Of a DNA stretch of 64,000 nucleotides, positions 1 through 64,000 are shown piece after piece. The translations under genes and the position numbers were made by a program. Position 1 is the first letter of the stretch. Each line of letters starts with the position of its first letter. The notes below the pieces were generated by a model. It saw nothing but the letters and a program-made list of their open reading frames with translations, was not told the origin of the DNA and ran no database searches. Source of the DNA: Sinohyriopsis cumingii (taxonomy: Eukaryota > Mollusca > Bivalvia > Unionida > Unionidae); NCBI GenBank assembly GCA_028554795.2, contig CM068838.1, positions 92,648,974 to 92,712,973 on the forward strand, written 5' to 3'.

Positions 1-660
1 GTATCGTGTCCAACACAACAAAACATTAGGAGGCAAACTCCTTCAAATTGTATTTATTATGTTCGGAACATCCAAACATTGGGAGGTGGTCCCATTCAAA
101 ATGTATTTATTCTGTCCAGGATATCCAAATAGTGTGAAAACAATCCCATTAAAATTGTATCGTGTCCAAAACGCCAAAACATTAGGAGGCAGCTCCCTTC
201 AAAATTGTATTTATTATGTCCAGAACATCCAAACATTGGGAGGTGATCGCATTAAAATTTGTATTTATTTTGTCTAGAACGTTAAAACTTCAGGAGGCAG
301 TCTTCTTCGGTACTTTATTTATTTTCTCTAAAGCATCCAAACAGTGGGTGGCATTCGCGTTTAGAATTGTATTTATTGTGTCTAAAACATCCAAACAGAT
401 GGTGGCACTCGCGTTTAGAATTGTATTTATTGTGTCTAGAACATCCAAATAATGGGAGGCAAAAACTTCTAAAATTGTAATTATTGTCTAAATCATGGAA
501 ACATTGGGAGATAATCTCATTCAAAATTGTATTTATTGACTGGAACATGGAAACATGGGAGGTAATCTCATTCAAAATTGTATTTATTGTCTGGAACATG
601 GAAACATGGGAGGTAATCTCATTCAAAACTGTATTTATTGTCTAGAACATCAAAACCCTG
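1..660. repeat. Degenerate tandem array, unit about 55-60 bp
   Basis: Repeated units share the pattern attgtatttattgtgtc, then agaacatccaaacattggga, then a variable 12-20 bp. The same family recurs at 44,740-46,180. The short open frames across it follow the repeat unit and are not genes. Confidence 0.8.
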
Positions 661-899
661 AGATACAATCCCATTGTACAAGTCTTTACAGTTACTGACC
701 TAAGTCTACATATCTTTTTTTCTAGCCGCCCTTCCCCTCCCCAAAGAAATGAACATCTGCCAAAACAGAACTTAAAGGACGCATACATTTGTCTCATCAT
801 GTTTGACAAATATATGTCTTGTTTAAGTAATTATAAGTTTTATAATACAATATATAGTCTAGTTGGCTGTAATTTACATCACGTTTTTAACTATTCCGT

Positions 900-1560
900 G
901 TGTATTTTGTAAACACGATGGGCCACAGGCACCTACACTAGACTAACTGTGTAACTTTTGTACACATCATAGGTCTCAGGCATCTACACCAGCATTACTG
1001 TGTATATATGAGAGGCCTTATGCATCTGCAACAGCTTAACTTTGTGTACCATTTGGATACATGATAGATCTGAGGCATGTACACGAGCCAGATTCTGTGT
1101 AACTTCTGCATACATGATAGGCCTTTGGCATCTACACAAGCCTAACTCTGTACCTTTTGTATACATGGTGGGTCTCAGACATCTGTGTCAGTCTAACCAT
1201 TTGGATACATGGTAGACCTCAGGCATGTACACCAGCCAGAATATGTGTACCTTATGCATATATGATATGACTCAGGCATTATCTACACAAGTGAAACTCT
1301 GTACCTTTTGTGTACATGGTGGGCCTCAGACATCTGTGTCAGCCTAAGCATTTGGATACATGGTAGACCTCAGGCATGTACACCAGCCATAGTCTGTGTA
1401 ACCTATGCATATATGATAGGCCTCAGGCATCTACACAAGCGTATCTCTGTACCTTTTGTATATATGGTGGGCCCCAGGCATCTGTGTCAGCCAAACCATT
1501 CGTATAATTGGTAGGCCTCAGGCATCTGTGCTAACCTAACCATTTGTATACATGATAGGT
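900..1560. repeat. Degenerate tandem array, unit about 50-57 bp
   Basis: Units combine tacatgataggcctcaggca, ctacaccagcctaac and tgtaccttttg. Repeats alternate between two subtypes. The array is duplicated at 46,420-46,930 with fewer units. Confidence 0.8.
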
Positions 1561-2478
1561 CTCACATGATCTCATGATCAAGCAATTGTTCACAATGCAA
1601 ATGGAACTTATGTGTTGTAGAGTATGATATTAAGTTCTGTTCTTCTCTTAAATATTCATTGTCAGTACATCATTTATACAAAGGAGGGCCTTCAAAATGG
1701 CATTCAGAACAGTTATGTTGATGTTTATTGAACTTTAATAATCTTAGATCTTCTGTTCTTGCTTGCTGTGTACTGCCGTCCACTTTCTTAGTTCATTTTT
1801 CGTATGGCCAGTTTAAAGGACTAATATTTGCACATGAATATAAAATGTTGAATTACAACTTATGTCCTCTTTAACTTTAAATAATTTATCATTTTAAAAT
1901 TTAATCATATTTTCCTTCTGTGTTGAACTTGTTTTGCATCTACTCATACCATATTTGGTTGCCCAGATCTGTCTTTCAATGAAGTTAAATTTAGACCTGG
2001 TAGTAATTTGATTCAATTTTTGGGTTTGGCTCCTACTGTTAATAATTTTCATTCATTCTAAAAACATTTCTCATTTTATTACTATATCGCAATAACTGTT
2101 AAGCTGTTCGTATCATTGGGAAGATAATTGTTTTCAGAGGGATATAAGTTAGAAGGAATTCCATGTGATGATGATCAGTAATATAAAAAGTCAAAGACAA
2201 CAATAATTTGTAAAATTTAACAAATAATTTATTTCAGTGGAATACAAAATGAAAATGAGAAGAAAGGACTTACGGTATTGCAAATTAAATTCCAAAATAA
2301 TCCAAGAATTATAGACACAAGTCCTAAGAATTTAATGTCCTGAATAAAATTCAGTACAAGTCCAGAATAAATCCAAACACTGATGATGATGTGTCTGTTA
2401 CAGTTCGTACAATTCCAGCTTTGAATAAACTATGATTCCAGCGAATATTCAATAATATCATCGGATCACTTTTTTCCT

Positions 2479-2900
2479 TTAACAAAATGTCACTGCTTTA
2501 TTTCCTAGGTCATATATAACATTAGTGTAAAAGCTTACTATATCAGCAGTAGCGGGTGTTAACAGCTTGTTCACGATGTCTGGTAATTGTTTGAGAACAA
2601 CAATAGCATGCCTTATGAAACTAGGGACTTCTTTGAACAGTGCATTAAAAATATTATCAAGCAAATGACTTCGTCTTTGTTGTTATTGTTTTGGGGTTTA
2701 ACTCCATTTGTCAGAGCAAGAACCAGAGACCTACGGGAGGCTACTGGCAAGCTTTCTCATGTACTTACATTGGCCGAGAATTATATTTGTATCCACGCCG
2801 ACAAAAGTTATCGGCAAGTCGAAATCTTTTGACAACTCTGCCACAATGGGCAACGATCCTAGTCACAGGGGCTCGTCATGTATTGTTGCTTACAACGTAA
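2479..2900. other. Block with open frames conserved between duplicates, no known gene
   Basis: Both this block and 48,228-48,542 keep fairly long frames. On the plus strand the second copy reads 104 codons straight through, whereas this copy is shifted in its second half. On the minus strand a frame containing FNALFKEVPSFIRHAI is present in both copies. I do not recognise either frame, splice signals are weak, and similarity from recent duplication alone could explain the conservation. Confidence 0.2.
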
Positions 2901-4189
2901 CGGTCAGTCATACATATATTATTCTGATAGTAGAATTGTAAGCAACGATACGAGCCTCTGTGATTCATTGTGTACTTCTATTAATTTCCCCTCAAATAGT
3001 TCAAAACTTTAAGTAATAAGGCCTGTTTGTTAATATATATTGCGAATTTTGCTGTTGAATGTTTTCCTTGATGATAAAACTCTTGTTGACATTTGGAAGG
3101 ACACATAAGTTACTTGCAAAATGTTAAAAACTTAAACAGTCCCTCTCGATATATAGGTCATCTCCGTATTTTTCAGTTACGTCCTGTATTAGTCCTCATG
3201 TCAGCTTGTCCACTTGTTTCCTGGTAGAACTCGTTTTCGTTATGCATTTGAAGTATTTTGTCGCAGTAAAAATCGAATATCTATATGCTTTTCCCCACAT
3301 GTTTTCTCCGATTTTCTGACACTATATTACTACAATGATGCAATTCAAAGACCTGTGGTTTGACATTACAGGGTACACTTCAACCGAAATAGGATCGTTT
3401 GTCCTTTTGTTTTGATGAAAATCACGAAAGCTGCACTTAAAATGAGTTTAACCACATCGCTCGGATTCGAGGACAGGTGAAGATGTTGGAAATAGAAGAA
3501 ACGCAAGATGTCGGTAACAGTATGAAAATTACCACTTGGTAAGTTGAACCTCAGCTGCATTCCGAGAGACTTATTCAGTTGTTTTTTTTTTTTGTTTTTT
3601 TTTTAAAAGTAGTCGAATAATGGTAGGATTAACTTTTTGTACAAATTAAAATGTATGAAACTTTTATGAGATCTTTGACATAATGTTTATTCAACGAAAA
3701 CTGGATCAAAATCAATTGGACGTTTAGAAGTAACAGGATCATTACTGCACAGGCTTATATTGTCCCAGGCATACTGGGTTATCTCCCTTATAACATCCAC
3801 TCAACTTGCAAAACGTGTTTTTCATGTATGTTGGTATTTCCCAGCAGGTAAACTATTCCATTGTCTATATAATTATCATTATTCTGATAAATGGTATTTC
3901 TTTTCAAGGCATTTATATCGGTGCCATCCCCTGAAAAGTTACAGAGTTTCTTGTATTGAGTTTTATTTAGACAATATTGCCAAGGTTTTGATTAGTGCTC
4001 ATAATAATGGTCTCTAGAGGATTGCTTTGTATAGACTTTGGTATCTCAATAGCTTCCAGAGAGACAAAGAACTTTTCCTTTTAGACAGCTTTACAAGAAC
4101 CTATCAAATAATGTATTATGCCGTTTTGGACTTTAAATTAAACGTCCCGTACTATGTTCACATCTTGTGATATTTTAGACGTTTCTTCT

Positions 4190-4490
4190 TCTTTCCTTAG
4201 CCATTCAGAGATGGCTTCGTTGAATTATGTGACTCCTTAATCATTCATGTTGGCTTCTTTGAACTCTTGTGACTCCCTAATCATTCCAGCTTTGCTTCTT
4301 TGAATTTATGTGACTTCCCAATCATTCCGGTTTTGTTTCTTTCAATTCTTGTAAATCACCAGTAATTGATGTTTGGCTTCTTTGAGGTCTTATGATTCGT
4401 TAATCAGTTCGGTTGGGCCTCTTTGAATTCATATGACTCCATAGCCATTTAAGTTTGTCTTCCATATCCATTCATGTTTGTCTTATCTTA
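4190..4490. repeat. Degenerate tandem repeat, unit about 48-50 bp
   Basis: Units carry tgactccttaatcattc followed by ggcttctttgaattctt. The homologous array is at about 49,850-50,250. Confidence 0.65.
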
Positions 4491-5042
4491 TTGAACTTAA
4501 TATGGTACAGAATTTCATCGCAATCCTTTCTGCTTTCTGCCTCCCCTCTCCCCATTCATGCATAATGGACAAACCTGGCAGAAAGTGAGAGAGAAAAATA
4601 ATTCGCTCTGGATGAAAACCTTGCAATTCAACTTACACCAAGTAGCCTACAAGAACATGATTCGTCGTGACGGTATGTGTGCACTTTCCATGGGATTTAT
4701 ATAATGAATGATACAAAGTTGCCAACCCTTTCGACATTATAGGGTAAATTTCTCGGTTACGTGGTACACATAGTGATGTATCTAATGTGTTGTTGTTGTT
4801 GTTGTTATAACCTGTTATAATGTTCTAATAATCGATTATTGTTAATCAAGTATGAAAATGTCCAAAGGTAGTTCCGCCCCCCTTTCTCTCTCTGGACAAT
4901 CATAGCAAGATGCAGACAAAAATCGATAAGAAGACGAGCGTAGAGGATTCTCGCTTAAGTCATCCCACGATCTCTCTGGACCTATAAATGATTGTAAAAG
5001 TTAAGTCAAACTCACAAACGGATGAAAGTTTAAAGTCAGACC

Positions 5043-5047
<5 letters not shown>

Positions 5048-5092
<45 letters not shown>
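5048..5092. repeat. (GA)n microsatellite
   Basis: This is an uninterrupted GA run. The duplicate copy near 51,330 is shorter. Confidence 0.95.
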
Positions 5093-5095
<3 letters not shown>

Positions 5096-6350
5096 GTATG
5101 GTCGGAAATACTGTTATTAAAGCAAAACAATACCTTAGATCAAAATAAAAATATATTAAAATGTTTTAATTACCTCTTGTTGGTTCGGAATTTTGCTTAG
5201 TTTCTATTTCACATTTTCTTCCATGCGAGGGTATTTCAACGGCTGACGGTTCATTTGAATGGCGTAGTTTTAACCATGTGTTTGGGATGCTCTACTTCTT
5301 CATTAAGCCATCTTTCATGTTTAATTCATACGTGTGTTTGATATAAATTTAATCAATGTGAAGAAAAATAGAAACTTAATAAAGGAAACAATCAACATAT
5401 CAATATGCAACGGTGATTTAGAATAGCTACAAAAGTCACAGAACTACATTTTGTAGCGGACACAATCGCAGGTCTGTGAGGAGTTCATTCACTCGGTCAA
5501 TATACTGTTGCCTGTAGCAAATCTTAACTCTGTTCAAGGAGCACATCTATGTATTTGTATGTGATAAAAATAATATATATGCCTAGTATGATACACCACT
5601 CGTTGTTTAAATGTGTCATTATAGGAAACTCGGCAAGTTTCGTTTCCTTTTATGAAAAATGTATACACCTCGTGGCAAATCATTGATACAGAGTGCATAC
5701 TATATATATAGTGAAAAATCTAATTTGTTTCAAGTATTCGGTTCATTGTGTGATTAAGGTTTTGTTAGGAAGAAATCTGCTTATATACTATGTCACATTA
5801 TAAACATTGTTGCAACAGTTGACAATGACATGTAAATATTAGCAGTTCTAATATTCCTCTCTAATTATATAGATTTGATTTTTATCTTCATTCGTTTTTC
5901 CAGTTCTTTTTCATTGTATGAGTTAGTTCATTGCAAATTCATTTGTAATAAGTAGGAACGTTACTGTCTGATGCTGTTAGAACGAAATGAAGTTAATGTC
6001 ATTTTTGTTTTTGATAAATCCGAATTCTATCCTGAGCAATGCGTTTTCGATTCCCTGCCTTTTCAATAAGTGAACATTGACTGAGGATAACAAGATTTCA
6101 GCTGAAAGAAATTGAAAATATTTTGTTTGAACATGAAACATAAGCCGAATCAACAGTAAATCTTTGCTAATAATTGTTCTGATCAAGATCCTGGACGTGT
6201 AGGGGGCGGGGAAAGTACTAGAAAACAAATTATAGAACCAAAGAAAATTAAACTGTACTGGAAATCATATTATAGTAGAGGACTAAATTAAAATGTGGAA
6301 AATATAAAAAATCGCTAATCAAACTTTGACTATACAGGTACATGAATAAT

Positions 6351-6466
<116 letters not shown>

Positions 6467-6899
6467 CAAATCATATGGCGAATAACAATCCTTTCAAGTG
6501 CACTGGATCCAGCAAGGGATCACGTGTGTCAGGGATTGATTAAGATAAATGCAATAAACTGACAACTAACGGTACGGATCTAGTATCTAACTATCCTAAG
6601 CGCATTAGACTCTTTAATGAGTCCCTTTCAAAGGCAAATACAACACATAAATAAGACAAACAAATAAAACAGAAAAAATTATGCTTGCGAAACTTTGCAT
6701 GGCTGTTTCTACAGGAATTAAACCTTTTAACATTATTATGTTTCAACTAGTTTGTTTCAGCTTATTGCTGATATTGGAAAATATTTGTATTGACATAGAA
6801 GTTGATGATCCATAACGACATCTGTTACTTTATGTAAATGTATGTCAGCGCAAATTATATCCCGGATATTTCATTGTTATGGTAGTCATAGGCTATTTA

Positions 6900-7116
6900 C
6901 CAAATTTAGAGAATTATTTAAAAACAAATGTGTCGGCTACAAAAGATTATTTCGTTTGTGCATGGTTGACCCTTTCTAGTCTTGTTGGTTTAAACCGCTT
7001 TGTTTCAATGTTCTAAGGCGGCGTATCCAGTAAGGTTCCTTTTCTGTCATGGGATGGGGAACTCCTGTTGGGGTTGTGAGCAATTGCAATAAGTATTATA
7101 TCACTCTGAGAGAGGG

Positions 7117-7147
<31 letters not shown>

Positions 7148-10132
7148 GTTCTGGGATGGTCTGTTCCGAATGTCCAAAAATGGTAGTTCAGGTGTTTTTG
7201 TTTATCACGATGTTCGATAGAGAAACATTCCCGAGGGATTCAACAAACATACATTGTTTCTACTTCAACAGCGACAGACTATTTTCAAGAAAGAATAGTC
7301 TTAGAGATACAGGAGAAAGGCCAGAGATTGGAAAACCTCCAACAGCACAATCACATCTGAAATATCATCTGATATCCACTGTTGAACAATGGTAACAAAT
7401 AATAGTAGCAGACGAAATAGAGATGCCAACAATGACAAAAATGAGATATTTGAAGTAAACGTTAGAGTACTACAGGAAAAAGAGATGTCCATGACATACA
7501 GAAATCAGACATTTGAAGAAAAAGTAAGAATACCAAAGGAAATAGAGATACCAACAATAGACAGAAATGAGACATTATAAGACCAGGTTAGACAATCTGA
7601 GGCTATAGTTTGAGGAAGGTATGAATTTATTCAATACAGAGACCTTCCACAATATTATTAACCACAATAGGAGATAAAAATAAGGTTATTTAAATGCTGG
7701 TAGATGTTATCAATTAACGAAAATGATATATATGAGGCGGACCTTGAAACGTATGAAAAGAAATTCAAGAGCTGACAAAAATAAGCAAAGAAATAGATCC
7801 AAATTCAAGATTTAGCCACGATCTTTTTATCGATATCATAAACTTTTTTTCCAGAAATTAATAGTTCCATTAACATTTCACTCATCTCTGACACCATTGA
7901 ATCGGAATGAGCAATAAGTATTTTAAAATTGTGCACCTAATATACAAATTACGCAAGATCTTATAATCTGATTTAATCTTCCATCGTCTGTTAATCCTAT
8001 TTTGTATATTAAAGACACAAAAGGTATATCCTGAAAGGAGGATCTTCATTACCTACTAAAAATAATGCCTTTCATCAGCTGTCAAAGTTTTCAATATTCA
8101 CCAGTACGTGCTCTGTGTTATATTTATGTTTAAAAAGTATCCAACACAACAACATTTGTTTTGTTCGTATGTTCTATTATTGCGTAAGTATTCGGTTTAT
8201 TTTCACTTATCGAACCGAGCAAAAGTCATATAAACTGTTTGCATTTTCTAATATAATTTCCAGTCGTGTTATGTTGGAATATTGAAAACTGCGTGTTATG
8301 TTGGAATATTGAAAATTGCTACAGACCAATTCCAATTGGATTTTATGTATGCAACTGTTATTCGATTTAGTTGTATCATCGACAGGCACACGTAAGTATA
8401 AAATGTATATTTTGCCATTAAAAAGTTTAGTACATTTTGTTGCCTGTTAAATATTAATAAGAAAGACACAATACCAAGTTAAGTTTATTCTGCCAAAATC
8501 TCACGTTATAGTTTTTTCACAGAGACATCAATGTTAAATTTTGAATTTGAGCTATTTCAAATGTTCTACTGCTTGTTTAAGAAATCTGATATTTGTATGT
8601 CCCTGGATATGCTTGATAAATTCTGATAAATTCTGATCGGGTTAAGGTGTACTAAATTTAGTTGCTTTAAAAGGGTAATATGTTAAGCTAGTTTGTTGCC
8701 TTTGTTTTTAATTAGAACATAAAGCTTAAAAGAAATTATATTAGAAAATGCAAACAGTTTATGTGACTTTGGCTCAGTTCCATAAGTGATATGAAATTGG
8801 CTTTTATTGTGCAAATACGTTGCGTTTCTATTTTCTGTCTAACCACATTCCCATGCTGTTCTTTGTTGATGTTTTCTTGCAATATGTTAGGTTCCCCACC
8901 GTAAACCAGTTTAATCTAGTTTTCTTTTAGCAATCTGTGCATATCTGGAATTTTTATAATCATGATTTCCCATTTCAGCTATCAAACTGTTTATATTTTA
9001 TCCGTGTGGTCATACACAGTTTGACTTATTTTGTAGAAAGTATTGGCGATTTGTTGTTTTATACGTGTTTTAAAAATGTAGATATCTCAACTGTTTTCAA
9101 ATAACAAATATACAATTTTATAGAACATTTTGTACAGTTGCGATACCCATTTTAAATAAGCTTAGAGAGAAGTTCAAATTTTTTTAATGTGATATTTTTT
9201 CATTTTTTCCCCCCAACGTCATTACTGAGCCCTAGGTCAGTTGTATATTTAGTAGTATCGCCTTATCACGTATTTCATGTGAACCATTATGTTGTTAGTT
9301 GGTGATGGTTTGGATACACATTCTATTTGTCCTCGGGACATCACGTACCAAGGCATGTTTTGGTTCGTCTATTTTTACTGCACCGTCTCATCTACATGAG
9401 TCACATTCTCTAAACTTAGTACCTTTCAAAACATCATAGTTTAGATGTTTCTTACTTTCTTACTTTCACCAGACTGATGTCTATTCATATATAACAAGTT
9501 TATTTTTTTGTGCCAATCGAGTATCGCTGGCAACAGATTCATCCATGTTCTGGTATCTTTCCAAGTTAAGCACTTTCACATTCCGGTCTTTAATATACTG
9601 TTACCCTTTTACACTACATGCTCGACTTAAGACGTTAAAGTTCTTTTCCTTTATCAAATTGTGTCATCTTATACTTTGTGTAATGGTGCAAAATTTCTGC
9701 AGATGTTTTTCAAAGCACATTTTGTCGTAGACAGTGTGACATGCAACCGCAAAGATTGCCATATGGGATGAGCTCGCAATAAATTGGTAGCTTGCGACGG
9801 TTAACCTCTCTTGTTTGGGGGAAGGATTGAATTTTTATTATAATCTTTTCGGATAACGGTCAGGCAGATCGAATATGCCAATGTTAACCTAAGGTTATGT
9901 GGCGGAAAAAGACAAATTGGAGACAAGCCAGAAACAGTGTTGGGCTGTTTGAAGAGATGTCATAAAATAAACTTTGATGGATGCTTATTAATAGAGGCAG
10001 ACATGGAGAGAGGTATTCTGACTTCGAAGGTAGTGTTAGAATTTTGGTGGGTAGGGAAAGTTAAATCTGATTTGCGAAGCTAAAGGAAGGGGTGTGTTTC
10101 CAGGACGAAGTTCGTTGTTTTAAGTAATTGAC
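6900..10132. other. Unannotated intergenic DNA left of element 1
   Basis: This is AT-rich sequence with a (GA)n run at about 7,105-7,148 and a short local duplication at 8,250-8,310. No open frame above about 80 codons, splice-supported exon or RNA gene is visible. It has no counterpart in the second duplication unit. Confidence 0.6.
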
Positions 10133-10138
10133 CTTGCC
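10133..10138. repeat. Left target-site duplication CTTGCC
   Basis: The six bases before the AGTAGT terminus are repeated exactly after the opposite terminus at 27,269-27,274. Six-base duplications are typical of Polinton/Maverick integration. Confidence 0.95.
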
Positions 10139-10517
10139 AGTAGTAAATGGGGGCACCCTAGCGACAATGGGAATTAGCATTACAAGACCCCTTGGGCAAC
10201 TCTAGCGACAATGGAAAATTAACATGGAGAAAAATCGTGGGACAATCTGGCGACAAGGGAAATTAACATGGAGAAAAATCGTGGGTCACTCTAGCGACAA
10301 GGGGAATTTAACATGGAACTATAGTGTGGGTCTGTCTAGCGACAAGGGGAAATTAAATATAGGAATAGAGTTTGGGTTTGTCTAGGGACAAGGGGAATTG
10401 AATATGGTTTTTTTTTTAAATTTAAATTTAAATTTAAATTTAAAAAAAGGGGTAGGCAATGGAAAGGCTATCTCTTTTCGAGAAATATGGCTGGCCCTGA
10501 AAAGGGCCTTTGGGTTT
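10139..10517 (+). repeat. Left terminal inverted repeat of element 1
   Basis: This is nearly the exact reverse complement of 26,889-27,268. The outer part holds tandem subrepeats around ctagcgacaagggga (about 10,157-10,395). Next comes a palindromic aaattt tract at about 10,418-10,445. The inner end contains the histone-like stem-loop and its downstream purine block, so the TIR carries the 3' end of the outermost gene. Confidence 0.95.
10493..10508 (-). terminator. Histone-type 3' stem-loop (SL1)
   Basis: On the minus strand this reads GGCCCTTTTCAGGGCC, a six-pair stem with a TTTC loop, matching the metazoan histone mRNA consensus. It is preceded by CCCAAA, as in histone messages, and followed by AGCCA and then CGAAAAGAGAT, which resembles a histone downstream element. 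It lies 25 nt after the stop codon of the gene at 10,534-10,920. Confidence 0.85.
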
Positions 10518-10533
10518 TCTTCTTCTTCTGCTT

Positions 10534-10920
10534 CTAATTTCTTCTTTTTCTCCACCAAGTTCTTATTTTATCTCCAACACTCTTTCTCTTCTTCTCTTTC
10601 CTTTTCTCCTGCTCTTCTTTCTTCTTCTTCTCTTCCTCCTCTTCTTTCTTCCTCTTCTCATTTTCTTCTTTTTCAATCTTTTCGTTCCATTTGCTTATTC
10701 TTATTCTTTCCTCTTCATCCTCCTTCTCCTCCTTTATCTCTTTCATGACACCACTAATCTTGTCCTTTACCTTTTTTAAGTTATTAATTTCCATCTTTAC
10801 ACGATGGGGACTATAGGAATAATGGTCTTCAACCAGTCTTATTAACATCTGCTCCATCATTCCTAAGTTGTCTAAAACGTCTTGTAATGTTTGTATTTTG
10901 TCCATTTGGTTAGAAGCCAT
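10534..10920 (-). CDS. L1: coiled-coil accessory protein, 128 aa
   Basis: The function is unknown. The frame starts at an ATG (10,918-10,920). The N-terminal half (to about residue 60) is probably helical. Residues 65-110 are an extreme Glu/Lys-rich coiled coil. The C-terminus is basic with GDKIRTWWRKRRN. The element 2 counterpart (60,177-60,774) ends in a similar DKIRGWWKKLRS although the rest differs, so this Trp-rich basic tail is the conserved part. The gene is monocistronic. It has two copies of the shared promoter element and ACTATAAG upstream, and a histone-like stem-loop 25 nt downstream. The frame is intact in element 1. Confidence 0.75.
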   Translation of the reverse strand: MASNQMDKIQTLQDVLDNLGMMEQMLIRLVEDHYSYSPHRVKMEINNLKKVKDKISGVMKEIKEEKEDEEERIRISKWNEKIEKEENEKRKKEEEEEKKKKEEQEKRKEKKRKSVGDKIRTWWRKRRN

Positions 10921-10964
10921 CTTCTTTTTTTATTCTTTGCAGAATGGTTTGAACGACGAATACT

Positions 10965-11079
10965 ATGGGTTCTTATAGTTAAAGCGCGTACGTGAAGGAA
11001 AACATCCCCCTAAAACGTAAAATTGATCTTACCTAGATCATGACCAAACAACGCGCGAACGTGAAGGAAAACATCCCCC
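10965..11079 (-). promoter_or_regulatory. L1 promoter: TATA box and two copies of the shared 29-bp element
   Basis: Minus-strand order is element (11,051-11,079), spacer, element (10,981-11,010), then CTATAAGAACC. The element core is GATGTTTTCCTTCACG followed by a GCGCTTT box, which abuts the TATA box by 3-4 nt. The same two-copy arrangement occurs in element 2 (60,836-60,933). The factor that binds it is unknown. Confidence 0.7.
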
Positions 11080-11094
11080 TACTTTTTCATTTCA

Positions 11095-11560
11095 TATAAT
11101 AAAACCCAAACTATACTTTCTCATTTCATTTAATAAAAACCCAAACTATACTCTCCACATACGCTAAGAAACAATAAACAAAATCCATAATCTACTATCC
11201 ACACAATCTTACGTGAGCGCTTACAAAACCCAAACTATACTCTTCACATACGCTAAGAACAATAAACAAATCCATAATCTACTATTCACACAATCGTACG
11301 TGAGCGGGTACAAACACAAACACAAACACACAAACACAAACACACAAACACATACGCTAAGAACAATAAACTAATCCATAATCTACTATCCACACAATCG
11401 TACGTGAGCGCTTACAGAACCCTAACTATACTCTTCACCTACGCTAAGAAACAATAAAGAAACCCATAATCTACTATTCCCACAAGCATATCTGAGCTCT
11501 TACAAGCACCAACACACAAACACATACCCTCACACTATCTTAAAAAAGAGTTAGTGTTTA
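11095..11560. repeat. Degenerate repeats in the L1-L2 spacer
   Basis: Repeated segments of roughly 80-120 bp contain acgctaagaaacaataaac, ccataatctactatccac and acgtgagcgcttaca. A short (CAAACA)n run lies at about 11,310-11,350. Shortened versions occur between the accessory genes of element 2. No gene is seen here. Confidence 0.7.
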
Positions 11561-11626
11561 TAATCACACTACTCTACCTACACACATTGGCAAATCGATC
11601 GTTATTTCTTTTCTAGAGTATTGGGT

Positions 11627-11642
11627 AGCCCTGAAAAGGGCT
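11627..11642 (-). terminator. Histone-type 3' stem-loop (SL2)
   Basis: Minus strand AGCCCTTTTCAGGGCT: the terminal G-C pair of SL1 is replaced by A-T, a compensated change that keeps the stem. It is followed directly by ACCCA and then AGAAAAGAAA. It lies 31 nt after the stop codon of L2. Confidence 0.85.
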
Positions 11643-11673
11643 GTTTTTTTTTTTGAACTTCATGGACACCTGG

Positions 11674-12051
11674 TTAATGGTGGCACCTTCCAGGCCTAGC
11701 GCCACATACACATCTTGTCCCCCAGTTACTTTTTACCTTTTTGGGGGAGAGAGCAGAGGCAGGATATGTCGCTTCAGAATCCCAATTTTCGCTCTCTGGG
11801 ATTCTGAAATTTCTTCTTCTTCTCTCCTTTTCCTCCTCCTCCTCTTCTTTGTATCTTCTCTCCTCCTCTTTGTATCTTCTTTCCTCTTCTTATTTATATC
11901 TTCTCTCCTCCTCTTCTTTGTTTCTTCTTTCCTCCTCCTCTCTTATCCTTCCCTCCTCCACAATGGCTTCCGCGGCCAGTTCATTTAATATGCGCCTGGC
12001 ATATTCCAGATGCACATGAAGTTCCAACAGTTTCTCCAGTCTCGTGTTCAT
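11674..12051 (-). pseudogene. L2: coiled-coil protein with CxCGARPGRC tail, one in-frame stop
   Basis: The counterpart in element 2 (61,206-61,514) is intact. The frame starts with ATG at 12,049-12,051. It carries an N-terminal helix containing LEYARRI and a Glu/Arg coiled coil, and it ends in a CVCGARPGRC motif followed by His residues, shared with element 2. A TAA at 11,890-11,892 (codon 54) interrupts the coiled coil in element 1, but the frame stays aligned to the end. Four closely spaced Cys/His could bind a metal. Function unknown. Confidence 0.75.
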
Positions 12052-12102
12052 TTTTGGTGTTGATCAATCAACAAGGGTAGCTGGACTGCCGAACGAGTTT
12101 CA

Positions 12103-12141
12103 ATTTATAGTGAAAGCGCGGACGTGAAGGAAAACATCCCC
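12103..12141 (-). promoter_or_regulatory. L2 promoter: TATA box and shared element
   Basis: CTATAAATTG (12,102-12,111) lies just downstream of the shared element at 12,113-12,141. A palindromic TTGATTGATCAA sits between TATA and start codon in both elements. Confidence 0.7.
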
Positions 12142-12500
12142 TAAAAACATAAAATTGATCTTACCTACATCATGACCAAAAAACAACAACGCGCGGACCT
12201 AAAAGAAACACTCACTCACTTTTTATGCTACCCATCACTATTTTAAAATTTTTTATAAATCACTTCAATATACTATCCACATACGCAAAGCAATCCAATC
12301 TAACCCCAAATTTACACCTCAAACACCAAAAAAAAAAAGACATCATTTTAATCTACTATCCATACCAATTTACTTAACCACTTACAAACACAAACACACA
12401 AACACATACCCTCACATTTTTTTTAAAAAAGAGTTAGTGTTTATTTTCACACTACTCTACCTACACACATTGGCAAATCGATTGTTATTTCTTTTCTAGA
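12142..12500. other. AT/AC-rich spacer between L2 and L3
   Basis: No gene is visible. It contains the block ataaaattgatcttacc also seen next to the other accessory promoters, A-rich tracts, and the conserved ttaaaaaagagttagtgttt stretch upstream of the stem-loop region. Confidence 0.6.
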
Positions 12501-12509
12501 GTATTGGGT

Positions 12510-12525
12510 AGCCCTGAAAAGGGCT
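12510..12525 (-). terminator. Histone-type 3' stem-loop (SL3)
   Basis: AGCCCTTTTCAGGGCT followed by ACCCA and AGAAAAGAAA on the minus strand, 32 nt after the L3 stop codon. Confidence 0.85.
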
Positions 12526-12557
12526 GTTTTTTTTTTTTGTTTGCTATGGCATTCTTT

Positions 12558-12914
12558 TTAGTTTCTAAGAATGCGATGTCCTCTGAGGATAGACTTTCTG
12601 GCGATAGGTCTGCTTCTTCGGAAAGAGAAGAAGAACTCTTTGGTGTCGATACGACAATCGACAAAGCCTCTGTCAGCTTCAGGTTGCTGCTGCTGCTCTT
12701 GTTGTTGTTGTTGCTGCTGTCTCTGAAGTCTGTACTTCTCTGTCCATTCTTCTTTTTCCCTGTTCATTTCTTCTCTGAAGAGCTCTTCTATCAGGTCTTC
12801 AGTGATTTTTCACATTCTCACATTCTCTATTTCTTCTGGCTTCGGTATCAGACTGTGTCTGACCCTATGCAAATTCACGTAGGCTTCGTTGAGTTTAGCT
12901 AGTTTGGAGCACAT
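12558..12914 (-). pseudogene. L3: polyglutamine accessory protein, one in-frame stop
   Basis: The counterpart in element 2 (62,004-62,366) is intact and nearly identical. The frame starts MCSKLAKLNEAY, has a charged helical middle, then a poly-Gln tract of about 12 residues and a conserved basic C-terminus with RRSRPIARKSILRGHRILRN. Codon 35 is TGA (12,810-12,812) where element 2 has a Leu codon, a one-base change. Function unknown. The stem-loop and promoter are retained. Confidence 0.8.
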
Positions 12915-12964
12915 CTTCTTAGGAGGATGAGTCGACAATGGATGGTTAGACTGGAAACAACCCG

Positions 12965-13005
12965 GTTCTTAAAGTCAAAGCGCGGACGTGAAGGAAACAT
13001 CCCCC
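12965..13005 (-). promoter_or_regulatory. L3 promoter with shared element
   Basis: The shared element is at 12,977-13,005 with one A missing from the A run. In place of a canonical TATA box it is followed by CTTTAAGAAC. Element 2 has the same CTTTAAGAACC at this spot. Confidence 0.6.
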
Positions 13006-13109
13006 ACACGGTTTTTGAGTCGCAGCGTTTAGTGAGTGTCATGAGAGGGATAGTAAGAAATGAAAGAGCATCGATCCAACATTCTTATAGCTAAACAAAA
13101 GACAAAGGC

Positions 13110-13297
13110 ATTTTTTTCAAAACACAACATTTTTTATTCAAAAATCACTTAACACTAAACAACAACTCTAACATTTTTAACAATAATCCAACAATATAAC
13201 ATCAAACAATTTTTTCAAAACACAACATTTTTTATTCAAAAATCACTTAACACTAAACAACAACAACTCTAACATTTTTTAACAACAATGCAACACT
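13110..13297 (-). repeat. Duplicated A/T-rich 3' UTR with two AATAAA signals
   Basis: Segments about 13,110-13,200 and 13,208-13,297 are direct repeats. Each holds AATAAA on the minus strand (13,133-13,138 and 13,231-13,236). They are probably the poly(A) region of the capsid array. Element 2 has one copy here, followed by the protease gene. The second copy in element 1 sits where protease and Cys-rich gene are missing. Confidence 0.8.
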
Positions 13298-13339
13298 AAA
13301 AGTTTCTCCACTAGGTAAAGAGGGATAACAGTCTTCCAT
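13298..13339 (-). pseudogene. Remnant (first 14 codons) of the Cys-rich gene
   Basis: The start codon at 13,337-13,339 and 13-14 codons match the 160-aa gene at 63,271-63,753 of element 2. Sequence then switches abruptly into the duplicated 3' UTR. The rest of the gene and the following protease are deleted. Confidence 0.85.
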
Positions 13340-13344
13340 GGTTT

Positions 13345-14658
13345 CTAGTAATCTAGGATGACTTCTCTCAAACTGTTGATTTCTATCGTATTATCGAATT
13401 CTGCATACAGGATGACGTTCACCGTTTCATCAGGGTCTCGGTCTTTAAACTGAATTTCCACACGAATCTGGCCGGATTTTATAGGGTGGAAATGTCCCTC
13501 GTCGCTGCCTTGGTCTGGAGTGAAATCGAAAGCCCACAAAGCGTAGCCTCCTGCATAATCCTCGTACGTAATACCGTGACTGGTATTGGTTCTTAACTGT
13601 CCGGTGGCTTCGTACAAGGACAAGTACGATCTCAAGTAATTCTTCTTTTTAAAGTCAGGTTCGAAAGGTCGGGTACACAAGGTCTTGCCATCGCGACTGA
13701 CTTCGATTTTGGACACGCCAAAGTGTTGAAAGTAGAAAGGATTTTTTTCGGCAGCTCCGTTGAAGGCTGTATTCTCGATGATACCAACGATCAAACGTTT
13801 GGGTAACTGTCCTTGGAACAGATGATCTTCGATCATGGATCGCTGTCCCTTGGGAATGGTGAAGGTTTTCACTTCCACGCGTCGTATGGGATACTTGGCG
13901 GTCGTTCTGCTCAACGTCTGACTGATGTCGTTTCCCACTTTAGGTAACACTTCCACACGGCGTACGTAGAGTCTGGCTTCTAGGATTTTGGTTTTGTAAC
14001 CGTCACTATCAGCCATCAAATGGAAAGCGGCACTGCTACGATTCAGTCTCAGGCGGACATCCACCCCGTTCAGCAAATACTTTTCTTGCAACCACATGTC
14101 CAAATGCAAACGATCCATCAGTTCTAAACTTGTGTCGGCTCCCGTGATTCTCTTTCTTCGTTCTACAAATCCATCATTGTTGTCTTTCTTTTCATCAGTT
14201 TCCAATATTTCAAACTTGGTAGGTTCGTCAGCTTCCCATACCACACAGGCATTGAGATGAGTGTTCTTGGCATCTATTCCGTACGTCAAGAGATTTTCCA
14301 GGTAGGCACGATAAGGGTAAGTATCCATGCTGCTACTGACCAGTTTGTTATTCAAATACAAGTCCACTCCACTGAACAAGGAATGCATGAAATTGTTGAC
14401 GGGAGCTACTGCTTCATCGTCTATAGCACCTCCATTCTTATCTAGAATTCTGACTTTCAGGTACAAGTAACTGCTATTCAGATCGATGTAATCTTCGGGC
14501 TGTCCTTTGATTTCAAACTCGATGGGAGCGGAATCGGTCAGTGAGGAGACGGGGTGAAATTCCCCCCACTGGGATTCTTGCATCGTCATCATCGTGGAGG
14601 GCATGGCAAACAGATCCAGTTCCGTCTTGGAACAAGCGCAAGATTCTCGGTGCATCAT
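13345..14658 (-). CDS. Major capsid protein (double jelly-roll, hexon-like)
   Basis: This is the major capsid protein of Polintons/adintoviruses, the family often labelled F54H12.2-like in animal genomes. It would form the pseudo-hexameric capsomers. Seen in the 437-aa frame: an N-terminal segment with SAPIEFEIKGQPEDYIDL, a central NNFMHSLFSGVDLYLN stretch and the family C-terminus with GHFHPIKSGQIRVEIQF and YAEFDNTIEI. The start is ATG ATG at 14,653-14,658. It lies 16 nt after the core gene and 5 nt before the Cys-rich gene start. The frame is intact. Compared with element 2, a seven-residue patch after VEIQF differs although both flanks match. Confidence 0.92.
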   Translation of the reverse strand: MMHRESCACSKTELDLFAMPSTMMTMQESQWGEFHPVSSLTDSAPIEFEIKGQPEDYIDLNSSYLYLKVRILDKNGGAIDDEAVAPVNNFMHSLFSGVDLYLNNKLVSSSMDTYPYRAYLENLLTYGIDAKNTHLNACVVWEADEPTKFEILETDEKKDNNDGFVERRKRITGADTSLELMDRLHLDMWLQEKYLLNGVDVRLRLNRSSAAFHLMADSDGYKTKILEARLYVRRVEVLPKVGNDISQTLSRTTAKYPIRRVEVKTFTIPKGQRSMIEDHLFQGQLPKRLIVGIIENTAFNGAAEKNPFYFQHFGVSKIEVSRDGKTLCTRPFEPDFKKKNYLRSYLSLYEATGQLRTNTSHGITYEDYAGGYALWAFDFTPDQGSDEGHFHPIKSGQIRVEIQFKDRDPDETVNVILYAEFDNTIEINSLREVILDY

Positions 14659-14674
14659 TTTTTTGTCTCTTTTC

Positions 14675-15091
14675 TCAATAATCGAAAACGTCTAAGTCTC
14701 GAACGGTTCTTCTTTTCTTGGCCTTTCTCGCTTGAAGTCTGGTGAAAGGGTGTTTTCTTCGTCGTCTCTTTCTGCCTTGTCCTTGCTGAATGCCTGACTC
14801 GGTAGCGTGCAGGGCATTTATAGGTGTTTCTCGTTGGCCTAAAATGTCTTTGCCCGTTTGCAGCAAGACATTTTTGCCTGCCCTCATGAAGGCTTCTTTA
14901 GGGTTTTGTTTGTCGATGATGACATTTTGGAGAAATTCTTTGCCTTGCGTCAGTGCCGCATCTTTCAAGGCGTGCAATCCGCGTGTCACCATCGGTTTCA
15001 ACACCGGGGCCACCGAACGAAAGGCCGATTTTAACATATCTCCTAAGCCGTGTCCTCGCTGTCGAGCAACCCCTCGGTACACTGGATACAT
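14675..15091 (-). CDS. Basic core / pVI-like minor virion protein, 138 aa
   Basis: This is a Polinton protein usually encoded beside the capsid gene. It has an N-terminal Gly-rich stretch (RGHGLGDMLKSAF) leading into an amphipathic helix and a Lys/Arg-rich C-terminus (GRKRRRRKH and ARKAKKRR) that can serve as nuclear localisation or DNA-binding sequence. Adenovirus-type cement or core roles are inferred by position and composition only. The start ATG is 3 nt after the penton stop codon. The frame is intact. Confidence 0.7.
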   Translation of the reverse strand: MYPVYRGVARQRGHGLGDMLKSAFRSVAPVLKPMVTRGLHALKDAALTQGKEFLQNVIIDKQNPKEAFMRAGKNVLLQTGKDILGQRETPINALHATESGIQQGQGRKRRRRKHPFTRLQARKAKKRRTVRDLDVFDY

Positions 15092-15094
15092 GAC

Positions 15095-16018
15095 TTAAGA
15101 GTCGTGAGAGAACCGTTTTCGAAAATGGAGTTTCACCGTGACTTTTCCTTTGGTGAATGGAATATTTTGTCCCAGATCTCCTTTTATAGCAATGTTGACC
15201 GTGTCCAAATACGACTTACTGACAGGCAAATAGTGAGGATGGACAAATTCGCGGTGGATGTGGTAAGTGTTTCCACCTTCCTCGTCAGTGTTCGTGGCAG
15301 AATCCACTTTGAAAGGAATGACACGCAGTAACGGTACGGAGGTGTGTCCCACCACGTTGTACTCCACCACATCGGAATACACGAACATCAAATTCAGTCC
15401 TTGGTTCAGTTCTACCGGGGCACGAAATAACTTGCTAAAAGACTCGTTGTCGTAAACGATGGGTAATTCGTTTTTCTTGATCATGGTCTTTCTCATGTCC
15501 GTGTCTCCGCCCAACATGTCATACAATTCAGGACAAAATAAAATGGACAGGATTTTACTCCGTTCAAATTTCATCAAGAAGCGACGAGCTGCTTTGTGGT
15601 ACTCCATGGTGACATTTTTGTTGACATGCTCCAAAGCTTTCAGAAACACGACATTAAACCTGGAGGTTATGGTGCTGATCAAATGTTGACCACTAAAATA
15701 ATAGCCTGGGGGAATGAACAAGTGATAGGTGGTGTACTTTTGTGTACGGGTTTTCTTGTCATATTTGACATTGCTATCCATCCACTGTTGCATTTGCTCG
15801 TCATGAACTTCCACATCAAAAAAATTTTGATTGGGAAGGACATTGAGGACTTGGGTCGGGTGAATCATTTCTACTAAAGCCACTTCCCAATGGGCTTCGT
15901 GATCTAACTGGATGGCCTGAGGTAATTTGGCCGTGTAACAGCACAACGTGTTCTTGGGAAACACCTCCATGGAACTGTCACTGGGTAAAGTTAAGTAAAA
16001 TTGGTTTTGGTGACTCAT
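15095..16018 (-). CDS. Penton-like minor capsid protein (single jelly-roll)
   Basis: This is the predicted vertex protein of Polinton/adintovirus capsids. The 307-aa frame opens with FYLTLPSDSSMEVFPKNTL and has the family pattern of a beta-rich N-terminus (WEVALVEMIHP) followed by an insertion domain. The ATG (16,016-16,018) overlaps the TGA of the upstream membrane-protein gene as ATGA. It lies directly upstream of the core and capsid genes, the usual Polinton order. The frame is intact. Confidence 0.88.
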   Translation of the reverse strand: MSHQNQFYLTLPSDSSMEVFPKNTLCCYTAKLPQAIQLDHEAHWEVALVEMIHPTQVLNVLPNQNFFDVEVHDEQMQQWMDSNVKYDKKTRTQKYTTYHLFIPPGYYFSGQHLISTITSRFNVVFLKALEHVNKNVTMEYHKAARRFLMKFERSKILSILFCPELYDMLGGDTDMRKTMIKKNELPIVYDNESFSKLFRAPVELNQGLNLMFVYSDVVEYNVVGHTSVPLLRVIPFKVDSATNTDEEGGNTYHIHREFVHPHYLPVSKSYLDTVNIAIKGDLGQNIPFTKGKVTVKLHFRKRFSHDS

Positions 16019-16431
16019 AATTCCAGAGTTCTGTGGCTGTCCGAGGGGTTACTGGACGTCAGAGGCGTGTCTCCGTCTAAAATGGGGTTCTGGTTGTGAT
16101 TGGAGCGGTGACTGGCACTGGCACTGGACACAAGGTTCCCGGGGTTCCCGTTCGAGGTGAATTTCAGGAAGGGATTAGGAAGCAGGTAACCGATGCAACT
16201 GCTCAATAAAATGGTCCACAATTGTTTGTCTCCTTGTTGCAAACTCAAATTGGCGATGGCTGCCCCGATGACACAATACACCACGAAGATTTGGCAGAAA
16301 TAGACGATTTGCGTTTTAGGCACACGTTCTCCACACCACACCCACAAGGGTTGTTTTTGTAAATCTTGCACAGAAGAACTAGGTGAAGGAGGAGTGGTCG
16401 ACGTAGCTGCGTCTGCTGTGTGAAAGGGCAT
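16015..16431 (-). CDS. Small conserved membrane protein, 138 aa
   Basis: Two hydrophobic segments (about residues 40-60 and 68-86 from the ATG at 16,429-16,431) are joined by a short loop. The second contains LLSSCIGYLLPNP, a motif I associate with a small Polinton protein encoded near the capsid genes. The N-terminus is Ser/Thr/Pro-rich and the C-terminus Ser/Asn-rich. The gene starts 5 nt after the integrase stop and overlaps the penton start. An in-frame GTG nine bases further upstream is less likely as start. A virion membrane or entry role is inference. Confidence 0.7.
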   Translation of the reverse strand: MPFHTADAATSTTPPSPSSSVQDLQKQPLWVWCGERVPKTQIVYFCQIFVVYCVIGAAIANLSLQQGDKQLWTILLSSCIGYLLPNPFLKFTSNGNPGNLVSSASASHRSNHNQNPILDGDTPLTSSNPSDSHRTLEL

Positions 16432-16436
16432 GATGG

Positions 16437-17546
16437 TCACTTCTTTTTATAGTCGATGACTTGCGAAGCGTCGATCCAAGAATCAAAACTGGGTGGATAT
16501 CCTTTCCAACGTACTTTGACTTCTTTGACACGTCGTTTGCCCACTTTACGGGTTCTGCGTTCGAGAATGCTTTCGATGTCGTACACGTCGTCCTCTTTTT
16601 TGGTGACACGTTGTAACTCGGGCAAATAAAACGTTCCTTTGAGCACTTCTCCGTTCATGTCTTCCAATTTATAGACGGCAGGATGACGGCCATGCACTCG
16701 TCCAGTGACGCGAAACAGTTCGGTGGTCCAGTTAGGTAAGTAACCTTTGTCGAAAGTGCGTTTGGTTTTGCCAATGCGCACCCAATCTCCTACGGCCAAC
16801 TCTCCACTTTTCTTGGGGACAGCCCTCGTCGGGGACGTACCAAACAGGCGCTCAAACACCAACACTTCGTTGTCGGGAGTCACGTCTTGCGGGGCACGTC
16901 CGATGCTTCGATGGTAAGATTGGTTGTACGCTTGCACCAGGTGCGGTAAGATGTCGATGTACTTCAGAGTGTGGTGATGCGTAAAATATTTCCACATGCG
17001 TTCTTTCAAAGTGCGTTGAAAACGTTCCACGATGCTGGCTTTGGTTTCGGGATTCTCGGTGGTAAAAAAATGAATGTCACGTTTCTTTAATTCTTTTTGG
17101 AAAGCTTGGTTCAGAAATTCGGTACCTTTGTCCGTTTGCCATCGAAGAGGGTGACGACCGCTTTATTTCAACACCCGTTGCAGGGCTCGCACTAACTCGC
17201 TGCTCGATTTGGAAGTCAAGGGCTCGACCCAGGCAAATTTGGAAAAGACGTCGATGACACAAAACAAATATTTGTAGCCACGATTGTAGCTGGCCAAATG
17301 AGAGACATCGGCTAAATCGGCTTGCCATTGATGATCGATGCCTTCCACTCGGGTGCGACTTCTGGCAAACTTGCGTCGAATGGGTTTGTGTAAAGTGTAG
17401 GTAGCTTGTTCTTGTAACCATCGTTGCACTTGAGGTAAACGGAGACTTTTCAGTCGCGTTTTGGCGGCACGATACAATTTTTGAACTCCTGCGTAACCTG
17501 CAGGATGGGAGGGATCGTAGTAAATGCTGGCTAAGACTTTTTCCAT
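16437..17546 (-). pseudogene. DD35E integrase with chromodomain, one in-frame stop
   Basis: This is a retroviral-type integrase as found in Polintons; it would insert the element with a 6-bp duplication. Codons 70-175 form the catalytic core. The first Asp (codon 77, WQADLADV), second Asp (139, TDKGTEF) and Glu (174, ASIVERF) give the canonical 35-residue spacing. The C-terminus is a chromodomain with VRWKGYPPSFDSWI. A single TAA at 17,163-17,165 (codon 128) separates the first and second catalytic residues, and the reading frame is unchanged after it. The start ATG is at 17,544-17,546, 21 nt after the previous gene. As it stands the protein would lack its active site. Confidence 0.93.
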
Positions 17547-17567
17547 TTTTTTGTGTTGGTTGGTGTG

Positions 17568-18206
17568 TTAATAAGACACCCACTCTTGGAGGATGCTACT
17601 CTTTTTCTCTTGGGGTATTTTCTTGGATTGCAATGCTTTGCGTGTGCGGCCAGCAATAGGTGTCGAAGAGGAGAAGGACGTCTGAGCGGGGGATATCGGT
17701 TCTCGTTTCACTTCTGTCTTCACTTCTGTCTTCACTTTCTTTTTCTCTTGTGAGGAAGAAGGGGTGGCCATCATCTTTTTAATCCATCTAATTCTGGAGG
17801 TAGGTGGTGTTGTTAACTTGCGTACTTTTTCTGGTGGAGTTTGAAACCCTTCCTCTTCTTCTCCTTTTTCTGTCTTGGTCACGGGTACTGGTGGTAGTGG
17901 TACTGGTACTGGTGATGGTGCTGGACTTTTCATCAAGGTCTTAAAATCTTTCAGAGTGGGTAGAGCTGTTTCGTCTAAAGCTTTCTGGTGAAAGAGTTGC
18001 AGTTGTTGCAAGAGTTGACCGTACTTTTGCGATTTTTCTGTTTCGGACAAATCTTGGCGATCCATCAAGGACTGCAATTCGTGTTGTAACTGGGACATCT
18101 CGCTCAAATGGGGATTGGGAGGTAAATGCGGGGTGCGTTGGTCTTGCCACCGATGGTATTCCATCCATCGTTTGTAAGGCACTAAAGCTAGTTTTCGTCC
18201 TTCCAT
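17568..18206 (-). CDS. Conserved Polinton protein starting with a VPYKRW motif, 212 aa
   Basis: The N-terminus (ALVPYKRWMEY) resembles an opening motif I have seen in uncharacterised Polinton/adintovirus proteins. Residues 35-95 are predicted coiled coil. Residues 100-135 are Pro-rich. The C-terminal third is Lys/Ser-rich and disordered with likely nuclear localisation signals. A virion or DNA-associated role is possible but unproven. A TATA-like GATAAAAAGG at 18,250-18,259 precedes it. It heads the array that continues through integrase to capsid without further TATA boxes. Confidence 0.6.
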   Translation of the reverse strand: MEGRKLALVPYKRWMEYHRWQDQRTPHLPPNPHLSEMSQLQHELQSLMDRQDLSETEKSQKYGQLLQQLQLFHQKALDETALPTLKDFKTLMKSPAPSPVPVPLPPVPVTKTEKGEEEEGFQTPPEKVRKLTTPPTSRIRWIKKMMATPSSSQEKKKVKTEVKTEVKREPISPAQTSFSSSTPIAGRTRKALQSKKIPQEKKSSILQEWVSY

Positions 18207-18249
18207 GGGGTTGTCAGGGGTCGATTCTGAGATCTTGGAACTTCCGAGG

Positions 18250-18259
18250 CCTTTTTATC
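18250..18259 (-). promoter_or_regulatory. TATA-like box for the 18,206 to capsid array
   Basis: GATAAAAAGG on the minus strand, overlapping the stop codon of the previous gene and about 44 nt upstream of the ATG at 18,206. Confidence 0.45.
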
Positions 18260-18641
18260 TTGCTCCCACCAGTCCTCCCAACATGGTTCCCAAGACTCCT
18301 TTCAGTATCGGGCCTAACAAGAGAGGTAAAATACCTCCACGTTGCACTAACATCTTCTTTTTTTGACGAATGGGAATTTTCTTTTGAACCATTTGGCGAA
18401 GAACGTGACGATGTTTGCCTAAGCATTTTTTGTGGTGTTTGGACAAAGGGATCGTGCCTTTCAAAACGTTCAAACAACATTCGCACAAGGTATCGATGAC
18501 CTCTTTGGAGGCTGTTTGAATGAGTTTTTTTCGTAGGGGTGGAGAAGCTTTGGACAGGACAGATAACATGTCCCCATGTTTGGCTAAACGTGGTGGCAGT
18601 CCTTTCCTTTTCTTTCCTTGGGGTTTTCTGGAGGGTGACAT
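18255..18641 (-). CDS. Small basic protein with hydrophobic glycine-rich tail, 128 aa
   Basis: Residues 1-95 are Lys/Arg-rich and contain a Cys pair (CECC). The C-terminus is hydrophobic and Gly-rich (GGILPLLLGPILKGVLG and GGLVGAR). Short basic proteins with such tails recur in Polintons and recall adenovirus pX/mu composition, where the mature peptide condenses DNA; homology is not shown here. The ATG at 18,639-18,641 is preferred over an upstream GTG. A clear TATA box lies about 55 nt upstream. The frame is intact. Confidence 0.65.
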   Translation of the reverse strand: MSPSRKPQGKKRKGLPPRLAKHGDMLSVLSKASPPLRKKLIQTASKEVIDTLCECCLNVLKGTIPLSKHHKKCLGKHRHVLRQMVQKKIPIRQKKKMLVQRGGILPLLLGPILKGVLGTMLGGLVGAR

Positions 18642-18695
18642 CTTTGAGTCTTCAGGAGCACCAAAAAACACTGATACCCGACTTGGTCACAGGCC

Positions 18696-18704
18696 TTTTT
18701 TATA
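18696..18704 (-). promoter_or_regulatory. TATA box of the 18,641 gene
   Basis: AGTATAAAAAAGG on the minus strand, overlapping the end of the preceding gene. Confidence 0.65.
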
Positions 18705-19615
18705 CTGGAACGCGTCGCCACTGATTGTCTTTACGTCGTATTAGTTTGAGGACAGGCATGACACGTCGTGCAGGGGTACGTAACGGACTAAATCGAGCCA
18801 GTTCTTGCTTGGACAAATCCAGTAAACTTTGTAACATGCCCGATCTTTCTTGAACTTTGATTTTGGGAGAAGGTACTTTGTGAGCAGCCGCCACTGCCAC
18901 TAAATTGGAAGGTCCTGCCACTGGGGAAGTTCTTTTGGGGGTCATCAACGGAGAAGTTCTTGGTGTGATCAACGTCTCCAAGTACTCTTCAGTTCTGGGT
19001 GTCATTAACGGAGAAGTGGACAAACGTGAAGCTGCCGGAGACGCAGTCACCGCCGTGGCAGATCGTGGTTTGCGAGTGTAAGGTTGCGTCTTGGCCGAAG
19101 TGCCTCTCTTGCGACTAGTTTTCTGTGGACTTTTCTTTTTCTGGGGGCTTCTTTTCTTTTTCCGGGGTGGTGGTGTCTGATCAGAGGAGGGTCCTGCCAC
19201 TGGAGAAGTTCTCCTTGGGGACCTGGTCTTTTTGTTCTTGGGGCTTCGTTGGACTTTTGTCTTGGGTATAACTTTGGGGGCATTACTATCCCATCTTAAG
19301 AGTGAGCGAATGATGACCCCTCCTAGAGTACCGCTCCCTCCAGGTTTCAAAATGATTTGTTTTTTGGTTTGAGTGTCGATGCGGGGATCGGCCAGTTGGA
19401 CCAAAGCGACTTTGTTTCGATCAAAAAAGTTTGGTTTGATGAGGAATCTGAATGATTCCTTGGAGTAATTGACGTGCCGTCACCGTGAACCATCGTAAGA
19501 CTTCTTTGAGACTAGCTTCTAAGACACGAACTCGTGTTTGTGGATTTTTTTCTCGGCTGATGCCATACAAGGCACGAATCAATTTGACGGGAAGATGCGA
19601 CTGAAGGGACGTCAT
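18700..19615 (-). pseudogene. Basic disordered protein split by a one-base frameshift
   Basis: Two frames overlap. The first (ATG at 19,613-19,615) gives 64 residues with helices LPVKLIRALYGI and VRVLEASLKEVLRWF. The second has no ATG near its beginning, yet is open from about 19,480 and reads plausibly (FLIKPNFFDRNKVALVQLAD, then GGSGTLGGVIIRSLLRW). After that comes a long Lys/Pro/Ser tail with repeated SPLMTP and TSPVAGPS. The simplest reading is one gene of about 300 codons broken near 19,470-19,485. The first part could be a histone-fold-like helix pair, but this is weak. A programmed shift cannot be excluded. Confidence 0.55.
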
Positions 19616-19651
19616 GTTCGCACTGTGTGAGACAGACTAAAAAGGGTCTGA

Positions 19652-19662
19652 GGTTTTTATAG
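19652..19662 (-). promoter_or_regulatory. TATA box of the 19,615 gene
   Basis: TCTATAAAAACC on the minus strand, overlapping the stop of the ATPase gene and about 40 nt before the ATG. Confidence 0.65.
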
Positions 19663-20412
19663 ATTTTTTGATGGGGAGTGAAATGAAGTCGAGGACGGAG
19701 ACGTGTACAGGACAGGCCCTCCGTCTTGGCACCAGTGGTGAAACAAGTGGGTACGAAATCGCAAATCCTCTGGAGTCGTAGGTTTCAAATCGACGAGTAA
19801 ATAGGCGTGTGGCGTTTGAGTGGCATCGTCGTACGCCTGAGTCAGCCAAGGCGTTCCTAACTGTTTGGCTAAGACTTGCACTTGCGATTTATCTCGAGGG
19901 CTTTTAAACAAGGCCACGTAATGCGCATTGAGACTGATGGTGCGATGGGCTTTACTTTGTTGAAACAAATTTTGGGTGATGTAAACGACACTGGCATTAC
20001 GGTGATGCCCTTTGCGCGTGAACCACAGTTTAATTTCTTCTTCGTCTTCTCCTAACATGTCGTCGAAAATGACCAAATGGGTTTGACGGGAGTCAGAGAC
20101 GATGCCGTCGTCTTCTTTAGGAATGCCTTCCACAAACACGATGGAATCGCCTTGACTTTCTCGCAAGAGGCTGTACGCCGATTGCCACTCTTTGTAACAC
20201 CACACGATCCGTTGAGGGGGCCGATCGATCAAATGATGTTTATGTTCGATCAAACGTTTGACGAATTCAGTTTTGCCAGAACCGCTAGGTCCAGCAATGA
20301 GCATGTTAAAGGGATGGCGAAGATACAAAGCCTCCCAACTGGCACGATCTAAATGTTCGTCGATGACTTTGACAGTAGAGGAAGAGGGAGCAGAGACAGT
20401 AGAGGTAGCCAT
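19657..20412 (-). CDS. Genome-packaging ATPase (A32 / FtsK-HerA family)
   Basis: This is the DNA-translocating ATPase predicted to package element DNA into capsids. The 251-aa frame has Walker A GPSGSGKT (41-48), Walker B HLVIFDD (112-118) and the downstream VVYITQNLF segment (about 143-151) typical of the A32-like family. The chosen ATG at 20,410-20,412 is in a CCATGG context, 50 nt after a TATA box (20,461-20,470). The frame is intact. Confidence 0.93.
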   Translation of the reverse strand: MATSTVSAPSSSTVKVIDEHLDRASWEALYLRHPFNMLIAGPSGSGKTEFVKRLIEHKHHLIDRPPQRIVWCYKEWQSAYSLLRESQGDSIVFVEGIPKEDDGIVSDSRQTHLVIFDDMLGEDEEEIKLWFTRKGHHRNASVVYITQNLFQQSKAHRTISLNAHYVALFKSPRDKSQVQVLAKQLGTPWLTQAYDDATQTPHAYLLVDLKPTTPEDLRFRTHLFHHWCQDGGPVLYTSPSSTSFHSPSKNL

Positions 20413-20460
20413 GGTGTGAGGAATGTCACTTGTGACACGAAAAAACAAACAAGACAAGAG

Positions 20461-20489
20461 TTTATATACTTTTTCAGAACACGTTTATT
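20461..20489 (-). promoter_or_regulatory. ATPase TATA box and upstream poly(A) signal
   Basis: AGTATATAAA (20,461-20,470) serves the ATPase. AATAAA (20,484-20,489) 14 nt earlier probably ends the transcript of the polymerase and/or the small gene downstream of it. Confidence 0.65.
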
Positions 20490-20639
20490 GAATGTTTTTT
20501 TCAAACATGAATACGAAAGACAAAAATACATAAAAGCCAAAGGCTTAAGTACAAGAATAAAAGGCACATGAACGTGGAATAAAAAACAAGTGTCTGTACA
20601 ACAACCACATGTTTTGGGTAAAGTTCTAACCAGTTCTAT

Positions 20640-20943
20640 AGTAGGGGGTAAGGTCACACAAGTGTCCTCCCGAAAGGGTCTTTCAGGCCTGTCCACGACA
20701 GTCCTGTCCTGGGTGACGGGTTCTTCTGGCACCGTCACTAACACAGGTTGAAAAGTAACTTTTTTCCTTGAATAACTCTCGTGCATACTGGGCCACCTCT
20801 TGTGTCCAAGCCTCAAAACCCTGGTCTCGGTGATGTCCAACATTTGACTCCTAACCAATCTGGTTTCTTCTTCGTCAACGACATGGTATGTTACTTCAAT
20901 GAACAATGAACTATTGGTCTTGGACGTTGTCCCTTTTTATATG
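20640..20943 (-). other. Promoter and short overlapping frames after the polymerase
   Basis: GCATATAAAAAGGG at 20,931-20,944 is a good TATA box inside the polymerase C-terminus. The first ATG below it (20,882-20,884) opens only 23 codons. The next frame continues with a helical GFEAWTQEVAQYARELF, and a third frame stays open to 20,349 with an ATG at 20,841-20,843. A small gene existed or exists here, but I cannot decide which frame is real or whether a one-base shift broke it. Confidence 0.35.
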
Positions 20944-23900
20944 CTGACCAATATCGATGTGACCGTACGGCAACGTAAAGTGATTGGGAAGTCTCATTCG
21001 CTTCTGGTACACGATTTGATAGATTTTTTCCAGGGGCCGACTGACGATGTGGTGAGTGGGTAAACGTACAATCTTGTTCGGTTGATAAGTGGTCACTTTA
21101 AAGTTTCCATCCTCTCCCGATTGCAAGGCTTCTTTCAATACCCCAAAGTTGACCACTCGACTGGTACGATGATTCAGAGTCAGTCCTTTCACTTTGCACG
21201 TCGTGTGCACTTCTCCTTGTTTGTCCCGGTATTCGTAGCCGTAATTTTTGGGACCACCACTGACGAAACTTAGAATCTTGTCGTCGGGATGCTCATCTGT
21301 CCAGGCTCCTAAACGGTCTCCTTCGATGTCAGGGTGCTGTTGAATCGGGTGATGGATGTAAATGCAACTGTCCGTGTCAAAGTACAGGACGCGTTCTTCT
21401 AACAGTTCTAAAGCTTCGTACAATTTTAAGCGAGCATGAGCTGTCACGTAAGCCGCAATGATGACATTTCCAAAAGGGTCGTCTTGTACAAAGTCCAGAT
21501 CTTCTTCGTAATTGACCAAGATCAAATCCTCTCGAACGACGTCCACGTGTTTCATGTATTTGGTTTTGTCGTGAATCATCTGGAAGTAGCGGGAAGGTTC
21601 TGTCAAATATTCCGTCTTGGGTAAACACGGTCGTTGTGCCATTTTACCCCACAAGCAATTTAACATCACTTTGGCAAACGATCGCCTGCCTTCGTTTTTC
21701 TCTATGTGGTCTAAAGTGATGCCTTCTTGTTCATAGTATTTCTCTTTGAATTGTATTTGGTTTTCGGGAGTGTGACACCAGGAAGGATAGCCGCTGGCTT
21801 CTTGTTTCAGTTTCAAAAAGGCATCCACGTAGTCGGCGAAAATGCCTTTCTGAGTAGGGTCACCCTTGTGGTACTGTTGTGTCTTGGGAAAGTGGCAAAT
21901 TTCGTACACTTCTAACAGTTGGTATCCCATGTCCAGAGCTTTGAACAATTCCACGCTGACCCAGGTTCCCGTCAAGGCACGTTCTTCCTGGCTGTGATGG
22001 CAAGGTTGGTCCTGGTTGCACGTTTCGGCACAAGTACGGCACAAGGGAAACATCAGTTTGCCTTGACAATGGTGAGGTAAGACGGGATGGTATAGGTTCG
22101 TGGGAGGCAAAACTTTACACTTGATCAAGCCTTCGTATTGTCGAATGTTTTTCAGGTCGATGTGTTCCGTGAACAATTGCGGGTGCCCTACAGGAAAGCG
22201 ACAATATTTGCACACGTAGGGATACAGCGAACACACGTCCAAGTATTTGATTTCTTCTCCTTTCTCTTCGTCGGCTTGGTACAACAAACAGGTGGCATTG
22301 GTCCTTCCTCCGTACAAACTATCCCTCGGGTTCAGCGGGTCCATGAACTGGTAACTTTCCACGAGGCGTTTAAACTCGGGATCGGTTTTCAAACGGTGAT
22401 CGTACTCGTGTTCCCACATTTCCACCACTTGGTATCCTTGCTGTTCTAACTTTAGGCGTCGCTGACAAGTGTCCTGGTACAAGTCTTCCATGGTTCGTTG
22501 CAAAAACTGATTTTTAGTGTCACGATCAGGGTAACAGATGGGACATCCGTGAAATAAGCAACCGTTAAACTCGTACACGATCTTGGGGTTTTCTAAGTCC
22601 CAGCCATCTACCGAATACGTTCCGATGGTCTTTTCGCCTCCTCCGTTGCGGGCATGCTAAATCCATTTGTCTTCCTTGTCGTACAAGTAATGTAACCAAC
22701 GTAGGGCTTTGACCGAGTATTGACGCTTGACATAGTGGGTCGTTTGAGGACTGATGACAGCCACGGTGTTTTCAGGCATGAATCGTTGGCGGTACACTAA
22801 GGAACACGCTTTGGCAATGGTGCAAGCTTCTTTCAAAGGATCGACCCCTCCGTGTTCCATGAACAGTTCTCGAAATTTTCCACAGCAACGTCGTAAAATG
22901 TCCACGTCGGAACGACAATACTTTAACATTTCTTCCTGAAAGTCGAAGGGGTCAGAGGCATGAGCCTGGTACCAAGCGTAGAAAGCTTCTCGTTGTTCGG
23001 TACGCATGTTGTCGGGGTCGTAATAGTGAGCCTCAGGTAAATGGGGTAGAACGGCATGTTGATTGGCTTTCGTATTGAAAAAGTGTGGAAAGTACCCTTT
23101 AGCCATTTCTGTCATTCCAAACGTTTTAGGCATTCGACTCAAAGGCATGGCCAAGTAACTCATCGAATCTTTAAACTGTACTTGTCCCACTTGCATGAAA
23201 ATGATTTTGGCTCCGTTCAAAGTGACTTTAGGACGTTCGGTACCTTGTTCCGTATAGTATCTGAGAAGAAACTGTCCATCGTATCCGGAGAAATTGTGAG
23301 CCATCACCGTGGCATGACGATGACAATCTCCGTAACGTTCGATGTCCTCTTTGCTCCATGTCTTGTCGATGGGGTCTAAGACCCATTGGGCAAAATCGGC
23401 TAACGTGTTTGGTCCTCGAAAGATTTTTTCACGTCCTCCAGGAATCTTGCTGCAGTGAGGGCAATGACTGAAGATAGGTTCTTGAATGAACTTCTCGCAC
23501 GCTCGATGAGCCACGCAGAAATTAGGAATGTGAATGCCGGTCTCTTGCATGCATTCGAAATCGAAAAAGATGAAATTGCCTTTCTTCTTGTGACCGTCCT
23601 CTTCCTCTGGTGGGGGTTGGTATTTTTGCACGTAACATTCGTGTTCCAAGTCCACGATGTGGTGACAAATGTGACATTTTTTCTTTCCTCGACATACGTG
23701 TGCCTTGTTTCTATTGGTACGTATGCCTTGTCCACACGTAGGGCACAATCTCAGGAGTTGACAAGCACATTTCTTCTGTGAACCTTGTGTTTTCAAATGT
23801 TGCTGGTAACAGGTAGGGCTGACAAACGTGCGCAGACAAGTTGAACAAGGCACTGGTTCTTCGCTCAGACAGGGTGGAGAGGCCAAACATCCTGGGCATT

Positions 23901-24849
23901 TCCATCCACAAGACTTGTGTTGCTCTCGATTGTTATAACCATAATCACATTTCTCACAATAATAACTGTATCCCAGGAATCCAGTGATACTGGTAATGGT
24001 ATCGAAATGTTCATCGTGATAATAGACATGAATGTATTTTCCGTCCTTAAAATCTTGGCCTCGAAACAACAGAGTTCCACGCATTTCTTGAGGGTGCACT
24101 TTCAAGGTGTAGCGTGGAGCTAGGGCATCTTGCAATTTTTGCATCTCAGGAATGCCACAGGGTGTGTCTTTGGACAGTCCGGCTTGTTGTAACAGGAGTT
24201 CTGCTTCATTTCGTTGTTTGGCTCGATCGGATCGTTGAATAGTTTTCAAGGTTCTTTTCCATTCTACCGTGTCGTTCTTGTTGGCATAGGTTCGTCCCAC
24301 CACGATGGCACGGGCTAAACACATCTGGTCTTGAGGGTTGTGAATTCGGACGAGACTTGTTTTGGTGTTGCGAAGGTTGTCCACCAATAACATCTTTTTG
24401 CGTCCTGTCCCTTGAGGAAGATAGACGTGGGCCATTTTCAGTGTGGCTTTACCATCGGTGATGTCAAACTGGTCATTAGATTGTTGTACGTGTTGAATCT
24501 TGTCCATGACTTTGGAAGGGGTTAGTTCTGCGGGTCTGCTAAACTCGATCCAAGCAGGGGATTTCAAACCGTCGTGATCTATGGATAGTGTCAAGCGATC
24601 GTCTTCTTTGGGTTGACATTGTCGCTTGAGTGCGGTGAGCAAAGAATCCCACATCTCGGTGATAAACCCTTCTGCTTTCTCCAAAGGTACGTCGGCCTTG
24701 AAATCTTTAAACTTCACCGTGTAGGTGTAAGCCGTGGTTCTAAATTTTCTAGAGGAGCGCTTTTCCGTCTCTCGAATGGAATAGTACTTTTCAGGGTTGA
24801 CTAAGGGTGGTGAACTTGGTTTAGAGGGTTCGGATTCTGGTTCACTCAT
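20911..24849 (-). pseudogene. polB: Protein-primed family B DNA polymerase, one in-frame stop
   Basis: This is the replicative polymerase of Polintons. From the ATG at 24,847-24,849 the frame covers 1,312 codons. It has a Cys/His-rich zinc region (about 300-400, several CxxC pairs). The exonuclease motifs are FFDFE (about 430), NFSGYDGQF (about 520) and YCRSDVDIL (about 650). The polymerase motifs are DVCSLYPYV (A, about 875), MLNCLWGKM (B, about 1,060) and YFDTDS (C, about 1,157). A TAG at 22,657-22,659 (codon 731) lies between the exonuclease and polymerase domains; the frame is otherwise open and unshifted. The region before the ATG has an open frame but no earlier ATG. Confidence 0.95.
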
Positions 24850-25019
24850 GTCCTCTTCAAAATCACTGGCATGAATTTGTGCCAAGATTTCAGCCCTAGT
24901 ACGAGGCGATAGATCACGTTTCTGCCTCTTACTTTCTTCTTCTTCTTTCTTCTCGAATGAATAGGATCGTTTGATCTTGAGTGCAAAACGTCAAATGACT
25001 CAAGTTCAAACACCACAGA

Positions 25020-25057
25020 CTAATTTATAGTCATGGCAAACCAGCGTATATAAAAAG
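25020..25057. promoter_or_regulatory. Back-to-back TATA boxes, divergent promoter
   Basis: TATAAATTA on the minus strand (25,022-25,030) faces the polymerase. GTATATAAAAAGG on the plus strand (25,045-25,057) faces the zinc-knuckle gene. The two are about 15 nt apart. Confidence 0.7.
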
Positions 25058-25108
25058 GGTGTGTCTTGTCCTTTCACTATTCATTTCACTCTCAAACCGA
25101 GGAGAACG

Positions 25109-25572
25109 ATGGAAGAGACTAGCTAAATCGAACGTTTCGTCAGAGCTTTGCGAGGGGTCATTAGAAAATTCTCTTCAGACCAGCCGACAGACTACTCTCC
25201 TTCCTTTCGAGATAAGAGTCAGGATACTTGCTATATCTGTCAGAAGAAAGGGCATTGGTCTTCAGAGTGTCCAGACCGTCAAAAAAAAAAAAAAAAACAG
25301 GGGCTAAAAAAGACAAAAGTCAAGATACCTGTTATTATTGTAAAGAAAAAGGACATTGGTCTCCAGATTGCCCAAAAAAGAAACAAGAGGAGTCAGAAGA
25401 AAAGAAGGATTCTTCAGAAGAAGAGAGGGATTCTTCGGAAGAAGAGAGGGATTCTTCAGAGGAAGAAAGAAGACAATTCTATTTAAAAGAAGCAAAGAAA
25501 CAGGAGAAGAAAAGAAGAAGGGAAGAAAATGAGGAAAAAACGGTGAAGAAATTCAAAAAACAGAGAGACTAA
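25109..25572 (+). pseudogene. Two-knuckle CCHC zinc protein, frameshifted
   Basis: Two CX2CX4HX4C knuckles are visible: CYICQKKGHWSSEC and CYYCKEKGHWSPDC. They are in different frames, separated by a run of about 18 A at 25,280-25,297. A tail of Glu/Asp/Ser repeats (DSSEEER three times) and Lys-rich sequence follows. The first ATG after the TATA box (25,109) meets TAA at 25,124-25,126. Such knuckles bind single-stranded nucleic acid in Gag and CNBP proteins; the role here is unknown. The A-run shift may be mutation, polymerase slippage or an assembly error. AATAAA follows at 25,635-25,640. Confidence 0.7.
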
Positions 25573-25815
25573 ACAAGGAGAAAGAAGAAGTCAATGAACT
25601 TTTAATTAAAGTGTTGTGCTGTGAATTGGATTGTAATAAATGGATAAAAGAATACATGAATGATATAAGGTAAGTGTCTTTGAGTTTTGATTTTAAAATA
25701 AGAAGCTACACTCACGCACTCATACACAGACACGTACTATAAGGGTAAAATGGGTGGGGTTTATTTTTGAGTTATTGGCAAATTGAAATTGTATTTCTTT
25801 TCGAGAAATGTGGGT

Positions 25816-25831
25816 GGCCCTGAAAAGGGCC
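25816..25831 (-). terminator. Histone-type 3' stem-loop (SL4)
   Basis: GGCCCTTTTCAGGGCC followed immediately by ACCCACA and, after eight bases, CGAAAAGAAA on the minus strand. It is 25 nt after the stop codon of the gene at 25,857. This copy lies outside the TIR, so it is not a by-product of terminal repeats. Confidence 0.88.
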
Positions 25832-25856
25832 TTTTTATTTTGGTGTAGGGGTGAGT

Positions 25857-26417
25857 TTAACCAATCAACTTTAACTGCCTTAAGCCTTTGCCACGGCCAA
25901 GGCCTACTTCTGATGATTGGGTTGAAATCACTAAGGGTGGTACGATAGGCTTAGTCACAGGGTTGGCGTGTTTAGCTCGGGAAGGTCGTATTCTCTTCGG
26001 TCGTGATAAAGAAGTCTGATACATTTGTTTCAGACTTCTTAACTCCGCTAAAATGTCCAACAGTACCGTAGCCGTTTGATTTTCACCCTCTTGTTTCTTT
26101 GCTGCTACTTCTTCTTGCTGTTGTTGCTGTTGTTTTTTTCTTACCTCTTCTTGTTGCTGTTGCTGTTGCTGTAGGAGAAAAGCTTGTTCCGCTTCCTTTT
26201 GTCGTTGCATAAATTTCTCCAATTCTTCTTTCTGTCTCTGTCTAAAATTCTCCACTTGCGGTAATGAAGAAGGTAACGAAGGTTCCGGAACAAATTCTTG
26301 CGAGGTAAGAAAATCCACAAAATCCCAATGTACCTCTTCTGAAAGTAAGTCCGGGTTCCCTTGGGCAGTCTCCCCTGCTGGTGCACCCCAATGGATCGTT
26401 TTCTGAGTTTCCGTCAT
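25857..26417 (-). CDS. Coiled-coil, Gln-rich accessory protein, 186 aa
   Basis: The N-terminal 50 residues are acidic with aromatic residues (VHWDFVDFL). Residues 55-115 form a Gln/Glu/Lys coiled coil with two poly-Gln runs. Residues 118-135 look like a second helix (LLDILAELRSLKQMY). The C-terminus is basic (RPKRIRPSRAKH). I do not recognise the family. The intact frame, TATA box upstream and stem-loop downstream support a real monocistronic gene. Confidence 0.7.
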   Translation of the reverse strand: MTETQKTIHWGAPAGETAQGNPDLLSEEVHWDFVDFLTSQEFVPEPSLPSSLPQVENFRQRQKEELEKFMQRQKEAEQAFLLQQQQQQQEEVRKKQQQQQQEEVAAKKQEGENQTATVLLDILAELRSLKQMYQTSLSRPKRIRPSRAKHANPVTKPIVPPLVISTQSSEVGLGRGKGLRQLKLIG

Positions 26418-26463
26418 GTTGAATCACTGTCGCATAGATTGACTGCACACAAGCGCTAACGAA

Positions 26464-26595
26464 TCTATATAGACCACGTGACGTCACAGACTGCTCTCTT
26501 CGGATTGGATGCGAGCTGACTGAATTTTGTAACGCGTGTTCGGATTGGTGAATGAATTCAATCCGTTTCAATCCTTCCTGTACCTATAAATAAGC
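26464..26595. promoter_or_regulatory. Divergent promoter with CRE, E-box and CCAAT motifs
   Basis: The minus-strand TATA (CTATATAG, 26,465-26,472) faces the 186-aa gene. CACGTG (26,475-26,480) overlaps a full CRE palindrome TGACGTCA (26,479-26,486). Two copies of CGGATTGG (26,501-26,508 and 26,541-26,548) are inverted CCAAT boxes. The plus-strand TATA CTATAAATAAG (26,584-26,594) faces the right-end gene. CCAAT and CRE elements are common in metazoan histone promoters. Confidence 0.6.
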
Positions 26596-26636
26596 GCAGT
26601 TCACTGCATTGATTCACCTATTCTCGTCGCTTCAAG

Positions 26637-26873
26637 ATGTGGACCACAGTTGAGTCATCCACCCTTGTGTCTTCCATGATGTTTAGGACGGACATGCTCA
26701 TGTATGTCAGGTGCAAGTGGACTGTTGTTGATAGGACAGATACTAGTCAATGAATGAGGAGAGTTTACATAGAAAGACAAGGATGTCTCAAGAGGGTACT
26801 TGTGTATGGACCGGCAGTTAGAAGGAGTTTAAGAAGAAGAAGAAGAAGATGTGACAGATGCCATCTATGTTAA
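26637..26873 (+). pseudogene. R1: right-end gene with Arg-rich C-terminus, interrupted by TGA
   Basis: The ATG at 26,637 opens 38 codons to TGA (26,751-26,753), immediately followed in the same frame by ATG and 39 more codons to TAA at 26,871-26,873. The second part has an Arg-rich run (RRSLRRRRRRC) and a CDRCHLC end. The TATA box lies about 45 nt before the first ATG and the stem-loop 24 nt after the last stop, the normal spacing for this element. Either one 78-codon gene carries a nonsense codon or the second frame is used alone. Function unknown; composition suits nucleic-acid binding. Confidence 0.5.
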
Positions 26874-26888
26874 TATTAATATTAACAT

Positions 26889-27268
26889 AAACCCAAAGGC
26901 CCTTTTCAGGGCCAGCCATATTTCTCGAAAAGAGATAGCCTTTCCATTGCCTACCCCTTTTTTTAAATTTAAATTTAAATTTAAATTTTAAAAAAAAATC
27001 CCATATTCAATTCCCCTTGTCCCTAGACAAACCCAAACTCTATTCCCATGTTAATTTCCCCTTGTCGCTAGACAGACCCACACTATAGTTCCATGTTAAA
27101 TTCCCCTTGTCGCTAGAGTGACCCACGATTTTTCTCCATGTTAATTTCCCTTGTCGCCAGATTGTCCCACGATTTTTCTCCATGTTAATTTTCCATTGTC
27201 GCTAGAGTTGCCCAAGGGGTCTTGTAATGCTTATTCCCATTGTCGCTAGGGTACCCCCATTTACTACT
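26889..27268 (-). repeat. Right terminal inverted repeat of element 1
   Basis: Reverse complement of 10,139-10,517 with a few differences, ending CATTTACTACT. It contains stem-loop SL5 at its inner edge and the same aattt palindrome and ctagcgaca subrepeats. Confidence 0.95.
26898..26913 (+). terminator. Histone-type 3' stem-loop (SL5)
   Basis: Plus-strand GGCCCTTTTCAGGGCC with CCCAAA before it and AGCCA then CGAAAAGAGAT after it. It ends the outward-facing gene R1, mirroring SL1 at the other end. Confidence 0.85.
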
Positions 27269-27274
27269 CTTGCC
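27269..27274. repeat. Right target-site duplication CTTGCC
   Basis: Exact copy of 10,133-10,138, directly after the terminal ACTACT. Confidence 0.95.
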
Positions 27275-28943
27275 AAATACGAGAGTCTGAGTTTTTTTTT
27301 ACTGAAAGAAAAGAATGAGGGACTGCGAGAGAGTTAGCAAGTAACTTTTCACGTTAAATTAATCGTCCGTAGTACGAGGGTCAGAACGAATTTGAGAGAC
27401 CGAGAACCAACTGGAGATTCGGTTACATAGAAAGAGCGAGTCTCGAAAAGGCACAAAGGTGGTATATCTCAGTCGCATACAATATTCTCATTGATGTTAG
27501 TCTGTAATTATTTGTCGAATTTATTCATTTAAATTCATTCTTCATTTTCATTAAGTTCATAAGTGAATCTTGCAATCCTTTGTCTCTAATATTATATGAC
27601 GCATGTATTGTAAGAACGTCATACAATATGTCATTGATAAGAATGTGTTCGGATTTAGTTTTTGGATGCAATAGAAATCAAGTATTGTAGGAATTTCATG
27701 CATTACTCTGATACGAATTGTGCGAATTAATTCATCTGTCTTGAATGACATGTAGCATGTATGCTAAGAATTGATTTTCCTATGCCTGTGTCAACGAATC
27801 CATATTTAACAAGTAATGTAGTTGAGACAAGACTCGACGTCCATTATTTCATTCATGTAATTAATTTGTGAATTCTTAACGTCACTACCTCACATTTTGT
27901 ATCTTCGAATATGTATTCGAAGCATCGTGTATGACATCTACCTTTTTAGTGTTTATACCAGAAGAGTAAAGATATCATAAATACCCATCATTGTATTTCT
28001 CTGCAGAGTCTCAGAACTTCATGATTTAAATCAGTATAAAACCATCCAGAAAATACATTACATTTGATACATTATAATAGACACCTTTTCTCAACAATCT
28101 CCGCGTCTTTAATACATCAATGGTATGAATGATTTGAGATTTATTTTATATTTTCCCAAATCCTATAATTGATTAGAAAATAGGTACTTCAGATAATGAA
28201 CTATCATGTATTTTGTTACATAAAAGAACGTATTTTCCATTATTTTTACTTTTGTGTAGTCGTTGCAGACTGGTCTTACAAAAATGTACGAGATTTTCAT
28301 GCAACACGGTGAATTTAACCGAATACAAATTTGTGTATATACTCAAACCTAACAAACAATTATTCTATTTTTAATACCATATTGTTTTAAGCATTTTGCT
28401 ATCAACTTGATCGCAATAACATCGTAACACTACGAAGCCGGGTTAAAATTGGATTTCAACGATTTTATAATGTTTTTGAATGGATAATGAATTTGACACC
28501 AAAATACGTGCGCCAAAATGCATTCAACAAAATAATACGCACATAGTTAAGCAACTTACATTAGGAAATGAAATACTTCCTAACAGGAACTAATAAGGAC
28601 GGGTAACTAAAACTGGTAATCAAAAGAAAAATCAACGCATTGAACTTATAAAAAATATAATTGAAATATGGATATATCATACTAAATTATCAATGTTCAG
28701 AGTTGAAACGCAAAAATGAACAATGGTTAATCAAACTCCATGGGTATCCAAGTATAGGATTTGCACAACTATGAATAAATTATGAAGCATTTCCGGTCCC
28801 ACAGCTTTTATCTAAAGATCAACGAGCCAGACGCATGATCCGCTCCATCAGCGTACGGGTTATCCGAAACTCAACAATGTTAAGACTCGCCGTCCAAAAT
28901 GAGATAAACATACATTAACTAGATCAGTGTAGTACGCGAGGCA

Positions 28944-29020
<77 letters not shown>
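27275..29020. other. Intergenic DNA with (TA)n tract
   Basis: AT-rich sequence with no exon or RNA gene that I can support. A (TA)n run occupies about 28,947-29,020. A similar but longer (TA)n lies at 55,480-55,580 in the other duplication unit. Confidence 0.6.
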
Positions 29021-29022
<2 letters not shown>

Positions 29023-29378
29023 TGACGCGTTCTGTCACATTATTCTTTTTCGTTACATATTAAAAAGTTTCACCATAACTCCTGTACGAGATTATTGTTA
29101 GAATAACTTTGTTGGTACAAGGGCGACAAAAATACTGTAGTACTCTCAGTGAATTATAAGAAGTATTTATTTAAAGGTTTTCGTATAATCTCAACTTTAT
29201 TCATGTATATAATTCCAAATATACAAATAATTTGAAATTAGTAACCACTGCCCGAACTCATAAACTTGGTACAAAATGAAGACGGCTTTCTCTAGAAAAA
29301 GATGTCATTTACGTCAAAGAAAAAAGCTGGCCAAGAGAATGAAAGATGTACGCACATCTGCAGTTGAATATTTGTTTG

Positions 29379-29638
29379 TTAAAAACGTACAGCTGTCTCA
29401 GCTTCATCCGGGGTCGTAATAAATGGTTCCTCCATTCTGTCATTAGCCATTACATTTATAATAAGTTTTTTCATCAAGATTACCAGGGATACTAGCATCA
29501 CGGTCGTGGTCAGAAAGGCACTAAATGAATGCAGAATGATGTTCCAAGGTACTGGATAGTAGTTTCCTAAGCCTCTCACAGAATTGGATATTCTGTAGCT
29601 ATCAGCGAACGGAGCCATAAGTTCCCATTGCAGTACCG
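29379..29638 (-). CDS. Tetraspan membrane protein, exon 4 (last)
   Basis: The acceptor TTTTCTTCTGACAG precedes the exon and a TAA ends it. It encodes part of the third membrane segment, a loop with SVRGLGNYYPVPWN, the fourth membrane segment (HSFSAFLTTTVMLVSLVIL) and a short acidic cytoplasmic tail. The exon is 260 nt, the same as in the duplicate at 56,310-56,569, and its phase matches exon 3. Confidence 0.8.
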
Positions 29639-29655
29639 CTGTCAGAAGAAAAAAT

Positions 29656-29796
29656 ATGTATGTATGTATGTATGTATCTATGTATGTGTGTGTGTGTATG
29701 TATGTGTGTGTGTATGTGTGTGTATGTATGTGTGTGTGTGTATGTATGTATGTATGTATGTATGTATGTATGCATGCATGTGTGTGTGTGTATGTA

Positions 29797-29827
<31 letters not shown>

Positions 29828-29883
29828 ATGTGTGTGTGTGTATGTATGTATGTATGTATGTATGTATGTATGTATGTATGTAT
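29656..29883. repeat. (ATGT)n / (GT)n microsatellite
   Basis: Mixed tetranucleotide and dinucleotide run right next to the exon 4 acceptor. The duplicate copy (56,590-56,620) is much shorter. The Met-Tyr-Val-Cys frames it produces are not genes. Confidence 0.97.
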
Positions 29884-31261
29884 AGCGATTAACGACAAAC
29901 GAGTCGATATAAATATATGTAAGGAGTTTAATGGCTCAACAGTCATCGATATATAATGCCAAGTAAGTTTATGTGAACCTCAAAAAGAAAACAAAGACAA
30001 AGACTCAAGGGGTCAAATCCTAGGAATAGGAAGGCCTTAAACTGAGATGAAAACAAACAGTTATTCAAAATCTTCTCATCTGTAACATCATCAGGGTAAT
30101 TCGTTTAGGACAAAAATAGTTGCCTCTTATTATACGCAAGAGATTGCATCTGGTCCTTTCCAGATATCCAGGTCCACAAAAGATGTGGTGTGAACATCAG
30201 AACAAATAAATGTAATACAATTATTTTGCATCTTACATGTACTAGTTATATATGCAAACATAAATGAACCAAATCTGCGCGGCAATCATGCCACATACGT
30301 AGAACACTGAAAACCTTGTTAGATGTAAACAGTGACAGCCAACTGGATATCACAGTTAGCTGAAACATATCAACTCTGTTGGCAGCGATCGTGGGTTCGA
30401 TTCCAAACGTCCGAGTTGTATTCTTGTCGTAGACCTTAATAAATATTTAATTTAAGACCCATGACAATTACAGAAACAATTTCCACTAGTTTTCATATAC
30501 GTGCGCTATGGCAGTCTAAAAGAAATAATGGAATGAGACAAGAGTTTTCTGACATTACCATTACAATGGATGTGTTAATTTTAGACACAAATTTTGTACA
30601 CAATTTGTCTATTCAGCACAGGATGTACGGCCATGTGCATATCAAAAAGCTGCTTGGTACAGTATTTGCGGCCATGTGTAAAGCAAAAGGTTGCTTAGTG
30701 CAGTATTTGCGGCCATGTACAGTCAATGTCAGTATAGGACACACGGTACTAATTATACGGAAGAACTGTGAACCAGTCTAGAAATGGGTGAATAAATAAT
30801 AGAGTATTTACAGGTTTGGTGGTCCATAATTAGTTAATAATGAAAATTAAAATTTTAGGAAAAATATCTTTTGAGAGCTTATCCTATATGCAATGTAAGA
30901 AAAATATTGACAATTTTCTACTGATGCAATTTTAGCAGTTTTACAGGCTTGACTCAGGAGTAATCAATACTGAAAGTAGCACCTGATTCATTTGGTGCAG
31001 AATCAATAACACGTGTTTCATGCACATGTATGTAAACAAAGTGCCGCGGGTCATATTGTGTTCTCCACACATAAGCTTGCACCAAGGTTAGATGTGCATG
31101 AAGAATTATAGGTGACATTATCAGCACCCAGAAATTTTAAGTTATTGAATTTTGAATATGATAGTGTTTCCATATGTTTACCATTGGAGTTGAATTAGTA
31201 CCATGAGTCCTAAAAGAATAACGTGCTTTAAATCCTTAAAAAGACCAGTTTGAAATTTCTC

Positions 31262-31352
31262 TACATAACCTATGTTGAGAGAAACACCGCAACGGGGCGA
31301 CCTGGCCAAACTGTGTTGAGAGAGACACCGCAACGGGCGACCTGGCCAGGTT
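31262..31352. repeat. 40-bp minisatellite, two copies
   Basis: Unit aaactgtgttgagagagaca followed by ccgcaacgggcgacctggcc. The homologous locus at 57,528-57,762 has six copies. Confidence 0.9.
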
Positions 31353-31640
31353 TTGATAGGATTCTTAACGGTACACTTCTGTATGAGAATGATGCATACA
31401 CTGTATTAGGATGTATGTAATGCAATGCCCCTGTTTTCAGGCTGACTCGACCCATATTATGACTAACTTATCATACATACATACATACGTGCCCTCTCTT
31501 CAAATGCATGTATAATGTCTGGCCAAATTTGATTAAAAAGAATGCAACTGCTATGTATATTTAACGTTTGATACCATCCCATGAATCTAACAGTGGGGCC
31601 AACAAGCATTATCCGATGGTAAACGGTCACCACACGGGAA

Positions 31641-31643
<3 letters not shown>

Positions 31644-31671
<28 letters not shown>
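31644..31671. repeat. (GT)n microsatellite
   Basis: Pure GT run flanking the SINE. Confidence 0.95.
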
Positions 31672-31689
31672 AGTGTGGTTTGAATTTTT

Positions 31690-31993
31690 ACGTAGCTTTA
31701 ACAATTTTTCAGTCATATCGCTACGATGTCTGCAGTGTTGCAGTTTATAGTAATGTATAGCACCTGGAAAACATGCCGCAGACATCATGTAGCATAATGT
31801 CCCACCAAGTCACGTGATCCTGAAATCCGGGTGACCAATTTTAACACTAATATCTTAACGCTGAGCGTATAGAGAAGCAGTTGTTAGTTGCACTTTTTAA
31901 AGTCTTTGGTATGACTCGACCGGGATTCGAACGGGTGGACGACCTCCCTCATCCGAGGTGGACGCTCTACCCACTACTCCACCTGAGCGGTCC
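31690..31993 (-). mobile_element. tRNA-derived SINE, copy 1
   Basis: On the minus strand the head resembles a tRNA with A-box-like GTGGGTAGAGCG and B box GTTCGAATCCC. It is followed by a body of about 220 bp ending in gactgaaaaattgttaaagc. Two further copies are at 45,140-45,437 and 58,336-58,636. The polymerase III boxes are intact enough to recognise, but the family name is not known to me. Confidence 0.75.
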
Positions 31994-32144
31994 ATGGGAA
32001 ACCTATGTATCATGTTTGGTGGATTTTCATTCAGCAATTTTGTTGAGATGAAGGTAACGGACAGGCGAATATGCAAAGAGTATCACACCATCCACCCACA
32101 AATGGGTGGCGAAAGAAAAATGAACATAAAGAAAAAATGCTTAC

Positions 32145-32297
32145 TTGCCATTCCCAAAATCCATATGCAGAAGAGAAAGAATGGTTCCCGCCATTTTGGG
32201 CTCCTCAGTGAGAATATGAAGAGTAAAAGGGAGACACTGCAAAATAAGATCGGAACTAGCCCTTCTATTATCCCTGAGACGTATGGGAACTGCCAAG
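32145..32297 (-). CDS. Tetraspan membrane protein, exon 3
   Basis: The acceptor is a T-rich tract ending TTTTGCAG and the donor is GTAAGC. The 153-nt exon encodes membrane helices including EGLVPILFCSVSLLLFIFSL and, after a short loop with PKWREP, FFLFCIWILGMA. Phase 1 at both ends agrees with exons 2 and 4. The duplicate exon at 58,791-58,943 has the same length and splice phases. Confidence 0.8.
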
Positions 32298-32402
32298 CTG
32301 CAAAAAAAAATTAAAAAAAATTGAAAATTGAAAATCAGTCCGCGTATTGACCATCAATCCAAACTGGAATTCAACAGATCATACAATCCCCTCGAGCTTT
32401 TA

Positions 32403-32530
32403 TTTCACAATATGATATACCCAGTTGTTATTTCACAATATGACATAGTTGTTATTAAAAATATGTCATACTCAGTTTGTATTTCACAATATGACATACT
32501 TAGTTTTTTTTTTCTTCACAATATGATATA
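32403..32530. repeat. 28-bp degenerate tandem repeat
   Basis: Unit atttcacaatatgacatact followed by cagttgtt. The array is longer in the duplicate at about 59,040-59,240. Confidence 0.8.
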
Positions 32531-32699
32531 CTAAGTCTTTACTTGAAATCACACTGTTCATGTTGTGGTTAACAATCTTTGTTGTTTTCTAAATTATATC
32601 TGTAACTTGCTTTCCAAATGGAAATAGTATTTCGCAGGTATGTTGAAAACGAATACGAATTTTACAGATTCATTGGTTGACTTTACTTGTGTGATTTTT

Positions 32700-32702
32700 G
32701 TG

Positions 32703-32756
<54 letters not shown>

Positions 32757-32757
32757 C
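32700..32757. repeat. (TG)n microsatellite
   Basis: TG run with a few C substitutions. Confidence 0.95.
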
Positions 32758-33400
32758 GTTTATGTGGTAAAAACTGAAACGTCAACGTATAGTCATCAAC
32801 TAGGTCATTAAAAACGATCCGCCAACAGCTTGGGGAATTATAACAAATCAGACAAACAAATTGTACCTAAAACTTCATCACACATATTAAAATGACCTTG
32901 ATCGGTCTTGTCCGAGAGTCAGACGGTTAACATATATCAATGGTCGTCCTTAAAAACTTTACCGTCTGGAATCAGGTCACAAGTAGTACTTCCAGTTCAG
33001 TACCCACAAATGTAGTTCTAATCTATTTTTAGAACATAGTTTCCTCTCTCATTTATTGGTAGGGATTCAAAGACAATTGTTTATTCTTGAGAATATGAAC
33101 TCAGGGTATGGTTTTCCGTGTGTATTTTGGGGACAGTACACAGTGAGTAATAAGCCCTTGGTGATGATCTGGAAGTGAAATATGTGTTCTGTTTACCTGT
33201 TGCTCTATTGACCATCCAGCCTCTGAAAAAAATGCAGGTCAACCTTTCACAAGAACTTCACCGTGTAGTCATCTTTTGATGGTATTTTAGATTAACATAT
33301 CATTTGTATTGATTGTCACACAGTGGAAAGGTCAGTACTGAGAAACAAAGGTAGAGGACATATAGTAAAATTGTGTTCCGTCATGTCTGGGCAGTATTAA

Positions 33401-33787
33401 TTAAACTTTAAATTGGCATAAATGTTTTTATTATTAATGATTAGACACATGACATTTTCACACCTTGTACATATTGACTATAGCAATTAGAAACTATAAT
33501 TTAAATTTTAGAAAAATTAATTTAACCTTTTTAATAAATTAAAAATAATAATCCCCCCCCCCACATTTACAGAAATGGTATATGTTGGAGATGACATTAT
33601 TATTAGCAGCAATGTATTCCTACACCATATCAAAGTTGCAATGGAGGATTTATTTCAAAGTCTGTCAGCGAAAATCTCTTTAAATTCTGTGCTAGCACAT
33701 AACAGTGATTGTAGAATATGGAGAGGAGATGTAACAGCCAATGGAATTTTATGGCCTATTGTCATATAAGGATCATGTGACAAACAC
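33401..33787. other. Intronic DNA without recognisable features
   Basis: AT-rich sequence within the long third intron of the tetraspan gene. It contains a C9 run near 33,553. No exon is supported. Confidence 0.5.
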
Positions 33788-33799
33788 AGGGAATAAAAA

Positions 33800-34050
33800 A
33801 CATGTCCACATACATACATACAACCATACATACATACAACCATACATACATACATACATACATACAACCATACAACCATACATACAACCATACATACATA
33901 CATACATACATACAAACAACCATACATACATACATACATACATACATACAACCATACATACATACATGCTTACATACATACATACATACATACATACTTA
34001 CATACATACATTCATACCTACCTACCTACCTACCTACCTACATACATACA
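33800..34050. repeat. (ATAC)n microsatellite with CAACC interruptions
   Basis: Tetranucleotide array with regular acaaccat interruptions and a short (CCTA)n block near 34,017-34,040. Confidence 0.95.
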
Positions 34051-34961
34051 TACACACACATCAATCAAGAAGAAGATATATTGTTGGAGACACTTCTTGG
34101 AAGCAGGGTTGACTGCATGTCGTCTATTGACGATGATGTATCAGATAGGCTCATGTTGGTGACCGCAAAGAGCATAGCTTCATTCTACAATAAAATGTGT
34201 GCCCTACTATCAACTAACATGCTCTAACATGATATAAAAAGTAAGTAGTAAATTAACATTAAAAATAAACAATTAAAGGCCAAAGTTATCTTGTCAAATC
34301 CACAAATTTTATTGTATGACAGCTGTTTGTGTGTGTGTTTATGTATTTGTTTATGTATTTGTTTATGTATATTTCCTATAGATTTCTATATGGTTTTCTG
34401 TATTTATATATCTCATTTTGTAAATGCATTAGTTGACGATGTATAATATCATGCTTGCGTTCTCGTCTATGATGTGTCTCATAATCTTATATGTATAATA
34501 TGTACCTTAGCAACCTGATATACTCTTTGTTGGAGAGGTAACTAAGTCATTTAGACAGTCAGTCATAGATAACAAACAAGTATATATATGCATAAATACA
34601 TGCGTCATATGAAGAAAAAAACTACATATAGAATTACACTGTTATAAGTTTTTCATTTCATTTTCGTTGCTATCTCGAACTTAATGTTAAGCACATAACA
34701 CTATAGACGTATTAACTTTTCGAAATATTATCATCATCAAGCAACTGTTAAAAGATTAGTGCCATGCTCAGCCAAATGACTGCAGATTTGCATAATTGCA
34801 GGTATTAAGATATTTCGTTTTGTCAATACGGTAGCTGACACAGTATTACTATTGTATTTTTGTCAATTTTCTGTTTTATTTTATGATCTTGTATTTTCCT
34901 GAATTTGTTTAATCTGGTGTAATCTCTTTTGAAGAGGAAATACAGTCAGTCAGTCATACAT
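34051..34961. other. Intronic DNA between two tetranucleotide arrays
   Basis: No gene, exon or RNA is recognisable. It contains a triplicated gtttatgtatt at about 34,335-34,370. Confidence 0.5.
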
Positions 34962-35566
34962 ACGTATGTATGTATGTATGTATGTATGTCTAATGTATGC
35001 ATGCATGCATGTATGTATGTATGTATGTATGTATGTATGTATGTATGTATGTATGTATGTATGTATGTGTGTATGTCTAATGTATGCATGCATGCATGTA
35101 TGTATGTATGTATGTATGTATGGATGTATGTATGTATGTATGTATGTATGGTTGTATGTATGTATGTATGTATGTATGTATATATGGATGTCTGTATGTA
35201 TGTATGCATGCATGTATGTGTGTATGTATGGTTGTATGTATGTATGTATGTATGGTTGTATGTATGTATGGTTGTATGTATGTATGTATGTATGTATGTC
35301 TGATGTATGTATGCATGCATGCATGCATGCATGTATGTATGTATATATGTATGCATGCATGCATGTATGTATGTATGTATGTATGTATGTATGTATGTAT
35401 GTCTGATGTATGTATGTATGTATTTATTCATGCATGTGTTTATGTATGTATGTATGTATGGTTGTATGTATGTATGTATTTATGTATGTCTGATGTATGT
35501 ATGTATGTATGTATGTATGTATGCATGCATGCATGCGTGTATGTATGTATGTATGTATGTTTGTAT
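34962..35566. repeat. (ATGT)n microsatellite, about 600 bp
   Basis: Long tetranucleotide array with ATGC, GGTT and TCTA variants arranged in repeated blocks. Both strands give long low-complexity frames that are not genes. Confidence 0.97.
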
Positions 35567-35950
35567 GTAACAGTTTCACAGGCAATTCCAACAGCTTGTG
35601 ATGAACTTTGACCAGGTTTCTTTTCATGTCCAAAGATAATGTCATGATATCTTCCATCAAAAGCAACATTTATTTGCTCAGGACGCTTTTGCTCATGTGG
35701 TTTAACGCTGTTGCGTCTAACTGTGTCATGTATATAAAAAAAGGACTTGTGTCAAAAATACAGATTGCTACAAACGAAATTTAAATTGTTAAGCAAACAT
35801 ATGAAATCAACGTAAATAATGAATGTAATAAACGAAAGAAAAAAAACGTTTGTATGAAAAATCACACAATTTGATCCAAGAACAAAATTGAAAAAGGCAA
35901 AAGTGAAATGAAGAAAAAAAAAAGTGTAACACTAATATACCCTTTTCATT

Positions 35951-36022
35951 CTATTGCAGTGCGTTCTTACGAGCTGCCTTGGTTGTAAATTGCTTCCTAG
36001 GTGCTTTTCCACCGATGGACTT
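35951..36022 (-). pseudogene. Histone H3 tail fragment
   Basis: The minus strand reads 23 codons with GGKAPRKQFTTKAARKNA, clearly related to the H3 N-terminal tail (residues about 9-29), then a stop. Nothing before or after resembles H3, so this is a short pseudogene fragment. It is absent from the corresponding block near 42,880. Confidence 0.7.
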
Positions 36023-36119
36023 GAAAATCTCATATTCAAGCATTCCTAGCTGGGAACAGTAGAAATCTTGCCTTCTTAAGAGCGACAAAATCCACGTGAT
36101 GACTGCTCGGCGTCTCACT

Positions 36120-37090
36120 CTAACTCCAAATTTATATATATCGTTTTTGGAAAGTTTGTCCATGGCAAAAAATATAATTTTATTCACTTCGTTCTGTTTT
36201 TCAAACAGTAAATTTCGACTAGCGGCAATAACTAACAGAAATGCTTCCAGGGCAACCTCCATACATCAAAGAGCTCGAAACGAAAGGGCAGATAATGAGG
36301 TCAACGCAAGAGGCTATAATAGCTAACCATTTCAGTGTTTGGAAGTTATGATAAAGATTTTCAAATGATTTTGCTCTTTGATAAGGGTTAGAGCCTTTGG
36401 ATAAAACTGTACGGACTTCATACGTTCATACGCGGGACCGGCCATTTAAATGACGAAGAGTGCCCTGGAATATCTTGTTTTAGAAAAATAACCCAGGTTC
36501 ACAAATAGTTTGAAAATATTCTTGTTCTGGTTTATAGCAAAATAAAAGTCCTACCGTGTCCATTGTATTAGTTTATAAAAAAAAATAATTATGAGGCGAA
36601 CGAAAAATAATTTCATTTTGAAGAAAATTCCAAAAGGCCCCCACCCCAAAATTTAAATGATAGATCCCTTACCGTTGTCTCCAAAATTTGGTTCACTTTC
36701 GCTTGCTTACTTATCGATAACATTTATAACGACGGCAATAGTATGGCCTATGAGCTTCATCGCACAAAAGGCTTTTAAGTCCATTATACAAGAAGTTGCT
36801 TGTCCCTTAAACAATGCACGTTATGGAGCCCCGTTCCCAATGAGGAAGTTTTGAATGTTTACGAGTTATAGATCGTACAATGCATACATACCTTGGTAAG
36901 AGATCAGCTAGGCTTACAAAGGGTGAAAGAATAACGAAATGCGCACGCATGATTTGTTTTGAAAGACCCAGTGATCACGAGTTAAGTTGAACTGGAATCT
37001 TTTAATAGCATGTTTTTGAATAACGATAATGTATTTTTGGTGTTTTTGTTTTAAACCGAAGGAAGGTATAGTTCGCCCATGGACACTATT
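36120..37090. repeat. Segmental duplication block C
   Basis: Matches 42,880-44,225 except that the second copy has about 440 bp inserted (42,970-43,410) that resemble 32,960-33,390. A 65-codon frame at 36,657-36,854 is shared with 43,850-44,047 but is not recognisable as a protein. Confidence 0.75.
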
Positions 37091-37109
37091 AATCGTAATA
37101 ACTAAGTAG

Positions 37110-38500
37110 CATTCATCCAGTACACGAATGTAAACCCTATATGCATTACTCCATTACACGTCAGTAAGGTCTATATGCATTCATCCAATAGACGTCAGTA
37201 AGGTCTATATGCATTAATCCAGTACACGACTGTAAGCCCTATATACATTAATCCAATACACGTCAGTAAGGTCTATATGCATTCATCCAGTACACGACTG
37301 TAAGCCCTATATACATTAATCCAATACACGTCAATAAGGTCAACATGCATTACTCCAATAGACGTCACTTAGGTCTATATGCATTCATCCAATACACGTC
37401 AGTAAGGTCGATATGCATTCATCCAGTACACGACTGTAAGCCCTATATACATTAATCCAATACACGTCAGTAACGTCTATATGCATTCATCCAGTACACG
37501 ACTGTAAGCCCTATATACATTAATCCAATACACGTCAGTAAGGTCAACATGCATTACTAGAATAGACGTCAGTTAGGTCTATATGCATTCATCAAATACA
37601 CTTCAGTAAGGTCTATATGCATTCATCCAATACACGTCAGTAAGGCCTATATGCATTAATCCAATACACGTCAGTAAGGCCTATATGCATTCATCCAATC
37701 TACGTCCTTAAGGTATATATGCATTCATCCAATATACGTCAGTAAGGTCTATATACATCAATCCAATACACGCCAGTAATGTCTATATGCATTACTCCAA
37801 TAGACGTCAGTAAGGTCTATATGCATTCATACAATACACGTCAGTAAGGTCTATATGCATTCATCCAATACACGTCAGTAAGGCCTATATGCATTAATCC
37901 AATACACGTCAGTAAGGCCTATATGCATTCATCCAATCTATGTCATTAAGGTTTATATGCATTCATCCAATATAAGTCAGTAAGGTCTATATACATTAAT
38001 CCAATACACGCCAGTAACCTCTATATGCATTACTCCAATAGACGTCAGTAAGGTCTATATGCATTCATCCAATACACGTCAGTAAGGTCTATATACATTA
38101 ATCCAATACACGTCAGTAAGGTCTATATGCATTACTCCAATAGACGTCAGTAAGATCTATATGGATTCATCAAATACACGTCAGTAAGGCCTATATGCAT
38201 TCATCCAATCCACGTCATTAAGGTATATATGCATTCATCCAATACACGTCAGTAAGGTCTATATACATTAATCCAATACATGTCAGTAAGGTCTATATGC
38301 ATTCATCAAATACACGTCAGTAAGGTCTATATGCATTCATCCAATATACGTCAGCAAGATCTATATGCATTAATCCAATACACGTCATTAAGGTATATAT
38401 GCATTCATCCAATACACGTCAGTAAGGTCTATATGCGTTCATCCAATACACGTCAGTAAGGTCTATATGCATTCATCCAATGCACGCCAGTAAAGCCTAT
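37110..38500. repeat. 34-bp satellite array with higher-order structure
   Basis: About 41 copies of a 34-bp unit of the form attcatccaatacacgtcag plus taaggtctatatgc. Variant units recur at fixed distances. The gtcaacatg variant at 37,339 and 37,543 is 204 bp (six units) apart. The cgccagtaa variant at 37,771 and 38,009 is 238 bp (seven units) apart. A shorter array is at 44,245-44,715. Confidence 0.95.
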
Positions 38501-38504
38501 CTTT

Positions 38505-39240
38505 GTGTCATCAAATATACATACCTTCAAAGCCTATTTGTGTTGTCGAATAAACATGTTTGCAAGGTCTGTATGTGTGTCATCTAATATACATGTCGTT
38601 TAATCTACATGGATTTCATCGAATATGTATGCAAGTTAGGTCTATATGTATTCATTTCCTCTTTCTCCGAACGCTGGTAGAATTATCATATGTATGTGTA
38701 TTCACTTCGAGGCTGCGTGCATTCACCAAGATGTCGAAAAGGTCTGATAACATAATAAAATGGATCAATTATAAAATAAAAAAAAATATTCTAATGGAAA
38801 CCGCATGGTCGACATCTAAAAAATGTTTCCGAATTTCTCGGGATTAATGACCGCCCTGCAATGAAGTTATTTCCCAAAATGATTTCAGATGTGTTTAGAA
38901 TTTCATGGTACATGCAGTATTGCAGCCATTTTGACGGAAACGTGGGTGGGTGTAAATTTTAGTTACACCTTAATTTACCGCATGTATTATATTTGCTAGG
39001 TTCCGATTGATTGGTGCTATATTGCACACAAGCGCATGAAAGGCAAAGTCGTGAATGAACGATCTGGTTACACAATGGGGACTCATCTTCACCCCTTCCC
39101 CCTCCCAGAACGTGTCCTACATGATTGTTTTTTTTACATCCAGATGGTTAATAGGATGCCCTGAAAAGGCTTAAAATGCGGTACCGTCTAAGGCATTTGC
39201 GCAATGGGCACGACCTGATAGCTCTGGATGTGCCTTTCCC
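38505..39240. other. Intronic DNA without recognisable features
   Basis: No gene or exon is supported. Sequence ggatgccctgaaaaggctta near 39,155 only partly resembles the stem-loops of the Polintons. Confidence 0.5.
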
Positions 39241-39279
39241 GCAGCTGACCAAAACGTAAAGTCTCAGGCTCGGCTAATG

Positions 39280-39445
39280 TGGGTACGTGATAAAGCCTGC
39301 CTGTAGCTTCTCGTGGGTCGTTGTATCTTACCTGGGTTTTCCAGGGTTCTTCCTGCACCAATTATACTGGCTGCCATGTATATCATATTTTGTGCTGAAA
39401 AATGGCGTTAAACCCTACAAGAACAAGAACAATCAAAACGTAAAA
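39280..39445 (+). mobile_element. Molluscan-type SINE tail fragment
   Basis: The order ttttccagggttcttcctgc, ctggctgcc, then gaaaaatggcgttaaaccct resembles the conserved 3' domain of SINEs widespread in molluscs. Only the tail is seen. This is part of the basis for suggesting a mollusc host. Confidence 0.5.
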
Positions 39446-39701
39446 CTTAGTAGTGGTGTTACTGAGGGACAAGGGTAACAACATATGCATGATTCCCCAG
39501 TGGTAGACATCACTATAAACTGCAACAATGCTGTCGTCGTAGCGATATATCTGAACAAATGTTATAGCTACGTTAAAAATCCAACTCGCTTACATACACA
39601 CGCACACAAACACACATCGATAAAAAGCAGGCGAGATGCGTATACAGGATATGTTTATACAAAGAAATGTTAGATCTATATTACGGATTGACTATGTTTA
39701 C

Positions 39702-39812
39702 CTAGAAAATTATTTTCAGTGGATACCTTGCTCGATCTAGGACAACTAGGAAAAATCTCCAGGAAGATCAGAAGGCCCAACACCGTCACAGTTTGTAATT
39801 CATAAGAGCCTA
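39702..39812 (-). CDS. Tetraspan membrane protein, exon 2
   Basis: The acceptor AAATTCTCCAG and donor CTAG|GTAAAC bound 111 nt in phase 1 at both ends. The exon encodes the second membrane segment (LQTVTVLGLLIFLEIF). A donor GTATCC closer in would break the phase, so the further donor is preferred. Confidence 0.7.
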
Positions 39813-39968
39813 CTGGAGAATTTTTCCTAGGGCCCATAAATTCTGTCTGCGGCCCTATCTGAAACTGACTGAACGTATCAATTGTCGATGCAGGAATAAA
39901 AGGTAACCATGGTAGCGCATACATGTAATCGGACAAATGTCGGTCACAATCGCTTTATTTATTCTTAC

Positions 39969-40215
39969 CATCTTTCTTCGATTCATAGTCAGAAATCGGG
40001 TACGTTTTGCAATCCCCTTGTTCGCATCGTACATCGTACATCAAGGCCAGGTACATCGCTATCCCCATTTCGGCATTTCTGTACACGAACCACCCGGGCG
40101 TTGTGAATGTTATTAGCTGAAGCATTAACGAAAATCCCAACAATCCGATCATAATTTTGATCGTCCGAATGTGTCTGATGTCGATGGGTAAACACCGAAG
40201 AATCGCTTGTAACAT
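39969..40215 (-). CDS. Tetraspan membrane protein, exon 1 (start of a four-exon gene)
   Basis: The ATG at 40,213-40,215 and donor GTAAGA after 247 nt define the exon. The four exons (39,969-40,215; 39,702-39,812; 32,145-32,297; 29,379-29,638) join in phase to 771 nt, or 256 residues plus stop. The predicted topology is four membrane segments with a first extracellular loop that contains a Cys pair (CEQGDC), as in claudin/PMP22-like tetraspans. Family membership beyond that is inference. The third intron is 7.4 kb and holds the microsatellites and 34-bp satellite. Exons 3 and 4 are duplicated at 56-59 kb. Confidence 0.75.
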
Positions 40216-41532
40216 GGTGACACAGTAAGTTTAGACCACTTTCTTCAAACGTAATTTACGCTATGTCAAAATAATATTCACTCATGATTCACATTATTAT
40301 TTAAAAGGAATAATAGGAACCAGTCTATAAATGGGCGAATATAAAAATAGAGTATATATGGGTTCGGTTGGCCATGCTTGGTTGATAATGAATGTTAAAT
40401 TTAGTTAAACGAATCATTCGAGACCCTATCTTTTGTAACTGAAAAAAGAAATGTTTGATGGTTTATCTAAAGCTATTTTTTATACTTAAGATAGAAAATG
40501 CTGTGTTTCGATTAGTCACTAGAGGCGGGGAAGCATGTAGAAAATAATTCATTTTATATGTTAAACTTGTCTTGACCCATTTTTTGTGCACATGGTACTG
40601 TTTATACAACAAAATGTGACTACAGCGAAATAACCGATCTAATATATCCATAAATATGTAAATGTGTTGCAGCAGAAATGTCAGAAACAACCAAGAACAT
40701 AACTCCAGAAGGCACAAGATCAGCATTCACAATGTTCCAGGGAAAATTAATGATAACAGAAGAAAATTCAGCACCTATGAGCTTTGAAAAACTCCCATTA
40801 TTGTGACATTATAAAGCCCAAGATCATGTCTAGAACTTATGCAAGTTTTCATGATGGAGGAGTGGACAAAACCAAAGCCATACATGACTTTAAAAAAAGC
40901 TTATATTGCTCCGGAAAGCCTAAACTGACCTTGACTTTTTTTTGTCCTTTGATTGTTATTTTTTCAATAATCTTTGAAAAAACGCGTAGTATAAAACTGC
41001 ACGTAGTCACAATATAAATATACATTGATAGTAAATATGTAACATGATATATTTATTTGTAAATACTATGCTGAACAACAGAGGAAATTGTTTTAAAGTC
41101 AAAAGTCAAAATCATATGTGTTAACTAGGGACTACAACTGTTTTGTTTTATGGATCACCTGATTGTGCTGCAAAAGTTAATATTCGTTTAATTGACTTAT
41201 TGTCTCTCCTTAATCTTCTCTTTCCCTCATCCATATCTCTCTCTCTCTCTCTCTCTCTCTCTCACGAAATAACGTGAATGTGGAAATTGCATGCACACAT
41301 ATCCAGTTGATACTTATCAAAATGACGTCAGCAAGGACGGTTGCGGGCTACACTAAATTTAGTTTGTAGCCTGATGGTTAAAAAGTATGCACTGGTACCG
41401 TTTAAAATATAGGAACTTCCACAGGCTCACCCTTCGGAACAGCACAATGTTTCAATTCCACAGATCTATTGCCTACCTGCTTATGTCCTCCTGCCCCGCC
41501 CCCAGCGACAGTTCTTCTGGACAGAGTCATGC

Positions 41533-41563
<31 letters not shown>

Positions 41564-42879
41564 GTTAGAAACTAATTACTATGACCGAAACATAATTTTA
41601 TACAACTATTATACCTTACACTTTTTCCTTTCTTGTACGCTCATAAACAAAGTAGATAAAAAATGTAATGCAAATACAAATATATGAAATTGTCATTCCT
41701 GAAACAAACACGATATTATATGATTAAAACAAAATAGTACACACATATAACACACAGTACAATTGACTGATCCTTGGTCAAGATAACTAAAATTTAGGGA
41801 CCATGACATTGAAACCAGTCGCAGTAACCTAGTGTCTGAGGAAGTAAGTTTATGTCATAAAGAAATATACCGGGAAGGAAAACAAAGGAACCGGCGCCAG
41901 GGACATTGCTATTCTGACACATTGTAAACTAATAAAATGCAAATAGCAATGAGCAACCCATGAACAAATAATAATATATACTTTGTTTCTTCACAGATCT
42001 TTTAGAACTGTAACAGAAAAATGAACACCTACACTATGGGGTATACGGAAACTCCTTAAAGTCTTTAAAGTGCCCACAGGTAAAACATATACAGCTCACC
42101 GTTCATAAAATAACTCTGATAAACGGTCCATCTATTGTGGAATAGGATCAGTAGATCATAGATAGGTATAACTAAAATACGGAATGAAAATAAATGGAAC
42201 GCAATGGAAATAAAATAAGCCATGGAAATTACTTTTTTTTTTAAAAAAAACAACATTTATTAAAAAATCAAAAGAAGTTTTAATCATCAGATGCATACAT
42301 ATCTGTTCGAATTGTACAACAGAAAATCAGAACTGATTTTCAAAACTGGCTTTACTACTTGTATGAAACGTGCCCTTTTGAGAAAATATGCAGTCGTCGT
42401 AAGCAAATGGAAACTATCACATTAAATAATGTTATTGGCCGAATTTTAGATAGTATAAAGCTTTAACGCAATGGAAATAACGTACTCAGTAGAAATTATT
42501 TATTTTATTTTTAAGTGATTTGTTTGGATAAGGAAGGTTAACATAAATATTTCATCATCAGGTGCAAATTCTAAGCGTTTTGAATACTACAAAACATCAT
42601 CATGAATGAAGGTTCATAACTAACTTACTTAAATAAAATGCTACCTTCAACATTCAGTTTAACTGTGATTGTTGTTTTGTTTTTACTCTTTTTTGTTATT
42701 ATTGTTCTTGATTAGCCAAGGAATAGTGTATTCACTATTTTATTATTCCGAAATTATCTTCTTCTACATTTAAACTGCAAATATCTGCACAGGTTATCCA
42801 CATACCCATTGATATATGATTTTATCCACTGTGCATAACAAATATATTTTAATTACTGTATAGCGAATTTATTTAGGGC
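40216..42879. other. Upstream/intergenic DNA of the tetraspan gene
   Basis: AT-rich with a (CT)n run at 41,233-41,262. No open frame above about 90 codons, exon or RNA gene is recognisable. Confidence 0.5.
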
Positions 42880-44225
42880 GTTTTTGGAAAGTTTTCCCAT
42901 GGCGCGAAATCTAATTTCATTCACGTCGTTGTTTTTTTTTTTTGATGATAAAATTTCGACTAGCGGCAATACCTGGAATCGGGTTACAATTAATACTTCC
43001 AGTTCAGTACCCATGAATGTAGTTCTAGTCTATTTTTAGAACATTTTTCCCTCTCTCATTTTGGTGGTGGTAGAAGAGTTTTATTTATGCTTTTTTGGTA
43101 GGGATTTATAGGTAATTGTTTATTCTTGAGAATATGAGCTCAGGATGTTGTTGTCTTTGTGTATTTCGGCGAAAGTTCACAGTGAGTAATAAGGCCTTGG
43201 TGATGATCCGGAAGTGAAATCTGTGTTATGTTTACATGCTGCTATGTTGATAGTCCAGCATATAAAAAAGAGCAGGTCAACCTTTAACGAGAACTTCACC
43301 GTGAAGTCATCTTTGAAGGTATTTTAGATTAATATATGATTTGTATTGATTGTCACACAGTGGGAAGGTCAGTACTGAGCAACAAATGTAGAGAACATAT
43401 AATAAAATTAATTGTGTTCTGTGTCCAGAAATGATTCAAGCGCAACCTCCATACTCTAAAGAGCTCGAAACGAAATGGAAAATAATGAACTGAACGCAAG
43501 ATGCTATAATAGTTAACCATTTCTTTGTTTGGAAGTTATGAAATACATAATAAAGATTTTCAAATGAACTTGCCCTTTTGAAAGGGTTAGAGCCTTTGGA
43601 TAACATTATAAGGACTTCATACGCGGGAACGGCCATTTAAATGACGAAGAGTGCTTTAGAAAAATATCTTGTTTTAGAAAAATAACCCAGGTTCACAAAT
43701 AGTTTGAAAAATAATCTTGTTCTGGTTTATAGCAAAATAAAAGTCCTATTGTGTCCATTGTATTAGTTTATAAAAAAAATAATTATGAGGTGAACGAAAA
43801 ATAATTTCATTTTGAAGAAAATTCCCAAGGTACCCACCCAAAAATTTGAATGATCGATCCCTTACGTTTGTCTCCAAAATTTGCTTCACTTTTGCTTGCT
43901 TACTTATCGATAACATTTATAACGACGGCAATAGTATGGCCTATGAGCTTCATCGCACAAAAGGCTTTTAAGTCCATTATACAAGAAGTTGCTTGTCCCT
44001 TAAACAATGCACCTTGTGGAGCCCCATTCCCAATGAGGAAGTTTTGAATGTTTAAGAGTTAAAGATCGTAAAATGCATAAATATACCTTGGCAAGAGACC
44101 AGATAGGCTTACAAAGATCCCGTGGTCACGACTTAAATTGAACTGGAATCTTTTAATGTGGGTGAATAATGATAACGTTTTTTTTTTTTTTTTTTTTAAA
44201 CAGACGGAAAGGAAGGTTCGCCCAT
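42880..44225. repeat. Segmental duplication block C'
   Basis: Homologous to 36,120-37,090. It includes about 440 bp (42,970-43,410) homologous to the right end of block B (32,960-33,390), so pieces of B and C are joined here. Confidence 0.75.
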
Positions 44226-44244
44226 GGTCACTAATTATCTTAAT

Positions 44245-44715
44245 AACTAAGAAGTATTCATCCAATACACGCCAGTAAGGGCTATATGCATTAATCCAAT
44301 ACAAGTCAGTAAGGTCGTTATGCAATCATCCAATACACGTCAGTAAGGCCTATATGCATTAATCAAATACACGCCAGTAAGGCCTATATACACGCTTCCA
44401 TTACACTTCAGTAAGGCCTATATACATTCATCCCATACACGTCAGTAAGGCCTATATATATTCATCCATTCCACGTCAGTAAGGCCTCTATGCATTTATC
44501 AAATACACGTTTGTAAGGTCTATATGCATTCGTCCAATACACGTAAGGCCTATATGCATTCATCCAATATACGTGGATTAGACCTATATATATTCATCCA
44601 ATACACGTCATTAAAGTCTATATGCATTTATCCAGTACACATCAGTCAGGCCTATATGTATTCATCCTATACACGTCAGTAAGGTCTATATACATTCATT
44701 CATTACACGTCAGTA
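44245..44715. repeat. 34-bp satellite array, short copy
   Basis: About 14 copies of the unit described for 37,110-38,500, more diverged. It directly abuts the degenerate array of block A'. Confidence 0.9.
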
Positions 44716-44739
44716 AGGCAATTCTCGTTAAAATTGTGT

Positions 44740-47700
44740 GTAGTATGTTCAAAACATCAAAACGTTAGTGTCCAATGCTATAAAAAAATTGTATTTATTG
44801 TTACTAAAAGATCGAAAATACGGCATCAGTCTTATTTAGAATTGCATTTGTTGTGCCTAGAACATCCAATCAATGGAATGTAATCCTCTTTCAGACTGTA
44901 TTTTATGTGTCAAAAACATGCATAAATTGGAAAGCAATCATCTTCCAGATTGTGCTTATTGTGTCCAGAACATCCAAATAATGGGAGGAATTCCCCTTCG
45001 ACACTTAATTGTGTACAATACATCCAAAACATTGAGAAGCAATCCTCTTCAAAATTATATTTATGTCCAGAACATCAGAACAATGGGAGGCAATCCCTTT
45101 CAAAATTGTATTATTGTATCTAAAGTACCAAAACAGTGAACGTAGCTTTAACAATTTTTCAGTCATTTCGCTACGATGTCTGCAGTGTGGCAGTTTATGG
45201 TGATGTCTAGCACTGGGGCATCATGCCTCAGACATGTAGCATCATGTCCCACCCAGTCACATTATCATGACAACAGGCCGACCAATCCTGACACTAACCT
45301 CTTAATGCTGGGTGCTATGCAAGGCAGCTGTTAGTACCATTTTTATAAGTCTTTGGTATGCCTCGGCCGTGGTTCGATTTCATGACCTCCCGCATCAGAG
45401 GAAGATGCTCTAACCACTTAGGTCACCGGAGTGGTCCTTCAATATTGTATTTATTGTGTCCAGCACATCTAGTGGGAAACAAAACCTTTAAACTCGTATT
45501 GTTTCCAAAACATCCAAACATTAGGAGGCGTTCCCCTTCAAAATGGTATTTATTACCAGAACATCCAAACATTGGGGTGTTATCCCATTCAGAATTGTAT
45601 TTATTGTGTCCAGAACATCTTAATAATGGGAGACTACCACACTACAATTATATCCACTCCAACATATAAAATATTAGGAGGCAATCCCATTAAATATTGT
45701 ATTTATTGTGTCCAGAGCATCCAAACATTGGGAGGTGGTCCCATTAAAAATTGTATTTATTTTGTCTAAACCATTAAAACTTTAGACAGCAATCTTCTTC
45801 AGAACTTTATTTATTGTCTCTAAAACATCCACAAAGTGGATGGTGCTCGCGTTTAGAATTGTATTTATTGTCTCTTAAACATCCAAACAGTGAGTGGCAC
45901 TAGCCTTTATGATTGCATGAATTGTCTTTAAAGCATCCAAACAGTGGGTGGCACTCGCGTCTAGAATTGTATTTATTGTGTCTAAAACATCCAAACAGTG
46001 GATGGCACTCGCGTTTAGAATTGTATTTATTGCGTCTGAAACATCCAAACTGTTGGTGGCACTCACGTTTAGAACTGTATTTATTGTGTCACTTTTGAAA
46101 TTGTACTTATTGTCTAAATTATGGAAACATGGGAGGTAATCTCATTCAAAATTGTGTTTATTGCTAACACATCCAAACCCTGAGATACAATCCTATTGTA
46201 CAAGTCTTTACAATTACTGACCTAAGTCTACGTATCTTTTTTTCTAGCCGCCCTTCCCCTCCCCAAAGAAATGAACATCTGCCAAAATATAGCTTAAAGG
46301 ACGCTTACTTTTGTCTCATCATGTTGGACAAATATATTCTTGTTTAAGTAATTACAAGTTTTATAATACAATATATAGTTTATTTGATTGTAATTTACAT
46401 CACGTTCTTAACTATTATGTGTGTATTTTGTATACATGATGGGTCACAGTCACCTACACTAGACTAACTGTGTAATTATTGTACACATGATAGGTCTCAG
46501 GCATCTACGCCAGCACAGCTGTGTATACATCATACGCCTTAGGCATCTGCAACAGCTTAACTTTGTGTACCGTTTGGCTACATGATAGACCTGAGGCATG
46601 TACACCAGCCAGATTCTGTGTAACCTCTGCATACATGATAGGTCTTTGGCATATACACAAGCCTAACTCTGTACCTTTTGTTTACATGGTGGGCTTCAGG
46701 CATCTGTGTCAGCCTAACCAGTTGGATACATGTTATACCTAACGCATGTACACTAGCCAGATTCTGTGTAACTTATGCTTATATGATATGACTCAGGCAT
46801 CTACAAAAGCGTATCTCTGTACCTTTTGTATACATGGTGGGCCTCAGGCATCTGTGTCAGCCTAACCGTTTATATATTTGGTAGGCCTCAGGCATCTGTG
46901 CTAACCTAACCATTTGTATGCATGATAGGTCTCATTTGATCTCATGATCAAGCAATTGTTCACAATGCAAATGGAACTTACGAGTTGTAGAGTATGAAAT
47001 TAAGTTCTGTTCTTCTCTTAAATATTGATTGTCAGTACATAATTTATAGAAAGGAGGGCCTTCAAAATAGCATTCAGAACAGTTAGGTAGATGTTTATTG
47101 AACTTTAATAATCTGAGATGTTCTGTTCGTGCTTGCTGTGTACTGCCATCCACTTTCTTAGATCACTTTTCATTTTGGCCATTGTAAACGGCTTAGTTTT
47201 GCACATATCAATCCATGAATAAAAAATGTTGAATTACTACTTATGTCTTCTGTAACTTTAAATAGTTCATCATTTTAAAATTTAATCATATTTTCCTTCT
47301 GTGTTAGAACTTGTTTTGCATCTACTCTTACCACATTTGGTTGCCCAGATCTGTTTTTTAATGAAGTTAAATTTAGACCTGGTAATAATTTGATTCAAAT
47401 ATTTGGGTTTGGCTCCTACTGTTAATAATTTTCATTCATTCTAAAACCATTTCTCCTTTTATCACTATATCGAAATAACTGTTAAGCTGTTCGTACCATT
47501 GGGAAGATAACTGTTTTCAGAGGGATATAAGTTTGAAGGAATTCCATGTGATGATGATCAGTAACATTAAAAAGTCAAATACAGCAATAATTTGTAAAAT
47601 TTAACAAGTAATTTATTTCAATGGAATACAAAATGAAAATGAGAAGAAAGGACTTACGGTATTGCAAATTAAATTCCAAAATAATCCAAGAATTATAGAC

Positions 47701-50444
47701 ACAAGTCCTAAGAATTTAATGTCCTGAATAAAATTCAGTACAAGTCCAGAATAAATCCAAACACTGATGATGATGTGTCTGTTACAGTTCGTACAATTCC
47801 AGCTTTGAATAAACTATGATTCCAGCGAATATTCAATAATATTATCGGATCACTTTTGTATTTCCAGAGAAAATAACCACTTGAATTCAATAATTTGAGG
47901 AAATAAAATTCATTGCAACTGGACACATAAATAAAGCCTCTTCCAAGTAGTATAAGAATAACCTAGCAAAATGGTGCATTTTTGATGGACATTGTTATGA
48001 CTTTGTCTGTATTTACTAATTTACATTAAAACAAAATATATTGCATTCTAGTGCTTGTTTAATGGACTTAGCTATGAATTTATGATTGGTCAGTGAACAT
48101 GTGATTTTACTTTTTTCCTTTAACAAATTGTCACTGCTTTATTTCCTTTGTCATATGGAGTATTAGTGTAAAAGCTTACTGTATAAGAAGTAGCGAGTGT
48201 CAACATCTTGTTCACGATGTCAGGTAATTGTCTGAGAACCGCAATAGCATGCCTTATGAAACTAGGGACTTCTTTGAACAGTGCATTAAAAGTATTATCA
48301 AGCAGATGACTTCGTCTTTGTTGTTATTGTTTTTGGGGTTTAACTCTATTGGTCAGAGCAAGAACCAGAAACCTACCGGAAGCTACTGGCAAGCTTTCTC
48401 ATGTACTTACATTGGCCAAGCCTTAGATTTGTATCCACGTAGACAAAGGTTATCGGTAAATCAAGCACTTTTGACAACTCTGCCACAATGGGCATCTATC
48501 CTAGTCACGGGGGCTGGTCTCGTATTATTGCTTAGAAAGTAACGGTCCCCATACATATATTAGTATGATAGCTGAATTGTACGCAACGATACCAGCCTAT
48601 GTGATTCATTGTGTACCACTATTAATTCCCCCTACAACAGTTCGAAATTGTAAGTCATAAAGCCTGTTTGTTAATATATATTGCGAATTATGCTGTTGAA
48701 TGTTTTCCTTGATGATAAAACTCTTGTTGACATTTGGAAGGACACAGAATTATGTTGCAAAATGTTAAAAACTTAGACAGTCACTCTCTGTATATAGGTT
48801 ATCTCCATATGTTTTAGGTACGTCCTGTATGAGTCTTCATATCGGCTTGTCCACTTGTTTCCTGGTAGAACTCGTTTTCGTTATGCATTTGAAGTATTTT
48901 GTCGCAGCAAAAATCGAATATCTATATGCTTTTCCCCACATGTTTTCTCAGATTTTCTGACACCGAATTACTACAATGATGCACTTCAAAGACATGTGGT
49001 GTGACATTAGAGGGTACACTTCAACCGAAATAGGATTGTTTGTCATTTTGTTTTGATGAAAATCAAGGAAGCTGCACTCAAAAATGAGTTTAACCACATC
49101 GCTCGGAATCGAAGACAGGTGAAGACATTGGAAATAGAAAAAGTAACGCAAGGTGTCGGTAAGCGACTGCAAATTACCACTCGGTATGTTGAACATCAGC
49201 TGCAGTCCGAGAGACTTTTTCAGTAGTTTCGTTTTTTTTTTTTTTAAAGTAGTCGATGAATGGTAAGAGTAACGTTTTGTACAAATTAAAATGTATGAAA
49301 CCTTTATGAGACCTTTGTGCATTCCTTTTACATAATATTTATTCAATGAAAACTGGATCAAAATCAAGTGTACGTTTGGAAGTAACAGGGCTACAACTAC
49401 ATAGGCTTATAATGTCCAAGGCCTACTGGGTTATCTCCCATATAACATCCACTCAACTTGCAAATCGTGTATTTCATGGATGTTGGGATTTTTCCAGCAG
49501 GTAAACTATTCCATTGTCTATATAATTATCATTATTCTGATAAATGGTATTGCTTTGCAAGGCATTCTATCGGTGCCATCCCCTAAATAGTTACAGAGTT
49601 TCTTGTATTGAGTTTTATTTAGACAATATGACCATTTTGTTGATTAGTGCTCATATTAATGGTCTCTAGATGATTGTTTTGTATAGACTTTGGTATTTCA
49701 ATAGTTTCCAGAACAACAAACAACTTTTCTTTTTGACAGCTTTCCAAGAACCTATCAAATAATTTATTATGCCGTTTTGGACTTTAAATTAAACGTCCTA
49801 TGTTGACATCTTGTGATATTTTAGACTTTTCTTGTTCTTTCCTTATCCATTCAGGTTTGGCTTCCTTAAGATCTGTGACTCCTTAATCTTTGAGTTCTTG
49901 TGACTCCCTAATAATTCCGGTTCTGTTTCTTGCAATTCTCGCGAATCTTTAATCATTCCGGTTTTGCTTCTTGCAATTCTCGCGAATCTTTAATTATTCC
50001 CGTTTTGTTTCTTTCAGTTCTTGTAACTCACCAGTATTTGATGTTTGGCTTCTTTGAAGTCTTATTATTCGTTAATCAGTTCGGTTTCTTCTCTTTGAAT
50101 TCATATGACTCCATAGCCATTCAGGTTTGTCTTCCATAGCCATTCAGGTTTGTCTTATCGGAATTTTTGTGACGCCTTAACCAGTATAGGTAGGCTTTTT
50201 TCAATTTGTGTGACTCCTTAGTCGTTCAGGTTAGGCTTCTTTGAATTTTTATGAACGTTTTCTAAGTTGGCTACCAAGTTCAGTTAATCTTGAATAGAGT
50301 ACAAAAAAGTTGATCTTAATGAAAACAAGGAGTACAAAACAAAAATGTAAAAGAAAATAAAAGATAAATATACCACAAAACAATCCATTTACCAGAGTCA
50401 GACCTTTATATGCATTAAGACAGGACATCAAATCATATAACACG

Positions 50445-50526
<82 letters not shown>

Positions 50527-51323
50527 GTTAAAAATAACATGGATTTTAAGGTGTTGGTATAAAACAATTTGATAAAACAATTTGATATATCAATACTGTT
50601 GATTTATCAAATTGCGATCCGCCCATGGCGTAATAATACGCATATATATACATTCTTGCAACAGTGTGCTGTTGAATCTCAATCAATGATGTATTTCCAC
50701 ACATTAGTCATTAATGACGTATGAAAATAACTATATAAAGGATTAATAATCCCCGTTTTCTAAATGAATTTAATATGGTACACAATTTCATCGCAATATT
50801 TTCTGCTTTCTGCCTCCCCTCTCCCCTTTCATGCATAATGGACAAACGGAGCATATATCTGGAGTAAAAGAGAAAAATAATTTGCTCTGGATGAAAACTT
50901 TGCAATTCAACTTACACCAAGTAACCTACAATAATATGGTTCGTCGTGACGGTATGTGTGCACTTTCGCTGGGATTTATATAATTTGGATAAAAAGTTGC
51001 AAAGTCTGTCGACATTATAGGGTAAAATTTTCTCGGTTACTTGGTACACTTAGTGATGTATATAATGTCCTGTTGTTGTTATAACCTATTATAATATTCT
51101 AAAGATCATTTACAATTAATTAAATATGAAATGTCCAAAGTTCGTCCCCTCCCCATCTCTCTCTTTTCCTGGACAATCATAGCAAGATGCAGACACAAAT
51201 CGATGAAAAGAAGAGCGTAGAGGATTCTCGCATATCTCATCTCACGATGTATTTGGACTTATAAATGATTGTAAAAGTTAAGTCAAACTCACCAAAGAAT
51301 GAGAGAAAGTTTAAAGTCAAACC

Positions 51324-51359
<36 letters not shown>

Positions 51360-51937
51360 ATGGTCGGAAGTACTGTTATAAAAGCAAAATAATGACTTAG
51401 ATCAAATGTAAGTCATTTTGCATAGTTTCTACTCCACATTGTCTTCCATGCGCCGGTACTTCAATGGCTGACGGTTCATTTGAATGGCGTAGTTTTAACC
51501 ATGTGTTTGGGACGCTCTACTTCTTCATTAAGCCATCTTTCATGTTTAAATCATACGTGTGTACTATATTGATTTTATCAATGTGAAGAAAAATAGAAAA
51601 TCAATTAAGGAAATAATCAACTTATCAATATGCAAAGGTGATTTAGAATAGTCATAAAAGTCACAGAACTAAATTTTGTAGCGGACACACTCGGCAGGAA
51701 TGTGAGGAGTTCATTCACTCGGTCAATACACTGTTGCCTGTAGTAACTCCTACCTCTGTTCAAAGAGCACATATATCTATTTGTATGTGATATAAATGAA
51801 ATATATGTTTAGTATGTACGATGTATCAATGATACCATTCGTTGTATAAATGTTTCGTTATAGGAAGCTCGGTAACTTTCGTTTCCTTTTAATGAAAAAT
51901 GTATACACCTCGTGGTATATCATTGATACAGAGTGCA

Positions 51938-52013
<76 letters not shown>

Positions 52014-53100
52014 AAAGATCTAATTCTGTTTGAAGTCATGTATTCGGTTCATTGTGTGATTAAGGTTAGGAAGAAATCTGCTGTGACACTGAAAACATTG
52101 TTACAACAGCTGACTATGAGATTTTAGCGGTTCTAATATTCCTCCCTAATTATATAGTCTTGATTTTTATCTTCATTTGTTTTTTACAGTTCCTTTTCAT
52201 TTTATGAGTTAGTTCATTGCAAATTAATTTGTAATAAGTAGGAACGTTACTGTCTGATGCTGTTAGAACGAAATGAAGTTAATGTCATTTTTGTTTTTGA
52301 TAAATCCGAATTCTATCCTGAGCAATGCGTTCTCAATTCCCTGCTTTTTCAATAAGTGAACATTGACTGAGGATAACAAGATTTCAGCTGAAAGAAATCG
52401 AAAATATTTTGCTTGAACATGAAACATAAGCCGAATCAACAGTAAATCTTTGCTAATAATTGTTATGATCAAGATCCTGGACGTTGTGGGGGGTGGGGGT
52501 TGGGGTGGGTGGGGGGTGGGGGTAAGTTACTAGATAACAAATTATAGAACCCCCCAAAATTATACTGTACTGGAAATCATATTATAGTGGAGGACTAAAT
52601 TAAAATGTAGAAACTATTTAAAAACATTGCTAATTACTATTACAAAGTAAACTTTGATTATACAGGTACATGAATCATCAATATATATAAAGAATACAAA
52701 TCATATGGCGAATAACAATCCTTTCAAGTGCACTGGATTCAGCAAGGGATCACGTGTATCAGGGATTGATTAAGATAAATGCAATAAACTGAAAACGGCC
52801 AGTACGGAAATACTATCCAACTGGCCTGAGCGTTTTCGACTCTTTAATTTCTTTTTCAAAGGCAAATACAAAACACAGACAAGACAAACAAATAAAACTA
52901 AAAAAAAACTTGTTACATGGCTGTTTCTACAGCAATTAAACCGTTTAACTTTATTATGTTTCAACTAGTTTATTTCAGCTTGTTGCTGATACTGGAAAAT
53001 ATTTGTATTGACCTAGAAATTGATGAGCCATAACGACATATGTTAGTGTATGTAAATTTCTATAAGCGCAAATTGTATATCGGATATTTCATTATTATAG
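44740..53100. repeat. Segmental duplication block A'
   Basis: Collinear with 1-6,900. Contains degenerate arrays at 44,740-46,180 and 46,420-46,930, a 104-codon unrecognised frame at 48,228-48,542, a 49-bp degenerate repeat at 49,850-50,250, (TA)n at 50,447-50,520 and 51,940-52,010, and (GA)n at about 51,330-51,354. The stretches 46,930-48,227, 48,543-49,850 and 52,010-53,100 hold nothing I can annotate. Confidence 0.85.
45140..45437 (-). mobile_element. tRNA-derived SINE, copy 2
   Basis: Same family as 31,690-31,993. The B box is degraded, and the copy sits inside the degenerate 57-bp array. Confidence 0.7.
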
Positions 53101-53106
53101 TAGTCA

Positions 53107-53146
<40 letters not shown>

Positions 53147-54242
53147 AACCACTCCTTCATTAAAACAGTGTATTTATCCACTCTGAAAAACATTGTTTGA
53201 TCCTGTAGAAAGAATTTAAGAGATTCCGAAATAATCTGTATCCTTACTTTTAAGTATTATCTAACACGAATGTGCGCCAATACATTCGTAATAATCCTGA
53301 CACACGGTACACATTTCAAATTTACCTCTCTTAATGATGGACTAAGGATAATCGCAACCATGAAACTTTGTTGAGACTTTTTGGTTTCATATTTCGACAA
53401 CTATATATTTCAAGTTCCTTGGTGTATTGAATTATTTCTTATTCAGAATACCAATATTTCACTGGTTGCTTGTTTTTCACCAGGACAGGTCATCTTTCTT
53501 TAATAAACGTTTCTTCAAAGCTGAGTAAGAATCAATAAAGGAACATTATCAAGTACAGAATAATACACGATAGAGCTAAAACTCACGAAAGACGTACACG
53601 GAGCACTTTTTTTGTTTTAAATAGTTCGCAAAATACATGGCTTAAATGTAAAGAGTACACAAAGCCAATCAATCATTACAATAAAATATATTTGAAAGAG
53701 ACAAAGTGCTTACGGAAACATTTACACATTAAAAAAAACAATAAATGTAATTTACAAAAACTGCCTATCAACAAGCAGGTATATATAACGCAATAAACAA
53801 GAAATTATAGTTTATCAAAAGTGTGTATCAACCAACATTTATACCTGTCAGGAAACAAAAAATGTGATTCATAAGAAATGTGTATCGCTAACATTGATAT
53901 ACTGCACAAGAAAAAAAGAAACGAAATTTACGAAAGGGTGTATCGACTAACATTTCTAAAACAAAGAAACAAAGAACGCAACTCACATAAAGTAAATATA
54001 GACAAACAGAGATAATGTAATGGATATAAAATCATTCAATATACAGAACAATGTTCTTATCCGTAAGATTACACAAATTTTGGATATTTAAAAAGATATA
54101 TAAAATATTAAAAATGAATAGCACAAACATTATATATTATGCGCAACAGAATAACAATACATTTTTGAACATGTGACAAAATCAATCGTATGATGCATAT
54201 ATCCAATGGATTTATCCTTAGGAACATGTCTAAAATCTAAAA
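53101..54242. other. Intergenic DNA after block A'
   Basis: Begins with a (GA)n run at 53,107-53,145. The remainder is AT-rich with no recognisable gene. Confidence 0.5.
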
Positions 54243-54600
54243 AGAGTTACACAGTCACAAACGGCCCCATGTAAAATGTGGATAGAGTAACACAGTCACA
54301 AAGGGTCCCGTGTAAAATGTGGAAAGAGTAACACAGCCACAAATGGTCCCATGTAAAATGTGGAAAGAGTGACACAGTCACATAGGGTCCCGTGTAAACT
54401 GTGGAAAGAGTGACAGTACCAAAGGGTCCCATGTAAAATGTGGAAAGAGTGACACTGTCACAGATGGTCATGTGTAAAATCTAAAAAGAGTGACACTGTC
54501 ACAAAGGGTCACATGTAAAATCTAAAAAGGGTGACAATGTCACAAAAGATCCCAAGTAAAATCTAGAAAGAGTAACACAGTCACAAAGGGTCTCGTCGAG
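54243..54600. repeat. 41-bp minisatellite, about nine copies
   Basis: Unit ggtcccatgtaaaatgtgga followed by aagagtgacacagtcacaaag. The longest minus-strand frame through it is a repeat artefact. Confidence 0.9.
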
Positions 54601-56309
<1,709 letters not shown>

Positions 56310-56569
56310 CTAAAAACTTAAGGCTGTCTCAGCTTCATCCGGGTTCTTCATAAATGCTTCCTCCGTTTTGTTATTATTCATTACATTTACAATAAGTTTT
56401 TTCATCAAGATTACCAGGGATACTAGCATCACGGTCGTGGTCAGAAAGGCACTAAATGAATGCAGAATGATGTTCCAAGGTACTGGATAGTAGTTTCCTA
56501 AGCCTCTCACAGAAATGGATATTCTGTAGCTATCAGCGAATGGAGCCATAAGTTCCCATTGCAGTACCA
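56310..56569 (-). CDS. Duplicated tetraspan gene, exon 4
   Basis: Same length (260 nt), acceptor and stop position as 29,379-29,638. Most changes fall in the cytoplasmic tail (NNNKTEEAFMKNPDE compared with NDRMEEPFITTPDE), while membrane segments are nearly identical. The open frame and conserved splice sites suggest the copy may still be functional. Confidence 0.75.
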
Positions 56570-58057
56570 CTGTCAGAAGAAAAAATAAGCATGTATGTAT
56601 GTATGTATGTATGCATGAATGTGTATGACTGACTGACAAACGAGCCGATATAAATGTATGTAAATAGTGTTATAGCTCAACAGTTATCGATATATAATGC
56701 CAAGTAAGTTTATGTGAACCTCAAAACGAAAACAAAGACAAAGACCCAAGGGGTCAAATCCTAAGATTAAGAAGGCCTAAACTGAGATGAAAACAAATAG
56801 TTATTCACAATCTTCTCATCTGTAACATCATCAGGGTAATTCGTTTAGGACAAAAATAGTTGCCTCTTATTATACGCAAGAGATTCCATTTGCTCCTTTC
56901 CAAATCTCCAGGTCAACAAAAGATGTGGTGTGAACGTCAGAACAAATAAATGTAATACCATTATTTTGCATCTTACATGTACTAGTTATATATGCAAATA
57001 TAAATCAACCAAATCTACGCGGCAATCATGCCACATACGTAGAACACTGAAAACGTGTTAGATGTAAACAGTGACAGCCAACTGGATAACACAGTTAGCT
57101 GAAACATATCAACTCTGATAGCAGCGATCGTGGGTTCGAATCCAAATGTCCGAGTTGTATTCTTGTCGAAGACCTTAATAAATATCTAATTTAAGACCCA
57201 TGACAATTACATAAACAATTTCCACTAGTTCTCATTTAGGTGTGCTATAGCAGTCTAAACGAATAAACTGAAATGAGACAATAATTTTCTGATATTCATC
57301 GAAATGGGGTAAGGTGGGGTGGGGCGGGGCAGTGACCATCACAATGCAGGTCGTACTTTTATACAAATTGTGAACACAATTTGTCTATTCAGCACATGAT
57401 TTACGGCCAAGTGTATAGCAAAAAGTTGCTTAGTACAGTATTTGCGGCCATGTACAGTAAGCGTCAGTAAAAGAATAACGTGCTTTAAACCCCTAAACAG
57501 ACCAGTTTAAAGTTTCTCTAGCTAAACTGTGTTGAGAGAAACACCGCAACGGGCGACCTGGCCAAACTGTGTTGAGAGAGACACCGCAACGGGCGACCTG
57601 GCCAAACTGTGTTGAGAGAGACACCGCAACGGGCGACCTGGCCAAACTGTGTTGAGAGAGACACCGCAACGGGCGACCTGGCCAAACTGTGTTGAGAGAG
57701 ACACCGCAACGGGCGACCTGGCCAAACTGTGTTTAGAGAAACACCGCAACGGGCGACCTGGCCAGGTTTTGATAGGATTCTTAGAGGTACACTTCTGTAT
57801 GAGAATGATGCATACACTGTATTTAGGATGTATGTAATGCAATGCCCCTGTTTTCAGGCTGACTCGACCCATATTATGACTAACTTATCATACATTCATT
57901 GATACATGAATATTCTTTTGCAACTCAGTGAAATGCTGCAGCGAAGTCCACTCATATAATTGATATTAACAAAGATGAATCCTGTAGGCATGCACAATTA
58001 AGCTTAGCACATCCCACAATGCACGTATAACTTGCATATTCTGCATCTCGTCAAGCT

Positions 58058-58088
<31 letters not shown>

Positions 58089-58335
58089 CGTATACATACA
58101 TACATACATACATACATACATACATACATACATAAGTATACATACATACGTAAGTGCCCTCTCTACAAATGTACGTATAGTGTCTGGCCGAATCTGATTA
58201 AAAAGAATGCAACTGCTTTGTATATTTAACGTTTGATACCATCCCAGGAACCCAACAGTGGGGCCAACAAGCATCATCCGCTAGTAAACGGTCACGGGAA
58301 ACCTCTGTGTGTTTGTCTGTGTGATTTGAAATTTT
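56570..58335. other. Intron 3-4 of the duplicated tetraspan gene, repeats only
   Basis: Homologous to 29,640-31,690. It contains the expanded 40-bp minisatellite and a (CATA)n array at 58,057-58,150. A G-rich stretch (ggggtaaggtggggtggggc) is near 57,305. Confidence 0.6.
57528..57762. repeat. 40-bp minisatellite, six copies
   Basis: Almost identical units aaactgtgttgagagagaca plus ccgcaacgggcgacctggcc. Only two copies are present at the paralogous site 31,262-31,352. Confidence 0.95.
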
Positions 58336-58636
58336 ATGTAGCTGTAACAATTTTTCAGTCATATCGCTATGATGTCTGCGGTGTTGCAGTTTATAGTGAT
58401 GTATAGCACTGGGGTATCATGCCCGGACATCATGTAGCATCATGTCCCACCAAGTCACGTGACCCTGAAATCCGGCTGACCAATCATAACACTAATCTCT
58501 TAACGCTGAGCGCCTGGAGAGGCAGCTGTTAGTACCATTTTTTAAAGACTTTGGTATGACTCAACAGGGTTTCGAACGGGTTTACGATCTCCCTCATCCG
58601 AGGTGGACGCTCTAACCACTACTCCACCTGAGCGGT
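58336..58636 (-). mobile_element. tRNA-derived SINE, copy 3
   Basis: Paralogue of the copy at 31,690-31,993, in the same place within block B', so it was inserted before the duplication. Confidence 0.75.
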
Positions 58637-58790
58637 GAATGGGAAACCTCTGTACCATGTTTGGTGGATTTTCATTCAGTAATTTTGTTGAGATGAAGGT
58701 AACGGACAGGCGATTATGCAAAGGGTATCACACTATCCACCCGCAAAAGGGTGGCGAAAGAAAAATGAATATAAAGAAACAAATGCTCAC

Positions 58791-58943
58791 TGGCCATTCC
58801 CAAAATCCATATGCAGATGAGAAAGAATGGTTCCCGCCATTTCGGATTCCTCAGTGAGTATAGGAAGAGGAAAAGGGAGACACTGCATAATAAGATCGGA
58901 ACTAGCCCTTCTACTATCCATGAGACGTACTGGAACTGCCAAT
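58791..58943 (-). CDS. Duplicated tetraspan gene, exon 3
   Basis: 153 nt with acceptor TTTTTTGCAG and donor GTGAGC, same phases as 32,145-32,297. Encodes VSWIVEGLVPILLCSVSLFL and the FFLICIWILGMA segment. Exons 1 and 2 would lie beyond the window, past element 2, or may be missing. Confidence 0.75.
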
Positions 58944-59039
58944 CTGCAAAAAAAAAATTAAAAAAAATTGAAAATTGAAAATTAGTCTGCATATTGACCA
59001 TCAATCCAAACTGGAATTCAACAGATCATACAATCCCCT

Positions 59040-59240
59040 CGAGCTTTTATTTCACAATATGACGTAGTTGTTATTTCACAATATGACATATTCAGTTGTC
59101 ATTTCACAATATGACATACTCAGTTGTTATTTCACAATATGACATACTCTGTTGTTATTAAAAATATGGCATACTCAGTTTGTATTTCACAATATGACAT
59201 ACTAAGTTTTTTTTCTTTACAATATGATGTACTAAGTCCT
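59040..59240. repeat. 28-bp degenerate tandem repeat and flanking (GT)n
   Basis: Expanded version of 32,403-32,530. A (GT)n run follows at 59,391-59,416. Confidence 0.8.
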
Positions 59241-59791
59241 AACTTGAAATCACACTGTTCATGTAGTGGTTAACAATCTTTGTTGTTTTCTAAATTACAT
59301 CTGTAGCTTGCTTCCCAAAAGGAAATAGTATTTCGCAGGTATGTTGAAAACGAATACTAATTTCACAGACTGATTGGTTTACTTTACTTGTGTGTGTGTG
59401 TGTGTGTGTGTGTGTGGTAAAACTTAAAAGTCAACAAATAATCATAAACTAGATCATTAAATCTATCTGCCAACAGCTTGGGGAATAATAACCAATCAGA
59501 CAAACAAATTGTACCTAAAACTTCATCAAATATTTTAAATGACCTTCATCTTGTCCGAGAGTCAGACGGTTAACATATATCAATGGCCGTCCTTAATAAT
59601 TCAACCGTCTGGAATCGGGTCATAATTAGTACTTCCAGTTCATTACCCTTGAATGTAGTTCTAGTCTATTTTTAGAACATATTTTCCTCTCTCATTTTGG
59701 TGGTGATAGAAGAGTTTTATTTATGCAATTTTGGTATGGATTTAATGGTAATTGCTTATTGTTGATAATATGAGCTCTGGGTATGGTTGTC

Positions 59792-59797
59792 CATGTG
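59792..59797. repeat. Probable left target-site duplication CATGTG
   Basis: Six bases before AGTAGT of element 2. The other copy lies outside the window, so this is predicted from element 1. Confidence 0.6.
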
Positions 59798-60165
59798 AGT
59801 AGTGAAGGGGGGCACCCTACGGACAATGGGAATTACCATTAAAAACACCCTTGGGGCACTCTACGGACAATGGAAATTTAACATGGAGAAAAATCGTGGG
59901 GCACTGTACGGACAAGGGGATTTAACATGGCAATAAATCGTGGGTCACTCTACGGACAAGGGGAATTTAACATGGCAATAAATCGTGGGTCACTCTACGG
60001 ACAAGGGGAATTTAACATGCGAATAAATCGTGGGTCACTCTACGGACAAGGGGAATTTAACATGGGATTTTTTTTCTTTAAATTTTTTTAAAAAAGGGGT
60101 AGGCAATTCAAAAGGCTATCTCTTTTCGAGAAATATGGGGGCCCTGAAAAGGGCCTTTGGGTTTT
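59798..60165 (+). repeat. Left terminal inverted repeat of element 2
   Basis: Same architecture as element 1 but with ctacggaca in place of ctagcgaca. It has 45-bp tandem subrepeats (aatttaacatggcaataaat, cgtgggtcactctacgga). It ends at the stem-loop and TTTGGGTTT. Only this end is visible. Confidence 0.85.
60140..60155 (-). terminator. Histone-type 3' stem-loop (SL6)
   Basis: GGCCCTTTTCAGGGCC with CCCAAA before and CCCATATTTCTCGAAAAGAGAT after on the minus strand. It is 21 nt after the corrected L1 stop codon. Confidence 0.85.
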
Positions 60166-60176
60166 TTCTTCTTCTT

Positions 60177-60774
60177 TTAACTTCTTAACTTCTTCCACCA
60201 TCCTCTTATTTTGTCCATCATTCCTTTCTTCTTTTTCTTTTCTGTTTCCGGCAACCAGTCCGGGTGGCCCATGGCCCGGAACTTCTCTTGGATTTTCATC
60301 CAGTTTGTGTTCAGTTTTTCGAATTCATCCCTTTTTTTTTCTATTTTCTTCTTCTTTTCTTTCCTTTAACCACTTTTCTTTGATCTTCTTGACCTCTTCG
60401 GTCAGCACATTCCTCATTAGTTCTTCAGCTTTCTTAAGTTTTTCTAACCCCCACTTCGCGAAACACCAATCTGTCCATTCTACGATGTCTTCTAGAAAGC
60501 ACCTTGCACTCGTCACATGATCTATCGCTTCTTTTAACTTACCCACTTTGACATACGGTGGGTTAATTAAACCTCTGATTCTCTTCTCCTCATCCTGTAT
60601 CATTTCTTTTACAATATTTACGGATAAGTGGAGGCTGGTTACTTGTCTTGAGACGAAGTCTTTTGTCACTGCATACCTCCATTCCTGTTCAACCCTTTCT
60701 ACTACACTCAATCCATCTACCATCCAATACCAACTTCCCATAAGATCGTTGTATAAAGCTGAAGCTGCTGGCAT
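60177..60774 (-). pseudogene. L1 of element 2, frameshifted in an A9 run
   Basis: The frame from ATG 60,772-60,774 runs 149 codons and then stops just after an A9 run (plus-strand T9 at 60,332-60,340). The adjacent frame continues coherently for about 50 codons, with NTNWMKIQEKF and DKIRGWWKKLRS, to TAA at 60,177-60,179. Both the tail similarity to element 1 L1 and the normal 21-nt distance to the stem-loop indicate that this is the true end. The N-terminal 120 residues are Trp-rich and helical and unlike element 1. The cause could be mutation or an assembly error in the homopolymer. Confidence 0.7.
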
Positions 60775-60824
60775 CTTCTTGTTTGCTTATTCCGTAGAAT
60801 GGGTTCCAATGGCCAACACTGTTA

Positions 60825-60933
60825 GTTTTATACTCAAAGCGCGAACGTGAAGGAAAACATCCCCTAAAAACATAAAATTGATCTTACCTAGATCATGACC
60901 CAACAACGCGCGGACGTGAAGGAAAACATCCCC
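60825..60933 (-). promoter_or_regulatory. L1 promoter of element 2
   Basis: Two copies of the shared element (60,836-60,864 and 60,905-60,933). TATA box GAGTATAAAACT lies 3 nt after the GCGCTTT box. Confidence 0.7.
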
Positions 60934-61160
60934 TAATTTCTCATTTCATGTAATAAAACCCTAACTTTACTCTTCACATACGCTAAGAAACCCATAATCT
61001 ACTATTCACACAAACATACCTTAGCTCTTACAAACACAAACACACAAACACACAAACTCATACCCTCACACTATCTTAAAAAAGAGTTAGTGTTTATATA
61101 CACACTACTCTACCTACACATTGGCAAATCTATCGTTATTTCTTTTCTAGACTATTGGGT

Positions 61161-61176
61161 AGCCCTGAAAAGGGCT
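61161..61176 (-). terminator. Histone-type 3' stem-loop (SL7)
   Basis: AGCCCTTTTCAGGGCT, ACCCA and AGAAAAGAAA on the minus strand, 29 nt after the L2 stop. Confidence 0.85.
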
Positions 61177-61205
61177 GTTTTTTTTAAAACTCCAGATGCA
61201 CCTAT

Positions 61206-61514
61206 CTAATGGTTGCACCTTCCTGGCCTGGCGCCGCACACGCATCTTCTTCCCCAGTCTTCTTTCACCTTTCTTCTGGGGAGCGCAGAGGGAGGATGAT
61301 TCGCTTCAGCACCCCAATCCTCTGTTTCAGGAATATTAAACGACATCATCTCTTCTCTTTTCTTTTCCTCCTCTTCCCTCTGTCTTTTCTCCTCTTCTTC
61401 CTTCTTTATTCTTGCTTCTTCTACTATAGCCTCCGCTGATAGTTCGTTTACTATCCGCCTGGCATATTCCAGGTACATCTGGAGTTCTAACAGTTTCACT
61501 ATTCTGCTAGTCAT
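61206..61514 (-). CDS. L2 of element 2: coiled-coil protein with CxCGARPGRC tail
   Basis: The 102-aa intact counterpart of 11,674-12,051. It starts MTSRIVKLLELQ at ATG 61,512-61,514. Residues 40-58 are a Glu/Arg coiled coil. The C-terminus RRCVCGARPGRCNH is shared with element 1. Conservation of the tail against a divergent middle suggests the Cys motif is the functional part, perhaps a metal site. Not recognised as a known family. Confidence 0.75.
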   Translation of the reverse strand: MTSRIVKLLELQMYLEYARRIVNELSAEAIVEEARIKKEEEEKRQREEEEKKREEMMSFNIPETEDWGAEANHPPSALPRRKVKEDWGRRCVCGARPGRCNH

Positions 61515-61572
61515 TTTTCTGGCTGTGTTGATCAATCAACAAGGGTAGCTGGACTGCCGAACGAGTTTCAAT

Positions 61573-61610
61573 TTATACTGAAAGCGCGGACGTGAAGGAA
61601 AACATCCCCC
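61573..61610 (-). promoter_or_regulatory. L2 promoter of element 2
   Basis: AGTATAAATTG is directly downstream of the shared element (61,581-61,610). The TTGATTGATCAA palindrome lies before the ATG. Confidence 0.7.
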
Positions 61611-61954
61611 TAATAACATAAAATTCATCTTACCTAGATCATGACCAAAAAAAACAACAACGCGCGGACCTAAAAGAAACACTCGCTCACTTTTTTATGC
61701 TACCCATCACTTCAATAGACTATCCACATACGCAAAGCAATCCAATCTAACCCCAAATATACACCTCAAACAGCCCAAAAAAACAAACATCATTTTAATC
61801 TACTATCCACACCAACCTACTTTATCACTTACAAACACAATCACACAAACTCATACCCTCAAAATTTTTAAAAAAGAGTTAGTGTTTATTTTCACACTAC
61901 TCTACCTTCACACATTGGCAAATCGATCGTTATTTCTTTTCTAGAGTATTGGGT

Positions 61955-61970
61955 AGCCCTGAAAAGGGCT
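61955..61970 (-). terminator. Histone-type 3' stem-loop (SL8)
   Basis: AGCCCTTTTCAGGGCT, ACCCA and AGAAAAGAAA on the minus strand, 33 nt after the L3 stop. Confidence 0.85.
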
Positions 61971-62003
61971 GTTTTTTGTTTTTTGTTTGTTATGGCATTC
62001 TTT

Positions 62004-62130
62004 TTAGTTTCTAAGAATGCGATGTCCTCTGAGGATAGACTTTCTGGCGATAGGTCTGCTTCTTCGGAAAGAGAAGAAGAATTCTTTGGTGTCGATACGA
62101 CAATCCACAAAGCCTCTGTCAGCTTCAGGT

Positions 62131-62162
<32 letters not shown>

Positions 62163-62366
62163 TTGCTGCTGTCTCTGAAGTCTGTACTTCTCTGTCCATT
62201 CTTCTTTCTCCCTGTTCATTTCTTCTCTGAAGAGCTCTTCTATCAGGTCTTCAGTGATTTTTAACATTCTCACATTCTCTATTTCTTCTGGCTTCGGTAT
62301 CAGACTGTGTCTGACCCTATGCAAATTCACGTAGGCTTCGTTGAGCTTAGCTAGTTTGGAGCACAT
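62004..62366 (-). CDS. L3 of element 2: polyglutamine accessory protein, 120 aa
   Basis: Intact version of 12,558-12,914, starting MCSKLAKLNEAY at 62,364-62,366. It has a poly-Gln run of about 15, longer than in element 1, and then a conserved basic C-terminus. High identity to element 1, including the 3' UTR, shows the two elements are closely related in this region. Function unknown. Confidence 0.8.
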
Positions 62367-62419
62367 CTTCTTAGGAGGATGAGTCGACAATGGATGGCTA
62401 GACTGGGAACAACCTGGTT

Positions 62420-62457
62420 CTTAAAGTTAAAGCGCGGACGTGAAGGAAAACATCCCC
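62420..62457 (-). promoter_or_regulatory. L3 promoter of element 2
   Basis: Shared element (62,429-62,457) followed by CTTTAAGAACC, as in element 1. Confidence 0.6.
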
Positions 62458-62576
62458 CACACGGTTTTCGAGCCGCAACGTTCATGAGAGGGATAGTAAG
62501 AAATGAAAGAGCATCAATCCAACATTCTTATAGCTAAACAAAAGACAAAGGCATTTTTTTCTAAACACAACATTTT

Positions 62577-62582
62577 TTTATT
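62577..62582 (-). terminator. Poly(A) signal for the capsid/protease array
   Basis: AATAAA on the minus strand about 105 nt after the protease stop codon. No histone-type stem-loop is found here. Confidence 0.6.
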
Positions 62583-62686
62583 CAAAAATCACTTAACACT
62601 AAACAACAACATTTTTAACAATAATCCAACACTATAACATCAAACAATTTTTTTCAAATCACAAACATTTTTTCTTCAAATACAAT

Positions 62687-63247
62687 CTACTTTAAACAAG
62701 GCTGACAACGTTGTGAATGAAATTGTGATTTCCACTGTTGGAAATCATTAGGCCATTGATGGACACTACGTTTCCTAGCTTGAGACAAAAGATAAGCATA
62801 CTGGTCACAAAACCGTCGATGTACTTTCACATCGTTTCTAGCAGAAGAACGAGCATCAAAATGAGTCACTAAATGTTCTAAGGAATAGCCCAGGCTGCGA
62901 TGATGCAGAAAATACACACAGTACTGTCCACACACTAAGGAATCTGTGCCTTGTAATTTCACGTTATTGAATCGGGTGGTCTGAGCATTTCTTCTCATAA
63001 AGTCGATGATATCGTCTTCCAAAGGGGGCAATCCATACGAATCGAAATATTCCACACAGCCTTCTTGAGGAAAGTAGACGGCTACCCAGTGGGTTCCTGG
63101 GAGATGACTGTCATCCGTGTTGATCACGTAAGCTTGATGGTCTTTAGGTTTGCGATGAGGGAGTTCATCTTTAGCACAGACGACGGGATTCCAAGAAGCC
63201 GTATACGAACTGTGGTTCAAAAGGTAATAAAGTTCCCAGGTATCCAT
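62687..63247 (-). CDS. Adenain-like cysteine protease (maturation protease)
   Basis: Ulp1/adenain-type protease that would cleave capsid and core precursors. From ATG 63,245-63,247 the frame is 186 aa. The catalytic His is at 53 (GTHWVAVYF), the acidic residue at 69 (EYFDSYG), the oxyanion Gln at 108 and the Cys at 110 (VCGQYCVYFL), in the canonical order. An upstream in-frame GTG is less likely. The gene follows the Cys-rich gene by 23 nt and is absent from element 1. Confidence 0.93.
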   Translation of the reverse strand: MDTWELYYLLNHSSYTASWNPVVCAKDELPHRKPKDHQAYVINTDDSHLPGTHWVAVYFPQEGCVEYFDSYGLPPLEDDIIDFMRRNAQTTRFNNVKLQGTDSLVCGQYCVYFLHHRSLGYSLEHLVTHFDARSSARNDVKVHRRFCDQYAYLLSQARKRSVHQWPNDFQQWKSQFHSQRCQPCLK

Positions 63248-63270
63248 TTGTGTTTGTGTGTTTTTCTTCT

Positions 63271-63753
63271 TCACAGGTAATAATAAGTCGTCAATTCGAT
63301 CCTGACTTTTTGCTTGAAAATGTCTGACGAATAAACGGTTATTCGTTCTGTTTCCTCACTCTGATTCAGGAGAGCTTCGATACGATGGATCTCTTGAGTG
63401 GTTAATGGTGGACAAGAATGTTCACGCAAGTCTTTATACCACTGGTGCAACACGTCTTTGTTCGAGATGAGACTCCAAGCTTCGTCCAGATACTCGTCCA
63501 ATTTTTCTTCTTGACTTAACATCAGGCATTTATCGTGTTGAATTTGACTGGGATGATCGTTTTGACATCCATAGCAATTTTTCTTGATCAATTCCGTCAT
63601 TTTGTCAACCAAGTGTTTGGCAAAACAGCAGACTAAATGGGCTTCTTGTTCTGGCCATCTCGACTTCATTATGATCACTTCTTCTTCCACAGTCTCCTCA
63701 CATTTCATGTCCAAAGTTTCTCCACTAGGTAAAGAGGGATAACAGTCTTCCAT
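63271..63753 (-). CDS. Conserved Cys-rich Polinton protein, 160 aa
   Basis: Contains CYGCQNDHPSQIQHDKCLM at about residues 60-78, a Cys/His pattern I have seen in uncharacterised Polinton proteins and likely to bind metal. The N-terminus is acidic, the C-terminal half helical. ATG at 63,751-63,753 lies 5 nt after the capsid stop. Function unknown. Only its first 14 codons survive in element 1. Confidence 0.7.
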   Translation of the reverse strand: MEDCYPSLPSGETLDMKCEETVEEEVIIMKSRWPEQEAHLVCCFAKHLVDKMTELIKKNCYGCQNDHPSQIQHDKCLMLSQEEKLDEYLDEAWSLISNKDVLHQWYKDLREHSCPPLTTQEIHRIEALLNQSEETERITVYSSDIFKQKVRIELTTYYYL

Positions 63754-63758
63754 GACTT

Positions 63759-64000
63759 CTAGTAATCTAGAATGACTTCTCTCAAACTGTTGATTTCTAT
63801 CGTATTATCGAATTCTGCATACAGGATGACGTTCACTGTGTTCCCTGCTTCCAGTACACTCGCAAACTGAATTTCCACACGAATCTGGCCAGATTTTATA
63901 GGGTGGAAATGTCCCTCGTCGCTGCCTTGGTCTGGAGTGAAATCAAACGCCCACAAAGCATAGCCTTCTGGATAATCGTCGTACGAAATACCATGACTGG
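63759..64000 (-). CDS. Major capsid protein of element 2, C-terminal part (cut by window end)
   Basis: The last 80 codons, matching the element 1 capsid protein from SHGI to the end. Nearly identical except for a patch after RVEIQF. Runs off the window. Confidence 0.9.
   Translation of the reverse strand, partial: SHGISYDDYPEGYALWAFDFTPDQGSDEGHFHPIKSGQIRVEIQFASVLEAGNTVNVILYAEFDNTIEINSLREVILDY

Follow-up and report, generated by a model that had tools for sequence, protein, structure and literature searches.

Histone pre-mRNAs are cleaved about 5 nt past a hairpin, at a CA. The stem-loop binding protein (SLBP) is S-phase-specific in known animals, GGCCCTTTTCAGGGCC belongs to the set of hairpins by which human histone stem-loops were located, and human H2A.X mRNA has dual ends, hairpin and poly(A) (PMC7807067). 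For elements related to Polintons, one section of a published survey counts, without analysis, six hits of RF00032, the Rfam histone 3' stem-loop model, across the 8,300 polinton-like virus and virophage genomes scanned, and none in 1,107 cryptophyte elements (PMC12220804). A sequence-only reading of the locus described here had proposed that accessory genes of two Polintons end in histone-type stem-loops, and knew of no report of such a case. We likewise found no description of histone-type gene-end use in Polintons in the literature searched, although the unanalysed count of hits qualifies that statement.

The window, the whole 64,000-nt stretch of Sinohyriopsis cumingii DNA that was analysed, contains one Polinton with both ends and part of another, with the following outlines and core genes:

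10139..27268, Polinton E1, with both of its ends (AGTAGT...ACTACT)
13345..14658, minus strand, E1 capsid-like gene, AATAAA 108 nt past the stop
16437..17546, minus strand, E1 integrase region, two ORFs, chromodomain, no histone-type module
19657..20412, minus strand, E1 packaging ATPase (PF04665 Pox_A32, 32.7 bits, cut-off 22.8), no histone-type module
20911..24849, minus strand, E1 family B DNA polymerase, two ORFs (PF03175 in both), no histone-type module
59798..64000, Polinton E2, left part only, the remainder lying beyond the window
62687..63247, minus strand, E2 protease-like ORF, AATAAA 104 nt past the stop

E1 is flanked by a 6-bp target duplication, CTTGCC (10133-10138 and 27269-27274), and its TIRs are 99% identical over 218 nt. 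The genes at 13345..14658 and 62687..63247 are presumed to be capsid-like and protease-like from likeness and gene order, as candidates for the double jelly-roll capsid and cysteine protease of Polintons; neither has a Pfam match or a histone-type module within 500 nt. On the minus strand of E1 from 12767 to 13345, where E2 has its protease-like ORF, there is no ORF of at least 60 aa. Among the 120 of 1,033 matches listed for the E1 capsid-like protein, some are 78-84% identical, and those with a named animal come from clams and oysters (45-52% identity) and are annotated only as 'F54H12.2-like'; alignment A1 took in 25 of these 120 homologues. Another alignment, A3, took in 16 of 20. Homologues of the capsid-like gene adjoin integrase genes in two other fragments, L001 and L004, whose integrases (that of L004 being PF00665, rve) are 33-51% identical to the two E1 integrase ORFs. 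Examination of 20 window ORFs for an LXCXE motif gave one instance, LFCPE in the 307-aa ORF at 15095, and none in accessory ORFs.

The core genes of both elements are without the histone-type module, which instead ends single genes and edges the TIRs at eight sites:

10468..10513, minus strand, module at inner edge of E1 left TIR, hairpin 10493-10508, RF00032 35.6 bits
11602..11647, minus strand, AGCCC-type module after E1 gene A, hairpin 11627, 31.0 bits, E 6.4e-5
12485..12530, minus strand, AGCCC-type module after E1 gene B, hairpin 12510, 31.0 bits
25792..25836, minus strand, module after the conserved 186-aa E1 gene, hairpin 25816, 41.2 bits
26893..26938, plus strand, module at inner edge of E1 right TIR, outward sense, hairpin 26898, 35.6 bits
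60116..60160, minus strand, module at inner edge of E2 left TIR, hairpin 60140, 32.2 bits
61136..61181, minus strand, AGCCC-type module after E2 gene A, hairpin 61161, 31.5 bits
61930..61975, minus strand, AGCCC-type module after E2 gene B, hairpin 61955, 31.0 bits

We confirmed this arrangement. The 14-mer GCCCTTTTCAGGGC occurs in the window in eight exact copies, all inside E1 and E2 and at the coordinates and on the strands that the sequence-only reading had given. It had also placed each hairpin in the sense orientation 21-33 nt past a stop codon, and we found all eight so placed (22-34 nt when measured to the 14-mer). Its flank counts hold as well: ACCCA follows five hairpins, AGCCA two and CCCAT one, and CCCAAA precedes three. 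A cleavage-site-like CA is present in the DNA downstream of every copy. The GAAAAGARAT purine block accompanies all eight, but starts 12-13 nt past the 16-mer hairpin, and not up to 15 nt as had been stated. An RF00032 scan matched all eight hairpins (E <= 6.4e-5; three exceed the gathering score of 34 and five fall below it), and gave nothing at E <= 0.5 elsewhere in the window. For the 46-nt module at 61136 the predicted minimum-energy fold differs from the histone-type hairpin, and for the other AGCCC modules 13 of 200 shuffles fold equally well; all four AGCCC copies have A-U as the terminal pair.

A chance origin of this arrangement has a negligible probability, as judged from three kinds of count. 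Up to two mismatches to the 14-mer are found at nine places in the window, compared to 0.15 expected; the ninth match (39158, minus strand), with two mismatches, no purine block and a position outside both elements, was dropped. The combination of hairpin and AAAGA block occurs eight times in E1 and E2, not at all in the remaining 42.6 kb of the window, once in 85.8 kb of other loci (in L004), once in 400 random sequences of 21 kb with element composition and never in 100 of window composition. Finally, an open frame of 60 codons or more ends 20-35 nt upstream of seven of the eight hairpins, as it does at 5.4% of strand positions; if the frame must also have an ATG, the figures are five hairpins (1.7%) at 60 aa and four (1.0%) at 100 aa. 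Since the hairpin copies are related, the corresponding binomials (1e-8 to 7e-7) make the case look stronger than it is.

The accessory ORFs associated with the modules are as follows:

10534..10920, minus strand, E1 accessory ORF that faces outward, 128 aa, rich in K and E, hairpin 25 nt past its stop
12558..12767, minus strand, E1 gene B, 69-aa ORF (E2 counterpart 120 aa)
25857..26417, minus strand, E1 accessory gene for a 186-aa protein with a conserved basic block at its C-terminus
60325..60774, minus strand, E2 149-aa ORF, upstream of the TIR module
61206..61514, minus strand, E2 gene A, 102 aa, five homologues at E <= 0.001
62004..62366, minus strand, E2 gene B, 120 aa

That each hairpin ends a gene is true of orientation and of position after stops, but three of the eight frames look broken or incomplete: the frame before 26898 has only 39 codons, that of E1 gene A (before 11627) is a 71-codon open frame without ATG, and the frame that stops 21 nt short of the 60140 hairpin is one of 62 codons, separate from the 149-aa ORF and with no M until residue 23. 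No Pfam match, to a histone domain or to any other, was found in the six accessory ORFs scanned (10534, 25857, 60325, 61206, 62004 and 63271), a set that left out E1 genes A and B and included 63271, which has no module. The 186-aa protein has 20 homologues at E <= 0.001 and only weak matches to solved structures (best E 0.026).

We also considered seven other Polinton fragments. One of them, L004, bears an rve integrase and PolB, and its capsid-like protein shares 32% identity with that of E1. L004 has an RF00032 match above the gathering score (35.8 bits), and this hairpin lies 28 nt past the stop of a C2H2 zinc-finger ORF. Its loop is TATC, compared to TTTC in the window copies; it is followed by ACCCCA, which puts the CA one base later, and by the purine block AAAAAAGAGAT 12 nt past the hairpin. 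CCMTTGTC, a motif picked after reading the TIRs, is present in six copies in each of the three E1 and E2 TIRs and in seven copies that adjoin the L004 hairpin and occur nowhere else in that fragment. The other six fragments, most of them without element ends, gave no match; L006, which does contain ORFs outside the core set, is a genuine negative among them. In IMG/VR, exact-pattern matches (L008 and L009) were phage-like DNA without the purine block and were dropped, a second hairpin pattern had no match, and no relatives were found through the capsid-like protein, polymerase, 186-aa protein or integrase.

Those sequence features of metazoan histone 3' ends that we could examine in DNA (hairpin, flanks, CA and purine element) are present at these sites, as had been claimed, and recur in L004, which supports a reading in which Polinton accessory mRNAs would undergo host histone-type 3' processing. 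In the nucleus, host SLBP would bind the hairpin of the accessory mRNA, the U7 snRNP would base-pair to the purine block, and cleavage by the CPSF73 complex about 5 nt past the hairpin would yield short mRNAs that we infer to be without poly(A). A cassette at the inner edge of a TIR would also halt outward transcription. Because SLBP is S-phase-specific, accessory proteins would be made during host DNA replication. On this motif evidence, we think it likely that in this Polinton lineage the non-histone accessory genes bear a histone-type 3' cassette for host SLBP/U7 processing and S-phase expression. On this reading, the transposon would borrow from its host the histone mRNA machinery that is tied to DNA replication.

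Few independent events lie behind the eight copies: 10493 and 26898 belong to the left and right TIRs of E1, 60140 to the TIR of E2 that is homologous to these, and duplication of a single module accounts for the four AGCCC copies. The window holds about three module types (81-83% alike in the two comparisons made). Since the copies are not independent, the G-C to A-T change at the terminal pair, previously described as covariation, does keep the pairing but may be one event. Genes A and B, 17-33% identical before the module and 96-98% over it, place it behind unrelated sequences, and it looks like a portable gene-end cassette. The likeness among module types would also suit a remnant of a histone gene end captured once from the host in the past, spread via TIRs and tandem duplications and without present function, as would the broken look of some gene frames and the gene B pair, which has no excess module conservation between E1 and E2 (96% before, 96% over and 94% after). 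We find this unlikely, since between E1 and E2 the TIR and gene A modules are 96-98% identical compared to 22-92% in the surrounding blocks (for the TIRs, 96% within the module and 71% in the fixed blocks outside it, or 82% over ungapped arms), the outer-pair change preserves pairing, and the distant L004 retains both hairpin and purine block, with a different loop and behind a different gene. It is more improbable still, to a degree that we give it very little credence, that the palindrome acts in DNA (as replication origin, in packaging or in TIR recombination) and is histone-like by convergence: three copies do lie within TIRs, but five are internal, all are in sense just past stops, the purine block keeps its distance in all eight, and RF00032 also scores sequence outside the palindrome.

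We regard it as possible, if on balance doubtful, that the modules function mainly as compact transferable gene ends or insulators, with an incidental S-phase programme and, where AATAAA is present, use of both ends as in H2A.X (PMC7807067). The TIR edge does carry modules in both E1 and E2, and in L004 the module has TIR-like repeats next to it. Moreover, AATAAA lies 91-113 nt past the stop of gene B (E1 and E2) and of the 186-aa gene, and thus after three of the eight modules, with a further AATAAA between stop and hairpin in the 186-aa gene; because of these signals, poly(A) forms are possible for these genes. Yet neither AATAAA nor ATTAAA occurs within 500 nt at the other five sites (10534, gene A of E1 and E2, 60325, and 26913 on the plus strand), and the S-phase specificity of SLBP in known animals (PMC7807067) argues against an incidental programme.

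If host histone-type processing does operate here, a histone-type end on other genes of virus-like elements would break the rule for such ends. It would also supply a direct hypothesis, open to test, about the timing of Polinton accessory gene expression, and the hairpin with its purine block would be a sequence handle for finding such genes. Hairpin-ended Polinton transcripts would be overlooked by RNA-seq with poly(A) selection. We propose tentatively, as a matter on which our judgement is nearly balanced, that animal Polintons as a group may couple part of their expression to the host cell cycle via the histone 3'-end system on non-histone accessory genes; as far as our searches show, this would be without described precedent among mobile DNA elements and viruses, and the trait would be old, common to elements with capsid-like proteins only 32% identical.

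Compared to human H2A.X (PMC7807067), gene B and the 186-aa gene similarly combine a hairpin with a downstream poly(A) signal, but are Polinton genes and not a host histone gene. The hits in polinton-like viruses and virophages belong to the same Rfam family and to related elements; the section that counts them does not take up their hosts, genes, orientation or purine element (PMC12220804). With Polinton/Maverick elements and the related adintoviruses, E1 and E2 taken together share the viral family B DNA polymerase, chromodomain integrase, A32-like ATPase, TIRs, a 6-bp target duplication and the presumed capsid-like and protease-like genes; the histone-type ends of accessory genes are what we did not find described for them in the literature searched. 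With metazoan replication-dependent histone 3' ends (SLBP/U7 snRNP; RF00032), they share the hairpin, flanks, CA, purine element with its spacing, and the short distance from stop to hairpin, but here these ends belong to Polinton genes, with no histone domain in those scanned and with a terminal A-U pair in four copies.

The window consists of repetitive eukaryotic DNA with one two-ended Polinton and the left part of a related element, and we found that the exact 14-mer GCCCTTTTCAGGGC occurs in it eight times, with every copy inside one of these elements, as the sequence-only reading had claimed. Allowing up to two mismatches, we observed nine occurrences in the window, compared to 0.15 expected.

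10139-27268: Polinton E1, with terminal inverted repeats (TIRs) and a 6-bp duplication, CTTGCC
From 59798: Polinton E2, left part, related to E1
10493, 26898 and 60140: hairpin modules of the TIR type
11627, 12510, 61161 and 61955: hairpin modules of the AGCCC type
25816: single hairpin module of its own type

Each module consists of a hairpin, its flanks and a purine block at a gene end. In all eight, the hairpin lies in the sense orientation 21-33 nt after a stop codon and a GAAAAGARAT-type block follows 12-13 nt downstream, while ACCCA directly follows five of the eight, all of which bears out the earlier description. The proposed identity as histone-type 3' stem-loops likewise held up, in that the Rfam model of this hairpin (RF00032) matched all eight copies (41.2, 35.6, 35.6, 32.2, 31.5 and three times 31.0 bits), the first three exceeding the cut-off of 34 bits. 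The hairpin is the minimum-energy fold in six of the seven window modules folded (module 26893, which has the same letters as 10468, was left out); in module 61136, another fold (-10.4 kcal/mol) beats that seen in its sister modules (-9.0). For the hairpin-folding AGCCC modules, 13 of 200 shuffles fold equally well, compared to 0-3 for GGCCC modules. We also note that TTTGCCAAT is common to the four AGCCC modules and module 25816, about 32-33 nt past the hairpin and beyond the purine block.

11586-11594, - strand: TTTGCCAAT site
12469-12477, - strand: TTTGCCAAT site
25774-25782, - strand: TTTGCCAAT site
61120-61128, - strand: TTTGCCAAT site
61914-61922, - strand: TTTGCCAAT site

The occurrence of the modules exceeds chance. 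Counting related copies as separate (about three module types underlie all of these statistics), we found eight matches to a pattern of hairpin, pairing and AAAGA block in the window and none in its 42.6 kb outside E1 and E2, compared to one match in total in 400 random sequences of element composition and none in 100 of window composition. On the same count, an open frame 60 or more codons long ends 20-35 nt before seven of the eight copies, compared to 5.4% of strand positions, or before five of eight, compared to 1.7%, if an ATG is required.

Judging from comparisons between genes and elements, the module looks like a working 3'-end signal, not a carried-along piece of coding sequence. The coding ends of accessory genes A and B are unrelated (17-33% identity over the 180 nt before the module), and their modules are 96-98% identical, with 88-91% identity over the next 66 nt. 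Between E1 and E2, gene A has 69-71% identity before the module, 98% over it, then 92% and then 79% after it; the TIR-type module has 96% over the module and 71% beyond (in fixed blocks), and the TIRs have 82% over ungapped arms. The gene B pair is uninformative on module constraint because its identity is high throughout (96% before, 96% over and 94% after the module). Moreover, the two TIR copies of E1 diverge just upstream of AAACCCAAAG and the hairpin, such that the inverted repeat gives two different outward sequences one 3' end. The TIR stretches (10139-10492, 26914-27270 and 59797-60139) each hold six degenerate direct repeats in the same orientation with the core CCMTTGTC; this motif, picked after reading the TIRs, occurs 24 times in the window, 18 of them inside TIRs, and is possibly a binding site for an element protein.

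A capsid-profile search of the genome contigs collection yielded seven contigs with Polinton pieces (L001-L007), which look like eukaryotic DNA binned into bacterial MAGs, i.e., contamination. Among these MAGs are those of Escarpia and Bathymodiolus symbionts, Breoghania and a Rickettsiaceae bin. One of the seven, L004, has an RF00032 match above the cut-off (35.8 bits); L001, L002, L003, L005, L006 and L007 have no match. L004 (8,883 bp) encodes rve integrase, PolB, capsid-like and protease-like proteins, with 32% identity between its capsid-like protein and that of E1.

573-842, - strand: short C2H2 zinc-finger accessory ORF of L004, beside the apparent Polinton end

The L004 hairpin, GGCCCTTATCAGGGCC, lies 28 nt past the stop of this 89-aa ORF, with AAAAAAGAGAT 12 nt downstream, and is one loop base off the window GGCCC type, a difference allowed by the histone hairpin consensus GGYYYUHHUHARRRCC. 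It faces seven CCMTTGTC repeats (about 19-222) at the contig end, with none in the remaining L004, two in L003 and one in L007; this end looks like a putative TIR, the other end lying outside the contig. L004 is a distant element and its gene is a different one, yet place, orientation and order agree with those in E1/E2. Among the contigs lacking a match, L001, L005 and L007 stop close to core genes, and L002 and L003 either show decay or continue into other DNA. L006, whose capsid-like protein has 27% identity, does cover non-core ORFs and counts as a true negative. L006, a Polinton-like contig bearing a Rickettsiaceae MAG title, also codes for a TFIIB-repeat protein (5700-6395, - strand; PF00382, E 1.5e-8).

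E1 codes for a viral family B DNA polymerase and a chromodomain integrase, each split over two ORFs, and an A32-type ATPase. The gene that we take to be capsid-like, from likeness and gene order, has no Pfam match; among 120 matches listed for its protein, the named animal relatives are bivalve 'F54H12.2-like' proteins (45-52% identity). Since E2 has a protease-like and a 160-aa ORF (62687-63753) where E1 has no listed ORF of at least 60 aa on the gene strand (12767-13345), the comparison suggests a deletion in E1. A Pfam scan of six accessory ORFs gave no match in any. For the 186-aa protein, the database search gave 20 homologues (E <= 0.001), in which two segments are conserved, DILAELRSLK and the basic PKRKRPSRAK; gene A of E2 has five homologues. 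We take the accessory ORFs to be real, lineage-specific Polinton genes. Between E1 and E2, a tandem array of 34-nt period begins at 37008 (47 overlapping matches to a 300-nt reference, the 30 listed extending to 38293). Regions 1-6500 and 44700-52480 have several similar stretches in common, spaced about 45-46 kb from each other and as much as 97% identical over 300 nt, perhaps through segmental duplication or shared repeats.

The sequence-only reading knew of no report of such hairpins in Polintons. In the full-text open literature searched, we found no paper joining Polintons with a histone stem-loop or SLBP, and 'histone mRNA' was not found among the Maverick/Polinton matches listed. The hairpin itself is already counted in Polinton relatives: one section of PMC12220804, on an Rfam scan with gathering cut-offs of 8,300 genomes of polinton-like viruses and virophages, gives a total of six histone 3'UTR stem-loops, of which cryptophytes have none, and does not discuss them further. 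Thus, bare occurrence had been reported, and what appears undescribed, within the open literature searched, is gene-end use in Polintons.

In animal histone mRNA, SLBP binds the hairpin, U7 snRNA binds the purine element and CPSF73 cuts, leaving a product without poly(A), as set out in PMC7807067, PMC5011920 and PMC9756948. The hairpin is present on bivalve histone mRNAs, and for Lucina pectinata purine elements are recorded for only some histone genes (PMC6210712). Most simply, the Polinton genes would use this host machinery, with the hairpin bound by host SLBP, the purine block by host U7, and CPSF73 cutting to give an mRNA without poly(A). AAAAGAG of the TIR-type module would pair with CUCUUUU, the 5' end of human U7.

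Because the core genes tested have no module within 500 nt, and AATAAA lies 104-108 nt past the stop in the capsid-like gene of E1 and the protease-like gene of E2, the arrangement suggests that one element holds two classes of 3' ends. In gene B and the 186-aa gene, too, AATAAA follows the stop, at a distance of 91-113 nt, and the latter has a further copy upstream of the hairpin, which leaves room for dual hairpin/poly(A) ends. H2A.X has such dual ends, and these two genes likewise have AATAAA beside the hairpin.
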